Assembly: GCF_028583425.1 (NCBI RefSeq)
Contig: NC_072791.1
Location: 10,993,868 to 11,057,867 of the forward strand
Reading direction: 5' to 3'
DNA from: Eublepharis macularius
Taxonomy: Eukaryota > Chordata > Lepidosauria > Squamata > Eublepharidae
DNA: 64,000 nt
Shown piece after piece: positions 1 to 64,000 of this stretch. The notes under the pieces were generated by a model that worked only from the letters and a program-made list of their open reading frames with translations, did not search any database and had not been told where the DNA came from. A program made the translations under genes and the position numbers. Positions within the stretch are counted from its first letter, which is position 1. The number at the start of each line of letters is the position of its first letter.

Positions 1-92
1 TGCAATTTTTTCAGGAGGGATCAGTAATAATAGGAGGGGATCTGAATTACATACTCAATCATAAATTAGATAAATCTGACTTCAACAAAAAA

Positions 93-506
93 TTGAAAAA
101 TAAAATTAATTATGATACACCCTTATTAAAATTGCTAAAACAATTTCAGCTAATAGACGTTTGGAGAATTACACATGAAACAGCAAGAGACTATACGTAC
201 TACTCGGCACATCACCAAGTATACACTACAATTGATTATGTCTTATTATCACCTGATTTAGTAGAAAAAACAGTAGCTGTAGAAATTGGGCCTATTAATT
301 ATTCAGATCATGCTTGGGTGGAATGTCTACTCACTACTGAAAAATCAACAAGGAAGGCAAAACATTGGACTTTTGACAAAAACTTAATCCATAATTATAA
401 TGCAGCCAATCAAATTAGTAGCCATATATCACAATATCTTAAAGATAATCAAAATGATACAATATCCCCAAGCATGCTATGGGATGCTCTAAAAGCGGTT
501 TTGTGA
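93..506 (+). pseudogene. L1 ORF2 endonuclease domain, C-terminal half (copy 1)
   Basis: The 137-codon stretch carries the end of an apurinic-type endonuclease: a DVWR block, the YYSAHHQ block, the ID(Y/F)VLLS block and the closing SDHAW motif that holds the catalytic Asp-His pair. The same blocks occur in the L1 copy starting at 35113. In the active enzyme this domain nicks the target at T-rich sites. The reading frame ends at 504-506, and the linker to the reverse transcriptase continues in other frames, so this is a decayed fragment. Confidence 0.85.
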
Positions 507-812
507 CGTCAAGTAATAGCTTTATCAGCTCATTTAAATAAAATTAAGAATATACAGAGACAAAAAATCTTAACCAAAATACAACAATTAGAACAGCTTC
601 ACAAAGAGACAGGGAGTGAAAAAACATATAGACAACTACTTAATGAACGTAAACTATTAGAATCACTAGAGATAGATAAAATTACTAAAAATCTTTTATT
701 TTTAAAACAAAAATTCTGGAATAATTCACCTAGGACATTAAGAACTCTATCTTGGAAAATAAAAGAAAAGAAAACTTCTAGGGACATTAAAGCACTTCGA
801 GACAGCACAGGT

Positions 813-1493
813 TTGTTGTGTACTAAATCAACCGACATTGCAAATATATTTAAGGACTTTTACTCCAAATTATATTCGACCACTTGCCCTAGTAAAGAGA
901 AAATTAAAAATTACCTACAAAATCTTAAAGGACTTAAGAAACTAAATGAGGTTCATAGAGTAATAATGGAAAACCCTATAACAGAGCAAGAAGTGCTTGA
1001 TTCAATAAAGCATTTAAGTAATAACAAGGCATCTGGTCCAGACAGGTTTCCACCAGAATTTTATAAGAAGTTTACCAATATCCTGGTTTTACCTTTAACA
1101 AATGCTTGTAATAACATTAGGTCCTCGGGTACTATGCCCCCGTCTTGGTACGAGGCCACGATATCACTAATACCAAAACAAAATAAAGATAAATCTAATC
1201 CTGGCTCCTACCGGCCAATATCTCTGTTAAATTCGGATTATAAAATTTTTACAGGAATTCTTGTTAAATGTCTTAATGGCTTTATTGGAGAGTACATTTG
1301 TCATCAGCAAGCAGGATTTGTACCCAAAAGAGATTTAATCGAAAATATACATAAAATTTTAAATATACTATCCCACGGCAAGCAAAATTATATAATGTCT
1401 TTGATTTTGTCACTTGAGATTGAAAAGGCGTTTGATTCGCTTGAAACTTCATATCTCATTGAACTTCTAGAACAGATGAATTTTGGCCACAAC
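813..1493 (+). pseudogene. L1 ORF2 reverse transcriptase, first half (copy 1)
   Basis: The reading frame contains the N-terminal reverse transcriptase blocks of L1: KASGPDRFPPEFYK, then SLIPKQNKD, then the YRPISLLNSDYKI block, QAGFVPKRD, and the first catalytic block ending in EKAFDSLE. Here the usual catalytic Asp of the LDxEKAFD motif reads as Glu (LEIEKAFDS). The frame stops exactly where the hAT-type element at 1494 begins. The remaining catalytic blocks resume at 5065. Confidence 0.88.
1486..1493. repeat. 8 bp target-site duplication, left copy (gccacaac)
   Basis: The octamer gccacaac lies directly before the terminal repeat at 1494 and recurs at 5057-5064 directly after the right terminal repeat. 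Eight-base duplications are typical of hAT transposons. Confidence 0.9.
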
Positions 1494-1504
1494 TAGGGAT
1501 GTGC

Positions 1505-1665
1505 GTTTCGGCATTCAGAATGCCGAAAGAATGCCGAAATAAAAGTGTTTCGGCTTCTTTCGGGGAATGCCGAAACGTTTCGGGGAATGCCGAAACGTTT
1601 CGGGTAGCCGAAAGAAAAAAGCCGAAACGTTTCGGGATTCTTTCGGCTTTCTTTCGGCTTTTCAA
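1505..1665. repeat. Subterminal TTTCGGC/GCCGAAA motif cluster, left end
   Basis: More than a dozen copies of ttcggc or its complement gccgaaa, partly extended to gccgaaacgtttcgg, fill the first 170 bp of the element. The right end has the matching cluster at about 4905-5040. Clusters of short subterminal repeats are the usual transposase-binding regions of hAT elements; a binding role here is inference. Confidence 0.75.
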
Positions 1666-1924
1666 TGGGAAAATGCCTCCGTCTTCCCGGACGTCTGGGG
1701 GAGGCATTTTCCCACCGAATAAGCCCAAAATTGGTGGGGACCTTCCTCTAACCCTTCTCTAACAACCACCCAAGTTTCAGACAGATTGGACTTTGGGGGG
1801 CCATGTTATGGCCCCCCAAAGCAGGTCCCCCCATCCTCCCATAAGAAAGCGAAGGAGCAGCATATTGTTAGCATGCTGCTGCTAATCTTCTTCATTATTT
1901 CCTATGGGGAAAAAATGAAGAAGC

Positions 1925-2270
1925 AGGCTTCCTTTGCCAGGGGTGGCATTTTGCATGCAAAATGCCCCCTCACCCTCAGGGGCCCTTCTCCCACCCCTCC
2001 TCCCACCCCCCACCAAGGCTCAGCCTGCTCCCACTTGGGGGGGGGCCATTTCATGGCCTCCCCAAGTAGGTGCTCTAATCTCTACCACTGACAGCTGGGG
2101 GAGGCTTGTGTTGCCAGGGGTGGCATTTTGCATGCAAAATGCCCCCCAGCCCTCTGGGGCCCTTCTCCCACCCTTCCTCCCACCCCCCACCCAGGCTCAG
2201 ACTGCTCCCACTTGGGGGGGGGGCATTTCATGGCCTCCCCAAGTAGGTCCTCTCAGCCCCTAAAGTCCAC
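1925..2270. repeat. GC-rich tandem units of about 180 bp, left arm (two units)
   Basis: Each unit contains a palindrome gcattttgcatgcaaaatgc, a CCCTTCTCCCACCC tract, and a cacttgggg-ggccatttcatgg segment. Units begin at about 1935 and 2115. The right arm holds three units at about 4140-4620, so the two arms are not equal in copy number. Confidence 0.8.
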
Positions 2271-2749
2271 CCCTTACAGCCCCACACAAACCCAATTCCC
2301 CCCCAGCTGCCACACACAGACCCAAATCCCCACATTAGCCCCTCACAGACCCAAATCCACCCCCACCTGCCCCACACCCATAACCCCAGGAACAGGCTGG
2401 CAAAGGCCAGCCCTCTCCCTTTGTTCCCTATGCTGGGAACTTCTAAACTCTCTTTCCCTGGGCAATTCTGCACAGCCCAGGGGTGCCACAATGGTGGGCA
2501 CACTTCTGAGTGCCAGCTGGTCCCTGTGAAAGAGCACCTGAACCACAGACACCCTCCCTCAAATTCCCCCACCACCTACAGAGATGGCTGGCCAGCCAGC
2601 CCCATTGTTCCCTATGATGGGAACCAACTGCACAACAAAGAATAAAACAAGAACAACACAAAATAAAGTTTTTAAAAAATTATTTTCTCCCTTCCAAAGT
2701 ACAAGTAGGCAAAGCATTATGACACATTACACCAGCAGTCCCCCACACA

Positions 2750-3640
2750 GAAAAATAACACAACTCACTTAACATCAGAGAATCACAAAGCATGATTCCT
2801 GTCAAAAACACTTTATTTCTTGAACAGCTTTAGGTTACACAGCAGGGGGGAACACCAAAGGGCATGGCAGCACTATCTTACACAAAAATAACACAACTCA
2901 CTTAACATCAGAGAATCACAAAAACACAATTCCTGGCAAAAACACTTTATTTCTTGAACAGCTTTAGGTTACACAGCAGGGGGGAACACCAAAGGGCATG
3001 GCAGCACTATCTTACACAAAAATAACACAACTCACTTAACATCAGAGAATCACAAAAACACAATTCCTGGCAAAAACACTTTATTTCTTGAACAGCTTTA
3101 GGTTACACAGTAGGAGGGCACAACAGGGCATGATAGCAATGTACTACAAAAAATGATACAACCCACTTCACCGTTTTTGACAGCAATTGTGTTTGTGTGA
3201 TTCTCTGATGTGAAGTGAGTTGTGTTATTTTTGTGTAGTACACTGCTTTCCTGCTCTGTGGTGCCTTCCTACTGTGTAACCTAAAGCAGTTACAGAAATA
3301 AAGTGCTTTTGACAGCAATTTTTTGGGGTGATTCTTTAATGTGAAGTGAGTTGTGTTATTTTTGTGTAAGATACTGCTTCCATGCCCTTTGGTGTTCCCC
3401 CCCTGCTGTGTAGCCTAAAGCTGTTCAAGAAATAAAGTGTTTTTGACAGGAATTGTGTTTTTGTGATTCTCTGATGTTAAGTGAGTTGTGTTATTTTTGT
3501 GTAAGATAGTGCTGCCATGCCCTTTGGTGTTCCCCCCTGCTGTGTAACCTAAAGCTGTTCAAGAAATAAAGTGTTTTTGACAGGAATCGTGTTTTGTGAT
3601 TCTCTGATGTTAAGTGAGTTTTGTTTTAATTTTTCTGTGT
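2750..3640. repeat. 133 bp tandem units in inverted orientation around the foldback centre
   Basis: Units starting with aataacacaactcactt recur at about 2753, 2886 and 3019, then appear in reverse complement from about 3180 to 3640. The turn point is near 3150-3200. Each unit contains an AATAAA or TTTATT hexamer in the context ctttatttcttgaacagc. Confidence 0.8.
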
Positions 3641-4139
3641 GGGGGACTGCTGGTGTAATGTGTCATAATGCTTTGCCTACTTGTACTTTGGAAGGGAGAA
3701 AATAATTTTTTAAAAACTTTATTTTGTGTTGTTCTTGTTTTATTCTTTGTTGTGCAGTTGGTTCCCATCATAGGGAACAATGGGGCTGGCTGGCCAGCCA
3801 TCTCTGTAGGTGGTGGGGGAATTTGAGGGAGGGTGTCTGTGGTTCAGGTGCTCTTTCACAGGGACCAGCTGGCACTCAGAAGTGTGCCCACCATTGTGGC
3901 ACCCCTGGGCTGTGCAGAATTGCCCAGGGAAAGAGAGTTTAGAAGTTCCCAGCATAGGGAACAAAGGGAGAGGGCTGGCCTTTGCCAGCCTGTTCCTGGG
4001 GTTATGGGTGTGGGGCAGGTGGGGGTGGATTTGGGTCTGTGAGGGGCTAATGTGGGGATTTGGGTCTGTGTGTGGCAGCTGGGGGGGAATTGGGTTTGTG
4101 TGGGGCTGTAAGGGGTGGACTTTAGGGGCTGAGAGGACC

Positions 4140-4620
4140 TACTTGGGGAGGCCATGAAATGGCCCCCCCAAGTGGGAGCAGTCTGAGCCTTGGTGGGGGG
4201 TGGGAGGAAGGGTGGGAGAAGGGCCCCAGAGGGCTGGGGGGCATTTTGCATGCAAAATGCCACCCCTGGCAAGACAAGCCTCTCCCAGCTGTCAGTGGTA
4301 GAGATGAGAGCAGAGCACCTACTTGGGGAGGCCATGAAATGCCCCCCCAAGTGGGAGCAGGCTGAGCCTTGGTGGGGGGTGGGAGGAGGGGTGGGAGAAG
4401 GGCCCCAGAGGGTTGGGGGGCATTTTGCATGCAAAATGCCACCCCTGGCAACACAAGCCTCCCCCAGCTGTCAGTGGTAGAGATTAGAGCACCTACTTGG
4501 GGAGGCCATGAAATGGCCCCCCCAAGTGGGAGCAGGCTGAGCCTTGGTGGGGGGTGGGAGGAGGGGTGGGAGAAGGGCCCCTGAGGGTGAGGGGGCATTT
4601 TGCATGCAAAATGCCACCCC
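4140..4620. repeat. GC-rich tandem units of about 180 bp, right arm (three units)
   Basis: Three copies of the acttggggaggccatgaaatg landmark occur at about 4140, 4320 and 4495, against two in the left arm. The extra unit shows the array changed length after the inverted repeat formed. Confidence 0.8.
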
Positions 4621-5056
4621 TGGCAAAGGAAGCCTGCCTCTTCATTTTTTCCCCATAGGAAATAATGAAGAAAGATTAGCAGCAGCATGCTAACAATATG
4701 CTGCTCCTTCGCTTTCTTATGGGAGGATGGGGGGACCTGCTTTGGGGGGCCATAACATGGCCCCCCAAAGTCCAATCTGTCTGAAACTTGGGTGGTTGTT
4801 AGAGAAGGGTTAGAGGAAGGTTCCCACCAATTTTGGGCTTATTCGGTGGGAAAATGCCTCCTCCAGGCGTCCTGGAAGACGGAGGCATTTTCCCTTAGAA
4901 AAAAGCCGAAAGAATGCCGAAATAATGCCGAAAGAATCCCGAAAGCCGAAAGCCGAAAGAGATTCTTGTTTCGGCTTTCGGCTTTAACGATAGAGAATCT
5001 TCTTTCGGCTTTCTACTTTCGGCTATAGCCGAAAATTTTTGGCTTGCACACCCCTA

Positions 5057-5064
5057 GCCACAAC
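5057..5064. repeat. 8 bp target-site duplication, right copy (gccacaac)
   Basis: Identical to 1486-1493. It lies between the right terminal repeat and the resumed L1 sequence. Confidence 0.9.
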
Positions 5065-5652
5065 TTTCTTCGAACTATTAAGGCTATAGAATTAAAAGCT
5101 AGAATTCTATTAGCTATTAAAGCTAGAATTCTGACGAATGAAGTAACATCAGGTAAAATCATTTTATATAGGGGTACACGACAGGGCTGCCCGTCGTCAC
5201 CGCTACTTTTTGTGATTGCAATGGAACCCTTAGCAGAAGCAATTCGGAGGAACAACTGTATTAAAGGGATTCAAATCAACCAAGAGACACATAAGATTAG
5301 TTTATTTGCAGACGATATAATATTATATATTGCCAATCCCTTTATTTCGTTAAAATATTTAGAAGATGAATTGTTCAATTTCAAACAAATATCAGGACTA
5401 GTGGTAAATCAAACAAAATCCAATATGCTATCTGTTAATTTGACAGGAGAACAAAAAAGTTTAATTAAAAAACAATATAAATATCAATGGGCCCACCCCC
5501 ATTTGACGTACCTAGGTGTAAAAATCCCATCAGATTTAAAACTTCTAATACAATATAATCACATAAGCAAAATAAAAGAAATCAAAATAGAAATTTCCAA
5601 ATGGGAAAAACAAAATCTTAACTGGTTTGAAAGATATAACTTGATTAAAGCA
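5065..5652 (+). pseudogene. L1 ORF2 reverse transcriptase, second half (copy 1)
   Basis: The frame resumes with the GTRQGCPSSPLLF block and the catalytic FADDIILY block, followed by LVVNQTKSN and YLGVKIP, all standard for L1 reverse transcriptase. Near 5090-5130 a short stretch (attaaagctagaattct) is repeated, a small local duplication. The frame is cut at 5653 by a second hAT-type element. Confidence 0.88.
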
Positions 5653-7373
5653 CAGGCCCGGATCTACATATTTTTTGAGGGGGGGGGCAAAAGTGAAAAA
5701 TGGCACCCCCTTATATTTTTTTCTTTATATATACATATATGATCAATGTTTTAATATAGATATATAATAAACAACTCTTAAACCACAGAATAAATTGTGT
5801 TGACTTCTATGAATTGTTAATAACAACAACTTTACATTATCTTATCCATCATTAGCTAAGCATTCCTCCTAGAATTCCTTTTGTTGTAGGGAGCCAAGGG
5901 AGTTCATAGGCAGACATGCATGTTAGATATTAGGAAGACAGAGTTTAAGGAACTCAGAGGCCTGACGAGAGTCATTCCATGGCAAAAAATACTGGAAGGG
6001 AGAGGAGCAAGCGAAGGGTGGGCTCTCCTAAAACAAGAGCTATTGCGAGCTCAAGCTGTCAATGTTGCAGTAAGACAAATGTGGTAGGGAACTCACAATG
6101 ACAGGAAATTTAAACTCCAACAATGGAAGCCCACTACCCAAATAAAGAAAATATATTCAAATTCTTAATTCTAGAAAAATAACATTTATTGGTTAGCCAA
6201 GGCAAGTTTCTGACACCCAAAAGAATCCACAGCAGATGCAAAGTAGAGATATATGAAAAGTAAACTCTCTTGCTAGGGCATCATGTCCTTAGGAGAAAAT
6301 GCAGATAACTGCTTAACTTCAAGTAAAAGTGAACTTTTCTGGCTTTTTTTCCTGCAAAACTTCTCACAGCATCATCATAATTTATGGTATTTGCCACACC
6401 ACTTTCAATAGACAATACAGCCAGTCTTGACAAACACTCCTGATACATTGCTGACCTGAGGTAATCTCTTTTGGCTGGAGATCAGATATAATTCTGGGAG
6501 ATTTCCAGCCTGGAAGCTGGCAACCACCATACCATAAGGCTGGATGCTAAGGACTGTTCTTACTAGTGGTGTAAAATTTCCACAAGTTTTGAAGCCATAG
6601 GAAAAAGGTCCCCCCTCCTTTTTTTTTTTGCTACATAACCTGGGAAATTTGGGGGGAAATTGATATGTATGCAATTCATTAACTTACTTTCCTGACAAAT
6701 CATGTCTTATTTTATTGATTTAACAACTTAGCATATAGAAGTGTGCTATGTGGAATAATTAAATTTAAAAGTATAAAGTATATTAGTATTAGTATCCCAC
6801 GCCCCTACCTTCCTGCCTTGGTTTGATCATCTCCCTCTGTGCTGATCTCTAAGCAAATACAGCAAATAGAATGGTGCCTGCCAGCTGGTGGGGTGATGGA
6901 GGAGCCCCCCTTCCCCTCCTGTGCACCTTTTGGCACGGTGGCACTTCAAACTCTTCTCATCCCAGGCATCAGCGCGCACATGCAGAGACAGGAAAAAAGC
7001 AAGCGAGCCAGGCACAAGTGCCTATTTGCTGGGAAGAGAGGCGAATGCAGATCCCCCTCCTTGCCGGCGCACAGGCCGCTCTCTCTTTGATGGAGCAAAT
7101 GGAGGTGCCTGCTGGCTGCTGGGGCGGCAGTGGAGCCCTTCCCCTTCCCCTCCCCCTTCACACGCACATGCCTTCTGCTGGCTGTCCCACCGTTTGGTGT
7201 GCTTTGCTCTTGAGAGTTGAGGCAGAAAAAAAAACAAGAGGGAGAGCTGGGCACGAGCAGCTGTTTGCTGGGGAGGAGAACTCGGATTCTTCTCTTTGCC
7301 CATTTGCCGCCCCCTCTTTGATGGCGCCCGGGGCAGGCAACCCCCCTGCCCCCCCCCCCAAGATCCGGCCTTG
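5653..7373. mobile_element. Non-autonomous hAT-type transposon, 1.72 kb
   Basis: Inverted ends caggcccggatct and agatccggccttg (imperfect) bound the element. The octamer ttaaagca flanks it at 5645-5652 and 7374-7381, an 8 bp duplication as made by hAT transposases. The left two thirds are AT-rich with no recognisable coding. The right third (about 6860-7340) is GC-rich and holds two diverged direct units of roughly 220 bp, each with a gtgcctgc landmark and a ccccttcccctcc tract. Reading frames there overlap on both strands and match no family I know. It lacks a transposase, so it was presumably moved by a related autonomous element. Confidence 0.85.
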
Positions 7374-7381
7374 TTAAAGCA

Positions 7382-8721
7382 TTTATATTGCCTAAGCTTT
7401 TATTTTTATTTAGATCACTCCCTATACAAATTCCAACCAAATTGTTAAAACGATGGCAAACAATGCTTAACCAATTTCTATGGCAACGAAAGCACCCAAG
7501 AATAGCCTTTAAAACATTAAGAAAAAAATACAAGGAGGATTTAATTACCCAGACTTGGAATTGTATTATGCTACAACTCGTTTAATTAATTTAATGCAAA
7601 TAATTCAAGATAAAGGTCAAGCTGACTGGATAAAAACCATAAGTATCCCACAACTCAATATTACGTTACAAGATATAATTTGGAAAAAATCTAATCATAA
7701 TCCATTTTTAATAGCTATTTTAAAAATATGGGATAGATATAAAAACAAATTAATCCCCAAGGTATCTCGTTTTGCTACCATTGCTTCGCAAGAAGATCCA
7801 AAATATAATTATAAGATAATCAATTTAAAAACCAAAGATCAATACAGTAACCCTCATTTAATTGATATTGCTAGAAAAACTGGCTTGTTAAAAAAGCATA
7901 AATTAGAACAAAAAATGGGACAGAAAATTCCTTGGTTCTCCTACTTCCAATTAGTCTATTTTTCAAAAGATATCAAGCTGAAAGAAATAATGAATAAACC
8001 AAAAACTGAGTTTGAACATTTTATTGCCACTCAAGAATTCATAAGAAAAGGTTTAACTTCCAAAATTTACAATTTACTAATACACTTATCAAGCACACCC
8101 AATACTAATCTATATTCCAGATGGCAAAAAGATTGGGAAATCACTATTTCAAATACTGATTGGGAACGAATTTGGGTCTCTAATTCATTTAATACACATG
8201 TGATCAATCTTTATTTACAATCATACAAAATTATTAATTACTGGTACCTCACACCCTATAAGTTGTCAAAAGCCTATTCAAAAAGTTCCCCCCTATGGTG
8301 GAAACAATGTGGGGAACTAGGTAATTATGTACATTGTTGGTGGAACTGCAAGTATGTAAAAGAATTTGGAAAAAGATTTTATATCAAGTAGAACTTATAA
8401 CTTCATATGAGATTCCTCTAAAACCAGGGTTTTTTTTTGGATAATTGGGACAATTGGGGTAATTTGGATAATTGGGATAATTGGGACAATCTAAATATCA
8501 GGGATTTAATAACTATACTATTTCATGCAGCTAAATCCTCACTTGCTTCATTTTGGAAGTCACAATCAGTTCCTACAATTAACACCTGGTTCAACAAGAT
8601 ATGGGATTTTCTAATAATGGAAAAAATAACAGAAAAGCTATACCTACAGAAAAACCCCACTGGTACTTCGAATTTTTATGTTAAGTGGGAGCCTTTCCTC
8701 GAATTTCTTTCTAAAAAATGA
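7382..8721 (+). pseudogene. L1 ORF2 C-terminal region (copy 1)
   Basis: Two frames (7388-7585 and 7555-8391) and a third (8437-8721) carry the L1 thumb and C-terminal region: QFLWQRKHPRI, then KIINYWYLTPYKLSKAY, then the WWKQCGELGNYVHCWWNC zinc-finger-like block, and the end FLEFLSKK. At about 8437-8495 a short GATAATTGG-type repeat expansion gives a run of Asp-Asn-Trp residues absent from the other L1 copies here. Several frame changes mark it as dead. Confidence 0.85.
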
Positions 8722-8991
8722 TCTACTTTTTGACAAAGCTACCTTACCAAGAAGTTATTGATATGGAAATGGGGGGTTTGTGGTGACCTTTTGTGCAGAT
8801 TGTTATATTACTATTAATATCTCTACTGTTAAGATTGTTCTGTTTGTTACATATTTAAAATAAGTATTAATAGTTTCTTGTATTGATACTGACAAACTTG
8901 TATCCATCTTTGGTTTTAATTTGAGTATATTGTTGTTTAGTTTGATGATAGCTGTTAATGTTATTAAAACTATTTAAAAAATTTTAAAAAA

Positions 8992-9030
8992 GAAGATTAT
9001 GATTGACCATGTCAAATGCTGCTGTAAGAT
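8992..9030 (-). mobile_element. L2-clade LINE, small piece between two L1 insertions
   Basis: The 39 bases, read on the minus strand, continue the reverse transcriptase frame that stops at 15131 (TAAFDMVNHNL), and match the intact stretch in the other copy near 46867-46905. The piece proves that both flanking L1 elements landed in the same L2 copy 39 bp apart. Confidence 0.85.
9014..9030. repeat. Target-site duplication of L1 copy 2, left (aaatgctgctgtaagat)
   Basis: The 17-mer recurs after the A-tail at about 15129-15145; its first As are indistinguishable from the tail there. Long duplications of this size are typical of target-primed reverse transcription by L1. Confidence 0.92.
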
Positions 9031-9937
9031 TTCCGGTTTGGGATCCATGGAGGTCTAACGCAGCTCCATTTGTGGAGCTGACCGGACTGCCGTTTTAACC
9101 GGCCGGAGGGGTGAAAATAACCCGCGGCCGACTGCTCTCAGGCGGGGAGCAGGCAAAGAACGCTCAAGACCCTAGGGTGAGCTAGATCTCGGACGAGGGG
9201 GGGCTCTACTCAAGGAGTCTCCCCCCCGATCCTTGAGGTCCCACCTTGCGACGGGTCGGCTATAATCTCTGCGGCAGTTTTGGGGCCAATTCGGCTGGCA
9301 TAAGACCTACATACCCAAGCTTCGATCGGGGAGGGAAGTCGAGAGGAGAATTTAAGATCGAAACAGCGATTACAACCCGAGAAAGTTGAAGAGAAGGTAA
9401 AGATCGCTATCTCTTGAAACGGGACAGATTGATAAAAACAGAGAGGAAAGAAAGTAGATTTTTAAACTGCAACAGACTAGTGAAAAGGAGGTGAAGACTC
9501 GGCAGGAGTTGTATTTTAAAAGAGACTAAGTTTAAAGAAGTTATTACAAAATCGGACTATTGTTTTGAATACCTGTGGTTTCGGAGCTGTGGGAAAAAGA
9601 CACCATCGCGAGACCTGCTGTGGGAAGACGGGAGACAGGAAGTGCGTAACAACAATAGAGTGGCTGGAGGGAAGCGGCCCTTGCCGACGGACAGGAAGTA
9701 GGGAATCGCCATTTTTGGAAGGGGAAGGGTCGCGGCTTCAGCGGAAGAGGAAGTAGGCCATCTTGGATTACAATAACATAGAGAAACCATAGAGAAAAGA
9801 CGCCCGACATTTTGGATACAAAAAAATTAATTTTGGCAAAGATTGGGACATTTGAAAAAAAGGAAAACGTTTAATTATACGCCACGGAGCTAAGGAAGAG
9901 AGCAGATTCGTGGGAGCGAGCTAAAGCAAGCCCCACG
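9031..9937 (+). promoter_or_regulatory. L1 5'UTR (copy 2), presumed internal promoter
   Basis: A GC-rich, roughly 900 bp leader begins with ttccggtttgg. It aligns block by block with 15978-16739 plus 20729-20887, the separate L1 5'UTR insertion. L1 leaders carry an internal RNA polymerase II promoter in known families; activity here is inferred from position only. Confidence 0.7.
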
Positions 9938-10720
9938 ATGTCGAAAAAAGAGTGGCAATCGGCAATAGAAAATTTGGACAAAAAACTTATAGACATGATG
10001 AAAGAACTTAAGGACACGAAATTGGAGCTTATTAAAGAGGTCAAAGAAGTTACACAGACAGTAAAGTCGGAGCTGTCAGAAGTGAAAAAAGGCGTGGAAA
10101 CGATTAGTAGTGAATTACAAGGAACGCAGCAGAGAGTTAAAACAGTAGAAGACGCGATGGAGAATTTAATAGACACGCAACAAACAGAGATGAGACTGGT
10201 GAAGGGGAGGATGTCAGTTGCAGAAACTAAACATATGGAGAAGCAGCTTCGTTTTCGTGGTCTGCCAGAAGTGGAAGGGAAGTCAGCGCAAGAACAGATG
10301 ACTGAGGTGTTGGCTGAATACCTGGGGAAGGAGGAGGAGGAAATTGTGGCTATCCTAGATGTGGCGTACCGTGTGAACTCGAGAATTGCAACCCAGAGGA
10401 AACTACCAAGGGATGTGATTGTGCAGTTTACAACTAGAAACATGAAAGAGAGGATTGTGACAAAACAATTTCAAGATCCATTGGAGATTGATGGCAAGAC
10501 GATTATCATAATGAAGGAACTGCCCAGATCAGTGTTACTGGACAGGAAAAAATATAGAGTGCTAATTCAGACTTTGAAGGACATGAATATCAGGTACAGA
10601 TGGGAGTTACCGGAAGGAGTGTCCTTTGAGTTTGGAGGGGCAAAAAAACGCATCAGATCTGAGCGGGAGATGGAGAGATTTATTAAGGACAATGAAAAAG
10701 ACTTACCAACAAAACCTTGA
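9938..10720 (+). CDS. L1 ORF1 protein (copy 2), intact
   Basis: The 260-residue protein matches the L1 ORF1p layout. Residues about 1-95 are a heptad-rich coiled coil (LDKKLIDMMKELKDTKLELIK). Residues about 100-185 form the RNA-recognition domain, with QLRFRGLPEVEGKS and DVAYRVNSRIATQRKLPRDV. Residues about 186-250 form the C-terminal domain, with the ELPRSVLLDRKKY block. ORF1p trimerises, coats its own RNA and acts as a chaperone during retrotransposition. The ATG at 9938 is the first in the long frame after the leader. The stop TGA at 10718-10720 lies two bases before the ORF2 ATG, in another frame, which suggests re-initiation. Confidence 0.93.
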   Translation: MSKKEWQSAIENLDKKLIDMMKELKDTKLELIKEVKEVTQTVKSELSEVKKGVETISSELQGTQQRVKTVEDAMENLIDTQQTEMRLVKGRMSVAETKHMEKQLRFRGLPEVEGKSAQEQMTEVLAEYLGKEEEEIVAILDVAYRVNSRIATQRKLPRDVIVQFTTRNMKERIVTKQFQDPLEIDGKTIIIMKELPRSVLLDRKKYRVLIQTLKDMNIRYRWELPEGVSFEFGGAKKRIRSEREMERFIKDNEKDLPTKP

Positions 10721-10722
10721 AT

Positions 10723-13700
10723 ATGGAGTGTAAAGTATTATCTTGGAATGTAAATGGACTAAACTCACCGAATAAGAGGAAAAATATTTTTCATTGGCTA
10801 CTAAAACAAAAATGTGATATTGTTTGTTTGCAGGAGACCCATATTAGAAAACAGGATGTAAAATATTTAAAATCTGGAAAATTGGGCAAAGAATTTGTAG
10901 CGGCTTCCAACAAGAAAAAAAGAGGAGTGGTGTTGTACATAAAAGAGGAGCTGCAGCCAAAATTTGTTATGAGAGATGTGGAAGCTAGATTTGTAGCAGT
11001 GGAATGTAACTGGAATTTAAAGAGAGTGTTGGTAGTCGGACTTTATGCACCTAACGGTGCAAAGGAAAGCTTCTTCGAGGATTTAAGGAAGCATTTAGAC
11101 GATCTTGTATATGACCAGATAATTCTTGCTGGAGATTTCAATGGAGTGACAGATTTGGAACTAGACAAAAAGACTACAACAGCACAAAAGAAAAGAGGAC
11201 TATTGCCAAAGCTTTTTTTTGAGTTGATTCAACAAGAGACTCTCGAAGACGTATGGAGGAGAGAACATCCTAAAACCAGACAGTTTACTTTTTATTCTGC
11301 AAGGCATCTTACATTATCAAGAATTGATATGATCTGGGCCTCAAAGGACTTAGCGTTATGGACTAAGGAGGTAGAAATAATGCCGATGGTAGGCTCAGAT
11401 CACAACCCAATTATGTGGAAATTTGGAAAAAGGAGAAAAAGGAAAGCCTGGAGAATAAATGAGGACTTGTTACAGGAAAGTGAGAATATGGAAATATTGA
11501 GAAGAGAGACAAAGTTTTTTATACAATACAACCTGAATAAAGAAGTACCAACCAGTAAAGTTTGGGACGCGTACAAGGCGGTTGTAAGGGGCATACTAAT
11601 GGACTTAAATGGTAGAGCAAGGAAAAAGAAAGAGGAGAAAAGACAAGAGATTGAGGAGAAAATAAAGGCCAAAGAAGCACAGTTAAAAAAGAGACCAGGG
11701 AAAAAGAAAATACATCAGGAAATCAAAATTCTTCAAGAACAGCTAACAGCAATGAGTAACAAAGAATTGGAGTGGAACCTTAAAAGACTGAATCAAAAAG
11801 CGTTTGAGGGTGCTAATAAACCTGGGAAATATTTGGCATGGCAATTGAAGAAGAAAAGGGAAAAGAAAATAATAAATAAAATCTGTGAAGAAAATAAAAC
11901 GTACCTGGAGCAGACTACCATTAGTAGAGCCTTTTATAAATTCTATGCTAAGCTGTATAATAAAAAAGAAGTAAACAAAGAATCAATAGCATTATATTTG
12001 GAGAAAACCAAACTTCCAGAGATCTCGGAAGCTTGGAGAAATAAGTTGAACAGTGAAGTAACTGATGAGGAAATAAGTAAGGCAATACAATCCGCAAATC
12101 TAGGAAAGGCGCCAGGGCCAGATGGACTTACGGCTAAATTTTATAAGACAATGGCCAATGAACTGGCACCATTCCTAAAAGAGGTGATGAACGGAGTTTT
12201 TAGGGATCAAAGGATCCCAGACACTTGGAGCGAAGCGAATATATCATTGATCCCAAAAGAGGGCCAAGATCTGACTAACGTGAAAAATTACAGGCCTATA
12301 TCATTACTTAACAATGATTATAAAATTTTTGCGAAGATATTGGCGGAGAGACTGAAGGGGTGGCTCTCAGAAGTCATAGAGGAAGAACAAGCAGGCTTTT
12401 TGCCAGACAGACAAATAAGAGACAATTTAAGGACAGTGATCAATGCTATTGAATACTATGACAAGCGTTGTGATAAAGAGGTTGGTTTCTTCTTTGTAGA
12501 CGCTGAAAAAGCGTTTGACAATTTAAACTGGGATTTTTTGTTTGCCACTATGGAAAAGCTACAACTGGGAGAAAGATTCATCAGAGCAATTAAAGAAATT
12601 TATAGAGACCAGACTGCAGCAATTGTAGTGAATGATGAACTGACCAAGAAATTGACGATTAGTAAAGGAACAAGACAAGGTTGCCCGTTATCTCCATTGT
12701 TGTTCATTTTAGTATTGGAGATTCTGATGATACAAATACGACAAGATGAGGAAATACGAGGAATAAAAATAAAGGACTATTCATATAAGGTTAGAGCATT
12801 TGCAGATGACATAATGTTAATTGTAGAAGATCCATCGGAGAACATGCCAAAAGTGATAGATAAGATCAAGGAGTTTGGTGACTTGGCAGGTTTCTTCATT
12901 AACAAAAAGAAGTCAAAGATATTATGCAAAAACATGACTAAGCAGAAACAACAATTGTTAATGGAAACAACGGATTGTGAGGTAACTAGTAAGGTGAAAT
13001 ACTTGGGAGTTGAGCTGACTGCAAAAAACATAGATTTGTTCAAGAATAATTATGAAAAATTATGGACTCAGATAGAGAGAGACTTGATCAAATGGAATAG
13101 ATTGAACTTGTCATGGTTGGGCAGGATTGCAGCAGTTAAGATGAATGTGTTACCAAGAGTAATGTTTTTGCTACAGACAATACCAATCATCAGAGACTCT
13201 AAACAATTTGAAAAATGGCAGAGGAAAATATCAGATTTTGTTTGGGCAGGCAAGAAGCCTCGAGTGAAAGTAAAAGTTCTACAAGATGCAAAGGAAAGAG
13301 GCGGAATGCAACTGCCCAACCTGAGACTTTATCATGATGCAATCTGCCTAGTTTGGTTAAAAGAGTGGATGACATTAAAGAATAAGAAACTATTAGCCCT
13401 AGAGGGATATAAAAAAATTTTTGGATGGCACGCATACCTATGGCATGAAAAAGTAAAGGTCAACTCGATGTTCCTGCATCACTTTGTAAGGAGAAGTTTA
13501 TATACAATCTGGAAGAAGTACAGAATTTACTTACAAGAAGGAACCCCCTTGTGGGTAGTTCCATACGAGGTGATAGATCCGAGAGCTGTTGATAATGAAC
13601 AACAATGTTTAACATACAAAGATATAACTAAAATTGAAGTATCTAAACTTAGAATAAAGACGCAAGAGGAACTATCACCTAATTATGATTGGTTCCAGTA

Positions 13701-14160
13701 TAGACAGATTAGAGACTTATATAACTCGGACTCTGCAAAAGGGGGCATACGAACAGAGAACTCGGAACTAGAGCAGACCCTTCTTAAAGAAGACAGGAAA
13801 AGAATATCCAAGGTATACCAAGTACTGTTGAAATGGTATACAGAGGATGAGATAGTTAAAACACAGATGGTGAAATGGGCTATAAATTTCAATAAAGAAA
13901 TAACAATGGAGGCATGGGAATACTTGTGGAAAACTACAATGAAGACAACGATATGTATTAATATTAAAGAGAACATTTACAAAATGATCTATCGTTGGTA
14001 CATGACACCAAAGAAGATTGCGCTAGGGAACTTGAACACTTCTAATAAATGTTGGAAATGTAGGAAGCATGAGGGCTCCCTCTATCATATGTGGTGGTCG
14101 TGTGAGGTAGCTAGGCAGTTCTGGGGGGAAATAATAAGAGAAATGAGTGAAATTTTATAG
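10723..14160 (+). CDS. L1 ORF2 protein (endonuclease and reverse transcriptase), ended early by one stop
   Basis: ORF2 supplies the nickase and reverse transcriptase that prime cDNA synthesis at the target. The endonuclease domain shows SWNVNGLN, QETH, GDFNG (residue about 137) and SDHNP (about 225). The reverse transcriptase shows APGPDGL, YRPISLLNNDYKIF, EKAFDNLNW, GTRQGCPLSPLLF and the catalytic FADDIML block at about residue 692. The Cys-His block CWKCRKHEGSLYHMWWSC lies near the C-terminus. I take the ATG at 10723 as the start; an earlier in-frame TTG is not needed. The TAG at 14158-14160 removes about the last 105 residues, which continue in the same frame to 14478. Full L1 ORF2 proteins are about 1250-1280 residues, and this frame without the stop would be 1251. 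Confidence 0.92.
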   Translation: MECKVLSWNVNGLNSPNKRKNIFHWLLKQKCDIVCLQETHIRKQDVKYLKSGKLGKEFVAASNKKKRGVVLYIKEELQPKFVMRDVEARFVAVECNWNLKRVLVVGLYAPNGAKESFFEDLRKHLDDLVYDQIILAGDFNGVTDLELDKKTTTAQKKRGLLPKLFFELIQQETLEDVWRREHPKTRQFTFYSARHLTLSRIDMIWASKDLALWTKEVEIMPMVGSDHNPIMWKFGKRRKRKAWRINEDLLQESENMEILRRETKFFIQYNLNKEVPTSKVWDAYKAVVRGILMDLNGRARKKKEEKRQEIEEKIKAKEAQLKKRPGKKKIHQEIKILQEQLTAMSNKELEWNLKRLNQKAFEGANKPGKYLAWQLKKKREKKIINKICEENKTYLEQTTISRAFYKFYAKLYNKKEVNKESIALYLEKTKLPEISEAWRNKLNSEVTDEEISKAIQSANLGKAPGPDGLTAKFYKTMANELAPFLKEVMNGVFRDQRIPDTWSEANISLIPKEGQDLTNVKNYRPISLLNNDYKIFAKILAERLKGWLSEVIEEEQAGFLPDRQIRDNLRTVINAIEYYDKRCDKEVGFFFVDAEKAFDNLNWDFLFATMEKLQLGERFIRAIKEIYRDQTAAIVVNDELTKKLTISKGTRQGCPLSPLLFILVLEILMIQIRQDEEIRGIKIKDYSYKVRAFADDIMLIVEDPSENMPKVIDKIKEFGDLAGFFINKKKSKILCKNMTKQKQQLLMETTDCEVTSKVKYLGVELTAKNIDLFKNNYEKLWTQIERDLIKWNRLNLSWLGRIAAVKMNVLPRVMFLLQTIPIIRDSKQFEKWQRKISDFVWAGKKPRVKVKVLQDAKERGGMQLPNLRLYHDAICLVWLKEWMTLKNKKLLALEGYKKIFGWHAYLWHEKVKVNSMFLHHFVRRSLYTIWKKYRIYLQEGTPLWVVPYEVIDPRAVDNEQQCLTYKDITKIEVSKLRIKTQEELSPNYDWFQYRQIRDLYNSDSAKGGIRTENSELEQTLLKEDRKRISKVYQVLLKWYTEDEIVKTQMVKWAINFNKEITMEAWEYLWKTTMKTTICINIKENIYKMIYRWYMTPKKIALGNLNTSNKCWKCRKHEGSLYHMWWSCEVARQFWGEIIREMSEIL

Positions 14161-14478
14161 TTTCAAATAAATAAGAACCCAGAACTCCTGCTGCTAAACT
14201 TGGGAATGGAGGGAATTCCAGCCCATCATAGGACGTTGATATTTTATATGACTGCAGCAGCTAGACTTTTGTATGCGCAGAAATGGAAAGTACAAGAAGT
14301 GCCAACTATTGAAGATTGGATCTACAAATTGCTGTATATGGCTGAAATGGACAAGATGACAAGAAAACTGAGAGATCTGGACTCAGGGCAGTTTAACACA
14401 GACTGGGAGAAGCTGAAACAATATCTGGAGAAGAAGTGGGAGGTGGGAGGAAAACTGTGGCAGTTTGAGAACTACTGA
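14161..14478 (+). pseudogene. L1 ORF2 C-terminal tail after the in-frame stop (copy 2)
   Basis: The frame of ORF2 continues directly past the TAG with NKNPELLLLNLGMEG and ends in a TGA at 14476-14478. The block YAQKWKVQEVPTIEDWIYK matches the C-terminal tails of the other L1 copies (8551-8721 and 39185-39442). It is a single-stop disruption, so this segment has little other decay. Confidence 0.88.
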
Positions 14479-15128
14479 AGTACAATAAAAGTATAAAAGA
14501 GAGGGGTGACTTTACCGGGGGAGGAAGAGAAATGTGAATTTATAAGCAGTTAGATTAATTGATTGAGATATATATAGATATGCAAAGGTTAATTGATAGA
14601 ATATTGATAGAGAATAATTAATGGTTTAAACATGAGGATTGAGTAATCAACAATATTTTCTTTCTTTGATAAGATTTATATACACCAAACTGAATGTATA
14701 GAAGAGTTAAATCGACTGATTATGTGATGAGTTATATAGAAATACCATAAAAAGAAGAAATGAGTAATATATAGAGAACAAATCAAATTGTTTGATTTAA
14801 ATGTGGGAAATTTTTATGGTTTATGATATATAGAAATATTCAAAACTGGAAAATGGGATAAATTGTTTATCTAAAGAAGTATAGTTTGGATGTATAATAA
14901 GTAAAAGAGTTAAAGATGTACTGCTTAATATAATGGAGAATATATATTTGTTTTAGGTAGAGGAAGTTAATAGAAGTAAGGGAAAAGGGACAGAGGGTGG
15001 GAAAGCTGTTGGAAGTCAACAAAAGGGGGGGAAAGGGAGGGGGTTAGAAACGAAAAATTAGGGGAAAATTGAATGTAATGTAAAAATATTAATGTTCTAA
15101 CCCAATAAAAAAAATTTAAAAAAAAAAA
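14479..15128 (+). other. L1 3'UTR and A-tail (copy 2)
   Basis: An AT-rich non-coding tail of about 650 bp contains a G-rich stretch near 15024-15045, an AATAAA hexamer near 15104 and a poly-A tract. Nothing in it codes. G-rich 3'UTR tracts are common in vertebrate L1s. Confidence 0.85.
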
Positions 15129-15145
15129 AAATGCTGCTGTAAGAT
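15129..15145. repeat. Target-site duplication of L1 copy 2, right
   Basis: Matches 9014-9030 (aaatgctgctgtaagat). The minus-strand L2 reverse transcriptase frame resumes immediately after it. Confidence 0.92.
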
Positions 15146-15977
15146 CTAAAAGTATCAGCAGTGCCGACCCACTCCGGTCCAGGTGTCGCCGCACATCATC
15201 TGTGAGGGCAACCAGAGCCATCTCTGTACCATGGCCAGGCCTGAAGTTGGACTGGAATGGATCCAGGATAGAGGCATCACCCAGGTATACCTGCAGCTGT
15301 TCCGCTACCACCCTCTCAATTACCTTACCCAGGAACGGAATATTCGAAACTGGGCGATAATTGGCTGGATCAGCAGGATCCAGTGATGGTTTCTTTAATA
15401 AGGACTGCACCACTGCCTCTTTCAGTGAGTCTGGAAAAAACCCAGAACTCAGAGAAAGATTAATGATGTCAGCTAATGGTGCCCAAATCCCATCACCACC
15501 ACTTTTCACCAGCCATGATGGGCATGGGTCCAGTGGGTACGTGGTAGGTTTCACAGCATGCAGGACCTTGCCCACCTCCTCCTGGGAGAGTGGCCTGAAT
15601 TGATCTAATGTCAACCCTGAGGACGACCAAGGGGCCTCCAGTACACATACTGCATCAACTGTGGTGGACAGATCCTGGCAGAGTGACAAGATATTATCCG
15701 CAAAATAGTCTCCAAAAGCCTCACAGCTTATTACCGAATTTACATTTTTATTTGTCCCATGTGTGAGGGACGTTACAGACCAAATCACTCTGGAAAGTTG
15801 TGCTGGGCGAGAACTAGTGGACGCAGTGGAAGCTGCATAGTAATCTCTCTTTGCAGCTTTCAGTGCCATCTCATTGGCCTTCATAAACGTCCTATAAGAT
15901 GTTCTTGTCACTTCATCATGGAGTCGCCGCCACACTCGCTCTAGCCATCTCAGCTCCCATTTGATTTGTCGTAGCTC
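15131..15977 (-). pseudogene. L2-clade LINE: linker and first half of reverse transcriptase (left copy)
   Basis: Read on the minus strand, the frame runs from VTRTSYRTFMKANEMALKAAKR through QFRPLSQEEVGKVLHAVK, ANYRPVSNIPFLGKVIE, and LDPFQSNFRPGHGTEMALVAL to LLILLDLTAAF, where L1 copy 2 interrupts it. These are the N-terminal blocks of an L2/CR1-group reverse transcriptase (Jockey superfamily). The matching right-arm copy is on the plus strand at about 46080-46870. At 15977 an L1 5'UTR insertion separates it from its endonuclease part. Confidence 0.85.
15962..15977. repeat. 16 bp target-site duplication of the 5'UTR-only L1, left (tgatttgtcgtagctc)
   Basis: Exactly repeated at 20888-20903. 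Between the two copies lie only L1 5'UTR sequence and a later Penelope insertion. L2 coding resumes on either side. Confidence 0.92.
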
Positions 15978-16727
15978 GACTTCCGGTTGGGGGTAATGGC
16001 GAGACCGTCATGATCCGGAGCTCCGGACCATCCGAAGTGCTGTTTTTGACTGGTGGGGTGCACCGATCGCCCACAGCCCCCTGATTTCAGTCAGAAATCA
16101 GGCTGGAACGCTTGAAGCCCCGAGAGTGAAGGGTCTCGGCGGGTGGGACGCTCTGAATTAAGGGCTTTCCTCCCAAGCCTTGAGATCCTCCTCGGAGAAG
16201 GGCGGCTAAAATCTCTGCAGCAGCTTTTGGAGTCATTTAATTTGCATAGGCTTGTCGAACCCCAAGCCTCAGGAACAGAATTTGACAGAATTGGACGTTT
16301 GAAGCAGTGAGTACAACCCAAGAAGTTTGTGTTAAGTAAGGATTACTATCTCCCCCAACGGACTGTTTTACTGAACAATGACCGATTTTATAAAAAAATG
16401 AAGAACTGAGATACTAAGTGGAAAAGGCATACTAAAGAACTGAGTTGTTTAATTTGAAGTTCGAGAGTGAGAAAGAGCCAAAAAGAGCAAAGAAAGAATA
16501 TTGTTTTGCATACTTATGGTTGGGGAGATAGCGACATGGAGGGAGGATCGTGGGAATCGGAGGAGGAGACGCGAGGCAGGAAGTGGCTACAGTAGGGTAT
16601 AATAGACGGAGAGGAGACAGAGCGGCGAGGGAGAGGTCAGGAAGAGCTGGAAGAACTGGAAGGAAAACAACGCAGGAAGAGGGAGTGAAGCGCTCGCTAT
16701 TGAAAGTAAGGGAAGAGGAAGAGGAAG

Positions 16728-16739
16728 TAAAGTGCTCAT
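16728..16739. repeat. 12 bp duplication flanking the Penelope complex, left (taaagtgctcat)
   Basis: Repeated exactly at 20720-20731; L1 leader sequence continues on both outer sides. Confidence 0.88.
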
Positions 16740-16823
16740 GTATTGTCGAAGGCTTTCACGGCTGGAGAACGATGGTTGTTGTGGGTTTTCTGGGCTGTAT
16801 TGCCATGGTCTTGGCATTGTAGT

Positions 16824-16867
16824 TCCTGATATTTCGCCAGCAGCTGTGGCTGGCATCTTCAGAGGTG
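16824..16867 (-). ncRNA. Hammerhead-ribozyme-like motif in Penelope pLTR (diverged copy)
   Basis: On the minus strand the motif has CTGAAGA, a GCCAGC/GCTGGC stem and GAAA in order, like the other copies in this window, but the strand after GAAA differs from them. Activity is doubtful. Confidence 0.5.
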
Positions 16868-16995
16868 TAGCACCAAAAGACAGAGATCTCTCAGTGTCAC
16901 AGTGTGGAAAAGGTGTGGGCAGGTCATTTATATCTACTCAGGAGGGGTGGGGTTGAGCTGAGTCATCCTGTAAGAGTTTCCCAGGGTGTGGAATG

Positions 16996-18654
16996 CTAAT
17001 GGCGGGAGGCTTCACTGTATCCTGAGGAGGTTCTTTTGCATATGGATTGGTGCTTGGTGTGTTCTTTTATTCTTGTCTGGATGCTACGCTTTGTGGTCTC
17101 GATGGACACTTGTCCACAGCTGCAGGATATACGGTATACTCCTGCAGAGGTGAGGGGGTCTCTACTGTCTTTTGCTGATTGTAGCATCTGTTGTATTTTT
17201 CGGGTGGGTCTGAATACTGCTTGAAGGTTATGCTTTTTCATAAGCTTTCCCATCTGATCAGTAATTCCTTTGATATAAGGCAAAAACACTTTTCCTGTAG
17301 GAGACTGTTTTTCCTTGGTTGTTTGATTCATCCTGGGTTTGATTGCTCTTCGGATTTCATTTCTGGAGTAGCCATTTGCCTGAAGTGCGTGGTTTAGATG
17401 ATTAATTTCCTCATTGAGAAAGTGCGGCTCACATATCCGTCTTGCACGATCCACTAATGTTTTCATTATGCCTCTTTTCTGTCGGGGGTGGTGATTGGAG
17501 TTTTTGTGTAAGTACCGATCAGTGTGAGTTGGTTTCCTGTAGACCTTGTGACCTAACTGAAAGTTTGCTTTGCGGATGACCAAGGTATCCAGGAATGGGA
17601 GTTTTCCCTCGATTTCTTTCTCCATTGTGAATTGTATGTTCAGGTGGATGTTGTTGAGATGATTCAAAAACCCCATCAATTCTTCCTCCCCATGGCTCCA
17701 AAAGATAAATGTATCATCCACAAACCGAAACCATACACTAGGTTTGTGGGGTGCTGATTCTAGAGCTGTTTTTTCAAAATGTTCCATGTAGAAGTTTGCT
17801 ATAACTGGGCTAAGAGGGCTCCCCATGGCCACCCCATCCATCTGTTCATAGAATTCGTTATCCCATTGGAAGTAACTGGTTGTCAGACAATGATGGAATA
17901 AGGCTGTTACATCCTCTGGGAAAATCTGATTAATAAGTGCAATAGTGTCTTTTACTGGAACCTTGGTAAACAGGGATACAACATCAAAACTGACAAGTAT
18001 GTCTTGTGGATTGAGTTTCAGAGAACTGATTTTGTTGATGAAATCTGCTGAATCTTTGATGTAAGACGAGGTTTTCCCGATGTGGTCCTGCAGGAGATCG
18101 GCCAGATGTCTAGCTAATTCATATGTCGGTGAACCAATGGCACTCACAATGGGTCGGAGTGGGACTGAATCCTTATGTATTTTAGGGGGTCCATATAGTC
18201 TAGGTGGCTGTGCTTCTGTCTTGCATAGTTTTCTGTGTGTGTCAGGATGTAGTGAGGAATTCTTGATCAGCGCATTTGTTAGCCTGGTGATTTTGCAGGT
18301 GGGATCTCGTTTTAGTTTTTTGTAGGTGGAGGGGTCCAGGAGTTCCTTAATCTTCTTTTTGTATTCCTCTGTTTTCATGATCACTGTAGCATTGCCTTTA
18401 TCAGCTGGTAGAATGATGATGTCTGGATCTGCATTGAGGGTCTTGATGGCATTTCTCTCCTTGCGTGTTATATTGCTGGTGGGAAGCTTTGCCTTTCGTA
18501 GAATCCTGGCTGTCTCTCCTCTTATTTCCTCAGCTTCCTCATCAGGTAGATGACGAATGGCAGCTTCTACATTTGCAATGATGTCTTCCACAGGAATTCT
18601 GGTGGAAGACATGGTGGTGGATACAATTCTGGTGGATACCTTGGTCATCCACAA
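16996..18654 (-). CDS. Penelope-like reverse transcriptase with GIY-YIG-type endonuclease (minus copy)
   Basis: The 552-codon frame encodes a Penelope-type reverse transcriptase, the group related to telomerase. Visible blocks are IIILPADKGNATVIM, PPRLYGPPKIHKDSVPLRPI, LVSFDVVSLFTKVPV (catalytic Asp), DGVAMGSPLSPVIANFYME, and FRFVDDTFIFW (catalytic Asp pair). The C-terminal part reaches RISCSCGQVSIETTKRS, the start of a GIY-YIG nuclease, and then departs from the family. Full-length proteins have a few hundred residues more. The frame is long and largely open, but the C-terminal nuclease is incomplete and the copy is not expected to be autonomous. Confidence 0.88.
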   Translation of the reverse strand: MWMTKVSTRIVSTTMSSTRIPVEDIIANVEAAIRHLPDEEAEEIRGETARILRKAKLPTSNITRKERNAIKTLNADPDIIILPADKGNATVIMKTEEYKKKIKELLDPSTYKKLKRDPTCKITRLTNALIKNSSLHPDTHRKLCKTEAQPPRLYGPPKIHKDSVPLRPIVSAIGSPTYELARHLADLLQDHIGKTSSYIKDSADFINKISSLKLNPQDILVSFDVVSLFTKVPVKDTIALINQIFPEDVTALFHHCLTTSYFQWDNEFYEQMDGVAMGSPLSPVIANFYMEHFEKTALESAPHKPSVWFRFVDDTFIFWSHGEEELMGFLNHLNNIHLNIQFTMEKEIEGKLPFLDTLVIRKANFQLGHKVYRKPTHTDRYLHKNSNHHPRQKRGIMKTLVDRARRICEPHFLNEEINHLNHALQANGYSRNEIRRAIKPRMNQTTKEKQSPTGKVFLPYIKGITDQMGKLMKKHNLQAVFRPTRKIQQMLQSAKDSRDPLTSAGVYRISCSCGQVSIETTKRSIQTRIKEHTKHQSICKRTSSGYSEASRH

Positions 18655-19573
18655 AGCAAACTTTCAGTTAGGTCACAAGGTCTACAGGAAACCAACTCAC
18701 ATTGATCGGTACTTACACAAAAACTCCAATCACCACCCCCGACAGAAAAGAGGCGTAATGAAAACATTAGTGGATCGTGCAAGACGGATATGTGAGCCGC
18801 ACTTTCTCAATGAGGAAATTAATCATCTAAACCACGCACTTCAGGCAAATGGCTACTCCAGAAATGAAATCCGAAGAGCAATCAAACCCAGGATGAATCA
18901 AACAACCAAGGAAAAACAGTCTCCTACAGGAAAAGTGTTTTTGCCTTATATCAAAGGAATTACTGATCAGATGGGAAAGCTTATGAAAAAGCATAACCTT
19001 CAAGCAGTATTCAGACCCACCCGAAAAATACAACAGATGCTACGATCAGCAAAAGACAGTAGAGACCCCCTCACCTCTGCAGGAGTATACCGTATATCCT
19101 GCAGCTGTGGACAAGTGTACATCGGGACCACAAAGCGTAGCATCCAGACAAGAATAAAAGAACATGAAAGACATTGCAGACTTGGACAACCTGAAAAATC
19201 AGCAGTGGCTGAACATAGCCTAACACAAACAGGGCACAGTATCTTATTCCAGGACACCAAAATACTGGACAACACTTCCAACTACTTTGTCAGACTGCAC
19301 AGGGAAGCCATTGAAATTCACAAGCATAAGCAAAACTTCAACAGGAAAGAAGAAACCTTAAGAATGAACCGAGCATGGTTGCCAGTTCTGAAAAACACCA
19401 GGCTAACAAAACACTCTACACCCGACAATAGCCCTGCAGAGAAGATTAGCACACCAAGCACCAATCCATATGCAAAAGAACCTCCTCAGGATACAGTGAA
19501 GCCTCCCGCCATTAGCATTCCACACCCTGGGAAACTCTTACAGGATGACTCAGCTCAGTCCCACCCCTCCTGA
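18640..19573 (+). CDS. Penelope-like element, C-terminal part with GIY-YIG endonuclease (plus copy)
   Basis: Family sequence starts at about 18640 with DTLVIHKANFQLGHKVYRKP, so the catalytic reverse transcriptase blocks are missing. The frame then runs through the connector to the nuclease block SCGQVYIGTTKRSIQTRIKEH and KSAVAEHSLTQTGH, and ends at 19573. GIY-YIG nucleases make the nick that primes Penelope insertion. The upstream codons of the open frame (18557-18640) are antisense to the minus copy and are not part of this protein. It forms a head-to-head junction with the minus copy. Confidence 0.85.
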
Positions 19574-19770
19574 GTAGATATAAATGACCTGCCACATCTT
19601 TTCCACACTGTGACACTGAGAGATCTCTGTCTTTTGGTGCTACACCTCTGAAGATGCCAGCCACAGCTGCTGGCGAAACGTCAGGAACTACAATGCCAAG
19701 ACCACGGCAATACAGCCCGGAAAACCCACAACAACCATCGTTCTCCGGCCGTGAAAGCCTTCGACAATAC
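19574..19770 (+). repeat. Penelope pLTR with hammerhead-like motif
   Basis: The segment after the coding frame matches, in reverse, the sequence at 16740-16950 and recurs at 20599-20719, 36545-36780, 41955-42117 and 59130-59540. It contains the hammerhead-like core at 19643-19685 and ends with gtgaaagccttcgacaata. Confidence 0.85.
19643..19685 (+). ncRNA. Hammerhead-ribozyme-like motif in Penelope pLTR
   Basis: The order is CTGAAGA (fits the CUGANGA core), a GCCAGC/GCTGGC stem II, GAAA, then a short CGTC stretch whose GTC fits the cleavage triplet, followed by AGG that can pair with the CCT before the core (stem I). Hammerhead motifs are known in the pLTRs of Penelope-like elements. Stem III looks minimal, so activity as a monomer is uncertain. 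Confidence 0.7.
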
Positions 19771-20598
19771 ACTGAAGAAACAGTCTACTTGTGTGGGGTA
19801 AAGATAGAGAAGGTCGCTCAGGATACTGAACTGAGAGAGGTGGTACAAATAAATGGGAGAGATACTTTAGCCATTCTAGACACAGGCACCTCAGTAACAC
19901 TGGTCAGGGAGGATTTTGTTGATAAGAAAAACCTGATTCCAGATAAGCAAATATCCTTGCAAGGTGTGTGGGGAAATTCTAAAAGAGTGCCACTAGCCCA
20001 GCTAAAAATTAACTGGAGAGGGAAAGAAGAATATTTTCCTGTAGCAGTTATTAAAGAACAGAAAATACCAGTAATATTAGGAAGAGATGTAATGGGAGCA
20101 AAGGCAAGAATTCAAATATGCACTGACTCCAATGATTTTCCACAGATTGAGGCCAAGGGAGCAGAAGACAAGCCCCTAGGTATCTTAGCAACAGACACAA
20201 TTGATACATTGCAGGAGAGAAAAAGAGAGACACTCTTGTCAGTAGTATTACTGCTGAAATGTCCCAAGAAATAGGAGCCGCCATAAATAAAAACTCTGAG
20301 GAGTTTAAAAGAGAAATTATGACAGATTGTGAATTAAAAGACATAAGAGAGAAAGCCAGGCAGAATGAAATGAACACAGAAAGAGACGTTTTTGTGTGGG
20401 AAAGTGAGCTAATTTACAGGATTTGGAAACCAAAGGGGACCAAGTCAAATTGGGAACCTGAAAAACAGCTGGTTATTCCGAAAATATACAGACAATCCTT
20501 GATTGAACTGGCACATGACATTCCATGTGCCGGTCATTTAGGAATTAGCAAAACCAAGAAGAGGTTAAGGAAAGAATATTACTGGCCTAGAATTTCAC
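19771..20598 (+). mobile_element. Gmr1-like gypsy fragment (protease and start of integrase)
   Basis: The fragment aligns with 50527-51350 (minus strand) of the gypsy element on the right side of the window. It covers the protease (DTGTS motif) followed directly by the N-terminal integrase region (HDIPCAGHLGISKTKKRL). It is a fossil piece enclosed by Penelope sequence on both sides. Protease running straight into integrase repeats, in a second copy, the Gmr1 domain order. Confidence 0.88.
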
Positions 20599-20719
20599 AA
20601 GTCTTTTGTCTTTTGGCGCTACACCTCTGAAGATGCCAGCAACAGCTGCTGGCGAAACGTCAGGAACTACAATGCCAAGACCACGGCAATACAGCCCGGA
20701 AAACCCACAACAACCATCC

Positions 20720-20731
20720 TAAAGTGCTCAT
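20720..20731. repeat. 12 bp duplication flanking the Penelope complex, right
   Basis: Matches 16728-16739. L1 leader sequence resumes after it. Confidence 0.88.
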
Positions 20732-20887
20732 CATTGAAAGTAAGGGAAGATCATTGTGTTGACATCATTACCATAGAGAAAGATCGCCCGACATTTTATA
20801 CCATAGAAAAACATCGCCCGACATCTTAAGGGTAAGGGAAGCCTTAACCGCCATTTTAACTGAGGGCAGACACCTGAAACTTTGACA

Positions 20888-20903
20888 TGATTTGTCGTAG
20901 CTC
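20888..20903. repeat. 16 bp target-site duplication of the 5'UTR-only L1, right
   Basis: Identical to 15962-15977; L2 endonuclease coding resumes on the minus strand from here. Confidence 0.92.
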
Positions 20904-21618
20904 ATCAGTATACCAAGGAGCTACTCTAGTTTGGGGGCGGAGAGAGCGACGGGGAGCGATCTCATCAATAGCTTCAGAGAAACAGGCATTCCAGTCCTCT
21001 ATCAGCTCATCCAATGAGCCACCAGGGGGCATCGGATCCTGCAGAGCGTTCTGCAATTCAATTGGATCCATTTGACTCCACAGGCGAGCATAAATCAGCT
21101 CGTCGCCCAAGCACGAGGGGGTCATGGTGCCCAGACAAGCCCTCAGGATGAGGTGGTATGACCATGGCACTGCTATAGCTTCATCCAGATCCACCTGTAT
21201 CCTAAACCCAAAGATCAAATCCAGTGTGTGTCCTGCTCGATGTGTGGGCATTGATACAAACTGGGAGAATCCTAATGCTGCCATGGAGGCTATCATGTCC
21301 ATGGCCTGTGAGGAGGTAGCATCATCAGCATGGACATTGATGTCCCCTAAGACCAGAAGCCTGGGTTACTCCAAGGCCCAGCCAGCCACCGCCTCTAACA
21401 AGCCAGACACAGCATCTGCTGGTGCGCTGGGCGATCGGTACACCAGACACATGGCTGTACTCTCCTCGGCATTCCACACCAGGCCCACACAATCAATGCC
21501 AGCAATCTTTGGCAAGGGGACCAGCCTGATGGAGAAAGACTCTCGAAAGAGCACCACTACACCAACAAGACGTTTCCCAATATGTAAAACAAATATGAGA
21601 AAACTGTACCATAAATGT
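20904..21618 (-). pseudogene. L2-clade LINE endonuclease region (left copy)
   Basis: Read on the minus strand, the sequence runs from VGLVWNAEESTAMCLVYRSPSAPADAV through HTLDLIFGF and the SYHLILRACLG block (the place of the usual SDH motif) to RVAPWYTDELRQI. This is the apurinic-type endonuclease and following linker of an L2 element. The same blocks read on the plus strand at 45442-46080. It ends at 21618 against a solo LTR. Confidence 0.82.
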
Positions 21619-22049
21619 GTTGGAATATATGTGTGTTGCAAGGTCTGAGATTCAGTCATTATGGGGTTAATGTGTTTACCTACCATGCTATTGTTTAGAT
21701 TGACCTGGAAGGGGAACCTGGCTCAAAGCCAATAATCTGCAAGCCCGGGAAACTTGAGAGTGTTTGTAAACTGTTATTGGTCAACAGGTCAGGTGATTTT
21801 CTTTCAGAGTCAAGAAGACAGAGGAAGAAGAAGATTCTCCATTCAGTTATCCCAGCTCTTTGTTTGTAACCAGTAGTGAGAATGTACCTCCAGGCATTTG
21901 TTCTTTTGTAGGCAATCCTGTTAACCTTTTTTCCTTTAGAAGTAAATGATTTTAAAAGCTAAGCTCGTGTGCTGACTCTCTATTGATTCAAGATCCATTG
22001 CACCTCTGAAGAAAAGCTATTTTTTAACCTTTCCCCCCAACAAAGTGGA
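21619..22049 (+). repeat. Solo LTR of the copia family
   Basis: It begins tgttggaatatatgtg and ends cccccaaca, and resembles along its length the 425 bp LTRs of the copia element at 23962, with more differences, so it is an older insertion. No clear 5 bp duplication is visible at its ends. A shortened mirror copy lies at 45122-45441 in the right arm, so it predates the inverted duplication. Confidence 0.85.
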
Positions 22050-22796
22050 CCAGTTGAAGTAATTATTAAGGTGAAAAAGATGCTAGCGATTCGTGTATAT
22101 TGTTCTTTGAATAACAGCACTATGGTATGGCTTTGGATAGGCAATATGAGATCATTAACTCTCAAAAAAGGCAATCCTTATGAGCTATATCATCCTGCTT
22201 TCAGATAATACTGCCAGTCATTGCTGCATCTCAAAATAGTCTAGGAGGCTCAAGGTTATCTCAGAAGTCTCAGTCAACTTGAAAAGAATAATCCTTACTG
22301 AAACTAATCCTTTTTAGCTCTCCAGAGAGCCAGCTAAAAAGAAGAAAGCAAACAAACTAAGTAACTGCAGACAGAAGTATCTCCTTTTCAAGTACAACAT
22401 AATTCTCTCTCTGAGAAGGGGGTGGGAGTAGAAGACACTCTGTTGTGCCAGCCAGGAAAAAGGTGGGGAAATAGCTTCCAATGCTACAAAAAGAAACTTT
22501 TCAGCAACTTGAGGAAGCCAAGCAAGAAGTGAAAAGTAAAACGAAAGGGAAAAGGTGGGAAAATGCCTCCAGAGCTAAGAAAAAACCCACTTCACTGAGC
22601 AAACTGTATCCCAGCAACACCAAGGGAAGAGGCAGAGTGGAAAACACTAAAATCTTCACAGCTATTCTGCTGTGTCTGGAAAGAAAAGGACAGAAAGTCA
22701 GCTTCATGGCTGCAATAAAAGGGAGGAAAGTAGGAAAATTCTGCTGTAGCAATGCACAGAGCATACTTGCTGCAGAGGAACAAGTGCAGGGGAAAA
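22050..22796. other. Unclassified sequence shared by both arms
   Basis: No recognised coding. A 109-codon frame (22481-22810) is Lys-rich and low in complexity and matches no family I know; its mirror at 44380-44661 is not conserved as a frame. The stretch was contiguous with 30768 onward before the LINE inserted. Confidence 0.5.
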
Positions 22797-22809
22797 TACC
22801 TCTGCACTA
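22797..22809. repeat. 13 bp target-site duplication of APE-type LINE, left (tacctctgcacta)
   Basis: Repeated at 30755-30767, and in mirror form at 44335-44347 and 41584-41596 in the right arm. Confidence 0.9.
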
Positions 22810-22906
22810 GAACCTACAGCTATATAGTCAAGCTTTTAAGGTTTCCTCAAAATCTGAAAATCCTTTAAAGAGTTATGATGACCTCATCCAATCCTTAAGG
22901 CCACTT

Positions 22907-23929
22907 TTGGTAGGTGCTCGAGAGGGAAAACTGGTCAAGACCAATTTGTCATCTAAACCTTGGTTTGATCAAAGCTGTATTTGTGCTAAAAATGCTTTAA
23001 TCTATGCCTATAAGTTAGCACTGAGAGCTGATGAAAAGACTAGACAGGATGCATATCGTTCTCTTTCATTTTTAAAAAAGAAATATAAATCACTGGTTGC
23101 CCGCTGTAAGAAAGAACATACCAGAAAACTGTGGGCCAATATAATTGAAGCAGCTACGAGCAAAAACTCAGTGGTGTTCTGGAAACTAGTGTCAAACCGC
23201 GCCTCCACAGCCGCCTCCCCCTTGGCTTCCTGTATCCCCCCAGATAAATGGACTTCTTTTTTCCAAAAAATGTATGATGATCCTATTCAACCCTCTCCTG
23301 CCCTAACAATAGAAAATCTGGCCAAATGCCCCTCAGTTCATGCCGAAGAGGTAAAAGCTTATATTAGCCAGTTAAAGAATGCAAAAGCCCTTGGGCTTGA
23401 TGGAATATCTCCAGGATTACTAAAAACAAATAAGGACTGGTGGGCAACTTTCCTAGCCTCCCTATTTACTTATATTGATGAAACCGGCAACATCCCCAAT
23501 GATTGGGGAATGGCTATAGTAGTCCTCTTCCATAAGAAGGGAAAGGAGGATCCATCCAATTATAGACCCATCAGCTTACTAAGCATTGTAAGCAAGTTGT
23601 CTACAAAACATCTGCTGGAGAAATTTTTAGACTGGCTAGAACAGGAGGATATAATTGCTGATGAGCAATCTGGGTTTAGAGCTGGCAGGTCAACAATAGA
23701 TCACTGCCTAGCAATGCAACACCTTGTAGAGAAATACGCTACAGGAGACCAAGCATCACTTTACCGGGCATTTGTTGATTTAAAAGCAGCTTTTGACACA
23801 GTCTCTAGAAATAGACTTTGGAGGAAACTGCAGGCCTTCTCTATTGATAGGCGACTGCTGTTCCTTTTGGGGGCTATGCACAAGCAAACTGCCCTGAGTA
23901 AGGTGCAGCCGAATTGGGCATTTGACTGA
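22907..23929 (+). pseudogene. LINE reverse transcriptase, first half (left copy)
   Basis: The frame starts in the linker (KPWFDQSCICAKNALIYAYKL), passes LGLDGISPGLLKTN, the SNYRPISLLSIVSKL block, DEQSGFRAGRSTIDHCLA and the catalytic DLKAAFDTVSR block. It ends at 23929, shortly before the copia insertion. The right-arm copy has LGLDGIS as PGLDGIS. Confidence 0.85.
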
Positions 23930-23956
23930 CCCCATTCAAACTTACAGGCAGGTGTG

Positions 23957-23961
23957 CCTTC
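23957..23961. repeat. 5 bp target-site duplication of copia element, left (ccttc)
   Basis: Matches 29336-29340. In the right arm the undivided site occurs once as gaagg at 43195-43199. Confidence 0.92.
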
Positions 23962-24386
23962 TGTTGGAATATATGTGTGTTGCAAGGTCTGAGATTCAGT
24001 CATTATGGGGTTAATGTGTTTACCTACCATGCTATTGTTTAGATTGACCTGGAAAGGGAACCTGGCACAAAGCCAATAATCTGCAAGCCCGGGAAACTTG
24101 AGAGTGTTTGTAAACTGTTATTGGTCAACAGGTCAGGTGACTGTCCTTTCAGGGTCAAGAAGAAGGAGGAAGAAGAAGATTCTCCACCTTCCATTATCCC
24201 AGCTCTTTGTTGTAAAACAGTAGTGAGAAATGTAGCTCCAGGTGTTTTTGTTTTGTAGGCAACCTGTGACCCTTTTCCCTTTAGAAGTAAATGTTTTTAA
24301 AAGCTAAACTCGTGTGCTGACTCTCTATTGATCCAAGATCCATTGCACCTATGATTTAAAGCTATTTTAACCTTTTTTTCCCAACA
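23962..24386 (+). repeat. 5' LTR of copia element
   Basis: Starts tgttggaatat and ends cccaaca, so it has the TG...CA ends of LTRs. It matches 28910-29335 almost base for base. Confidence 0.95.
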
Positions 24387-24388
24387 AA

Positions 24389-24406
24389 GTGGTAGCAGAG
24401 GATGGT
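24389..24406 (+). promoter_or_regulatory. Primer-binding site, initiator-methionine tRNA type
   Basis: Two bases after the LTR, tggtagcagaggatgg is complementary to the 3' end of vertebrate initiator methionine tRNA (ending CCATCCTCTGCTACCA). Use of this tRNA is common in copia elements. Confidence 0.85.
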
Positions 24407-24752
24407 TGATTTTGGCGATTTTGGTTGGTGATTTTGTTATGGTGGTTTGTTTTGCCAAACAAGCAAATAATTTCGAAATGGATCTTTAAAGAGAGACTAA
24501 GCTAGATAGGCACAAAGGCTCAGATTTTTTTTCTACCAAACCTTTTTTGCTGCATTCAGTTGTAACTGGGAAAAGGAGATTATTTTAAAGATCTTGTTGT
24601 CTTTAAAAGTTTCTTAAAACTGGTCTGCACTGAGAAAACTGCAGCTGAGAACTATTGGAAGTTTTTCTTTACCCTCGGAGCCGAGCGGAGACGGCAGAGA
24701 GAACAAAGGAGATCGTTAACTCCACGTGTGCCTGAATCTTCACAGCTGAAAA

Positions 24753-27700
24753 ATGAGTTCCTCTGACCAGGGAGTCGTGAGTAATCCAAAGCCATTTCAA
24801 ATTAGCCAAGGAAATTTTCATATGCCTCATTTAAATAAAAACAACTTTACTTGGTGGCTGGCATTATTAAAAAGCCAACTTGAAATGCATAATGCTGAGG
24901 ACATTCTAACTGCAAACATACCAGATGATCCTCAAATAAAGCTTGAATTTACCAGGAAAAATGCTCTAGCCAAAACATTAATTATGACCTCAGTATCTCA
25001 TTATGAAGTCCAGGACTTGCATACCTTTGATACTGCAAAAGAGATGCTTGAAGCTTTAAAGAAGCGTTTTGAAAAACAGACATGCACCAAAATAATCTAT
25101 CTTAAAACAGAATTGTTTGATTTTAAAATTAAAGAAGGGGATTCCATACCAGCCCAATTGCAAAGATTTATGAAATTGTATAGAGAGTTGGAAGAACTCG
25201 GAGAGGCTCCGAAAGAGCGAGATGTTGTTGTTGCCTTGCTGAAAAGTTTACCAAGTAGCTATGAAAATTTAGCACTTCTCTTGAGACATAAAGAGAATTT
25301 AACACTGGAGCAATTGTTGACAAGTTTAAGAGAGGAACTGGATTCAAGAGAGGGAAGGAATTTACAGGCTGTGTCTGATGGAATGACTGTTTTGAATTTG
25401 GGAAATGGATATAGAGGCAGACAGACTAACTGCTTTTCTTGTGGTGGAAGGAGCCACATGGCCAGAGACTGTGCATTAAACCGAATGAATAATGGAGCGG
25501 CCATTGCTAGCCAATCAAATGCACGTTACCCTAGTACAGAGACTCATGTTGAAAGAGCATCTTCTCGTGGCAGAAGAGATTATAGCAGAAAAGGGAATTT
25601 CAGAGCCAGAAGCAGAGGGAGTGTGTCTAGAGGCAGATTTCAGAGAAATGGCAGGAGTAATTTTTCACTAAGAGTTTTTGATGATGAAGATATTCAGGAT
25701 AAGAAATTATTCCTCATCGATTCAGGAAGCTGCTGGCATATTTGCAAATATCGTGAATTGTTTTCTGAACTTGATACTGATGATAAACCCAGACTGTTCC
25801 AAGCAAATAAACAACCACTAAATGTGCTAGGAACTGGAAAGGTGCCAATTAAGCTATGCACAACAAGAGGGGAAATAGTAAATGTTACCCTTCAAGATGT
25901 GGCACTTGTTCCTGAAGCAGCAGAGAATTTAATCTCAACTAAGAAACTTGTGGAAAAGGACTGTGTGGTGGTTCTTCAGAAGAGAATGGGTAGTAGAAGT
26001 GTAATTGTTGAAAAGAAATCTGGAGTTAAGTTTGCTGTTGAAGAGAGAAATGGACTGCATTATTTTGTGGATGTTAGTGAAAGACCAGAAGTTGCTGATG
26101 CTGGTGAAGGACAGATTTATCAAACTAGCCAAGGTGCTTGTGATCACAGGAAATGCTTGTATTCATGGCATGTAAAAACAGGCCATAGAGGCATACAAAG
26201 TGTTGAAAAGTTGTTAGAGGACTGTGGAATTTTTGTTCCTGTTTGTGATAAAGCAAGAGAGAAATGTGAAACCTGTCTTAAAGCAAAGGGAACTAGCCCA
26301 AGCTACACAGGAAAGTCCACTACTCATAATGAGGAACTTCTAGAGACTGTATACTCTGATCTTGTTGGTCCACTAGCGCCATCTCTTGGCGGCAACAGAT
26401 ATTTTGCAACTTTTACTGAAAGTAAAACGAGGTATAGCATTGTATATCTGATGAAGAGCAAAGATGAAACGCTTGAGAAATTTAAATCTTTTGTTGCCAC
26501 AGTTAAGAATAAGTTTGGAAAAGCTCCTCAAAGCCTACGTACTGATGGTGGTGGAGAATATTGCAATGCAGAATTTAAGAAATTTTTACAATTTGAAGGC
26601 ATTGAACATAAAGTCACTATACATCACTCTCCACAACAAAATGGTTGTTCTGAGAGACTGAATCGGACTATACAGGAAATGTGTAGATCTATGCTTATAC
26701 ATTCTGGATTACCCAATGCATTATGGGCCGAAGCTGTGAACACAGCAGTTTATCTACACAACAGAGTACCTTCAAAGGTGACAGGCATTACTCCATTTGA
26801 AGCCTGGTTTGGCAAGAAGCCAGCTCTGAAGCACATCAAAGCATTTGGTTCCAAGGCCTATGCTTTTATACCAAAGGAAAGGAGAGGAAAGCTTGATCCT
26901 CGAGCTGAAGTTGGACTAATTGTAGGGTATGCCACTGGTGGAAGAGGATACAGAATTTACAATCCTCAAGAGCACAGAGTCAAAGAACAGAACGTGGTGT
27001 ATGTGGATGAGAGCCATTTATTACATGCTTCTAATGCAACTGAATCCACAGTGACAACTGATCCAAGTGATACAGAAACTGCTCCTGTAGAATTGGTCGA
27101 TTGGTTACCTGCAGTGACACCCGGGAAACCGGCAAGTCCACCTTCTCAAGAGATTACCCAAACAGAAGGGGAAGCAGGGACTGGACCAGAGGAGACAGAA
27201 GCAGCAACCACTGTGAGACGATCGGAAAGAAGCAACAAAGGAAACCCACCAGAGAAGTATGGATTCTGTGAAACTGTGCAACTTATCCAAGAACCTAAGA
27301 ACTGGAAAGATATATGCAAACTACCTGCTGATGAAAGAGACAAATGGATTGAAGCAATGGAAGAAGAACTGCAATCCATAAATACAAAACAAGTATGGAC
27401 TCTCACAAATTTACCCCCAGACAGAAGACCTGTTGGATGCAAATGGGTGTTCAAAATCAAGCACAATGCTGATGGAACTGTTGAGAAATACAAAGCACGT
27501 TTAGTAGCTAAAGGATTCTCCCAGGAATATGGAACTGACTACTTTGAGACTTTTGCACCAGTTATCAACCATGCAACGTTCAGGACACTACTCAGTGTTG
27601 CAGCATCAAGAAACATGATAGTAGAGCATCTGGATATAAAGACAGCCTTTCTCAACGGAGAATTATCTGAGGAAATCTATATGGAGCAACCTGAAGGATT

Positions 27701-28856
27701 CCAGATCAAGGGAATGGAAGATCATGTGTACAAGCTCAACAAAGGTCTATATGGCTTAAAGCAAGCAGCAAAAGCCTGGTATGACAAAATATCAGGGCTA
27801 CTACAAAAGCAAGGATTCAAGCAAGGAAAAGCTGAACCATGTCTGTACACCAGAGTTAAAAATGGACAATATCAGTACATTCTTATTTATGTTGATGACT
27901 TGATAATATCTTGCCAAGACAGACAAGACATCAAAGAAATAGTTGATGGACTGAACAAAGAGGTAGAGGTGAAGCAACTTGGAGATGCACAACATTACCT
28001 CGGAATACAGCTAGAAAGACTTGAAGATGGAACTTTTCTTCTAAGTCAGAAAAGAAAGACATTGGACTTTATAGAATCTATTGGCATGAAAAACTGCAAT
28101 GCGACATATATACCACTTGAACCTGATTACTTGAGAGAAAGAGATGGAAAACCACTTAGGGATATTGGTGGATACAGAGAAGCAATTGGAAAACTTCTGT
28201 ACTTGAGCAAAACCACAAGACCTGATATAGCAGTAGCTGTTAGCATCTTATGCAGAAAAGTAAGTTCTCCTAATCATCATGACTGGAATGCGATAAAGAA
28301 AATAGCAAGATACCTGAAAGGAACAGCAGACCTAAAGCTGAGAATCTCGCCATCTGAGAAACCAAGACTGGTTGGATATATGGACGCCAATTGGGGAGAA
28401 GAATCAAGTGACTACAGATCAACCAGCGGATATCTATTCTTTTATGGAAATGGACTGATAGACTGGACTAGTAGAAAACAAACCATTGTAGCACAATCTA
28501 CAGCAGAAGCTGAATGTGTGTCAGCGGCGAGTGCCTGCAGTGAACTAGAGTGGATCTTCAACCTGCTAAAAGACTTTGGAATAAATGAACCTATACCTGT
28601 AGTTATGTTTGAGGACAATCAAGCGTGTATTACTATATGCCAAGGAGAAAGTACTAAAGCAAGAAGCAGATCTATTGGACTTAAATGTGAACTTGTGAAA
28701 GATATGTACCAGAAGGGACTAATAGAAATTGAACACTGTCGTACTGAAGAAATGGTGGCTGATATTCTGACTAAACCATTGTCTAAAACCAAGTTTGAGT
28801 ATCTTCGTGAAATGTTGAATATGTTTGATCCTAATGCTGAAAGAAAAGTTGAATGA
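24753..28856 (+). CDS. Copia gag-pol polyprotein
   Basis: The 1367-residue polyprotein has the copia order. The gag region (about 1-220) is followed by a zinc knuckle CFSCGGRSHMARDC (about 226). The protease motif DSGS is near 322. The integrase has an HHCC region (about 477-510) and a DDE core with YSDLVGPL (about 534) and RTDGGGEY (about 597). The reverse transcriptase has the YVDDL motif near 1045, and the RNase H has DANWG near 1211. Reading gag and pol in one frame is normal for copia. It lies between the LTRs with a leader of about 350 bp. Confidence 0.95.
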   Translation: MSSSDQGVVSNPKPFQISQGNFHMPHLNKNNFTWWLALLKSQLEMHNAEDILTANIPDDPQIKLEFTRKNALAKTLIMTSVSHYEVQDLHTFDTAKEMLEALKKRFEKQTCTKIIYLKTELFDFKIKEGDSIPAQLQRFMKLYRELEELGEAPKERDVVVALLKSLPSSYENLALLLRHKENLTLEQLLTSLREELDSREGRNLQAVSDGMTVLNLGNGYRGRQTNCFSCGGRSHMARDCALNRMNNGAAIASQSNARYPSTETHVERASSRGRRDYSRKGNFRARSRGSVSRGRFQRNGRSNFSLRVFDDEDIQDKKLFLIDSGSCWHICKYRELFSELDTDDKPRLFQANKQPLNVLGTGKVPIKLCTTRGEIVNVTLQDVALVPEAAENLISTKKLVEKDCVVVLQKRMGSRSVIVEKKSGVKFAVEERNGLHYFVDVSERPEVADAGEGQIYQTSQGACDHRKCLYSWHVKTGHRGIQSVEKLLEDCGIFVPVCDKAREKCETCLKAKGTSPSYTGKSTTHNEELLETVYSDLVGPLAPSLGGNRYFATFTESKTRYSIVYLMKSKDETLEKFKSFVATVKNKFGKAPQSLRTDGGGEYCNAEFKKFLQFEGIEHKVTIHHSPQQNGCSERLNRTIQEMCRSMLIHSGLPNALWAEAVNTAVYLHNRVPSKVTGITPFEAWFGKKPALKHIKAFGSKAYAFIPKERRGKLDPRAEVGLIVGYATGGRGYRIYNPQEHRVKEQNVVYVDESHLLHASNATESTVTTDPSDTETAPVELVDWLPAVTPGKPASPPSQEITQTEGEAGTGPEETEAATTVRRSERSNKGNPPEKYGFCETVQLIQEPKNWKDICKLPADERDKWIEAMEEELQSINTKQVWTLTNLPPDRRPVGCKWVFKIKHNADGTVEKYKARLVAKGFSQEYGTDYFETFAPVINHATFRTLLSVAASRNMIVEHLDIKTAFLNGELSEEIYMEQPEGFQIKGMEDHVYKLNKGLYGLKQAAKAWYDKISGLLQKQGFKQGKAEPCLYTRVKNGQYQYILIYVDDLIISCQDRQDIKEIVDGLNKEVEVKQLGDAQHYLGIQLERLEDGTFLLSQKRKTLDFIESIGMKNCNATYIPLEPDYLRERDGKPLRDIGGYREAIGKLLYLSKTTRPDIAVAVSILCRKVSSPNHHDWNAIKKIARYLKGTADLKLRISPSEKPRLVGYMDANWGEESSDYRSTSGYLFFYGNGLIDWTSRKQTIVAQSTAEAECVSAASACSELEWIFNLLKDFGINEPIPVVMFEDNQACITICQGESTKARSRSIGLKCELVKDMYQKGLIEIEHCRTEEMVADILTKPLSKTKFEYLREMLNMFDPNAERKVE

Positions 28857-28899
28857 TGTTTGTTAAATATGAATGCATAATGACTTCCATGCTAGACCT

Positions 28900-28909
28900 T
28901 GAGAAGGGG
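28900..28909 (+). promoter_or_regulatory. Polypurine tract of copia element
   Basis: tgagaagggg directly precedes the 3' LTR, the usual position of the plus-strand primer. Confidence 0.8.
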
Positions 28910-29335
28910 TGTTGGAATATATGTGTGTTGCAAGGTCTGAGATTCAGTCATTATGGGGTTAATGTGTTTACCTACCATGCTATTGTTTAGATTGACCTGG
29001 AAAGGGAACCTGGCACAAAGCCAATAATCTGCAAGCCCGGGAAACTTGAGAGTGTTTGTAAACTGTTATTGGTCAACAGGTCAGGTGACTGTCCTTTCAG
29101 GGTCAAGAAGAAGGAGGAAGAAGAAGATTCTCCACCTTCCATTATCCCAGCTCTTTGTTGTAAAACAGTAGTGAGAAATGTAGCTCCAGGTGTTTTTGTT
29201 TTGTAGGCAACCTGTGACCCTTTTCCCTTTAGAAGTAAATGTTTTTTAAAAGCTAAACTCGTGTGCTGACTCTCTATTGATCCAAGATCCATTGCACCTA
29301 TGATTTAAAGCTATTTTAACCTTTTTTTCCCAACA
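28910..29335 (+). repeat. 3' LTR of copia element
   Basis: Same ends and nearly the same sequence as the 5' LTR. Confidence 0.95.
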
Positions 29336-29340
29336 CCTTC
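29336..29340. repeat. 5 bp target-site duplication of copia element, right (ccttc)
   Basis: Matches 23957-23961. The LINE sequence resumes here (ctagccccctttctg). Confidence 0.92.
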
Positions 29341-30608
29341 TAGCCCCCTTTCTGTTTATCTTCTACATCAACAATTTGGTAAACATTTTGAATGCCCCTG
29401 GATTGCACCCTCCCAAATTAGCACATAGGCACATTCACGTACTGCTCTATGCAGTTGATGCTGTATTACTTTCTAGGACCCCCATAGGGCTGAAACGAGC
29501 CCTACAAAAATTCTCCCAATTCTGCGATACTGAACACCTTCTAACTAATTACCAAAAAACTAAGATCCTGGCTTTCAGTAAAGATCCAAAGATCAGATGA
29601 TGGGAGCTTCAGGGGCATCAGTTAGAACAACTTACCAGCTTCAAATATTTGGGTGTAGTTTTGCAAGCCTCAGGTACCAAAACAACACATAGCAGCTTCA
29701 TTGCTGATGTGGGAGAAAAAACAGCACACGGTATACTGAAATTCTATCGATCACAAGGGGGGCAGTATGTACCGGCTGCGCTCAGATTGTTTAAAGCCAA
29801 ACCATTGGCCCAATTAGTATACGGATCATTCTTGGGGCTGCCATCCTCCTCTTTCTCTCAACTTGAGAGAGTGCACTCCAAATTCCTTAGAGCCCTATTA
29901 CAAGTGCCCAAATGCATGCCTAACTCATGGGTTAGACTGGAAACAGGAATGTTAAGGGTAGAGGCCAGAATCACCATCCTTTCAATTTTCAAATGGCTGT
30001 CAGGACGTCTAAACCCGCAAGGTCTGCTCCCTCTGTTATTCCAAGACAAATTTCAATCTAAATGGCAAAAGGCGACTCTGAAATCCCTGGGAAAATTGGG
30101 TCTTTCCCTTCAAAGTTTGCTAGTCATGGGGTTAGACCGAGCAAAATCACTCATTAAGCAGAGAGTGACAGACATTGAAAGACAAACAGATTTACGTAGA
30201 GCACCAGGTTTTATTTCTTCAGATACTACTAAATATATTGCCGCTCCTGAAGCCTACTTTTACTTTCTTGAATCCAGTATCTCCAGAAGGGCATTTGCTT
30301 TAGCTAGAAGTTCAACTCTACCCTCTGCCGTTCTGGAAGGAAAGTTTAAAGCTGTCCTTTACTCTCTTAGGCTTTGCTCCTATCCCCTAAGAGAAATGGA
30401 CTCAATGGAGCCCATCTTCTTTAACTGCCCAAGTCATAGTAAAATTAGAGCGGAAACCATCAGTCCATTAGTAGAAAGATTCCCTGGAAGTTCAAATAAA
30501 ATCAAACTTGATTATCTTTTGTCTGATCGGAATCACCAGACACCACATCAAGTAGCAAGATTCTGTGCCCAGGTCTACAAGCAACGTAAATTGCATAAGG
30601 CAGCTTAA
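29336..30608 (+). pseudogene. LINE reverse transcriptase, second half and C-terminus (left copy)
   Basis: After the copia element the LINE continues with LAPFLFIFYINNLVN and HIHVLLYAVDAVLLSRTP, where the usual YADDAV has a Val for the first catalytic Asp. It then runs through FKYLGVVLQASG and a C-terminal region ending VARFCAQVYKQRKLHKAA. A stop near 29600 separates two frames (29376-29600 and 29649-30608). In the right copy the motif is intact (LLYADDAVLLS). Confidence 0.85.
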
Positions 30609-30754
30609 ACAACTAATTTATGATGATCTTATTTTTTTACTCTTATATTTATTCATCGTTTTTCCCCGGTATCCAGTCTCAACTGTTTTTAAACTGATTT
30701 GCAAATGGTTTTATATGTACTGGTCGCAGACTGTAATAATAAACTTGACTTGAC

Positions 30755-30767
30755 TACCTCTGCACTA
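30755..30767. repeat. 13 bp target-site duplication of APE-type LINE, right
   Basis: Matches 22797-22809 (tacctctgcacta). Confidence 0.9.
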
Positions 30768-31480
30768 AGAACAGCAGAAATACCTGAACCTACTTCATGG
30801 GGTGAATTATCCTAGCTACCACCAGAAGAAGCTGAGAAATGGAGAAAAGTGGAGGGTGTGGTGTCGGTGTTGAAGAGAATGATAGCACATTGAAAGAGCT
30901 CCGTCTCTCCCATGCCTGAAATTTAAAATTTATGTTGGAAGGGCGAAGTAAAAATATTTACCCTTCCAACGTAAAGATACACTAAGAGATCCGAAAGGCA
31001 GATTCATATTTATTAAAGGCACTATAGAAAACCAAACATACACATTTGGCTCAATTTATGCCCCAAACCAAGACAGCCTAATGAAATTCTAAAACAAAGT
31101 TCATTAGAATACACATGTATCACTTAGTATAATTTGCTCTAAACCATATTTTCATGACAAACCCACAGAAACAGCAGCAACATAATCTAAGAGTATAATG
31201 GAAAGCAACAAATAGAAACAGAAGGATTAAAATATCCTGCTCACTAGGTTGGAGGCAAGTTCTGACAACAACAGGGCCAACAACAAAGATTCTCAGGTCA
31301 AACTCCATGGTCAAGTAACAGATTCCAAAATCAAAGACTGTGACCCACCAAGGCTCAGGCAGCCAGAACCTAAGAGCTCACCAACAGTCAAGTCCAGAAC
31401 ACCACAATTGTGACTAGCATGCCAGCTGCAGCCTTATAAAGGGAGTTTCTCCTACAGGTGAGGCTGGGTTCATTAAGCTT
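30768..31480. other. Arm sequence with an L1 endonuclease scrap
   Basis: Most of it is unrecognised. At about 30980-31092 the plus strand reads RDPKGRFIFIKGTIENQ and FGSIYAPNQDS, which matches the endonuclease of the L1 at 35113 (DPRGRFIFIKGTLEE, ASIYAPND). It is a small old L1 fragment. The mirror copy is at about 41277-41400. Confidence 0.65.
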
Positions 31481-31717
31481 CTTTCTCCAAGCTGGCTCAT
31501 CTCTGCTACTCAGGAGGAGTAGATCAGATCCTGCACTGGCTCTCCTGACATTTCTTCAGCAGGGGGAAGGCCGTGGGCTGCCAGGCATGCGCTCCTGTGC
31601 TTGGTCCATGCCTCTGCCCTTACCCTCAGCCTTCGCTGCTCCTGGGGTTCTTTGGGAGACAGCGGCAGGTCTGGCAGCAGGCAGGTCCATGCTAAGGCCG
31701 CCTGGCTTGATGACACT

Positions 31718-32121
31718 GTGGTTGCCAACCCTCCTGGAGATCCCCACAAATTACAACTGATCTCCAAATGACAGGTTTTAACATGCTCCGAGACATGGAG
31801 GCTTCTTAGGCTGGCCTATGTGGAATTATACCCCACATAGGTACTACCTGATAATTGATGCCAACCCACCTAGAGAACTCCGAGAGTTACAAATGACTTT
31901 CAAATGACAAGTTTTAATTATCTCAAACAGAATGGTGGCTTTAGAGTGTGGCTTCTGTGGAATTATACCCCACTGAGGACCCTCCATATTATGACTGCCG
32001 TACCTGGAGATCTCCTTCCATTTCAGCTGAACTCCATATGTCCTATTTTATCTAAATTGGAGACAATGGTGGTATTGGGTATTGGCAACTGGGGTGTCTG
32101 AAGCACCTCCTTACAGAAGTT
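31718..32121. repeat. Three diverged tandem modules of about 135 bp (MITE-like), left arm
   Basis: Each module has a gttgccaac-type edge, a ctggagatctcc block, a ttacaa(c/a)tgatctcca-type block, and a gtggaattataccccac block. The right arm has the same modules at 40228-40620 plus a fourth at about 40090-40226. The duplication boundary falls on a module edge. Confidence 0.65.
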
Positions 32122-32512
32122 GCCAACTTGGGGTTTCAGGGGGCTTATATTTTCACCACTTCCTTATTCAAAGCCAAGTCTAATACAGGGTGCTTGGAGG
32201 CAGGCCACATTCGAGGCCTTAGGTCCAGAACCAGAGAATGGATCAGCACCAGCCCATGTCCTCTTGTAGGGGACAGTCTCTGGAGTTCAAGGGTGTGTGA
32301 TTTCGGGTGATCCAAAGATTATTTGGGGTTGCAGAGGGCTTATATTTTCACCACTTCCTTATTCAAAGCCAAGTCTAATACAGGGTGCTTGGAGGCAGGC
32401 CACATTCGAGGCCTTAGGTCCAGAACCAGAGAATGGATCAGCACCAGCACATGTCCTCTTGTAGGGGACAGTCTCTGGAGTTCAGGGGTGTGTGATTTGG
32501 GGTGATCCAAAG
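32122..32512. repeat. Direct duplication of about 195 bp
   Basis: The stretch beginning gcttatattttcacc near 32143 recurs near 32338 with only a few differences over its length, ending in ggtgatccaaag twice. No coding is recognised. Confidence 0.85.
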
Positions 32513-32814
32513 TATTTTTCTGCTGCAGCTGCCGCCCCTTTCTTCTTATTGAAATGTTCTGGGGGAATCCTATTTTGAAGCTGTTTACTCAAGATCTGGG
32601 TTTCGTAGGATGACCCAGTATAGGTCCCTTTAGATTGCTGAGTCTTATGAATATGGAGGTGTATAATATGTGCCCCTGCAAACTTCATTTTGGAGTTATG
32701 GCTTTTCAGTTTTCCCACAATATTTTTCTTTGGCTTTGCGAATAACGAATAAGGAATAAGGAACTGCGAATAAGGAACTGGGAACTGGGAACCAACTTCG
32801 TGTATTTATTTGCT

Positions 32815-34540
32815 ATTGCCCTGGAACAAAACAGGTTACACCAGTACCACAAAAAAACAGTGGAAAGCATTACAGACAATGCAGAACAAAATTTTAGACA
32901 TGAAAACACTGAACTGGCATGCCTTTATTAACCTTTCCCTGCCAAAAGGGTCTTGGAACACCACAGAACAGGCCAGAACAGGCACTAAAGAAAAGCTATT
33001 ACCACAAAAAGCAATGGAATGTGTTAAAGAAGCTGGAGAACAAAATTTTGGAAGAGAAAACACTAGTCGCTTGCTTTTATTAACCCTTTCCCTACCAAAA
33101 TGCCCCTAGAACAGCACAAAGTCTGGAACGGGAGCTCAAGAAATGCCGATACCACAGAAAACAGTGGGAAGCATTACAAACAATGCAGTACAAGATTTCA
33201 GAAGTGAAAACACTGAAGTGGCACACTTTTATTAACAGTGTCCCTGCCAAAAGGCTTCCAGAACACTACAAAATGGGCTGGAACGGGCACTAAAGAAATG
33301 CCAATACCACAAAAAACAGAGGGAAGCATAACAGACACTGGAGAACAAGACTGTATAAATGAAATCACTGAAGTAGCATGCTTTTATTAACTCTTTCCCT
33401 GCCGAAATGCTACTGGAAGAACACAAAACAGGCCAGAAGGGATGTTAAAGAAATGCCTGTACCACAAAACACAGCGAGAAGCATTATGGACACCAGAGAA
33501 CAAGGTTTTACAAAGGAAAACACTGAAGCTTTTATTAACCCCTTTTCTGCCAAAATGCTCCCGGAACAGCACAGAACAAGCTGGAACGGACACTAAAGAA
33601 ATGCCAGTACCACAAAAAAAAAACAGTGGGAAGTATTAAAGACAGTGCAGAACAAGATTTTAGATATGAAAATACTGAAGTGGCACACTTTTATTAACAC
33701 TTTCCCTGCCAAAAGTCTTCCAGAACACCATGGAACGGGCTGGAAAGGGCACTAAAGAAATGCTGTTACCACAAAAAGCAGCGGATTGTGTTAAAGACAC
33801 TCCAGAACAATATTTTAGAAAACACTGAAGTAGCATGCCTTTATTAACCCTTTCCCTGCCAAAATGCTCCTGGAACAGAACAAAACAGGCTGAAACAGGC
33901 ACTAAAGAAACACCAGTACCACAAAAAACAGTGGGAAGCAATACAGACACTGCAGAAAAAAAGATTTTAGAAGTGAAAACGCTGAACTGATACACTTTTA
34001 TTATCCCTTTCCCTGCCAAAAGGCTTCTGGAACACCACAGAACAGACACTAAAGAAATGCTACTACCACAAAAAGAAGTGGGAAGCATTGCAGACACCAG
34101 AGAATCAGTTTTTAGAAATGAAAACACTGAAGTGGGATGCTTTTATTAACCCTTTCCTTGCCAAAATGCTCCAGGAAGAGCACAAAACAGGCCAGAACAG
34201 ACACTAAAGAGAAGCCAGTACCACAAAAAACAGTAGGAAACATTACAGACAGTGCAGAACAAGATTTTAGAAGTGCAAGTACTGAAGTGGCATGCTTCTA
34301 TTAACCCATTATCTGCCAAAGTGGTCCTGGAACACCATGGAATGGGCCGGAATGGGCACTAAAGAAATGCCAGTACCAGAAAAAACTGTGGGAAGCATTA
34401 AAGACTCCAGGGAACAATATTTTTGAAAGGAAAACAGGAAAATATTGTGCTTTTATTAACCCTTTCCCTGCCAAAATCTCCTGGAACACCACGGAACAGG
34501 CCGGTATGGGCGTTAAATAAATGCTAGTAGTTTCTACAAA
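32815..34540. repeat. Satellite array, about 12 units of roughly 152 bp
   Basis: The landmark actaaagaaatgcc-agtaccaca recurs at about 32836, 32990, 33137, 33291, 33447, 33594, 33752, 33903, 34050, 34205, 34355 and 34510. Unit length varies from 147 to 158 bp. Each unit carries ttttattaaccctttccctgcc. Units differ by roughly a tenth. Reading frames in it (for example 33660-34127 minus) are by-products of periodicity. Confidence 0.85.
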
Positions 34541-34559
34541 TATCACATGTGCCCTTGTT

Positions 34560-35112
34560 CACAGAAAAATCTTGAACTAAACATGGAGGTTGCAAACTTG
34601 CAAACTTGCAGCTAATGCTGCTTTATTCTTTTCTTCTGTTCTCACCCTTTCCTTTCCTACTATCACTATGTGACTTATCTCCTTTACCTTTATCTGCAGC
34701 TCTATCCTTTACTATTAGTCCTATGGTCGGTGGGGGAGGGGTGAATCACCTGGTTCCCATTACTGTTCCCAGTTTTTCTTAGGGACCTCCAGACATAGAG
34801 AGGGAGAGTCTCCTCTCCTCTCTACCCACTGCACAGAGTGTCTAACTTTGTGCCTCTGGAGTGATTGCTCCTTGTTTTAAGTGAGCAGAGGGTTATGACA
34901 GTTAAGTTTGTGATGTTGTTTGTTGGGGGGAGTTGGGTACTGGATTGTATTGTTGAGGTTAATCCTTGGAATGATTGTTTATTTTCAGACACTTCTGTTC
35001 AATTATGTAAAGCTAAGGGAGGTGCATCTCTAACATTACAAATGCTTTGTTTCTTGGGGTTGACTCTACAATTTGTGTTTAACAGTGAAATTCTTTTAAA
35101 TGCTAATACACT
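34560..35112. other. Sequence before the L1 at 35113, unassigned
   Basis: No coding is recognised. It includes a short tandem aacttgcaaacttgca near 34593. It could be the leader or ORF1-ORF2 region of the L1 that follows, but I see no ORF1. Confidence 0.4.
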
Positions 35113-36018
35113 ATGATGGACAGAATTAAAATTATTACTTTTAACTGCAGAGGTTTAAACAACGCCATAAAACTCAAACGTGTCTCCACAGCGCTAGCAA
35201 AACAGAATGCAGACATATTATTTCTGCAGGAGACCCATTATAAAAAGGAAATGCCTCCGATACTAAGATCTAACAGGTTTAATATGCAATTCCAAGCCCC
35301 CGGCTCATCGAACGCTGGGGGGGGGGTTGCAATTTTGTTTTCGAGAAATGTTAAATTTCAGTGGCTAGACTCCAAAGTTGACCCAAGAGGAAGATTTATA
35401 TTTATTAAGGGGACTCTGGAAGAAACAAAGATAACTTTAGCTTCTATATATGCGCCAAATGATAAACAACTTGATTTTCTTCATGAAACCATATCCAGCT
35501 TATGCATGTTTGCGGAAGGGGAAATTCTGTTGGGAGGGGATTTTAACTGTATTGCAGATTTTAATTTAGACCGGTCCCAGAATGATAGGAGTCATCTTAG
35601 GAAAAAACCATGTCAATCAAACCTGCAACTTCTATTTGATAAATTTGCTCTTAAAGATGTATGGCGTAATCAACACAGGCAAGAAAAAGATTTCACCTTC
35701 TTTTCTGCTCGCCACCAGGTTCACACAAGAATTGATTTTATTCTGGCCTCGTGTAAAATTTATCAAAACCTTACCTCCTCTAGTATAGGCAGTAAAATTT
35801 GGTCAGATCATGCATGGGTGGAAAGTCAACTATATTTGGCAGAAAAAACGAGACATGAATCACATTGGCTGTTAAATAAATCCCTTTTATTGAATCCAAC
35901 TATCCACAAAGAAATAGAGAAAATGCTTGTGAATTATTTTAAGGAAAATGTTGCAGGAGAAGTCTCTCAGGCAACAATTTCGGACACCATGAAGGCAGAG
36001 GGAAGATCATTTCTTTAG
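35113..36018 (+). pseudogene. L1 ORF2 endonuclease domain (copy 4)
   Basis: The ATG at 35113 opens a frame with ITFNCRGLN, LFLQETHYK, VAILFSRNV, ASIYAPNDK, LLGGDFNCI, RIDFILAS and WSDHAWVES, that is, all the catalytic blocks of an L1 endonuclease in order (301 codons). The frame ends before the reverse transcriptase. It is the only complete endonuclease of this L1 lineage in the window. Confidence 0.88.
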
Positions 36019-36544
36019 CTTCATTCTATAAGAAAGTAAGAGAAAAATTTAGATTAGACATCCTAAATAAAATCCAAGTATTAGAATACAAACACAAAAA
36101 ATACAATAGTGAAAAGGCTTATGAACAATTATTGCTAGAATAAAAAAGAATTTACTTTTTTTGAAACAGAAATACTGGCACAGCAATTCTAAGACACTGA
36201 GTTTTCTTGCTTGGAAGGTTAAAAGAAAAGCCTCCTCTCAATAAATTCACCTAATCAAAAAAAGCAACGAGGCTTATACTTCCAACAACAGAGAAATTTT
36301 GGAAGTATTCCATGCTTTTTAATCTTTATAAAACCATAAATCCCCTTCCATCAGAAATGGACAATTTTCTAGCTTCCTGTACTTCTCTAAAGCAACTCAT
36401 TATAGCACATAGGGAATTTTTAGACTCTCCCATTTCCACTCAGAAAATCACAGGGATCATTAAAAAGCTCAAACTTAATAAAACCCTGGGCAAGGATGGT
36501 TTCCCTGCAGAATTTTATAAAAGTTTTAAGCACATTCTAGTGGA

Positions 36545-37279
36545 ACGTCGAAGGCTTTCACGGCCGGAGAACGATGGCTGTTGTGGGTTTTCCGGGCTGT
36601 ATTGCCGTGGTCTTGGCATTGTAGTTCCTGACGTTTCGCCAGCAGCTGTGGCTGGCATCTTCAGAGGTGTAGCACCAAAAGACAGAGATCTCTCAGTGTC
36701 ACAGTGTGGAAAAGATGTAGGTCATTTGTATCTACTCAGGAGGGGTGGGGTTGAGCTGAGTCATCCTGTAAAAGTTTCCCAGGGTGTGGAATGCTAATGG
36801 CGGGAGGCTTCACTGTATCCTGAGGAGGTTCTTTTGCATATGGATTGGTGCTTGATGTGCTAATCTTCTCTGCAGGGCTATTGTCGGGGATAGAATGTTT
36901 TGTTAGCCTGGTGTTTTTCAGAACTGGAAACCATGCTCTGTTCATTCTTAAGGTTTCTTCTTTCCTGTTGAAGTTTTGCTTATGCTTGTGAATTTCAATG
37001 GCTTCCCTGTGCAGTCTGACAAAGTAGTTGGAAGTGTTGTCCAGTATTTTGGTGTCCTGGAATAAGATACTGTGCCCTGTTTGAGTTAGGCTATGTTCAG
37101 CCACTGCTGATTTTTCAGGTTGTCCAAGTCTGCAGTGTCTTTCATGTTCTTTTATTCTTGTCTGGATGCTACGCTTTGTGGTCCCGATGTAAACTTGTCC
37201 ACAGCTGCAGGGTATACGGTATACTCCTGCAGAGGTGAGGGGGTCTCTACTGTCTTTTGCTGATCGTAGCATCTGTTGT
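36545..37279 (-). mobile_element. Penelope-like fragment (nuclease part and pLTR)
   Basis: On the minus strand the frame 37279-36736 reads GVYRIPCSCGQVYIGTTKRS, KSAVAEHSLTQTGH and the C-terminal tail, followed by the pLTR down to 36545. The reverse transcriptase is absent (5' truncated). A hammerhead-like core lies at 36627-36669. Confidence 0.88.
36627..36669 (-). ncRNA. Hammerhead-ribozyme-like motif in Penelope pLTR
   Basis: Same core as at 19643-19685 on the opposite strand: CTGAAGA, the GCCAGC/GCTGGC stem, GAAA and CGTCAGG. Confidence 0.68.
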
Positions 37280-37377
37280 AATACAAAAATACTGCTGGAG
37301 AGGCTCGTGGCTGTCTCCCTGCCTGCATTCCAGTACAGTCTCTTAATATTATCAACTACTGTAATACTAACCAAATT

Positions 37378-38784
37378 GTGGCACTGTTATTGGCACTGGA
37401 CACAGAAAAGGCTTTTGACAGCTTAGAAACTAATTTTCTTTTGAAACTCCTGTCAAAAATGAGTTTTGGCCCATCCTTTATACACTTGATCAATTTGCTT
37501 TATGCCAACCCTACGGCTCAGCTGAAAATAAATGGAATGATATCAAAGAGCATCAAGCTAACTAGAGGGACCTGACAAGGATGTCCCCTCTCCCCATTAT
37601 TTTTTGCCTTCTCTATTGAACCATTGGCAGAAACCATAAGACAAACATCTGAGATTGCAGGTGTTAGAATCAAAAAACATGAATATAAAGTCTCCCTCTT
37701 TGCAGATGACATGGTACTCTATATTGTTAACCCACTTGCCTCATTAACTCCCCTGGAAAATATCTTGTATAAATTTGGGCAACTATCAGGCCTCAAAATT
37801 AATAAATCCAAGTCTGAAATTTACCCTATTAATCTAACCCCAGCCATATGTTCACATATAGCTTCTACTTTTGAATACCACTGGATTTGTAATAATTGGG
37901 ACTATTTAGGTATCATGATTCCCTTAAATTTAGCCAATCTAAAAGATTCTCATTTTAAACCCCTGGAGGTAAGGGTTAAAAATAAGTTTTATGATTGGGA
38001 CAAGTTAAATTTGTCCTGGGCTGAAAAAACACTGCTAGTCAAATCCATGATTTTACCTCTTTTCTTATTTAACTTTCGTATGCTGCCTATTCATCTCACG
38101 GATCAAGATGTCCAGTCATGGCAAAGTCTCATAAATAAATTTATCTGGGCTAACAAACGCCCTAGAATCAACTTCTCAACCACGAAACGTGCCTCCAATA
38201 GAGGTGGATTGGCTATACCTGATTTAAAACATTATTACATGGCTGCTCAATTAGCTAATATAGTGCTTTTGTTAAATCCTACAGAAAATTTAGACTGGAG
38301 CTATGCTGAAACAACACACATTTCCCCACATGACATAAAAGATATAATCTGGACAGATCATAAAAGTAGACCAGTTCAAACATTTACCAATCCTTTTCTG
38401 AAATCTACTCTAATAACTTGGGACAGGGTAAGGCAGTATCTAGCCCCCACTCCTTCTCTGTTATCATCCTTCCTGGACCAATCTTGGTTTCCACCTGGAA
38501 AGGATTTAATCTCATTCCAGAAATGGAAGATACTTAAGAAAAGTAGAATTATGGATATAACCAAACAAGGGGCCATCCTAAGTAAAGGGCAAATTGAAAA
38601 AGATGTAGCTGATACCTTGCCATGGTACCAATACTTACAACTGTCACACCTTATAAGCAGCCAACCAATTGCAAATGCTTTGAAACATGAGCTAACAGAC
38701 TTTGAGTTCCTGCTAAAACAAATATCATCTCAACGTAAGGGACTTATAGCAAGAATTTATTCCATTTTAAACCTAAAAAAATGA
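37378..38784 (+). pseudogene. L1 ORF2 reverse transcriptase core and thumb (copy 4)
   Basis: After the Penelope fragment the L1 reads LALDTEKAFDSLETN, a GT-QGCPLSPLFFAF block and the catalytic SLFADDMVLY block, then LKINKSKSE and YLGIMIP. A stop (TGA) sits inside the RQGCP block near 37573. The long frame 37624-38784 extends to RKGLIARIYSIL. Confidence 0.88.
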
Positions 38785-38806
38785 ACATCCACCCTTAAAA
38801 TACCAA

Positions 38807-39442
38807 ATGAAATGGAATAGGGATTGCAAGAACATACTAACGGACAACCAATGGGCCCTGACTTGGTCAGGCAGACACCTAAAAACTAAAGCAATCAATA
38901 TTAAAATGTCATCTTTTAAAATAATGTCGAGATGGTACGTGACACCTAGTTCCCTCCACCACCTTAATCCTACTATAGCCCTGCTTTGTTGGAAGCAATG
39001 CGGCCAAATTGGAGATTATATTCATCTCTGGTGGATGTGCCCTAAAATCCAGTCATTCTGGGACTTAATCTTGAGGTCTGTTACAGAAATCACAGGCTAT
39101 GATGTACCTAAAAATCCTGAGACAATCCTGCTGGGTCTCTGGGAAGACCCAACAGTACCAACGATCAGGAGAAACTGAATACTCTTGTTATTAGCTGCAG
39201 CGAAAATGCTTCTTGCGTTATACTGGAAACAAGACAGACTTCCAAAATTGCAGCAGTGGTACCAGAAAGTGTGGGATATCTTCACCATGGAGAAAATAGC
39301 GGATTATCTTCACTCTACTGATAATCCACAGCATCATTCAACGTTCTTTACACAATGGATACCTTTTTTGAACCATCTTCATGCTACCAATCAACTGCCG
39401 AATGCAGATATGAACATTTTCAGCTTTTTGGCAATCTTATGA
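38807..39442 (+). pseudogene. L1 ORF2 C-terminal region (copy 4)
   Basis: Pieces show MSRWYVTPSSLHH, then the Cys-His block CWKQCGQIGDYIHLWWMC, then LALYWKQDRLPKLQQWYQKVW, ending at 39442. The order matches copy 1. Confidence 0.85.
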
Positions 39443-39479
39443 GTCTTCTCTAGTATTGTACCTTCTCTAACAATAATGT

Positions 39480-40107
39480 ACTTTTCAGTGATAGCTGATC
39501 TCTTATTGACTGTTCCAAGGTGCCCAGTGGGGTGCCACAGGGCTCGGTCCTGGGCCTGGTACTTTTCAATATTTTTATAAATGATCTGGATGAGGGTGTG
39601 GAGGGGCTATGCATTAAATTTTCAGATGACATCGAATTGGGAGAAGCAGCAAACAAAATCAGTAGATAGGGATAGAATTCAACGAGATTGGAACACATTG
39701 GAAAAGTGGGTGGATGTGAACAAGATGCAATTTAACAAGGATAAGTGCCAAGTTCTACATCTGGGTAGCAAAAATGAAGAACACACATACTGGATGGGGG
39801 ATACACTTCTGGTTAGCAGTGTGAGTGAAAAAGATCTTGGGGTTCAGATGGAACGTAAGTTAAATATGAGCAGCCAGTGTGATGAAGTGACAAAAAAGGT
39901 GAGTGCGATCTTGGGGTCTATCAACAGAGGCATAACATCCAAATTGCGTGATGTCATAGGGGGGCATGACTGCTCTCTTTCAGTATTTGAAGGGCTGTCA
40001 CTTAGAGGACGGCAGGGAGCTGTTCCTGTTGGCAGCAGAGGATAGGGTTTAAATTATGGGCCAGATGATACCAGCTGGATATTAGGAAGCACAGTAAGAT
40101 GGACTTC
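39480..40107 (+). mobile_element. CR1 LINE fragment (end of reverse transcriptase and 3' end)
   Basis: The plus strand encodes [27 protein letters not shown], a FSDD catalytic block, KMQFNKDKCQVLHLG and DLGVQMERKLNMSSQ, the classic CR1 C-terminal half. It continues into CR1 3' sequence (tttgaagggctgtcac, ggagctgttcctgttgg). It has small shifts and is old. Confidence 0.9.
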
Positions 40108-40620
40108 GGAGGGGTATAATGCCACAGGCACTGACCTCCAATGACACCATTATCTCTAAGAGAGATAACGTCACCATATGGAGTTCAGTTGTAATGGAAA
40201 CAGATCTCCAGGCGGGTTGGCAACTACTGTAAGGAGGTGCTTCAGACACTCCAGTTGCCAATACCCAATACCACCATTGTCTCCAATTTAGGTAAAATAG
40301 GACATACGGAGTTCAGCTGAAATGGAAGGAGATCTCCAGGTACGGCAATCATAATATGGAGGGTCCTCAGTGGGGTATAATTCCACAGAAGCCACACTCC
40401 AAAGCCACCATTCTGTTTGAGATAATTAAAACTTGTCATTTGAAAGTCATTTGTAACTCTTGGAGTTCTCTAGGTGGGTTGGCATCAATTATCAGGTAGT
40501 ACCTATGTGGGGTATAATTCCACATAGGCCAGCCTAAGAAGCCTCCATGTCTCGGAGCATGTTAAAACCTGTCAACTGGAGATCAGTTGTAATTTGTGGG
40601 GATCTCCAGGAGGGTTGGCA
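40090..40620. repeat. Four diverged tandem modules of about 135 bp (MITE-like), right arm
   Basis: Same modules as 31718-32121 in reverse complement, plus one extra module at the inner end (about 40090-40226). Confidence 0.65.
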
Positions 40621-40899
40621 ACCACAGTGTCATCAAGCCAGGTGGCCTTAGCATGGACCTGCCTGCTGCCAGACCTGCTGCTGTCTCCCAAAGAACCTCA
40701 GGAGCAGCGAAGGCTGAGGGTAAGGGCAGAGGCATGGACCAAGCACAGGAGCGCATGCCTGGCAGCCCACGGCCTTCCCCCTGCTGAAGAAATGTCAGGA
40801 GAGCCAGTGCAGGATCTGATCTACTCCTCCTGAGTAGCAGAGATGAGCCAGCTTGGAGAAAGAAGCTTAATGAACCCAGCTTCACCTGTAGGAGAAACT

Positions 40900-41583
40900 C
40901 CCTTTATAAGGCCTCAGCTGGCATGGGATTAGCTAGTCACAATTGTGGTGTTCTGGACTTGGCTGTTGGTGAGCTCTTAGGTTCTGGCTGCCTGAGCCTT
41001 GGTGGGTCACAGTCTTTGATTTTGGAATCTGTTACTTGACCATGGAGTTTGACCTGAGAATCTTTGTTGTTGGCCCTGTTGTCGTCAGAACTTGCCTCCA
41101 ACCTAGTGAGCAGGATACTTTTAATCCTTCTGTTTCTATTTGTTGGTCTCCATTATACTCTTAGATTATGTTGCTGCTGTTTCTGTGGGTTTGTCATGAA
41201 AATATGGTTTAGAGCACATTATACTAAGTGATACATGTGTATTCTAATGAACTTTGTTTTAGAATTTCATTAGGCTGTCTTGGTTTGGGGCATAAATTGA
41301 GCCAAATGTGTATGTTTGGTTTTCTATAGTGCCTTTAATAAATATGGATCTGCCTTTCAGGTCTCTTAGTGTATCTTTACGTTGGAAGGGTAAATATTTT
41401 TACTTTACCCTTCCAACATAAATTTTAAATTTCAAGCATGGGAGAGATGGAGCTCTTTCAATGTGCTATCATTCTCTTCATCACCAACACCACACCCTCC
41501 GCTTTTCTCCATTTCTCAGCTTCTTCTGGTGGTAGCTAGGATAATTCACCCCATGAAGTAGGTTCAGGTATTTCTGCTGTTCT
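40900..41583. other. Right-arm mirror of 30768-31480
   Basis: Apart from the L1 scrap on the minus strand at about 41277-41400 nothing is recognised. Confidence 0.55.
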
Positions 41584-41954
41584 TAGTGCAGAGGTAGTCA
41601 AGTCAAGTTTATTATTACAGTCTGCGACCAGTACATATAAAACCATTTGCAAATCAGTTTAAAAACAGTCGAGACTGGATACCGGGGAAGAACGATGAAT
41701 AAATATAAGAGTAAAAAAATAAGATCATCATAAATTAGTTGTTTAAAAGGTTAAAATACATTCAGTCTGAATTATGTGATTTACGTTGCTTGTAGACCTG
41801 GGCACAGAATCTTGCTACTTGATGTGGTGTCTGGTGATTCCGATCAGACAAAAGATAATCAAGTTTGATTTTATTTGAACTTCCAGGGAATCTTTCTACT
41901 AATGGACTGATGGTTTCCGCTCTGATTTTACTATGACTTGGGCAGTTAAAGAAG

Positions 41955-42117
41955 CTCCTGACACTGATGTGACACTGCTCCTGACACTGATGTGACACTG
42001 AGAGATCTCTATCTTTTGGTGCTACACCTCTGAAGATGCCAGCCACAGCTGCTGGCGAAACGTCAGGAACTACAATGCCAAGACCACGGCAATACAGCCC
42101 AGAAAATCCACAACAAC
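41955..42117 (+). mobile_element. Penelope pLTR fragment in right-arm LINE
   Basis: A pLTR piece reads ctcctgacactgatgtgaca (a unit repeated twice), then the common tail with the hammerhead-like core at 42024-42067, and ends acaacaacc. The left arm lacks it, so it came after the duplication. Confidence 0.82.
42024..42067 (+). ncRNA. Hammerhead-ribozyme-like motif in Penelope pLTR
   Basis: Same core as at 19643-19685. Confidence 0.65.
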
Positions 42118-43194
42118 CAAGATGTGCTCCATTGAGTCCATTTCTCTTAGGGGACAGGAGCAAAGCCTAAGAGAGTAGTGGACAGCTTTAAACTTTCCTT
42201 CCAGAACGGCAGAGGGTAGAGTTGAACTTCTAGCTAAACTAAATGCCCTTCTGGAGTTACTGAATTCAAGAAAGTAAAAATAGGCTGCAGGAGTGGCAAT
42301 ATATTTAGTAGTATCTGAAGAAATAAAACCTGGTGCTCTAAGTAAATGTTTGTCTTTCAATGTCTGTCACTCTCTGCTTAATGAGTGATTTTGCTCGGTC
42401 TAACCCCATGACTAGCAAACTTTGAGGGGAAAGACTCAATTTTCCCAGGGATTTCAGAGTCGCCTTTTGCCAATTAGATTGAAATTTGTCTTGGAATAAC
42501 AGAGGGAGCAGACCTTGCGGGTTTAGACGTCCTGACAGCCATTTGAAAATTGAAAGGATGGTGATTCTGGCCTCTACCCTTAACATTCCTGTTTCCAGTC
42601 TAACCCATGAGTTAGGCATGCATTTGGGCACTTGTAATAGGGCTCTAAGGAATTTGGACTGCACTCTCTCAAGTTGAGAGAAAGAGGAGGATGGCAGCCC
42701 CAAGAATGATCCGTATACTAATTGGGCCAACGGTTTGGCTTTAAACAATCTGAGTGCAGCCGGTACATACTGCCCCCCTTGTGATCGATAGAATTTCAGT
42801 ATACCGTGTGCTGTTTTTTCTCCCACATCAGCAATGAAGCTGCTATGTGTTGTTTTGGTACCTGAGGCTTGCAAAACTACACCCAAATATTTGAAGCTCG
42901 TAACTTGTTCTAACTGATGTCCCTGAAGCTCCCATCGTCTGATCTTTGGATTTTTACCGAAAGCCAGGATCTTAGTTTTTTTGGTAATTAGTTAGAAGGT
43001 GTTCAGTATCGCAGAATTGGGAGATTTTTTTAGGGCTCGTTTCAGCCGTATGGGGGTCCTAGAAAGTAATACAGCATCATCTGCATAGAGCAGTACGTGA
43101 ATGTGCCTATTTGCTAATTTGGGAGGGTGCAATCCAGGGGCATTCAAAAGGTTTACCAAATTGTTGACGTAGAAGATAAACAGAAAGGGGGCTA

Positions 43195-43199
43195 GAAGG
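43195..43199. other. Empty copia target site in right arm
   Basis: The LINE sequence reads through gggggctagaaggcacacc without interruption. In the left arm the same five bases (ccttc) are doubled around the copia element. Confidence 0.9.
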
Positions 43200-44347
43200 C
43201 ACACCTGCCTGTAAGTTTGAATGGGGTCAGTCAAATGCCCAATTCGGCTGCACCTTACTCAGGGCAGTTTGCTTGTGCATAGCCCCCCAAAGGAACAGCA
43301 GTCGCCTATCAATAGAGAAGGCCTGCAGTTTCCTCCAAAGTCTATTTCTAGAGACTGTGTCAAAAGCTGCTTTTAAATCAACAAATGCCCAGTAAATTGA
43401 TGCTTGGTCTCCTGTAGCGTGTTTCTCTACAAGGTGTTGCATTGCTAGGCAGTGATCTATTGTTGACCTGCCAGCTCTAAACCCAGCTTGCTCAACAGCA
43501 ATTATATCCTCCTGTTCTAGCCAGTCTAAAAATTTCTCCAGCAGATGTTTTGTAGACAACTTGCTTACAATGCTTAGTAAGCTGATGGGTCTATAATTGG
43601 ATGGATCCTCCTTCTTTCCCTTCTTATGGAAGGGGACTACTATAGCCATTCCCCAATCATTGGGGATGTTGCCGGTTTCATCAATATAAGTAAATAAGGA
43701 GGCTAGGAAAGTTGCCCACCAGTCCTTATTTGTTTTTAGTAATCCTGGAGATATTCCATCAAGCCCAGGGGCTTTTGCATTCTTTAACTGGCTAATATAA
43801 GCTTTTACCTCTTCGGCATGAACTGGGGGGCATTTGGCCAGATTTTCTATTGTTAGGGCAGGAGAGGGTTGAATAGGATCATCATACATTTTTTGGGAAA
43901 AAGAAGTCCATTTATCTGGGGGGATACAGGAAGCCAAGGGGGAGGCATTTGACACTAGTTTCCAGAACACCACTGAGTTTTTGCTCGTAGCTGCTTCAGT
44001 TATATTGGCCCACAGTTTTCTGGTATGTTCTTTCTTACAGCGGGCAACCAGTGATTTATATTTCTTTTTGAAAAATGAAAGAGAACAATATGCATCCTGT
44101 CTGGTCTTTTCATCAGCTCTCAGTGCTAGCTTATAGGCATAGATTAAAGCATTTTAAGCACAAATACAGCTTTGATCAAACCAAGGTTTAGATGACAAAT
44201 TGGTCTTGACCAGTTTTCCCTCTCGAGCACCTACCAAAAGTGGCCTTAAGGATTGGACGAGGTCATCATAACTCTTTAAAGGATTTTCAGATTTTGAGGA
44301 AACCTTAAAAGCTTGACTATATAGTTGTAGGTTCTAGTGCAGAGGTA

Positions 44348-45121
44348 TTTTCCCCTGCATTTGTTCCTCTGCAGCAAGTATGCTCTGTGATTTGCTACAG
44401 CAGAATTTCCCTACTTTCCTCCCTTTTATTGCAGCCATGAAGCTGACTTTCTGCCCATTTCTTTCCAGACACAGCAGAATAGCTGTGAAGATTTTAGTGT
44501 TTTCCACTCTGCCTCTTCCCTTGGTGTTGCTGGGATACAGTTTGCTCAGTGAAGTGGGTTTTTTTCTTAGCTCTGGAGGCAGTTTCCCACCTTTTCCCTT
44601 TCGTTTTCCTTTTCACTTCTTGCTTGGCTTCCTCAAGTTGCTGAAAAGTTTCTTTTTGTAGCATTGGAAGCTATTTCCCCACCTTTTTCCTGGCTGGCAC
44701 AACAGAGTGTCTTCTACTCCCACCCCCTTCTCATGTTTGCTGTGAGACAATGAGAGAGAGAATTATGTTGTACATGAAAAGGAGATACTTTTGTCTGCAG
44801 TTACTTAGTTTGTTTGCTTTCTTCTTTTTAGCTGGCTCTCTGGAGAGCTAAAAAGGAGTAGTTTCAGTAAGGATTGTTCCTCTCAAGTTGACTGAGACTT
44901 CTGAGATAGCCTTGAGTCTCCTAGACTATTTTGAGATGCAGCAATGACTGGCAGTATTATCTGAAAGCTGGATGATATAGCTCATAAGGTTTGCCTTGAG
45001 AGTTAATGATCTCATATTGCCTATCCAAAGCCATACCATACTGCTGTTATTCAAAGAACAATATACACGAATCACTAGCATCTTTTTCACCTTAATAATT
45101 ACTTCAACTGGTCCACTTTGT
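44348..45121. other. Unclassified sequence, mirror of 22050-22796
   Basis: No coding recognised. Matches the left arm in reverse complement with small gaps. Confidence 0.55.
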
Positions 45122-45441
45122 GGGAGGAAAAGGTTAAAAAATAGCTTTTCTTCAGAGGTGCAATGGATCTTGAATCAATAGAGAGTCAGCACAAGAGTTT
45201 AGCTTTTAAAATCATTTACTTCTAAAGGAAAAAATGTTAACAGGATTGCCTACAAAATAACAAATGCCTGGAGCTACATTCTCACTACTGGTTACAAACA
45301 AAGAGCTGGGATAACTGAATGGAGAATCTTCTTCTTCCTCTGTCTTCTTGACTCTGAAAGAAAATCACCTGACCTATTGACCAGTAACAGTTTACAAACA
45401 CTCTCAAGTTTCCCGGGCTTGCAGATTATTGGCTTTGAGCC
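45122..45441 (-). repeat. Solo LTR of the copia family, shortened mirror copy
   Basis: It matches the solo LTR at 21619-22049 in reverse complement but covers only about three quarters of it. It joins L2 sequence directly at about 45442. Confidence 0.82.
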
Positions 45442-47168
45442 AGGTGTGGGCCTGGTGTGGGATGCCAAGGAGAGTATAGCCATCTGTCTGGTGTACCGAT
45501 CGCCCAGCGCACCAGCAGATGCTGTGCCTGGCCTGTTAGAGGAGGTGGCTGGCTGGGCCTTGGAGTAACCCAGGCTTCTGGTCTTAGGGGACATCAATGT
45601 CCATGCCGATGATGCTACCTCCTCACAGGCCATGGACATAATAGCCTCCATGGCAGCATTACGACTCTCCAAGTTTGTATCAATGCCCACACACATCGAG
45701 CAGGACACACACTGGATTTGATCTTTGGATTTGGGATACAGGTGGATCTGGATGAAGCTATAGCAGTGCCATGGTCAGACCACCTCATCCTGAGGGCTTG
45801 TCTGGGCACCATGACCCCCTCCTGCTTGGGCGACGAGCTGATTTATGCTCGCCCGTGGAGTCAAATGGATCCAATTGAATTGCAGAACGCTCTGCAGGAT
45901 CCTATGCCCCCTGGTGGCTCATTGGATGAGCTGATAGAGGACTGGAATGCCCGTTTCTCTGAAGCTATTGATGAGATCACTCTCCGTCGCTCTCTCCACC
46001 CCCGAACTAGAGTAGCTCCTTGGTATACTGATGAACTACGACAAATCAAATGGGAGCTGAGTCGGCTAGAGCGAGTGTAGCGGCGACTCCATGATGAAGT
46101 GACAAGAACATCTTATAGGACATTTATGAAGGCCTATGAGATGGCTCTGAAAGCTGCAAAGAGAGACTACTATGCAGCTTCCACTGCATCCACTAGTTCT
46201 CGCCCAGCACAACTTTCCAGAGTAATTTGGTCTTTAACGTCCCTCACACATGGGACAAATAAAAATGTAAATTCGGTAATCAGCTGTGAGGCTTTTGGAG
46301 ACTATTTTGCGGATAAGATCTTGTCACTCCGCCGGGATCTGTCCACCACAGTTGATGCAGTATGTGTACTGGAGGCCCCTTGGTCGTCCTCAGGGTTGGT
46401 ATTAGATCAATTCAGGCCACTCTCCCGGAGGAGGTGGGCAGGGTCCTGCATGCTGTGAAACCTACCACGTGCCCACTGGACCCATGCCCATCATGGCTGG
46501 TGGAAAAGTGGTGGTGATGGGATTTGGGCACCATTAGCTGACATCATTAATCTTTCTCTGAGTTCTGGGTTTTTTCCAGACTCACTGAAAGAGGCAGTGG
46601 TGCGGTCCTTATTAAAGAAACCATCACTGGATCCTGCTGATCCAGCCAATTATCGCCCAGTTTCGAATATTCCGTTCCTGGGTAAGGTAATTGAGAGGGT
46701 GGTAGCGGAACAGCTGCTGGTATACCTGGGTGATGCCTCTATCCTGGATCCTTTCCAGTCCAGCTTCAGGCCTGGCCATGGTACAGAGACGGCTCTGGTT
46801 GCCCTCACAGATGATCTGCGGCGACACCTGGACCAGAGTGTGTCAGCACTGCTGATACTTTTAGATCTTATGGCAGCATTTGACATGGTCAATCATAATC
46901 TTCTGACCCACTGCCTTGCCGATGTGGGGATTTGTGAAACAGCCCTGCAATGGCTGAACTCCTTCCTTCACAATCTAGGACAGAGGGTGGCACCCGGGGA
47001 ACAGATGTCTGCCTACCATTCTTTGGTATGTGGCATCCCTCAGGAGGCGATTCTTTCCCCGATGCTATTTAACATCTATATGTGCCCCCTTGCCCGGTTA
47101 GCCCGCAGCTTTGGGCTAGGTTGTCACCGGTATGCGGATGACACTCAGCTCTATCTGCTGATGGATGG
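45442..47168 (+). pseudogene. L2-clade LINE, endonuclease to reverse transcriptase (right copy)
   Basis: The plus strand reads VGLVWDAKESIAICLVYRSPS, then the SDHLILRACLG block, VAPWYTDELRQIKWEL, then the reverse transcriptase blocks NYRPVSNIPFLGKVIERV, FQSSFRPGHGTETALVAL, LLILLDLMAAFDMVNHNLL, VCGIPQEAILSPMLFNIYM and HRYADDTQLYLLMDG. The gypsy LTR follows at 47169. Stops near 46080 and a shift near 46430 show it is dead. It is the most continuous L2 copy here and is the reference for the left copy. Confidence 0.88.
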
Positions 47169-47756
47169 TGTTATGACCTTTACTTCCTTTAAGGTAGATT
47201 TGTCTTTTAATCTATCCCTTAACCCTCTGGGTAGTCTGCTGCCACCAGGAATATTTTATTCCAAGATATTTTATTTAAATTTTCCCTTTGGTAACGTTCC
47301 TAAGCGTCAGGCTCCTTCATGGTTCTATGTGGCCCTGAAGATAGGAATGGGATATAGCAATGACAGCTACACTGGGATATAACAAAACAAAAATAAACTT
47401 TTATTTAGTCAAGAAGCGTATTGGTTTCATAAACATAGTTCTCGGTTCTTAAAGTTACTTCATTTACTCTCATTCACACAGCTGGCCTCTCTTTCCCTGA
47501 CTGAGTATCCTTTCACAAACATGCTCAGTTCAGGTTCCACACACTTCAACATATTCAGGCAGCACACAGCTAGCCTGCTTTCTTCTGACTAAAAATTTTC
47601 TCTCTACTCTCAGTCTCAAACTGCATTCACTCCACCCACCCTCTCAGTCTTCAACCAATCATATCACTCACTCATCCATTTCCTTCACCCCCCACTCTTC
47701 ACCTATCTCATCAAGCATTTAAAGATACATGCACACATTTACTTGGAATCATTACA
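47169..47756 (-). repeat. 3' LTR of Gmr1-like gypsy element
   Basis: 588 bp. On the minus strand it begins tgtaatgattcc and ends aggtcataaca. The purine tract ggagaaggggggg precedes it at 47757-47777. Confidence 0.85.
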
Positions 47757-47949
47757 AATCCCCCCCTTCTCCTTAAGCGGAACACATCTCTTTTCCAGAA
47801 GAGTTGTGTGCAGCTTCCTCTGGCTTAGGGTATGTTTTATAGTGTCTGCAGTTCCAGTTAGGTCCATTTCTCACTCTTCTGTGGTTTTTTTTTTGTTTTA
47901 AAGTCTTGTGTTTCTTTATCTTGCATTCCTCCTCTGCTGGGGTGTCATC

Positions 47950-49551
47950 TTACTCTCTGGGATGTTCCACTGCTGGGCTGAGGTCATCTTCCTCTCTGGG
48001 ATGTTCCATTGCTGGGCTGAGGTCCTCCCGGCTTTGGCCTTCTCTACTAGGTCGTTGTTGGCTTCTTCTGGTTGTTTCTCTATCAATATTCTGTTCCAAC
48101 CTGGCTTCACATCTGGATAAGGCATCTGCTACTACGCTATCTTTGCCTTTGATATACTGGATGTTAATACTGAATTCCTGAACCACCTTTGCAATTGTGT
48201 ATTGGTATTTTTCATTGATTGAAGCCACGTCAAAGAGTGATGGTCCGTTAATAGCGTGAATTCTTGTCCCCATATATAACTTCTCAACTTGTTTAAAGCC
48301 CACACTATTCCTAGACATTCTTTCTGCACTGAGTAGTTCTTCTCCCTGTCTATTAATTTCCTGCTTAGATAAGCCACTGGGTGTTTTATAGCATTATCTT
48401 CTTGCAGTAACACTGCACCTAATGCTAATTGTGAAGTGTCTGTGGCGATGTAAACACTTTTCTTATAGTTTGGTGCTCTTAAAATAGGCTTTGATGTGAG
48501 TGCTTGTTTTAGAGAGTTAAATGCTTCTTGGCATTTTTCATTCCAAACTGTTTTATCTGGGTTCTGTTTCTTGGTCAGCTCATGTAAGGGTATTGCTAGT
48601 TCCCCAAAATTAGGAATAAACCTTCTATAATAGTTCACCATTCCAAGAAAGCTTCTTACTTGTTTCTTTGTCTGGGGAATATCTAGTTTCTGGATAGCTT
48701 CCACCCTATCCCACAATGGTGATACTTTTCCATTCCCTACTCTGTGACTCAAATAAGTAACTTCTGGCAACCCAAACTGGCATTTGTTGACCTTGATGGT
48801 AAGCTCTGCCTCCTTTATTCTAGTAAGCACTACTTCCAAATGTTGTATATGTTCCTCCAGGGTCTGACTAAAAATAGCAATATCATCAATGTAAGCGACT
48901 GCAAACTCATTAATTTCATTTAACAGTGAATTAATTAGTCTTTGGAATGAGGCTGGAGAATTCTTCAAACCAAAAGGCAAAATGTTAAACTCGTATAAAC
49001 CATCAGGGGTTATGAAGGCTGTTTTGCATTGAGACCCCTTCTCCATTCCTAGTTGCCAAAACCATTTACACAGATCTATCATGGATATAATCTTAGCTGC
49101 TCCTAAGGTTTCCAATAATGTATCCACTCTAGGCATTTGATAAGCATCTGACTTTGTGATTGCATTCAACTTCCTATAATCTACACAGAAACGGATAGTG
49201 TGATCTGGCAACAGCACTAGTACCACTGGTAATGCCCATGGACTAACAGAAGGCTGTATAATTCCTAGTCCTAGCATCTCTTTCACCTCCCTTCGTATGT
49301 TGTTCAGCACTTCCCCATCTGCCTTATAAGGTGGCATTCTAATAGGCGGGTGATCTCCTGTGTCTGTGATGCTCAGCTAAGGGTGTCCTGCCAGGTTTAG
49401 AAGAGAACAAACTCTGAAATTTCTCTAGGAGCTTATAGATTTTTTCTTTGATGTTAGGCCCTATAGGATATTCCCACATCAGCTGTTGAAGGGTATTGTC
49501 CCCCCTGGTCTCTTCTAACAAGTCCATAAGGGTGACTTCCTCCACCTCCAC
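47950..49551 (-). pseudogene. Gypsy reverse transcriptase and RNase H region
   Basis: Recognised blocks are IRFCVDYRKLNAIT, the PFGLKNSPASFQRLIN block, the catalytic AYIDDIAIFS block, KKQVRSFLGMVNYYRRFIPNF, and RNase H blocks YIATDTSQLALGAVL and LTDHHSLTWL. This is the pol end of a Ty3/gypsy element. Fossil; no function is expected. Confidence 0.9.
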
Positions 49552-49554
49552 CTG

Positions 49555-50811
49555 TCAAACTATCTGTAAGGTGCCATCCTCCCTGGAGTAATAAGGCTTC
49601 AGCATATTCATGTGTACAGTCTTCCACCTCTGGTCATTTTTATTCCTAGAGATAGCATATGTGAGCAGGTCTTGCCTATCCCTTACTATAAATGGTCCTT
49701 CCCAGGCTGCTTTTAACTTATTGGTTTTTACAGGTAAAAATACCATCACTTGCTCTCCCACTTCAAAAGCTCTTTGCCTGGCATTCCTGTCATAACAGAG
49801 TTTTTGCTTTGCCTGTGCACTTGCCATATTGCGCTGTGCCTGCCTCATCATGTCTTCCATTTTTCCCCTGAGACTTAATACATAATCCACTACAGATGTT
49901 TTTCTTTCTGATATCTTTCCTTCCCATTCCTCCTTCACTAGACTAAGGGGTCTCTGAGGATAAAGCCCATACATTAATTCAAATGGGGAGAACCCTGTGG
50001 ATTCTTGAGGTGCCTCCTTATATGCGAAGAGAAAATAGGGAAGCTTGTCATCCCAATCGTTTGGGTGATCTTGCACATATGCCTTAATCATGCTTTTTAA
50101 ACTGCCATCGAACTTCTCCACAAGACCATTGGTCTGAGGATGAAATGCAGTAGTCTTCAAATGCTTTATGCCACAGCATTCCCATATAGCTTGCATAATT
50201 TCAGACAGAAACACTGTACCTTTATCAGATAGTATTTCTGCAGGGAATCCTAATCTCAGAAAAATCTTTAAAAGTGCTTCTGTAACTGATTTTACATCCA
50301 CAGAAGATAGTGCCTCTGCTTCTGGGTATTTAGTTGCAAAGTCTATCAAGGTTAAAATATATCTGTGTCCCTTTCTGGTGGGTTTAGGGAGTGGTCCCAC
50401 TATGTCAATTCCCACTCTATAGAAGGCTTCTCCAATTATGGGTAAGGGATTGGGAGGAGCTTTTGCTTTATGCCCTTGTTTCCCTACCCTTTGGCAAATC
50501 TCACAGCTTTGGCAGTACTCTTTCACATCTTGTGAAATTCTAGGCCAGTAATATTCTTTCCTTAACCTCTTCTTGGTTTTGCTAATTCCTAAATGACCGG
50601 CACATGGAATGTCATGTGCCAGTTCAATCAAGGATTGTCTGTGTATTTTTGGAATAACCAGCTGTTTTTCAGGTTCCCAATTTGACTTGGTCCCCTTTGG
50701 TTTCCAGATCCTGTAAATTAGCTCACTTTCCCACACAAAAACGTCTCTTTCTGTGTTCATTTCATTCTGCCTGGCTTTCTCTCTTATGTCTTTTAACTCA
50801 CAATCTGTCAT
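49555..50811 (-). pseudogene. Gypsy integrase, upstream of reverse transcriptase
   Basis: The 418-codon frame has an HHCC zinc region (HDIPCAGHLGISK and CQSCEICQR), the DDE core (VGIDIVGPLPKPTRK, LSDKGTVFLSE, FDGSLKSM) and a C-terminal domain with KTNKLKAAWEGPFIV. It lies between protease and reverse transcriptase, the copia-like order that defines Gmr1 relatives. Confidence 0.92.
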
Positions 50812-50853
50812 AATTTCTCTTTTAAACTCCTCAGTTTTTATTTATGGCGGCTC

Positions 50854-52637
50854 CTATTTCTTGGGACATTCCAGCAGTAATACTACTGACAAGAGTGTCT
50901 CTCTTTTTCTCTCCTGCAATGTATCAATTGTGTCTGTTGCTAAGATACCTAGGGACTTGTCTTCTGCTCCCTTGGCCTCAATCTGTGGAAAATCATTGGA
51001 GTCAGTGCATATTTGAATTCTTGCCTTTGCTCCCATTACATCTCTTCTTAATACTACCGGTATTTTCTGTTCTTTAATAACTGCTACAGGAAAATATTCT
51101 TCTTTCCCTCTCCAGTTAATTTTTAGCTGGGCTAGTGGCACTCTTTTAGAATTTCCCCACACACCTTGCAAGGATATTTGTTTATCTGGAATCAGGTTTT
51201 TCTTATCAACAAAATCCTCCCTGACCAGTGTTACTGAGGTGCCTGTGTCTAGAATGGCTAAAGTATCTCTCCCATTTATTTGTACCACCTCTCTCAGTTC
51301 AGTATCCTGAGTGACCTTCTCTATCTTTACCCCACACAAGTAGACTGTTTCTTCAGTGTTTATGGGTAAGGTAGTGTTTTTACTGGGTGATTCATTTGTG
51401 TTTGTTGAGCTTTTGGAGTTTCTAGCATCTTCATCACTCTGATCATCTGAGGCAGTTCTAGTGACCCTCCTTACATGCTTAAGTGTTGTTTGCTTGGGTT
51501 GGTTCTTTCGACATTTGTAAGCTAAATGTCCTTTCAGACCACATACAAAACATCTTTTATCATTCCAGTATCCATCTTGGTTTCTCTCTATATTTTTATC
51601 CTGACCTTTTATAATCTGAGCTCTCTCATATGTTCTTTTACTTGATTTAAACTCTGGTTTGTAGGAATAGTCTTTCTTTTCACGGCGATCCCAACCTCCT
51701 CTATTAAGTGTCAATCTATCTGTCCACTCTGATGCTTGGTTGATATTCTCTGGAAGTTTATCTTTAACTAGAAGTCTGATCTCTGAAGGAAGTTGAAATA
51801 AAAACTGGTCCAAAATCATTAGATCCCTTATTCCCTCTTTAAAGTTAGCTTTGGCAGAGGAAATCCATTTATCAAAATAGTCTGTCAGTTTGGCTCTAAA
51901 AGACTTATATGACCTCTCTTTCTGAGGCACTAGGCTTCTAAACTTCTCTCTGAAGTAATCAGCACCTAGCCTAAATCTGTCATATACTGCCTCTTTGTAT
52001 TCAGCATAAACAACAGCTTTATCTGAGGGAAATGTGTTGTAGATCTCAGCCAATTCCCCTCTAATTAAGCTGGGTAAATACTTCATATATTGTCTCTGGT
52101 ATTTCCCAGTTCTGAGCAGATCGCTCAAAAGTGGACAGGAAAATTAGAGGATCTTTTCCTGACACATACACCATGAAATCCTTTGGGGTAACTCGAGGTA
52201 AATCAGCTCTGGGTTCAGAGTTTCCCTCCTTTTTGTCCCCATTCTTAAGTCCCTCTCTTTCTAATTGTAATCTTTCTGCTTCCAAACTGGTGTGTCTTTC
52301 CATCTCTTGAACTCTTAAGTTCCATTTCAGCTTTCCACTTTTCCCTCTCAAACTGTTTTTGTTCTATTTCAGCTTCCCTTTCCCTTTGTTTTTGTTCTAT
52401 TTCTCGAGTTCTAAGTTCTGCTTCAACTTTCAACTTTTCCCTCAGAAATTCTAAATATTCTGGACTAGGGTTGTACATTCCCTCAGAGTCTCTCTCCTCT
52501 GCAGTTCTACTTGGCTCCACACTGCTTTGTATTAGTATAACTCTCAGTTCTTCTACACTTTTCCCCTCATGAGGTAAATTTAACTCATTGCACTTCTGAA
52601 TCAGAGCCTCCTTTTTCATCCCCATAAACTCTGCCAT
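50854..52637 (-). pseudogene. Gypsy gag with SCAN-like region, zinc knuckle and protease
   Basis: The N-terminal part (52637-52245) has a KKEALIQKCNELNLP block and an acidic-basic coiled region. The capsid-like part shows YFREKFRSLVPQKERSYKSF and LMILDQFLFQLPSEIRLLV, which resembles the SCAN domain of vertebrate zinc-finger proteins. A zinc knuckle CFVCGLKGHLAYKC follows, then a protease with LDTGTSVTLV. SCAN domains are held to derive from Gmr1-like gag, so the likeness fits. Fossil. Confidence 0.88.
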
Positions 52638-52905
52638 TTTCTCTTTTACTTGTATTTCCTTCTACAATTTTACTAAACTTCACCAGAATATGTTCTCTCT
52701 TATAAATCCTACTAGTTCTTCTGTGTCTTTCCTTTATAAAATTCTATATTCCTCATAGGATTTAACTGAACACTCGGTCTCTTTGGTTATCTGTCCCCTC
52801 AGAATGCTTTTCTCTCAGAATGTTCCCTCCTCCCAGGCTATTATATCCCACTTAAATATTTTTTTCTCCTCAGGATGTTTGAGATCCCACTGCTATGCCT
52901 CCACT

Positions 52906-53128
52906 TGTTATGACCTTTACTTTCTTTAGGGTAGATTTTTCTTTTAATCTATCCCTTAACCCTCTGGGTAGTCTGCTGCCACCAGGAATATTTTATTCCA
53001 AGATACTTTATTTAAATTTTCCCTTTGGTAACGTTCCTAAGCATCAGGCTCCTTCGTGGTTCTATGTGGCCCTGAAGATAGGAATGGGATATAGCAATGA
53101 CAGCTACACTGGGATATAACAAAACAAA
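52906..53128 (-). repeat. 5' LTR sequence of Gmr1-like gypsy element
   Basis: Matches the inner-facing part of the 588 bp LTR at 47169 (about 220 bp). A tggaggcatagcagtgg stretch next to it on the minus strand is a candidate primer-binding site, tRNA not identified. Confidence 0.8.
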
Positions 53129-53415
53129 AATTACTGCAAGACAGTAAGAATCAACAGAAAATGGTTTCTTTTAAAAAGGATTGCTTTCAAGTGCCAGATG
53201 AAACAATTACCGATCATATCTGAGATTCTACTGGAGGAAAGTCATAAAAGAAATCAGATTACTTCATGCTGCTTTTTATTTTCCACCCACAGAGAAAGTA
53301 AAACATGTTTATTTCAAACTAAGGAGATAGGAACAATTCCTTTTGTGCAGGAGAATAAACATATTCAGGCATTACACTAAAAATTAAAATTGACTTGTTA
53401 ATATTGTGTACTATA
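53129..53415. other. Unrecognised sequence right of gypsy element
   Basis: No coding or known repeat seen. L2 sequence, expected if the gypsy insertion were simple, does not resume here. Confidence 0.5.
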
Positions 53416-53640
53416 TACTTTATTTTATTTAGTACATTTTTATCCTACCCCTCCATCCAAAGACTTCTGCACGGTGTACATTGTAATGTTCTCTCTCTTC
53501 CACTTTATCCTCACAACCTTGTGATGTAGTTTAGGTCCAAAGTCACCCAGCAAGCATTGTGGAAGAGTGACGTCCTGAACGTGGGCCTTGCAGATCCTCG
53601 TCTGACCCCTTAACCACTAACACCACACAGGTTCTTTGTT
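53416..53640 (-). mobile_element. tRNA-derived SINE (Sauria-like), degenerate
   Basis: On the minus strand it shows a gtgttagtggttaag A-box-like head, a ttgctgggtgactttgg block and an AT-rich end near 53420. These are features of squamate tRNA-SINEs. Diverged. Confidence 0.6.
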
Positions 53641-54900
53641 ACTTATACTATGTTCCCAATCTTCTGAAGAGAAAGGAATTGATACAGGAGACGCTAGTCA
53701 TGATTTTGCCAATAATTTGTTGTTTGCAGTAAAAATGCTGTGGGTTACGATTGAAGGCTCTGAGAAGGTAATCGTTTTGGATACGTTTTATTTTTTAAAA
53801 GATGGTTTGGGCAGATGTGAGACTTATGCTAGAGAGAGATCATGATATCAAGGCGCAAGGAGAAAGAACAGAAAGATCATCCATGTGGTAAATGGGAGGG
53901 TTGGGTGTCAGTTTATGATTTTACACAGGATAGTTTTCCGATATGGAGGTGCACGATGGCAAACTCCTCGATGTTTTTAAAAATACACCCTTGGGTGAAA
54001 TGCCTGCAGGGACCCTCTTTTGCTGATGGAAATGTACTGAGAAGCACAAAATGGACAATGACCAAAGAAGTCCATAACAGGCAGCTGAGCTGAGTCAGAC
54101 AGCCTTGTAAACGTTAAGGTGAAGTCAACTTCAAAGGATGGGAGAACAAAGTGGTCATTTAACAGGAAGGCAATGTTGATTTCTGTGCTATGGAATAAAA
54201 GGATCCCAGATGGAAACATTTGTAGGTCAGAAGCATCAATAGTCAAGGAAGAAAAATTTTACCTTGGTGTCGTTAGAGTGAAGCGTAACAAATTAAAATA
54301 GAAAATAATGCCACCAAAAGTTCATTTAAAAAATCTGATCACATTAAAAGTACCTTGTTGCAAAGCCTTTGCAAGGGCAAGGCCAGAGGTGAGCAACTAA
54401 TGATTGGCAGCAGCTCCAGTGAGAACCTTTCATGATGCATGTGTATATAGTCTGTAAAAAGTGCTCCTGCCAAGGCTGTGTACACAAAAGTATTGCTCTA
54501 AGGTAAAGGAACATGGAAAAAATGATTTGCAAGGAACAATGTAACAAATGTTCCCCAGGAATGATTTTAACACAATAGGTTGTGTGATCACTTACTCCCA
54601 TACCAAATCCTAGTATTCTAGAGGTTCACCCACACGTTATACCTTACAAGTTATTCACTTTGAAATTTAAAAGATGGGTTGAATATCCCCACACTCCCAC
54701 GCAGAGTTATGCAAACAATACACTTTGACATTGGGACCAATCTCCAGAATGCACAAATGGGAACTGGTATAACCGACTCGATACTTTACAACAGTTTCAG
54801 GAATTGAACATACAAGAATTGCCATTTTGTCTAAAAAAGTTTACTGTGCTGTTTGGCCTTTCCTACAATAACACTACTTCCACTATCCAGTTCCTTGCAC
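53641..54900. other. 3' flank of PSAT1, no gene seen
   Basis: About 1.3 kb without recognised coding or a clear repeat. Short frames here lack family features. Confidence 0.6.
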
Positions 54901-54906
54901 TTTATT
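54901..54906 (-). terminator. PSAT1: Candidate polyadenylation signal of PSAT1 (AATAAA)
   Basis: On the minus strand AATAAA lies about 36 bases after the PSAT1 stop codon. Such a short 3'UTR is possible but other signals further on cannot be excluded. Confidence 0.45.
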
Positions 54907-54941
54907 TCCAAGGTGTGAGGCAGAGCATTAGGGTCTTGAGT

Positions 54942-55047
54942 TCATGACTGATACATCTCCATGAAGCTTTTCATGTGTGCTGACAACTTCTGAACATCTT
55001 CTATAGTCACAGCATTATATAAAGAAGCACGGATTCCTCCCACAGAC
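54942..55047 (-). CDS. PSAT1: PSAT1 last coding exon (phosphoserine aminotransferase C-terminus)
   Basis: PSAT1 is a PLP-dependent class V aminotransferase of the cytosol. It turns 3-phosphohydroxypyruvate plus glutamate into phosphoserine plus 2-oxoglutarate, the second step of serine synthesis. After a tttcag acceptor the minus strand reads [20 protein letters not shown] and ends KSFMEMYQS-stop, close to the human C-terminus ([20 protein letters not shown], then LAAFMKKFLEMHQL). The exon has 106 coding bases; its first base completes the Arg codon begun in the preceding exon. The Arg in GGIRAS contacts the substrate carboxylate in bacterial SerC. No damage is seen, so the gene looks functional. 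Confidence 0.96.
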
Positions 55048-56058
55048 CTGAAATACAAAGAGTTATGTTTTTACAAATACAACGCTATGTTTTTGTCTGC
55101 TTACTTTTAAAAAACGGTATATTAATTGAAGGGTTACTCAATTTCACAAGTTTATTGTATAGAAGAGCATGTGTATAAGTAAGAGACCGGACAAGAGTAA
55201 ATCCCTGGTCAAAGGTATCTATGCTGAACCATTCTTCATTTAGCACTACTTTGGAAAAACATCAGATCTCAATAGGAAAGCTGTCCCAATGCCAAAAGAT
55301 CTCAGTATTTAAGACTATCTTGTATGCTAAACTGCCAGTCTAAAGAGCAGGATATGAAGAAAAGGTAGTTTCAGTGGTGTATAAAAAAGAATTGGGAAAT
55401 AACTCCTATAACATTATATATAATTTTATCATAATTATGGCTTCACCAAAAGAGGGCCTACATGCCATTACTCTGCCTCTTAGTCTAGATTTTCTCATCA
55501 AGTACCATAGGAAGGAAGTCCCTCTTTTATTCTATACTGCCCCTGTTACCAGAGGATGGGGAAATCATCCAATATCCTTTTTCCGTAGCAATTCCACAGC
55601 ATTTTCCACAGCAATTTGAAAATATTTTTATTCATGTCTAACACTGATTTTGTTATATCGTGGCAAAGTTGTGAATTTGGTGATGTTCCCTTATTGAACT
55701 GTTTAGTTATTTCCCCCTGATCCCTTAGAGCCAAAAGCTTGTGCTATAGTTTCAGTTTCCCTTCTGGTTGTTGGCTGTTAGTTTCTACTCAGCAAGAGGC
55801 CAGGAAAGGCCCTGCTTTTGTTCCAATAAAACTTTCAATTCTTCTGGCATGGTGTACTTACAGAATTATTACAGATTTATTCCACCCTTATATATTTCAC
55901 AACATCTTTAACAGGAAGAAAATTAACTCTTCCCTTAATTGAGTCACATTTTGAGCTTTAGTTGCCTTGGATCTAAATTTGTCGGGAACTTATTCTCCCT
56001 CTAGAGTTAATTCTTCTTTCCTTCCCGAGGCCTCTAGAATTCTCGGGCTTTAAACTGA
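55048..56058. other. PSAT1 intron 8, part nearest the last exon
   Basis: About 1 kb with no coding or clear repeat family. The intron 8 acceptor (ctgaaat on the plus strand) is at 55048. Confidence 0.6.
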
Positions 56059-56260
56059 GAGCCAAGCTACAAGTGACGCCTTACACAGGTTGGACACTTG
56101 TCAGCTTCCCTCAAGTTTTGATGGGAAATGTAGGCGCCCTGGTTTTACAGCTTGGCTCTCCATTATAGCTGCAAGACCAAGATGCCTACATTTCCCATCA
56201 AAACTTGAGGGAAGCTGACAAGTGTCCAACCTGTGTAAGACGTCACTTGTAGTTTGGCTC
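56059..56260. mobile_element. Palindromic MITE, family 1, copy A
   Basis: 202 bp, almost a perfect palindrome with ends gagccaagctacaagtgacg and its complement. TGA flanks it on both sides (56056-56058 and 56261-56263), a 3 bp duplication. No coding. In a PSAT1 intron. Confidence 0.82.
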
Positions 56261-56521
56261 TGAGGGAAATATTTTTAGAACCTAATTTGGAGTGAATGTC
56301 TTGAATCTCCATTAGAGGGAGCAGTTGAAATTCTTTTTCAGGGATAGAAGGATTCTCCTTATTCTGAGTGCTCAGTTCTGTAGTACAATGGCAATACACA
56401 TTCACGTAACTGAAAATATCCAGAATGAAGTAATATCCAGATTTTCACACGTTTCCATAAAATTAATGAAAGCTGCCAGCTCAATAAAACATTTCCAATT
56501 GCTTATCATGGTTCATGATTA

Positions 56522-56713
56522 TCATGGGCTGAATTCACACTTACCGGCATAGAGCTAAACAGTCGGAATGACAGCGTCTTCCTGGCGCTTTTTCTGACCT
56601 CATCGTGCCATGAGAGCCGCATCGTGGCGCGATGACATCATAAAACGTGCCACGAAGACGCTATCATTCCGACTGTTTAGCTCTATGCCGGTAAGTGTGG
56701 ATTCAGCCCATGA
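56522..56713. mobile_element. Palindromic MITE, family 2 (Tc1/mariner-like by its TA flanks)
   Basis: 192 bp with long inverted ends (tcatgggctgaattcacac, ttaccggcatagagc, aaacagtcggaatga) flanked by TA on both sides. TA duplication points to the Tc1/mariner superfamily. No coding. Confidence 0.75.
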
Positions 56714-56883
56714 TAGGAAGAATAGTTAGAAGAATGTATTCATGCTCTCTCAGAATGAGAGAAATGCTAAAAAGAATAGGGAGTGATTTACATACAGAAT
56801 TAAATTCAGACTACAGCACAAATTACTGAGTTTTAAAAGCCTAAATTTACCCAACATATCCATAATTAGGTTAAATCCAAAAA

Positions 56884-56985
56884 GGTTTCCTTTTATTTAT
56901 TTATTTAATGTATTTGTTCGATTTATATTCCGCCCTCTGCACATCAGCAGGCTCAGGGTCAGGTACAATGATTTCCTGTATTATA
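56884..56985 (-). mobile_element. SINE or LINE tail fragment
   Basis: A tttatttatttattt edge followed by attccgccctctgc and ggctcagggtcaggtac resembles the 3' ends of squamate SINEs of L2-type tail. Too short to name. Confidence 0.45.
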
Positions 56986-58338
56986 TTCGGGGGAGAAGTT
57001 TTTAAGTTCTGATGTAGAGCCTTTACCACTTGTGCATATATATGAGAAAGATTAAACCTATCATTTGAACTTTGGAAGCTAAAACTGTCATCAGAGTTTT
57101 AAGATTTACTTTAAACATTCAATATCAGAAAGAAAAGATCCCTAGCTTCAAGGACCATTTTTTTTCCAGTTCAGGAATCAGAAATTTTAGTTTGTTTAAA
57201 AACAGGGAGGGATCGCAACACTACTGAGCTTTTGAGCATCTTACCTGAGAAGTAAAAGTTTATATAGATTTCTATACATATATATATTGCCCTGTGGAGT
57301 GAAAATAGGCATTGAAAGATATAGAACAAATACTTTTCTAAAAATTTAGAGACAATACATTTGAACTATATAATCCCAAACCAAACCTTCAACAATGTGG
57401 AAGTCTCTTAATATTATAAGAAATAATTACAAAAAACAGATTAAAGGATTGGCAACCATCGTATTGCAGAAATAGACAGTTGGGTTTTGAGTTTCCACAT
57501 TCTTCCAGACTATCAAAGCACACACTGCTTTCACACACTGATATAAAACTCACAATCCAGGTAATTTTAAAATTTTAAACCAAAACAAAGGAACCCAAAT
57601 TGAAAAGGGAAGGGGGGAAATGTGTAATTGTCTTGCCATCCCCCCTGCCCAGGTCAGGGGAAATCTGCTCCTACCTGTAGTGATCTGGCCCCACTCACCT
57701 CACCAGCAGGGATGGGGGGAGGCAGAGACCCAGTGGGAGGAGCACATGATTTTCCAGTGCAACGGAGGAGCTGCAGGGCATGCTGAAACCCAGTTCACTA
57801 AAAATCACCTCCAAGTAACTGGCAATTTTTACTGATCTGAGCACACTCCACAGGTACTCCATCTTCTAGTGAAACTAGAGAGCTGTGGTTTGTAAAGCTC
57901 AGTTCAGTAAGAAATTTTGCATCAATATCAGGGGATGGTGTCTTTTTAGCAACTGCTTCGAAAGGAGCTGAAGTTTTGTTTGCCTCAGCAACTTCAGCAG
58001 GAAGACGAATCTATATGGTCCTTGTTTAGCTTGAATCATTTGAGGAAAAAGAACAAAGCCCAAACTAATGGGGGAAGGGGATGACATTGAGCACAAGCAA
58101 AATGAAAAGGGAAAATTGCAACAAAAAACATCAGAACGGGTGAACATAAAGCATTTGAGGGGAAGCACTAATTCCAACCACCACACAAACTGGTAAGAAC
58201 AAATAATCAGTGCGGCTTAATAACAGTATTTTTTCAGACAATTCTGAGAATATGAGATAGTTTTATTGTGCATCATTAGCATTGTCTTTCTTGTGCACCA
58301 ACTGATCTCTGACAAACATTCTTCAGTGATTGCCTTAC
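56986..58338. other. PSAT1 intron 8, part nearest exon 8
   Basis: No coding or clear repeat seen; one GC-rich patch at about 57630-57780 may be an old repeat. Exon 8 donor (gccttac on the plus strand) is at 58332-58338. Confidence 0.55.
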
Positions 58339-58476
58339 CTATGTCCTTTCAGAGATATCATGTTGTATTCTCCAGCTTTATCAAGGAATTTCTTCTCCAG
58401 GGCCTCATCTCCCTTAATACTGCCAATCCGGAAAGGAACATTCATCCTGCTTCGGTTCTTTCTCTCTACAGGGCAC
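58339..58476 (-). CDS. PSAT1: PSAT1 penultimate exon (matches human exon 8)
   Basis: The minus strand reads [18 protein letters not shown], then [20 protein letters not shown] and LKGHR, close to human PSAT1 (CPVEPQNRSKMNIPFRIG, LKGHR). The exon is 138 bp, exactly 46 codons, starts after a ttttcag acceptor and ends before gtaagg. In human PSAT1 an exon of this size (exon 8) is skipped in the shorter isoform, and skipping here would also keep the frame. The His-Arg at its end helps bind the substrate phosphate in the SerC family. A BovB-like retroposon lies about 30 bp upstream of its acceptor. Human residue exchanges are mild. Confidence 0.96.
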
Positions 58477-58506
58477 CTGAAAATTTCACAGAAGTATATT
58501 AAGATG

Positions 58507-58609
58507 CAGAGGCAGGCAATGGCAAACCACTTCTGTTAGTCTCTTGCCATAAAAACCGTGTAAGGTCGCCATAAGTCAGCTATGACTTGAGGGCACTCTC
58601 CACCACCAC
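58507..58609 (+). mobile_element. BovB-like LINE/SINE tail, next to PSAT1 exon 8 acceptor
   Basis: 103 bp with ggcaggcaatggcaaaccac, then ggtcgccataagtcagct and atgacttgagggca, and a cca-repeat tail: the 3' end shared by squamate BovB LINEs and their SINEs. The 9-mer attaagatg flanks it (58498-58506 and 58610-58618). It is antisense to PSAT1 and ends 30 bp before exon 8 as transcribed. Confidence 0.8.
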
Positions 58610-58618
58610 ATTAAGATG

Positions 58619-59120
58619 ACCTTTTATTTATTAACTAGCTATTAATCTACTACATTTTAAGTAAGACAGATTGTGGCTGGGTTCAATGCTGTTGAGAAGT
58701 AGGTTTTTTCCAGCTTCCTCATAGCATTATGGTCCATTTAAGCACATCCCGAAGTTTCACTATTTTTTGCCAATCTTTCTCAAACCTTCTTTGCTGTGAA
58801 ATTTTGAAAAAAATCACAGCAAACCTTAGATGATTGCAGCGTGGATGAAAATGTTCCAGATTTGCCTTGTCTCACCTACATGGCAGCCATTTTCCCAGTC
58901 CCCATGGCAGCCACCTCCCCCCACCATCATAGGGCTTTAAAATTGGCATTTGTTATAGCAATATAATGCTAGGACAATCTGTTTATCCAATTCTCTGAAA
59001 TCCCAGCTTCCCTTTTTTTAAAAAAAGCTAAGCATATAGCCCTTTCATTGGGGAAAGGATTGTGCTAAAGGTAATGGTACACAAAAATGTGAAACACTGT
59101 AGACTGTAAGGGGAAAGAAG
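58619..59120. other. PSAT1 intron 7, unrecognised stretch
   Basis: No coding or clear repeat seen. Confidence 0.55.
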
Positions 59121-59180
59121 TTAATATTTGGTTGTTGTGGGTTTTCCGGGCTGTACTGCCGTGGTCTTGGCATTGTAGTT

Positions 59181-59224
59181 CCTGACGTTTCGCCAGCAGC
59201 TGTGGCTGGCATCTTCAGAGGTGT
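59181..59224 (-). ncRNA. Hammerhead-ribozyme-like motif in Penelope pLTR
   Basis: Same core as at 19643-19685. Confidence 0.66.
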
Positions 59225-59406
59225 AGCACCAAAAGACAGAGATCTCTCAGTGTCCCAGTGTGGAGAAGATGTTGGCAGGTTTGGGCTGAGTCATCCTGTA
59301 GGAGTTTCCCAGACTCAGCCCAAACCCACTTTCCTGAGTAGTTATAAATTACCTGCCAACATCTTTTCCACACTGTGACACTGAGAGATCTCTGTCTTTT
59401 GGTGCT

Positions 59407-59450
59407 ACACCTCTGAGGATGCCAGCCACAGCTGCTGGCGAAACGTCAGG
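59407..59450 (+). ncRNA. Hammerhead-ribozyme-like motif in Penelope pLTR
   Basis: Core CTGAGGA (fits CUGANGA), the GCCAGC/GCTGGC stem, GAAA and CGTCAGG. Confidence 0.66.
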
Positions 59451-59549
59451 AACTACAATGCCAAGACCACAGCAATACAGCCCATAAAACCCACAACAAC
59501 CATTGTTCTCCGGCCGTGAAAGCCTTCGACAATAGATTGATTAATATTT

Positions 59550-59720
59550 ATTTGTATTTATTTACTTTGTATATAGCCTGCCTTTTCTCCCCAATGGGGA
59601 CACAAAACAACTTACATTGTGCTCTTCTCCTCCCGTTAGCCTCACAATAGTCCTGTGTGCTAAGTTAGGATGAGAGAATGTGACTGGCTGTGACAGAACC
59701 CTGGGATTCAATATGGCTCA
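59550..59720 (-). mobile_element. SINE-like fragment
   Basis: A tatttatttact-rich edge, then tagcctgccttttctccc and cctcacaatagtcctgtg, resembles the 3' half of squamate tRNA-SINEs read on the minus strand. Diverged. Confidence 0.5.
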
Positions 59721-59813
59721 GGAGCAGCACCTAAAGTGTCTGGGTTCTTGTATGCCTGGGGCTGACATAAGAAAAACACTTTATCCACCAGTATCAGGAG
59801 AAGGGAGCTCTGA

Positions 59814-60015
59814 GAGCCAAGCTACAAGTGACGCCTGACACAGGTTGGACACTTGTCAGCTTACCTCAAGTTTTGATGGGAAATGTAGGCGTCCTGGTTT
59901 TACAGCTTGGCTCTCCATTACAACTGCGAGACCAGGATGCCTACATTTCCCATCAAAACTTGAAGGAAGCTGACAAGTGTCCAACCTGTGTCAGGCGTCA
60001 CTTGTAGCTCGGCTC
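59814..60015. mobile_element. Palindromic MITE, family 1, copy B
   Basis: 202 bp, ends gagccaagctacaagtgacg and complement, flanked by TGA (59811-59813 and 60016-60018). Same length as copy A. Confidence 0.85.
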
Positions 60016-60018
60016 TGA

Positions 60019-60912
60019 CTCTCTAAATCTTACACTCTGAAAATCATGTTGGTCTCTAAGCTGCCACTGGCCTAAAATCCTACTTTATCCTCCATTTCAC
60101 ATTGGTGTTGCCTGGACAACTTAATCCTTTTTTGACAAAGAGCAACTGGTTTGTGCTAGATCCCCTTTTCGTCATGGAAGTGTAGAGAAATTAATGTGGG
60201 ACTATCCTGTTCTCTGATTGGTAGCAGTAGTCTTTGACATCAGCGATGGAGCTTTGCTGGGGATTGGTTAGATCCACTAATCAATCTTGCTGAGGAGGCT
60301 GGCTTAGGTCAGACTCCATTGCCCATAAATATCTGGGAGCTCTGGACTTTCCTTTGTCCCCACTTCAGAACATCTGGAGACCCCAAGACCAGCGGGCCAG
60401 GAATTACAATCTCCTCTACTATCTTGGTACTGCAAGGAACTCTGTGTATGCTCTGAGGAACCTGCTATAACCCAGGCAAAAGTGTCCTTAGATGAGTTAG
60501 ATCAACACTATTGATTTTATCTGAGAGACTGTGCGCTGTGTGACAGTGTGTTCTTCCCTGTGTTTTTTATTTTGTCCTCTTTCCTACCCCTTTTGAATCC
60601 ACCCACCCCCTTTTTTTCTAAAACAAACCTTCTTTCTATAAAGACATTTGAGGAAGGGCTTCCATAGTACAATAGTTTTCTCTGGGATATTTCTCTGAAT
60701 CTCTTCCCTATGTGCCAGACTGCATGGGTGCTACATAATTTGCTATAAGGTACTGTATGTAAGGAGTGAGTTGGAAGGACACCTTCTCAGAGGGTCAGTC
60801 TATATGTTCTCAAGAGGTCCCTGTGTGGCAGCAACTGATTACCAGGGTGCTTTCCAAGGAAACTTTCTCAGTAAGAAAGGTCACTCTTTCCCCCCTCCTA
60901 ACCATAACGCTG
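60019..60912. other. PSAT1 intron 7, unrecognised stretch
   Basis: About 0.9 kb with no coding or clear repeat seen. Confidence 0.5.
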
Positions 60913-61012
60913 ACCCAAAGTCACCCAATGAGCTTCCATGGCACAGTGAGGCTTCAAACCCGGGTCTCCCAGGTCCTACGCTGACCCTCTAATCACTACC
61001 TGCCTCAGCAGG
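60913..61012 (-). mobile_element. tRNA-derived SINE fragment (Sauria-like)
   Basis: On the minus strand it shows gtagtgattagagggtcag, gggagacccgggtttgaagc (B-box-like) and attgggtgacttt. Confidence 0.65.
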
Positions 61013-61269
61013 ACACTGACTTGGAAGTAAGGCACATTGAACTTGGGGGACACTTTCTAAGTTAAACGTATTATTGTTATTATAGGTATTTTGTGGATCA
61101 TGCTGAACATTTGTTCTTTCCGCTCAAAGCTCTCACTTCATGGCAAGCTTATCATTTAAGGGACTGAAAGCTGTATCTTTCCAAAACTAACACCCACATA
61201 TCACAATGTCCTGGAAACTGGGGGAGGCAGTTTTATCACATCCATTGATCGCCAAATCTGAGTCTCTTC

Positions 61270-61870
61270 TTTGTATTTGTATTTGCAGATGATACCCAAC
61301 TCTATATCTCACTATCCAGGCACCCACAAGATTCAGTAGAAATCATGGGTTGCTGCCTGACAGCCGTGGTGAAATGGCTGAAAACATTTGAAACTGTACC
61401 CAGACAGGATGGAAGTGATGCTTGTTGAGAAAGCAGAGATTCTGAAGGACATTGTCCTCCCCACTTTCGATGGAATTCGTCTGACCCTTGCAGACTCAGA
61501 GCGGAACCACAAGTGACGCCTGACACAGGTTGGACACTAGTCAGCTTCCCTCAAGTTTTGATGGGAAATGTAGGCGTCCTGGTCTTGCAGCTTGGCTCTC
61601 CGACTGCTGTCCAATGGACTTTTCAATTGTCACTTGTCCAACATTCCGCCAAGCTGCCTACATTTCCCGCCAAAACTTGAGGGAAGCTGACAAGTGTCCA
61701 ACCTGTGTCAGGCGTCACTTGTGGTTCCGCTCTCAGTTAAGAGCCTGGAGATTGTACTAGAACCAGTACTATTTCTAGAAAAACCAGTTAAGGCAGCCAC
61801 AAAAAATGCTTTCTACACCCTCTCCCTAGCCTGGAAAAAGGCGGACTAGAAATTAAATAAAATACATAAA
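61270..61870 (+). mobile_element. L2-clade LINE 3' fragment, split by a MITE
   Basis: The plus strand reads FADDTQLYISLS (catalytic block), VVKWLKTF, a shifted LVEKAEILKDIVLPTFDGI and RLTLADS. The palindromic MITE at 61499-61732 interrupts it, and it resumes with VKSLEIVLEPVLFLEKPV. It ends in an AT-rich tail with repeated aaacaaac near 61870. Old and broken. Confidence 0.78.
61499..61732. mobile_element. Palindromic MITE, family 1, copy C
   Basis: 234 bp with ends gagcggaaccacaagtgacg and complement. TCA flanks it (61496-61498 and 61733-61735). The interrupted L2 frame reads on across the single TCA, which proves the 3 bp duplication. Confidence 0.88.
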
Positions 61871-62235
61871 CAAACAAACATTGTAAAAGCAACATAGAGG
61901 CCAATACAAATTGTTCCAGGAGAGGTTCAAAATTAGTTTTTAAAAAAACTGCCATTTTCACTAACTTTCAGTTCCAAAAGGTTATTAGCCTCAGAACACA
62001 GAAAGGAAGGGAACATTAACCAATGTTGACCATTAACGAAACCTAAAGCAAACCAACAGATCTGCAAATCTTGCAGATTTGAAGGAGGGTAGCGGAGTGG
62101 TGTAATCTAGCCCCACTCCGATCAATAGCAATTCTTCCTCATGAAGACATAGCTTTTAACCATTAACTCCTCCCTTCTGCAAAGAAAAAAAAAGCGTCAC
62201 GTGGATATTTTGCAGATGACTCATGAGAGAATCTA
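61871..62235. other. PSAT1 intron 7, unrecognised stretch
   Basis: No coding or clear repeat seen. Confidence 0.5.
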
Positions 62236-62469
62236 GAGCAGAACCACAAGTGACAAAAGGCACAGATTGGACACTTGTCAGCTTCCCTCAAGTGTTGATG
62301 GGAAATGTAGGTGTCCTGGTCCTGCAGCTTGGCTCTCCAACTGCTGTCCAATGGACTTTTCAACTGTCACTTGTCCAACATTCCGCCAACCTGCCTACAT
62401 TTCCCATCAAAACTTGAGGGGAGCTGACAAGTGTCCAATCTGTGCCTTTTGTCACTTGTGGTTCTGCTC
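62236..62469. mobile_element. Palindromic MITE, family 1, copy D
   Basis: 234 bp, same subtype as copy C by length and centre. Flanks are cta and taa, so the 3 bp duplication is imperfect. Confidence 0.83.
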
Positions 62470-62479
62470 TAAGCGACAG

Positions 62480-62705
62480 GGTGTGCAGGAGAGCCCAAGT
62501 ACCAGGTTTGATTCCCCACTCCTCCACGTATAGCCAGCTGGGTGACCTTGGGTCAATCACAGCTTCTAGGAGCTCTCTCAGCCCCACTCACCTCACAGGG
62601 TGATTGTTGTTGTGGGGACAATGATAACATACTTTGTAAACCACTCTGAGTGGGTGCCAAGTCATCTTGAAGGGCGGTATATAAATCGAATGTTGTTATT
62701 ATTCG
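62480..62705 (+). mobile_element. Sauria-type SINE
   Basis: The plus strand has a B-box (ggtttgattcc), then ccactcctccac, agccagctgggtgacctt, tctctcagccccactcacct and a ggcggtatataaatcga end. These are the hallmark blocks of the tRNA-derived SINE of squamates. The 5' head is degraded. Confidence 0.82.
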
Positions 62706-63165
62706 AATGATCCAAAACACAATCAACAATAAGCAGAGGTCACATGTTATTGACTGGCCTTGCTAAGCTGATACAGGTTTCCACCAGAGACCTAAGTATC
62801 AAACAGATATCGGCATAATATGTACGCTGTTCCTAGGAGCGCCATCTTTTGCAGTTCTGTAGGTGTTATGTCAGAAAGCTGTTGTTTTTCCATACAAATT
62901 GCAAAGTTCTGCAGGAAAATGATTTGTCCTTAAACTGCGACTTCATATGTCCAGTAAAGCAGGTACTGTATATTCAGATGTGCATTTTTTTATTTTAAAA
63001 AATTGCTCTGAGGAATCACAGCAGAACAGGTAATAGTTAGGCTAGAGGCCAGTAAATTGCCCTACTTGACCCCATCAACTAGACAAAAAGGCAGCAGTCA
63101 AGTTAATGCCAGCTGGCCCGTTTAGCCACATCTGATGACACAGTGGAAGGATAAGATTGTTTCAC
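62706..63165. other. PSAT1 intron 7 or upstream, unrecognised stretch
   Basis: No coding or clear repeat seen. Confidence 0.5.
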
Positions 63166-63168
63166 CAT

Positions 63169-63820
63169 GGCCGTCGTCACACGGGCCCTTATTTCGTCAC
63201 TAGACTTATTTCGTCACTAGAAATAGTTTCTTCTGTTATCATTATTAGAACAGATTCTCCCATCTTTTGACGACTGCTTGCGCTTCCAATCAGTCACATT
63301 AAAAAGGAAAAGCGCAATTCGACAGTCTGTCAAAGTGCCTCTGGAAACGGGGACCAAAAAATCCCGCCCCTTTAAAAAAATTTTTTTTTGCATATTTGTG
63401 CTATATCACTCTTCTATTATACCAGTGTTGTGCTAGGCCAACCCAAAAGTCAACCGTGATAGGTAGCAGAGGTTTCCCGCCCATGGCAGAATAGTGCTAT
63501 AGCACTATAAGGCTGACGTTTTTTTAAAAAAAAATTACTTTGAGGCTTAATTGCGGGTCCCGCTGGGGCTTGTGGGAGTGTAGGGCAGGAGAATCAGTGT
63601 CACGTGAGACAGATGATTGGGGAGAGCGAGCGTTTTGGTGTTGCAAAGCATTCATAGTCGATCCAGGGCATTCACATGGAAGTGGATAAAGACGACATAA
63701 AGAGTCACAAAGCGTGAATTGGGGGAAACGGCAAAACCGCAAGAGAGCGGGAATAAGGTGAGCATTCAGTGGGAGTTGGCGCTAGTTTGGCACTAAATTT
63801 ATGGCCGTGTGACGACGGCC
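63169..63820. mobile_element. Non-autonomous DNA transposon with 16 bp inverted ends
   Basis: 652 bp, ends ggccgtcgtcacacgg and exact complement, flanked by CAT (63166-63168 and 63821-63823). No coding. The superfamily is unclear; a 3 bp duplication fits PIF/Harbinger best but is not proof. Confidence 0.78.
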
Positions 63821-63950
63821 CATATGTAAGCTTGCAGATAAATATGAGAAGCAACTCCTACTCTTTACCACAATGCTCTCAACAACTCATGCAACAACAA
63901 ACAATTGCTGTCTATAACCACAGGCACAGAGAACAGGTATTGGTTATACA

Positions 63951-64000
63951 GAGCGGAACCACAAGTGACGCCTGACACAGGTTGGACACTTGCCAGCTTC
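63951..64000. mobile_element. Palindromic MITE, family 1, copy E (cut by window end)
   Basis: Starts gagcggaaccacaagtgacg and follows the family up to the last base of the window. Confidence 0.85.

Follow-up and report, generated by a model that had tools for sequence, protein, structure and literature searches.

A very probable single inverted duplication of a nest of dead repeats, followed by independent divergence of its arms

The window analysed here, one stretch of 64,000 nucleotides, contains the same succession of repeats twice in mirror order, which raises the question of whether the two runs arose by one duplication and, if so, which of them is the copy and how old it is. Aligning the window against both of its own strands gave five main minus-strand matches (15129–15977 with 46881–46033, 20888–21490 with 46048–45444, 21716–23962 with 45445–43194, 29336–30418 with 43199–42119, and 30416–32127 with 41954–40216), which form a collinear chain of 15129–32127 against 46881–40216, plus an outlying match of 40 bp (8991–9030 with 46904–46865). 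No inverted self-match at E ≤ 1e-5 appeared in any of ten randomised windows that kept the dinucleotide tendencies of the original (first-order Markov), and the inverted match of the arms is thus far beyond chance. Once three left-arm inserts had been cut out, the left arm (8991–9013, 15129–15977, 20904–23961 and 29341–32127; 6,717 bp by coordinates) aligned as the reverse complement of the right arm (46904–40216; 6,689 bp) over 6,467 columns with 171 mismatches (110 transitions and 61 transversions), corresponding to 97.36% identity and a K2P distance of 0.027. The five main pieces show 95.7–96.9% identity in BLAST, lower than the overall figure because BLAST counts gap columns. The arms also differ by 16 indels, a count that includes a 227-bp deletion and a 167-bp insert in the right arm.

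Segmental duplications are by definition at least 1 kb long at 90% identity or more, and both the aligned length and the identity of the arms lie above these values. We conclude that the locus very probably underwent one inverted segmental duplication, by which time a nest of dead repeats was already in place, comprising an L2, an LTR, a stretch of unclassified DNA, a LINE, a scrap of L1 and tandem modules. A preliminary description had proposed a large inverted duplication between 20904 and 47168 with a spacer of about 8 kb. The collinear chain obtained by comparing the window with its own reverse complement bears out the duplication, and the spacer measures 8,088 bp, but both outer limits had to be revised. 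Position 20904 is the mere edge of a later composite insert, the left arm also including 15129–15977 and 8991–9013, and on the right the homology that we found stops at 46904, with the L2 that runs on to 47168 having no counterpart in the window. It is plausible that the left arm goes on past the left edge of the window, because the last homologous base, 8991, directly adjoins the A-rich tail of another L1 (pieces at 21–1490, 5074–5676 and 7361–8367).

The outermost left-arm homology, placed by the 40-bp match and the arm alignment, is a remnant of the L2 LINE in front of an L1 insertion (8991–9013, plus strand). It is followed by a segment of L2-type LINE reverse transcriptase, coding on the minus strand, that pairs with 46881–46033 (15129–15977, plus). 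The next piece (20904–23961, plus) comprises the L2 end, the LTR (21618–22042), the unclassified stretch (22043–22796) and the 5′ part of the LINE from 22810, and the innermost (29341–32127, plus) the 3′ part of the LINE to 30754, the L1 scrap near 30988–31067 and tandem modules to 32127. In the right arm (40216–46904, minus; inner coordinates counted from the alignment) the LTR lies at 45445–45119, its 5′ part deleted, and the LINE at 44334–41597.

Three joints were read in the displayed part of the arm alignment: that of the LTR 3′ end with the unclassified stretch, that of this stretch with the LINE 5′ end, marked by the target-site duplication TACCTCTGCACTA, and that of the LINE 3′ tail with its flank, marked by the second copy of TACCTCTGCACTA. 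Each occupies a matching place in both arms, as does the 13-bp target-site duplication itself (left-arm copies at 22797–22809 and 30755–30767, plus strand). The L1-like scrap at 30988–31067, which is 75% identical to the L1 of the spacer, and the tandem modules after it also stand at matching places. Both copies of the LINE share an in-frame stop after ...NWAFD, to which the right copy adds another of its own, and frame-changing indels separate the two arms. Because the arms have joints in common, including those of a LINE with its 13-bp target-site duplication, independent insertions of the shared repeats are excluded; together with the shared stop codon, these features back the duplication of a locus already filled with repeats.

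The joints had previously been described as identical. This holds at the LTR 3′ end and for the LINE with its 13-bp duplication, where the joints match and not the repeat bodies alone. It fails at the L2/LTR joint, which is absent from the right arm through the 227-bp deletion (21489–21715 in left coordinates) that took with it the L2 end and the LTR's first 98 bp. We read this as a loss from the right arm because the missing part of the LTR is present in a Copia-type LTR (21618–22048 matches 23962–24392). The LTR of the arms could be a solo LTR, with ambiguous flanks. A worn 5-bp duplication could account for these flanks, AAATG and AAGTG, but the Copia-type interior also begins with AAGTGG.

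Three elements interrupt the left arm, and the right arm is unbroken at all three insertion points. An apparently full-length L1 (9031–15128, plus), absent from the right arm and inserted after the duplication, has frames for ORF1 (9875–10720) and ORF2 (10696–14160) and lies between identical 17-bp target-site duplications (9014–9030 and 15129–15145). A composite insert (15978–20887, plus), flanked by identical 16-bp duplications (15962–15977 and 20888–20903), consists of an L1 5′UTR-like start around Penelope-like copies and a gypsy fragment, its end being only weakly L1 5′UTR-like. The third is a Copia-type LTR retrotransposon (23962–29335, plus; target-site duplication CCTTC) with an uninterrupted gag-pol frame of 1368 codons (24750–28856) and LTRs (23962–24386 and 28910–29335) that show no mismatch in 425 aligned columns and one gap. 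The right arm alone carries a Penelope-like fragment of 167 bp (41955–42121, minus). The left arm thus holds three inserts, or four if the L1 at its left edge is counted, whereas the right arm has one short insert within its stretch of homology; we judged these numbers too few for interpreting the left-arm excess.

The spacer (32128–40215, plus) lies between the inner arm ends and contains a 195-bp unit present twice, a 155-bp array of 11 units, a diverged L1 (35107–39178) with a Penelope-like insert, and a CR1-like fragment (39581–40045) followed by a repeat module that runs on from the right arm. Its matches elsewhere in the window are dispersed pieces only (the Penelope-like insert, an 80-bp stretch of L1 and a 75-bp module beside the right arm), and within the window it was not duplicated alongside the arms. 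Some of this sequence may be a later insertion.

The two inner ends differ in a way that bears on direction. The right arm runs unbroken through 40216 into a further repeat module (...GTTGCCAACCCGCCTGGAGATCTG...), which over 76 columns is 77.6% identical to an earlier array module at 32003–32078, whereas the left arm quits the module after 9 bp, GTTGCCAAC, and passes into unrelated DNA. From this difference, the original order is probably that of the right arm with the spacer; the left arm would be the reverse copy, joined to the spacer's far edge at 32127/32128. This reading of the sequence concerns one junction and one diverged module, which crosses 40216 and is cut at 32127. The duplication would be just as real with the roles of the arms exchanged, the left being the original, or with both arms derived from a third locus. 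Such an origin gains some room from the single inner junction that informs direction and from the LTR changes, which, polarised with the Copia-type LTRs, are uninformative (three left-derived, six right-derived and one ambiguous). The continuity of the module at the right inner end speaks against it, and we regard it as somewhat unlikely.

The inverted copy was probably produced by a broken end that folded back or by replication that switched template, and either route would leave an unduplicated spacer between the arms. Fold-back would be expected to leave inverted microhomology at the junction at 32127/32128. We saw no long repeat common to both sides of this junction, and recombination between two long inverted repeats is therefore not indicated. 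In an account of human inverted duplications (PMC3907307), an unduplicated spacer is present at 21 of 21 sequenced junctions (766–70,466 bp, median 3,428) and is explained by fold-back of a broken end. The 8,088-bp spacer falls within that human range.

How long ago the arms separated depends on whether they have since evolved independently. About six differences had been counted in a 240-bp sample (2.5%), which agrees with the 2.6% found over the whole alignment, and were attributed either to a fairly recent event or to gene conversion. The divergence is confirmed at 2.7%, and gene conversion finds no support. Identity along the arms ranges from 95.2% to 98.8% over 26 blocks (25 of 250 columns and one of 217). 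In 50-, 100-, 250- and 500-bp windows the variance-to-mean ratio of mismatches was 1.02, 1.07, 1.17 and 1.59 (p = 0.35, 0.25, 0.22 and 0.08, respectively, from 2,000 permutations), and the longest identical run between the arms, at 185 bp, was shorter than the permuted mean of 213. With dispersion not significant at any of these scales (p 0.08–0.35) and no unusually long identical run, we found no homogenised tracts between the arms, and without significant clustering of the mismatches there is no need to invoke gene conversion. Neighbouring inverted arms do make good gene-conversion partners, and the clustering at 500 bp is borderline (dispersion 1.59, p 0.08), as it might be had conversion held the arms alike since an event much older than 2.7% implies. 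Against this stand the non-significant values at 50–250 bp, identical runs of ordinary length and the private indels and inserts retained in each arm, and we consider such an older event improbable. The arms have diverged independently since the duplication, each with new retrotransposon insertions.

Differences between the arms are more frequent at CpG, where 47 of 214 columns differ, compared with 124 of 6,252 other columns (an uncorrected non-CpG divergence of 0.0198). Such an excess is what is expected for two neutral, methylated copies. The types of repeat, an observed/expected CpG ratio of 0.30 and the SCAN-like gag domain of a gypsy-type element hint at a squamate-like host. If the host is squamate-like, the lizard rate of 8e-10 per site per year used in PMC8735750 would place the age of the arms at about 17 Myr from the K2P distance of 0.027, or about 12 Myr from the non-CpG value.

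The inverse arrangement might also have been created by the assembly, if a false or haplotypic copy had been placed in reverse. A false copy would usually be nearly identical, or no more distant than another haplotype, and would stand in direct order; here the arms differ at 171 sites and by 16 indels, and three left-arm inserts with target-site duplications of their own are missing from the right arm, which leaves such an artefact quite unlikely. That the arms are instead two insertions, in opposite orientation, of a single large composite mobile element is more improbable still, for although everything recognisable within them is repeat-derived (the stretch 22043–22796 being unclassified), their inner ends have no terminal repeat or target-site duplication visible by eye, the outer ends being masked by the L1 and a gypsy-type element, and the internal LINE has its own target-site duplication, with unrelated flanks on either side; a composite transposon was set aside on this duplication and the common joints.

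Open frames of at least 120 codons number 48 in the window. Among the 20 of these 48 that were scanned with Pfam we recognised no host gene; the domains found were reverse transcriptase, endonuclease, integrase, protease, RNase H, copia-type gag and SCAN. On the strength of protein motifs and domain make-up, we take the elements to be Penelope-like, L2, L1, CR1-like and gypsy-type, as named here. Rfam gave no RNA-family match at gathering scores, and no sign of function was seen in the open frames, Pfam domains or Rfam results. A search of IMG/VR viral contigs, an unlikely collection, for proteins related to that of the arm LINE gave seven pattern stretches, none of them confirmed. One could speculate that transcription of the arms would yield a long hairpin RNA of LINE, L2 and LTR remnants that directs small-RNA silencing of their relatives, the copy being kept as a silencing locus, a reading to which we attach very little credence. 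Among the matches listed, no literature title dealt with this locus or with small squamate inverted duplications.

Taken on its own terms, this is an ordinary, well-preserved inverted segmental duplication of a known kind, real, single and moderately old, in repeat-rich DNA of vertebrate-like character. Like other inverted segmental duplications, or low-copy repeats, its arms exceed 1 kb and 90% identity and have internal repeat joints in common in opposite orientation; it differs in that no host gene was recognised among the 20 of 48 scanned frames. Sex-chromosome palindromes likewise have large inverted arms around a spacer and undergo arm-to-arm conversion, whereas here the arms diverge by 2.6%, no homogenised tracts were seen and, again, no host gene was recognised. 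The locus also resembles the fold-back inverted duplications of PMC3907307 in its inverted arms and in a kilobase-scale spacer apparently continuous with one arm, but its arms span about 6.7 kb in the window and those span megabases. It overturns no current view. Its interest lies in a clean, stratified record, from old repeats in both arms through the duplication to private insertions, in which the arm divergence of 2.7% can be compared with that between the LTRs of private elements (no mismatch in 425 columns for the Copia-type element, 6 in 226 for the gypsy-type), and the junction may shed light on the formation of small inverted duplications.

At the outer right end, the right-arm L2 continues without a left counterpart in the window (46905–47168, plus) and stays in frame up to 47168, where the gypsy-type element begins (47169–53131, minus). 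This element, its type assigned from its domains, has a SCAN-like gag domain. According to PMC4592553, SCAN is similar to the gag of Gmr1-like gypsy elements, and mammals and lizards, but not frog and chicken, have KRAB zinc-finger proteins that contain SCAN. No target-site duplication was evident by eye, the flanks reading GATGG at one end and AAAAT or TACTG at the other. By eye, rather than by a search with the absent L2 portion, no L2 frame was recognised past the element either. The LTRs are 97.3% identical, differing at 6 of 226 positions, which is about the same as between the arms. A rearrangement at this element is possible and might date from the time of the duplication, though few sites enter the comparison.

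The left arm of the inverted duplication is interrupted by a composite insert at 15978-20887, which is bounded by one exact 16-bp target-site duplication (15962-15977 and 20888-20903). The insert starts with sequence resembling an L1 5'UTR (70% across 137 columns in the best stretch), and close to its end 28 bp weakly resemble an L1 5'UTR. It contains no L1 frame reaching 120 codons and carries no poly-A. Its interior holds two Penelope-like copies in inverted arrangement, a third Penelope-like piece and a gypsy fragment (19769-20601) that is 98.4% identical to 51359-50529. The composite may have arisen as a single chimeric insertion or by nesting.

Beyond the outer end of the right arm, the gag of the gypsy-type element (50857-52143) matched the Pfam SCAN domain with an E value of 3.1e-13, in agreement with the resemblance of SCAN to gypsy gag described in PMC4592553.

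The spacer between the arms contains a tandem array of around 11 copies of a 155-bp unit (32841-34529, 73% matches), approximately 700 bp from the inferred junction of left arm and spacer.

A 3,565-bp palindromic element at 1493-5057, presumably a foldback-type DNA transposon from its appearance, is inserted in an L1 reading frame, with CCACAA on each side (1487-1492 and 5058-5063) and terminal sequences CTAGGGATGTGC and GCACACCCCTAG. Its arms consist of minisatellite blocks and are identical at 1,496 of 1,591 aligned positions, in an alignment that extends to 1,974 because block numbers differ. Towards the right end of the window, a single family of MITE-like hairpins is represented by four short palindromes, each 207-244 bp long (56055-56264, 59810-60016, 61494-61737 and 62234-62471); a fifth copy possibly begins at 63949-64000.
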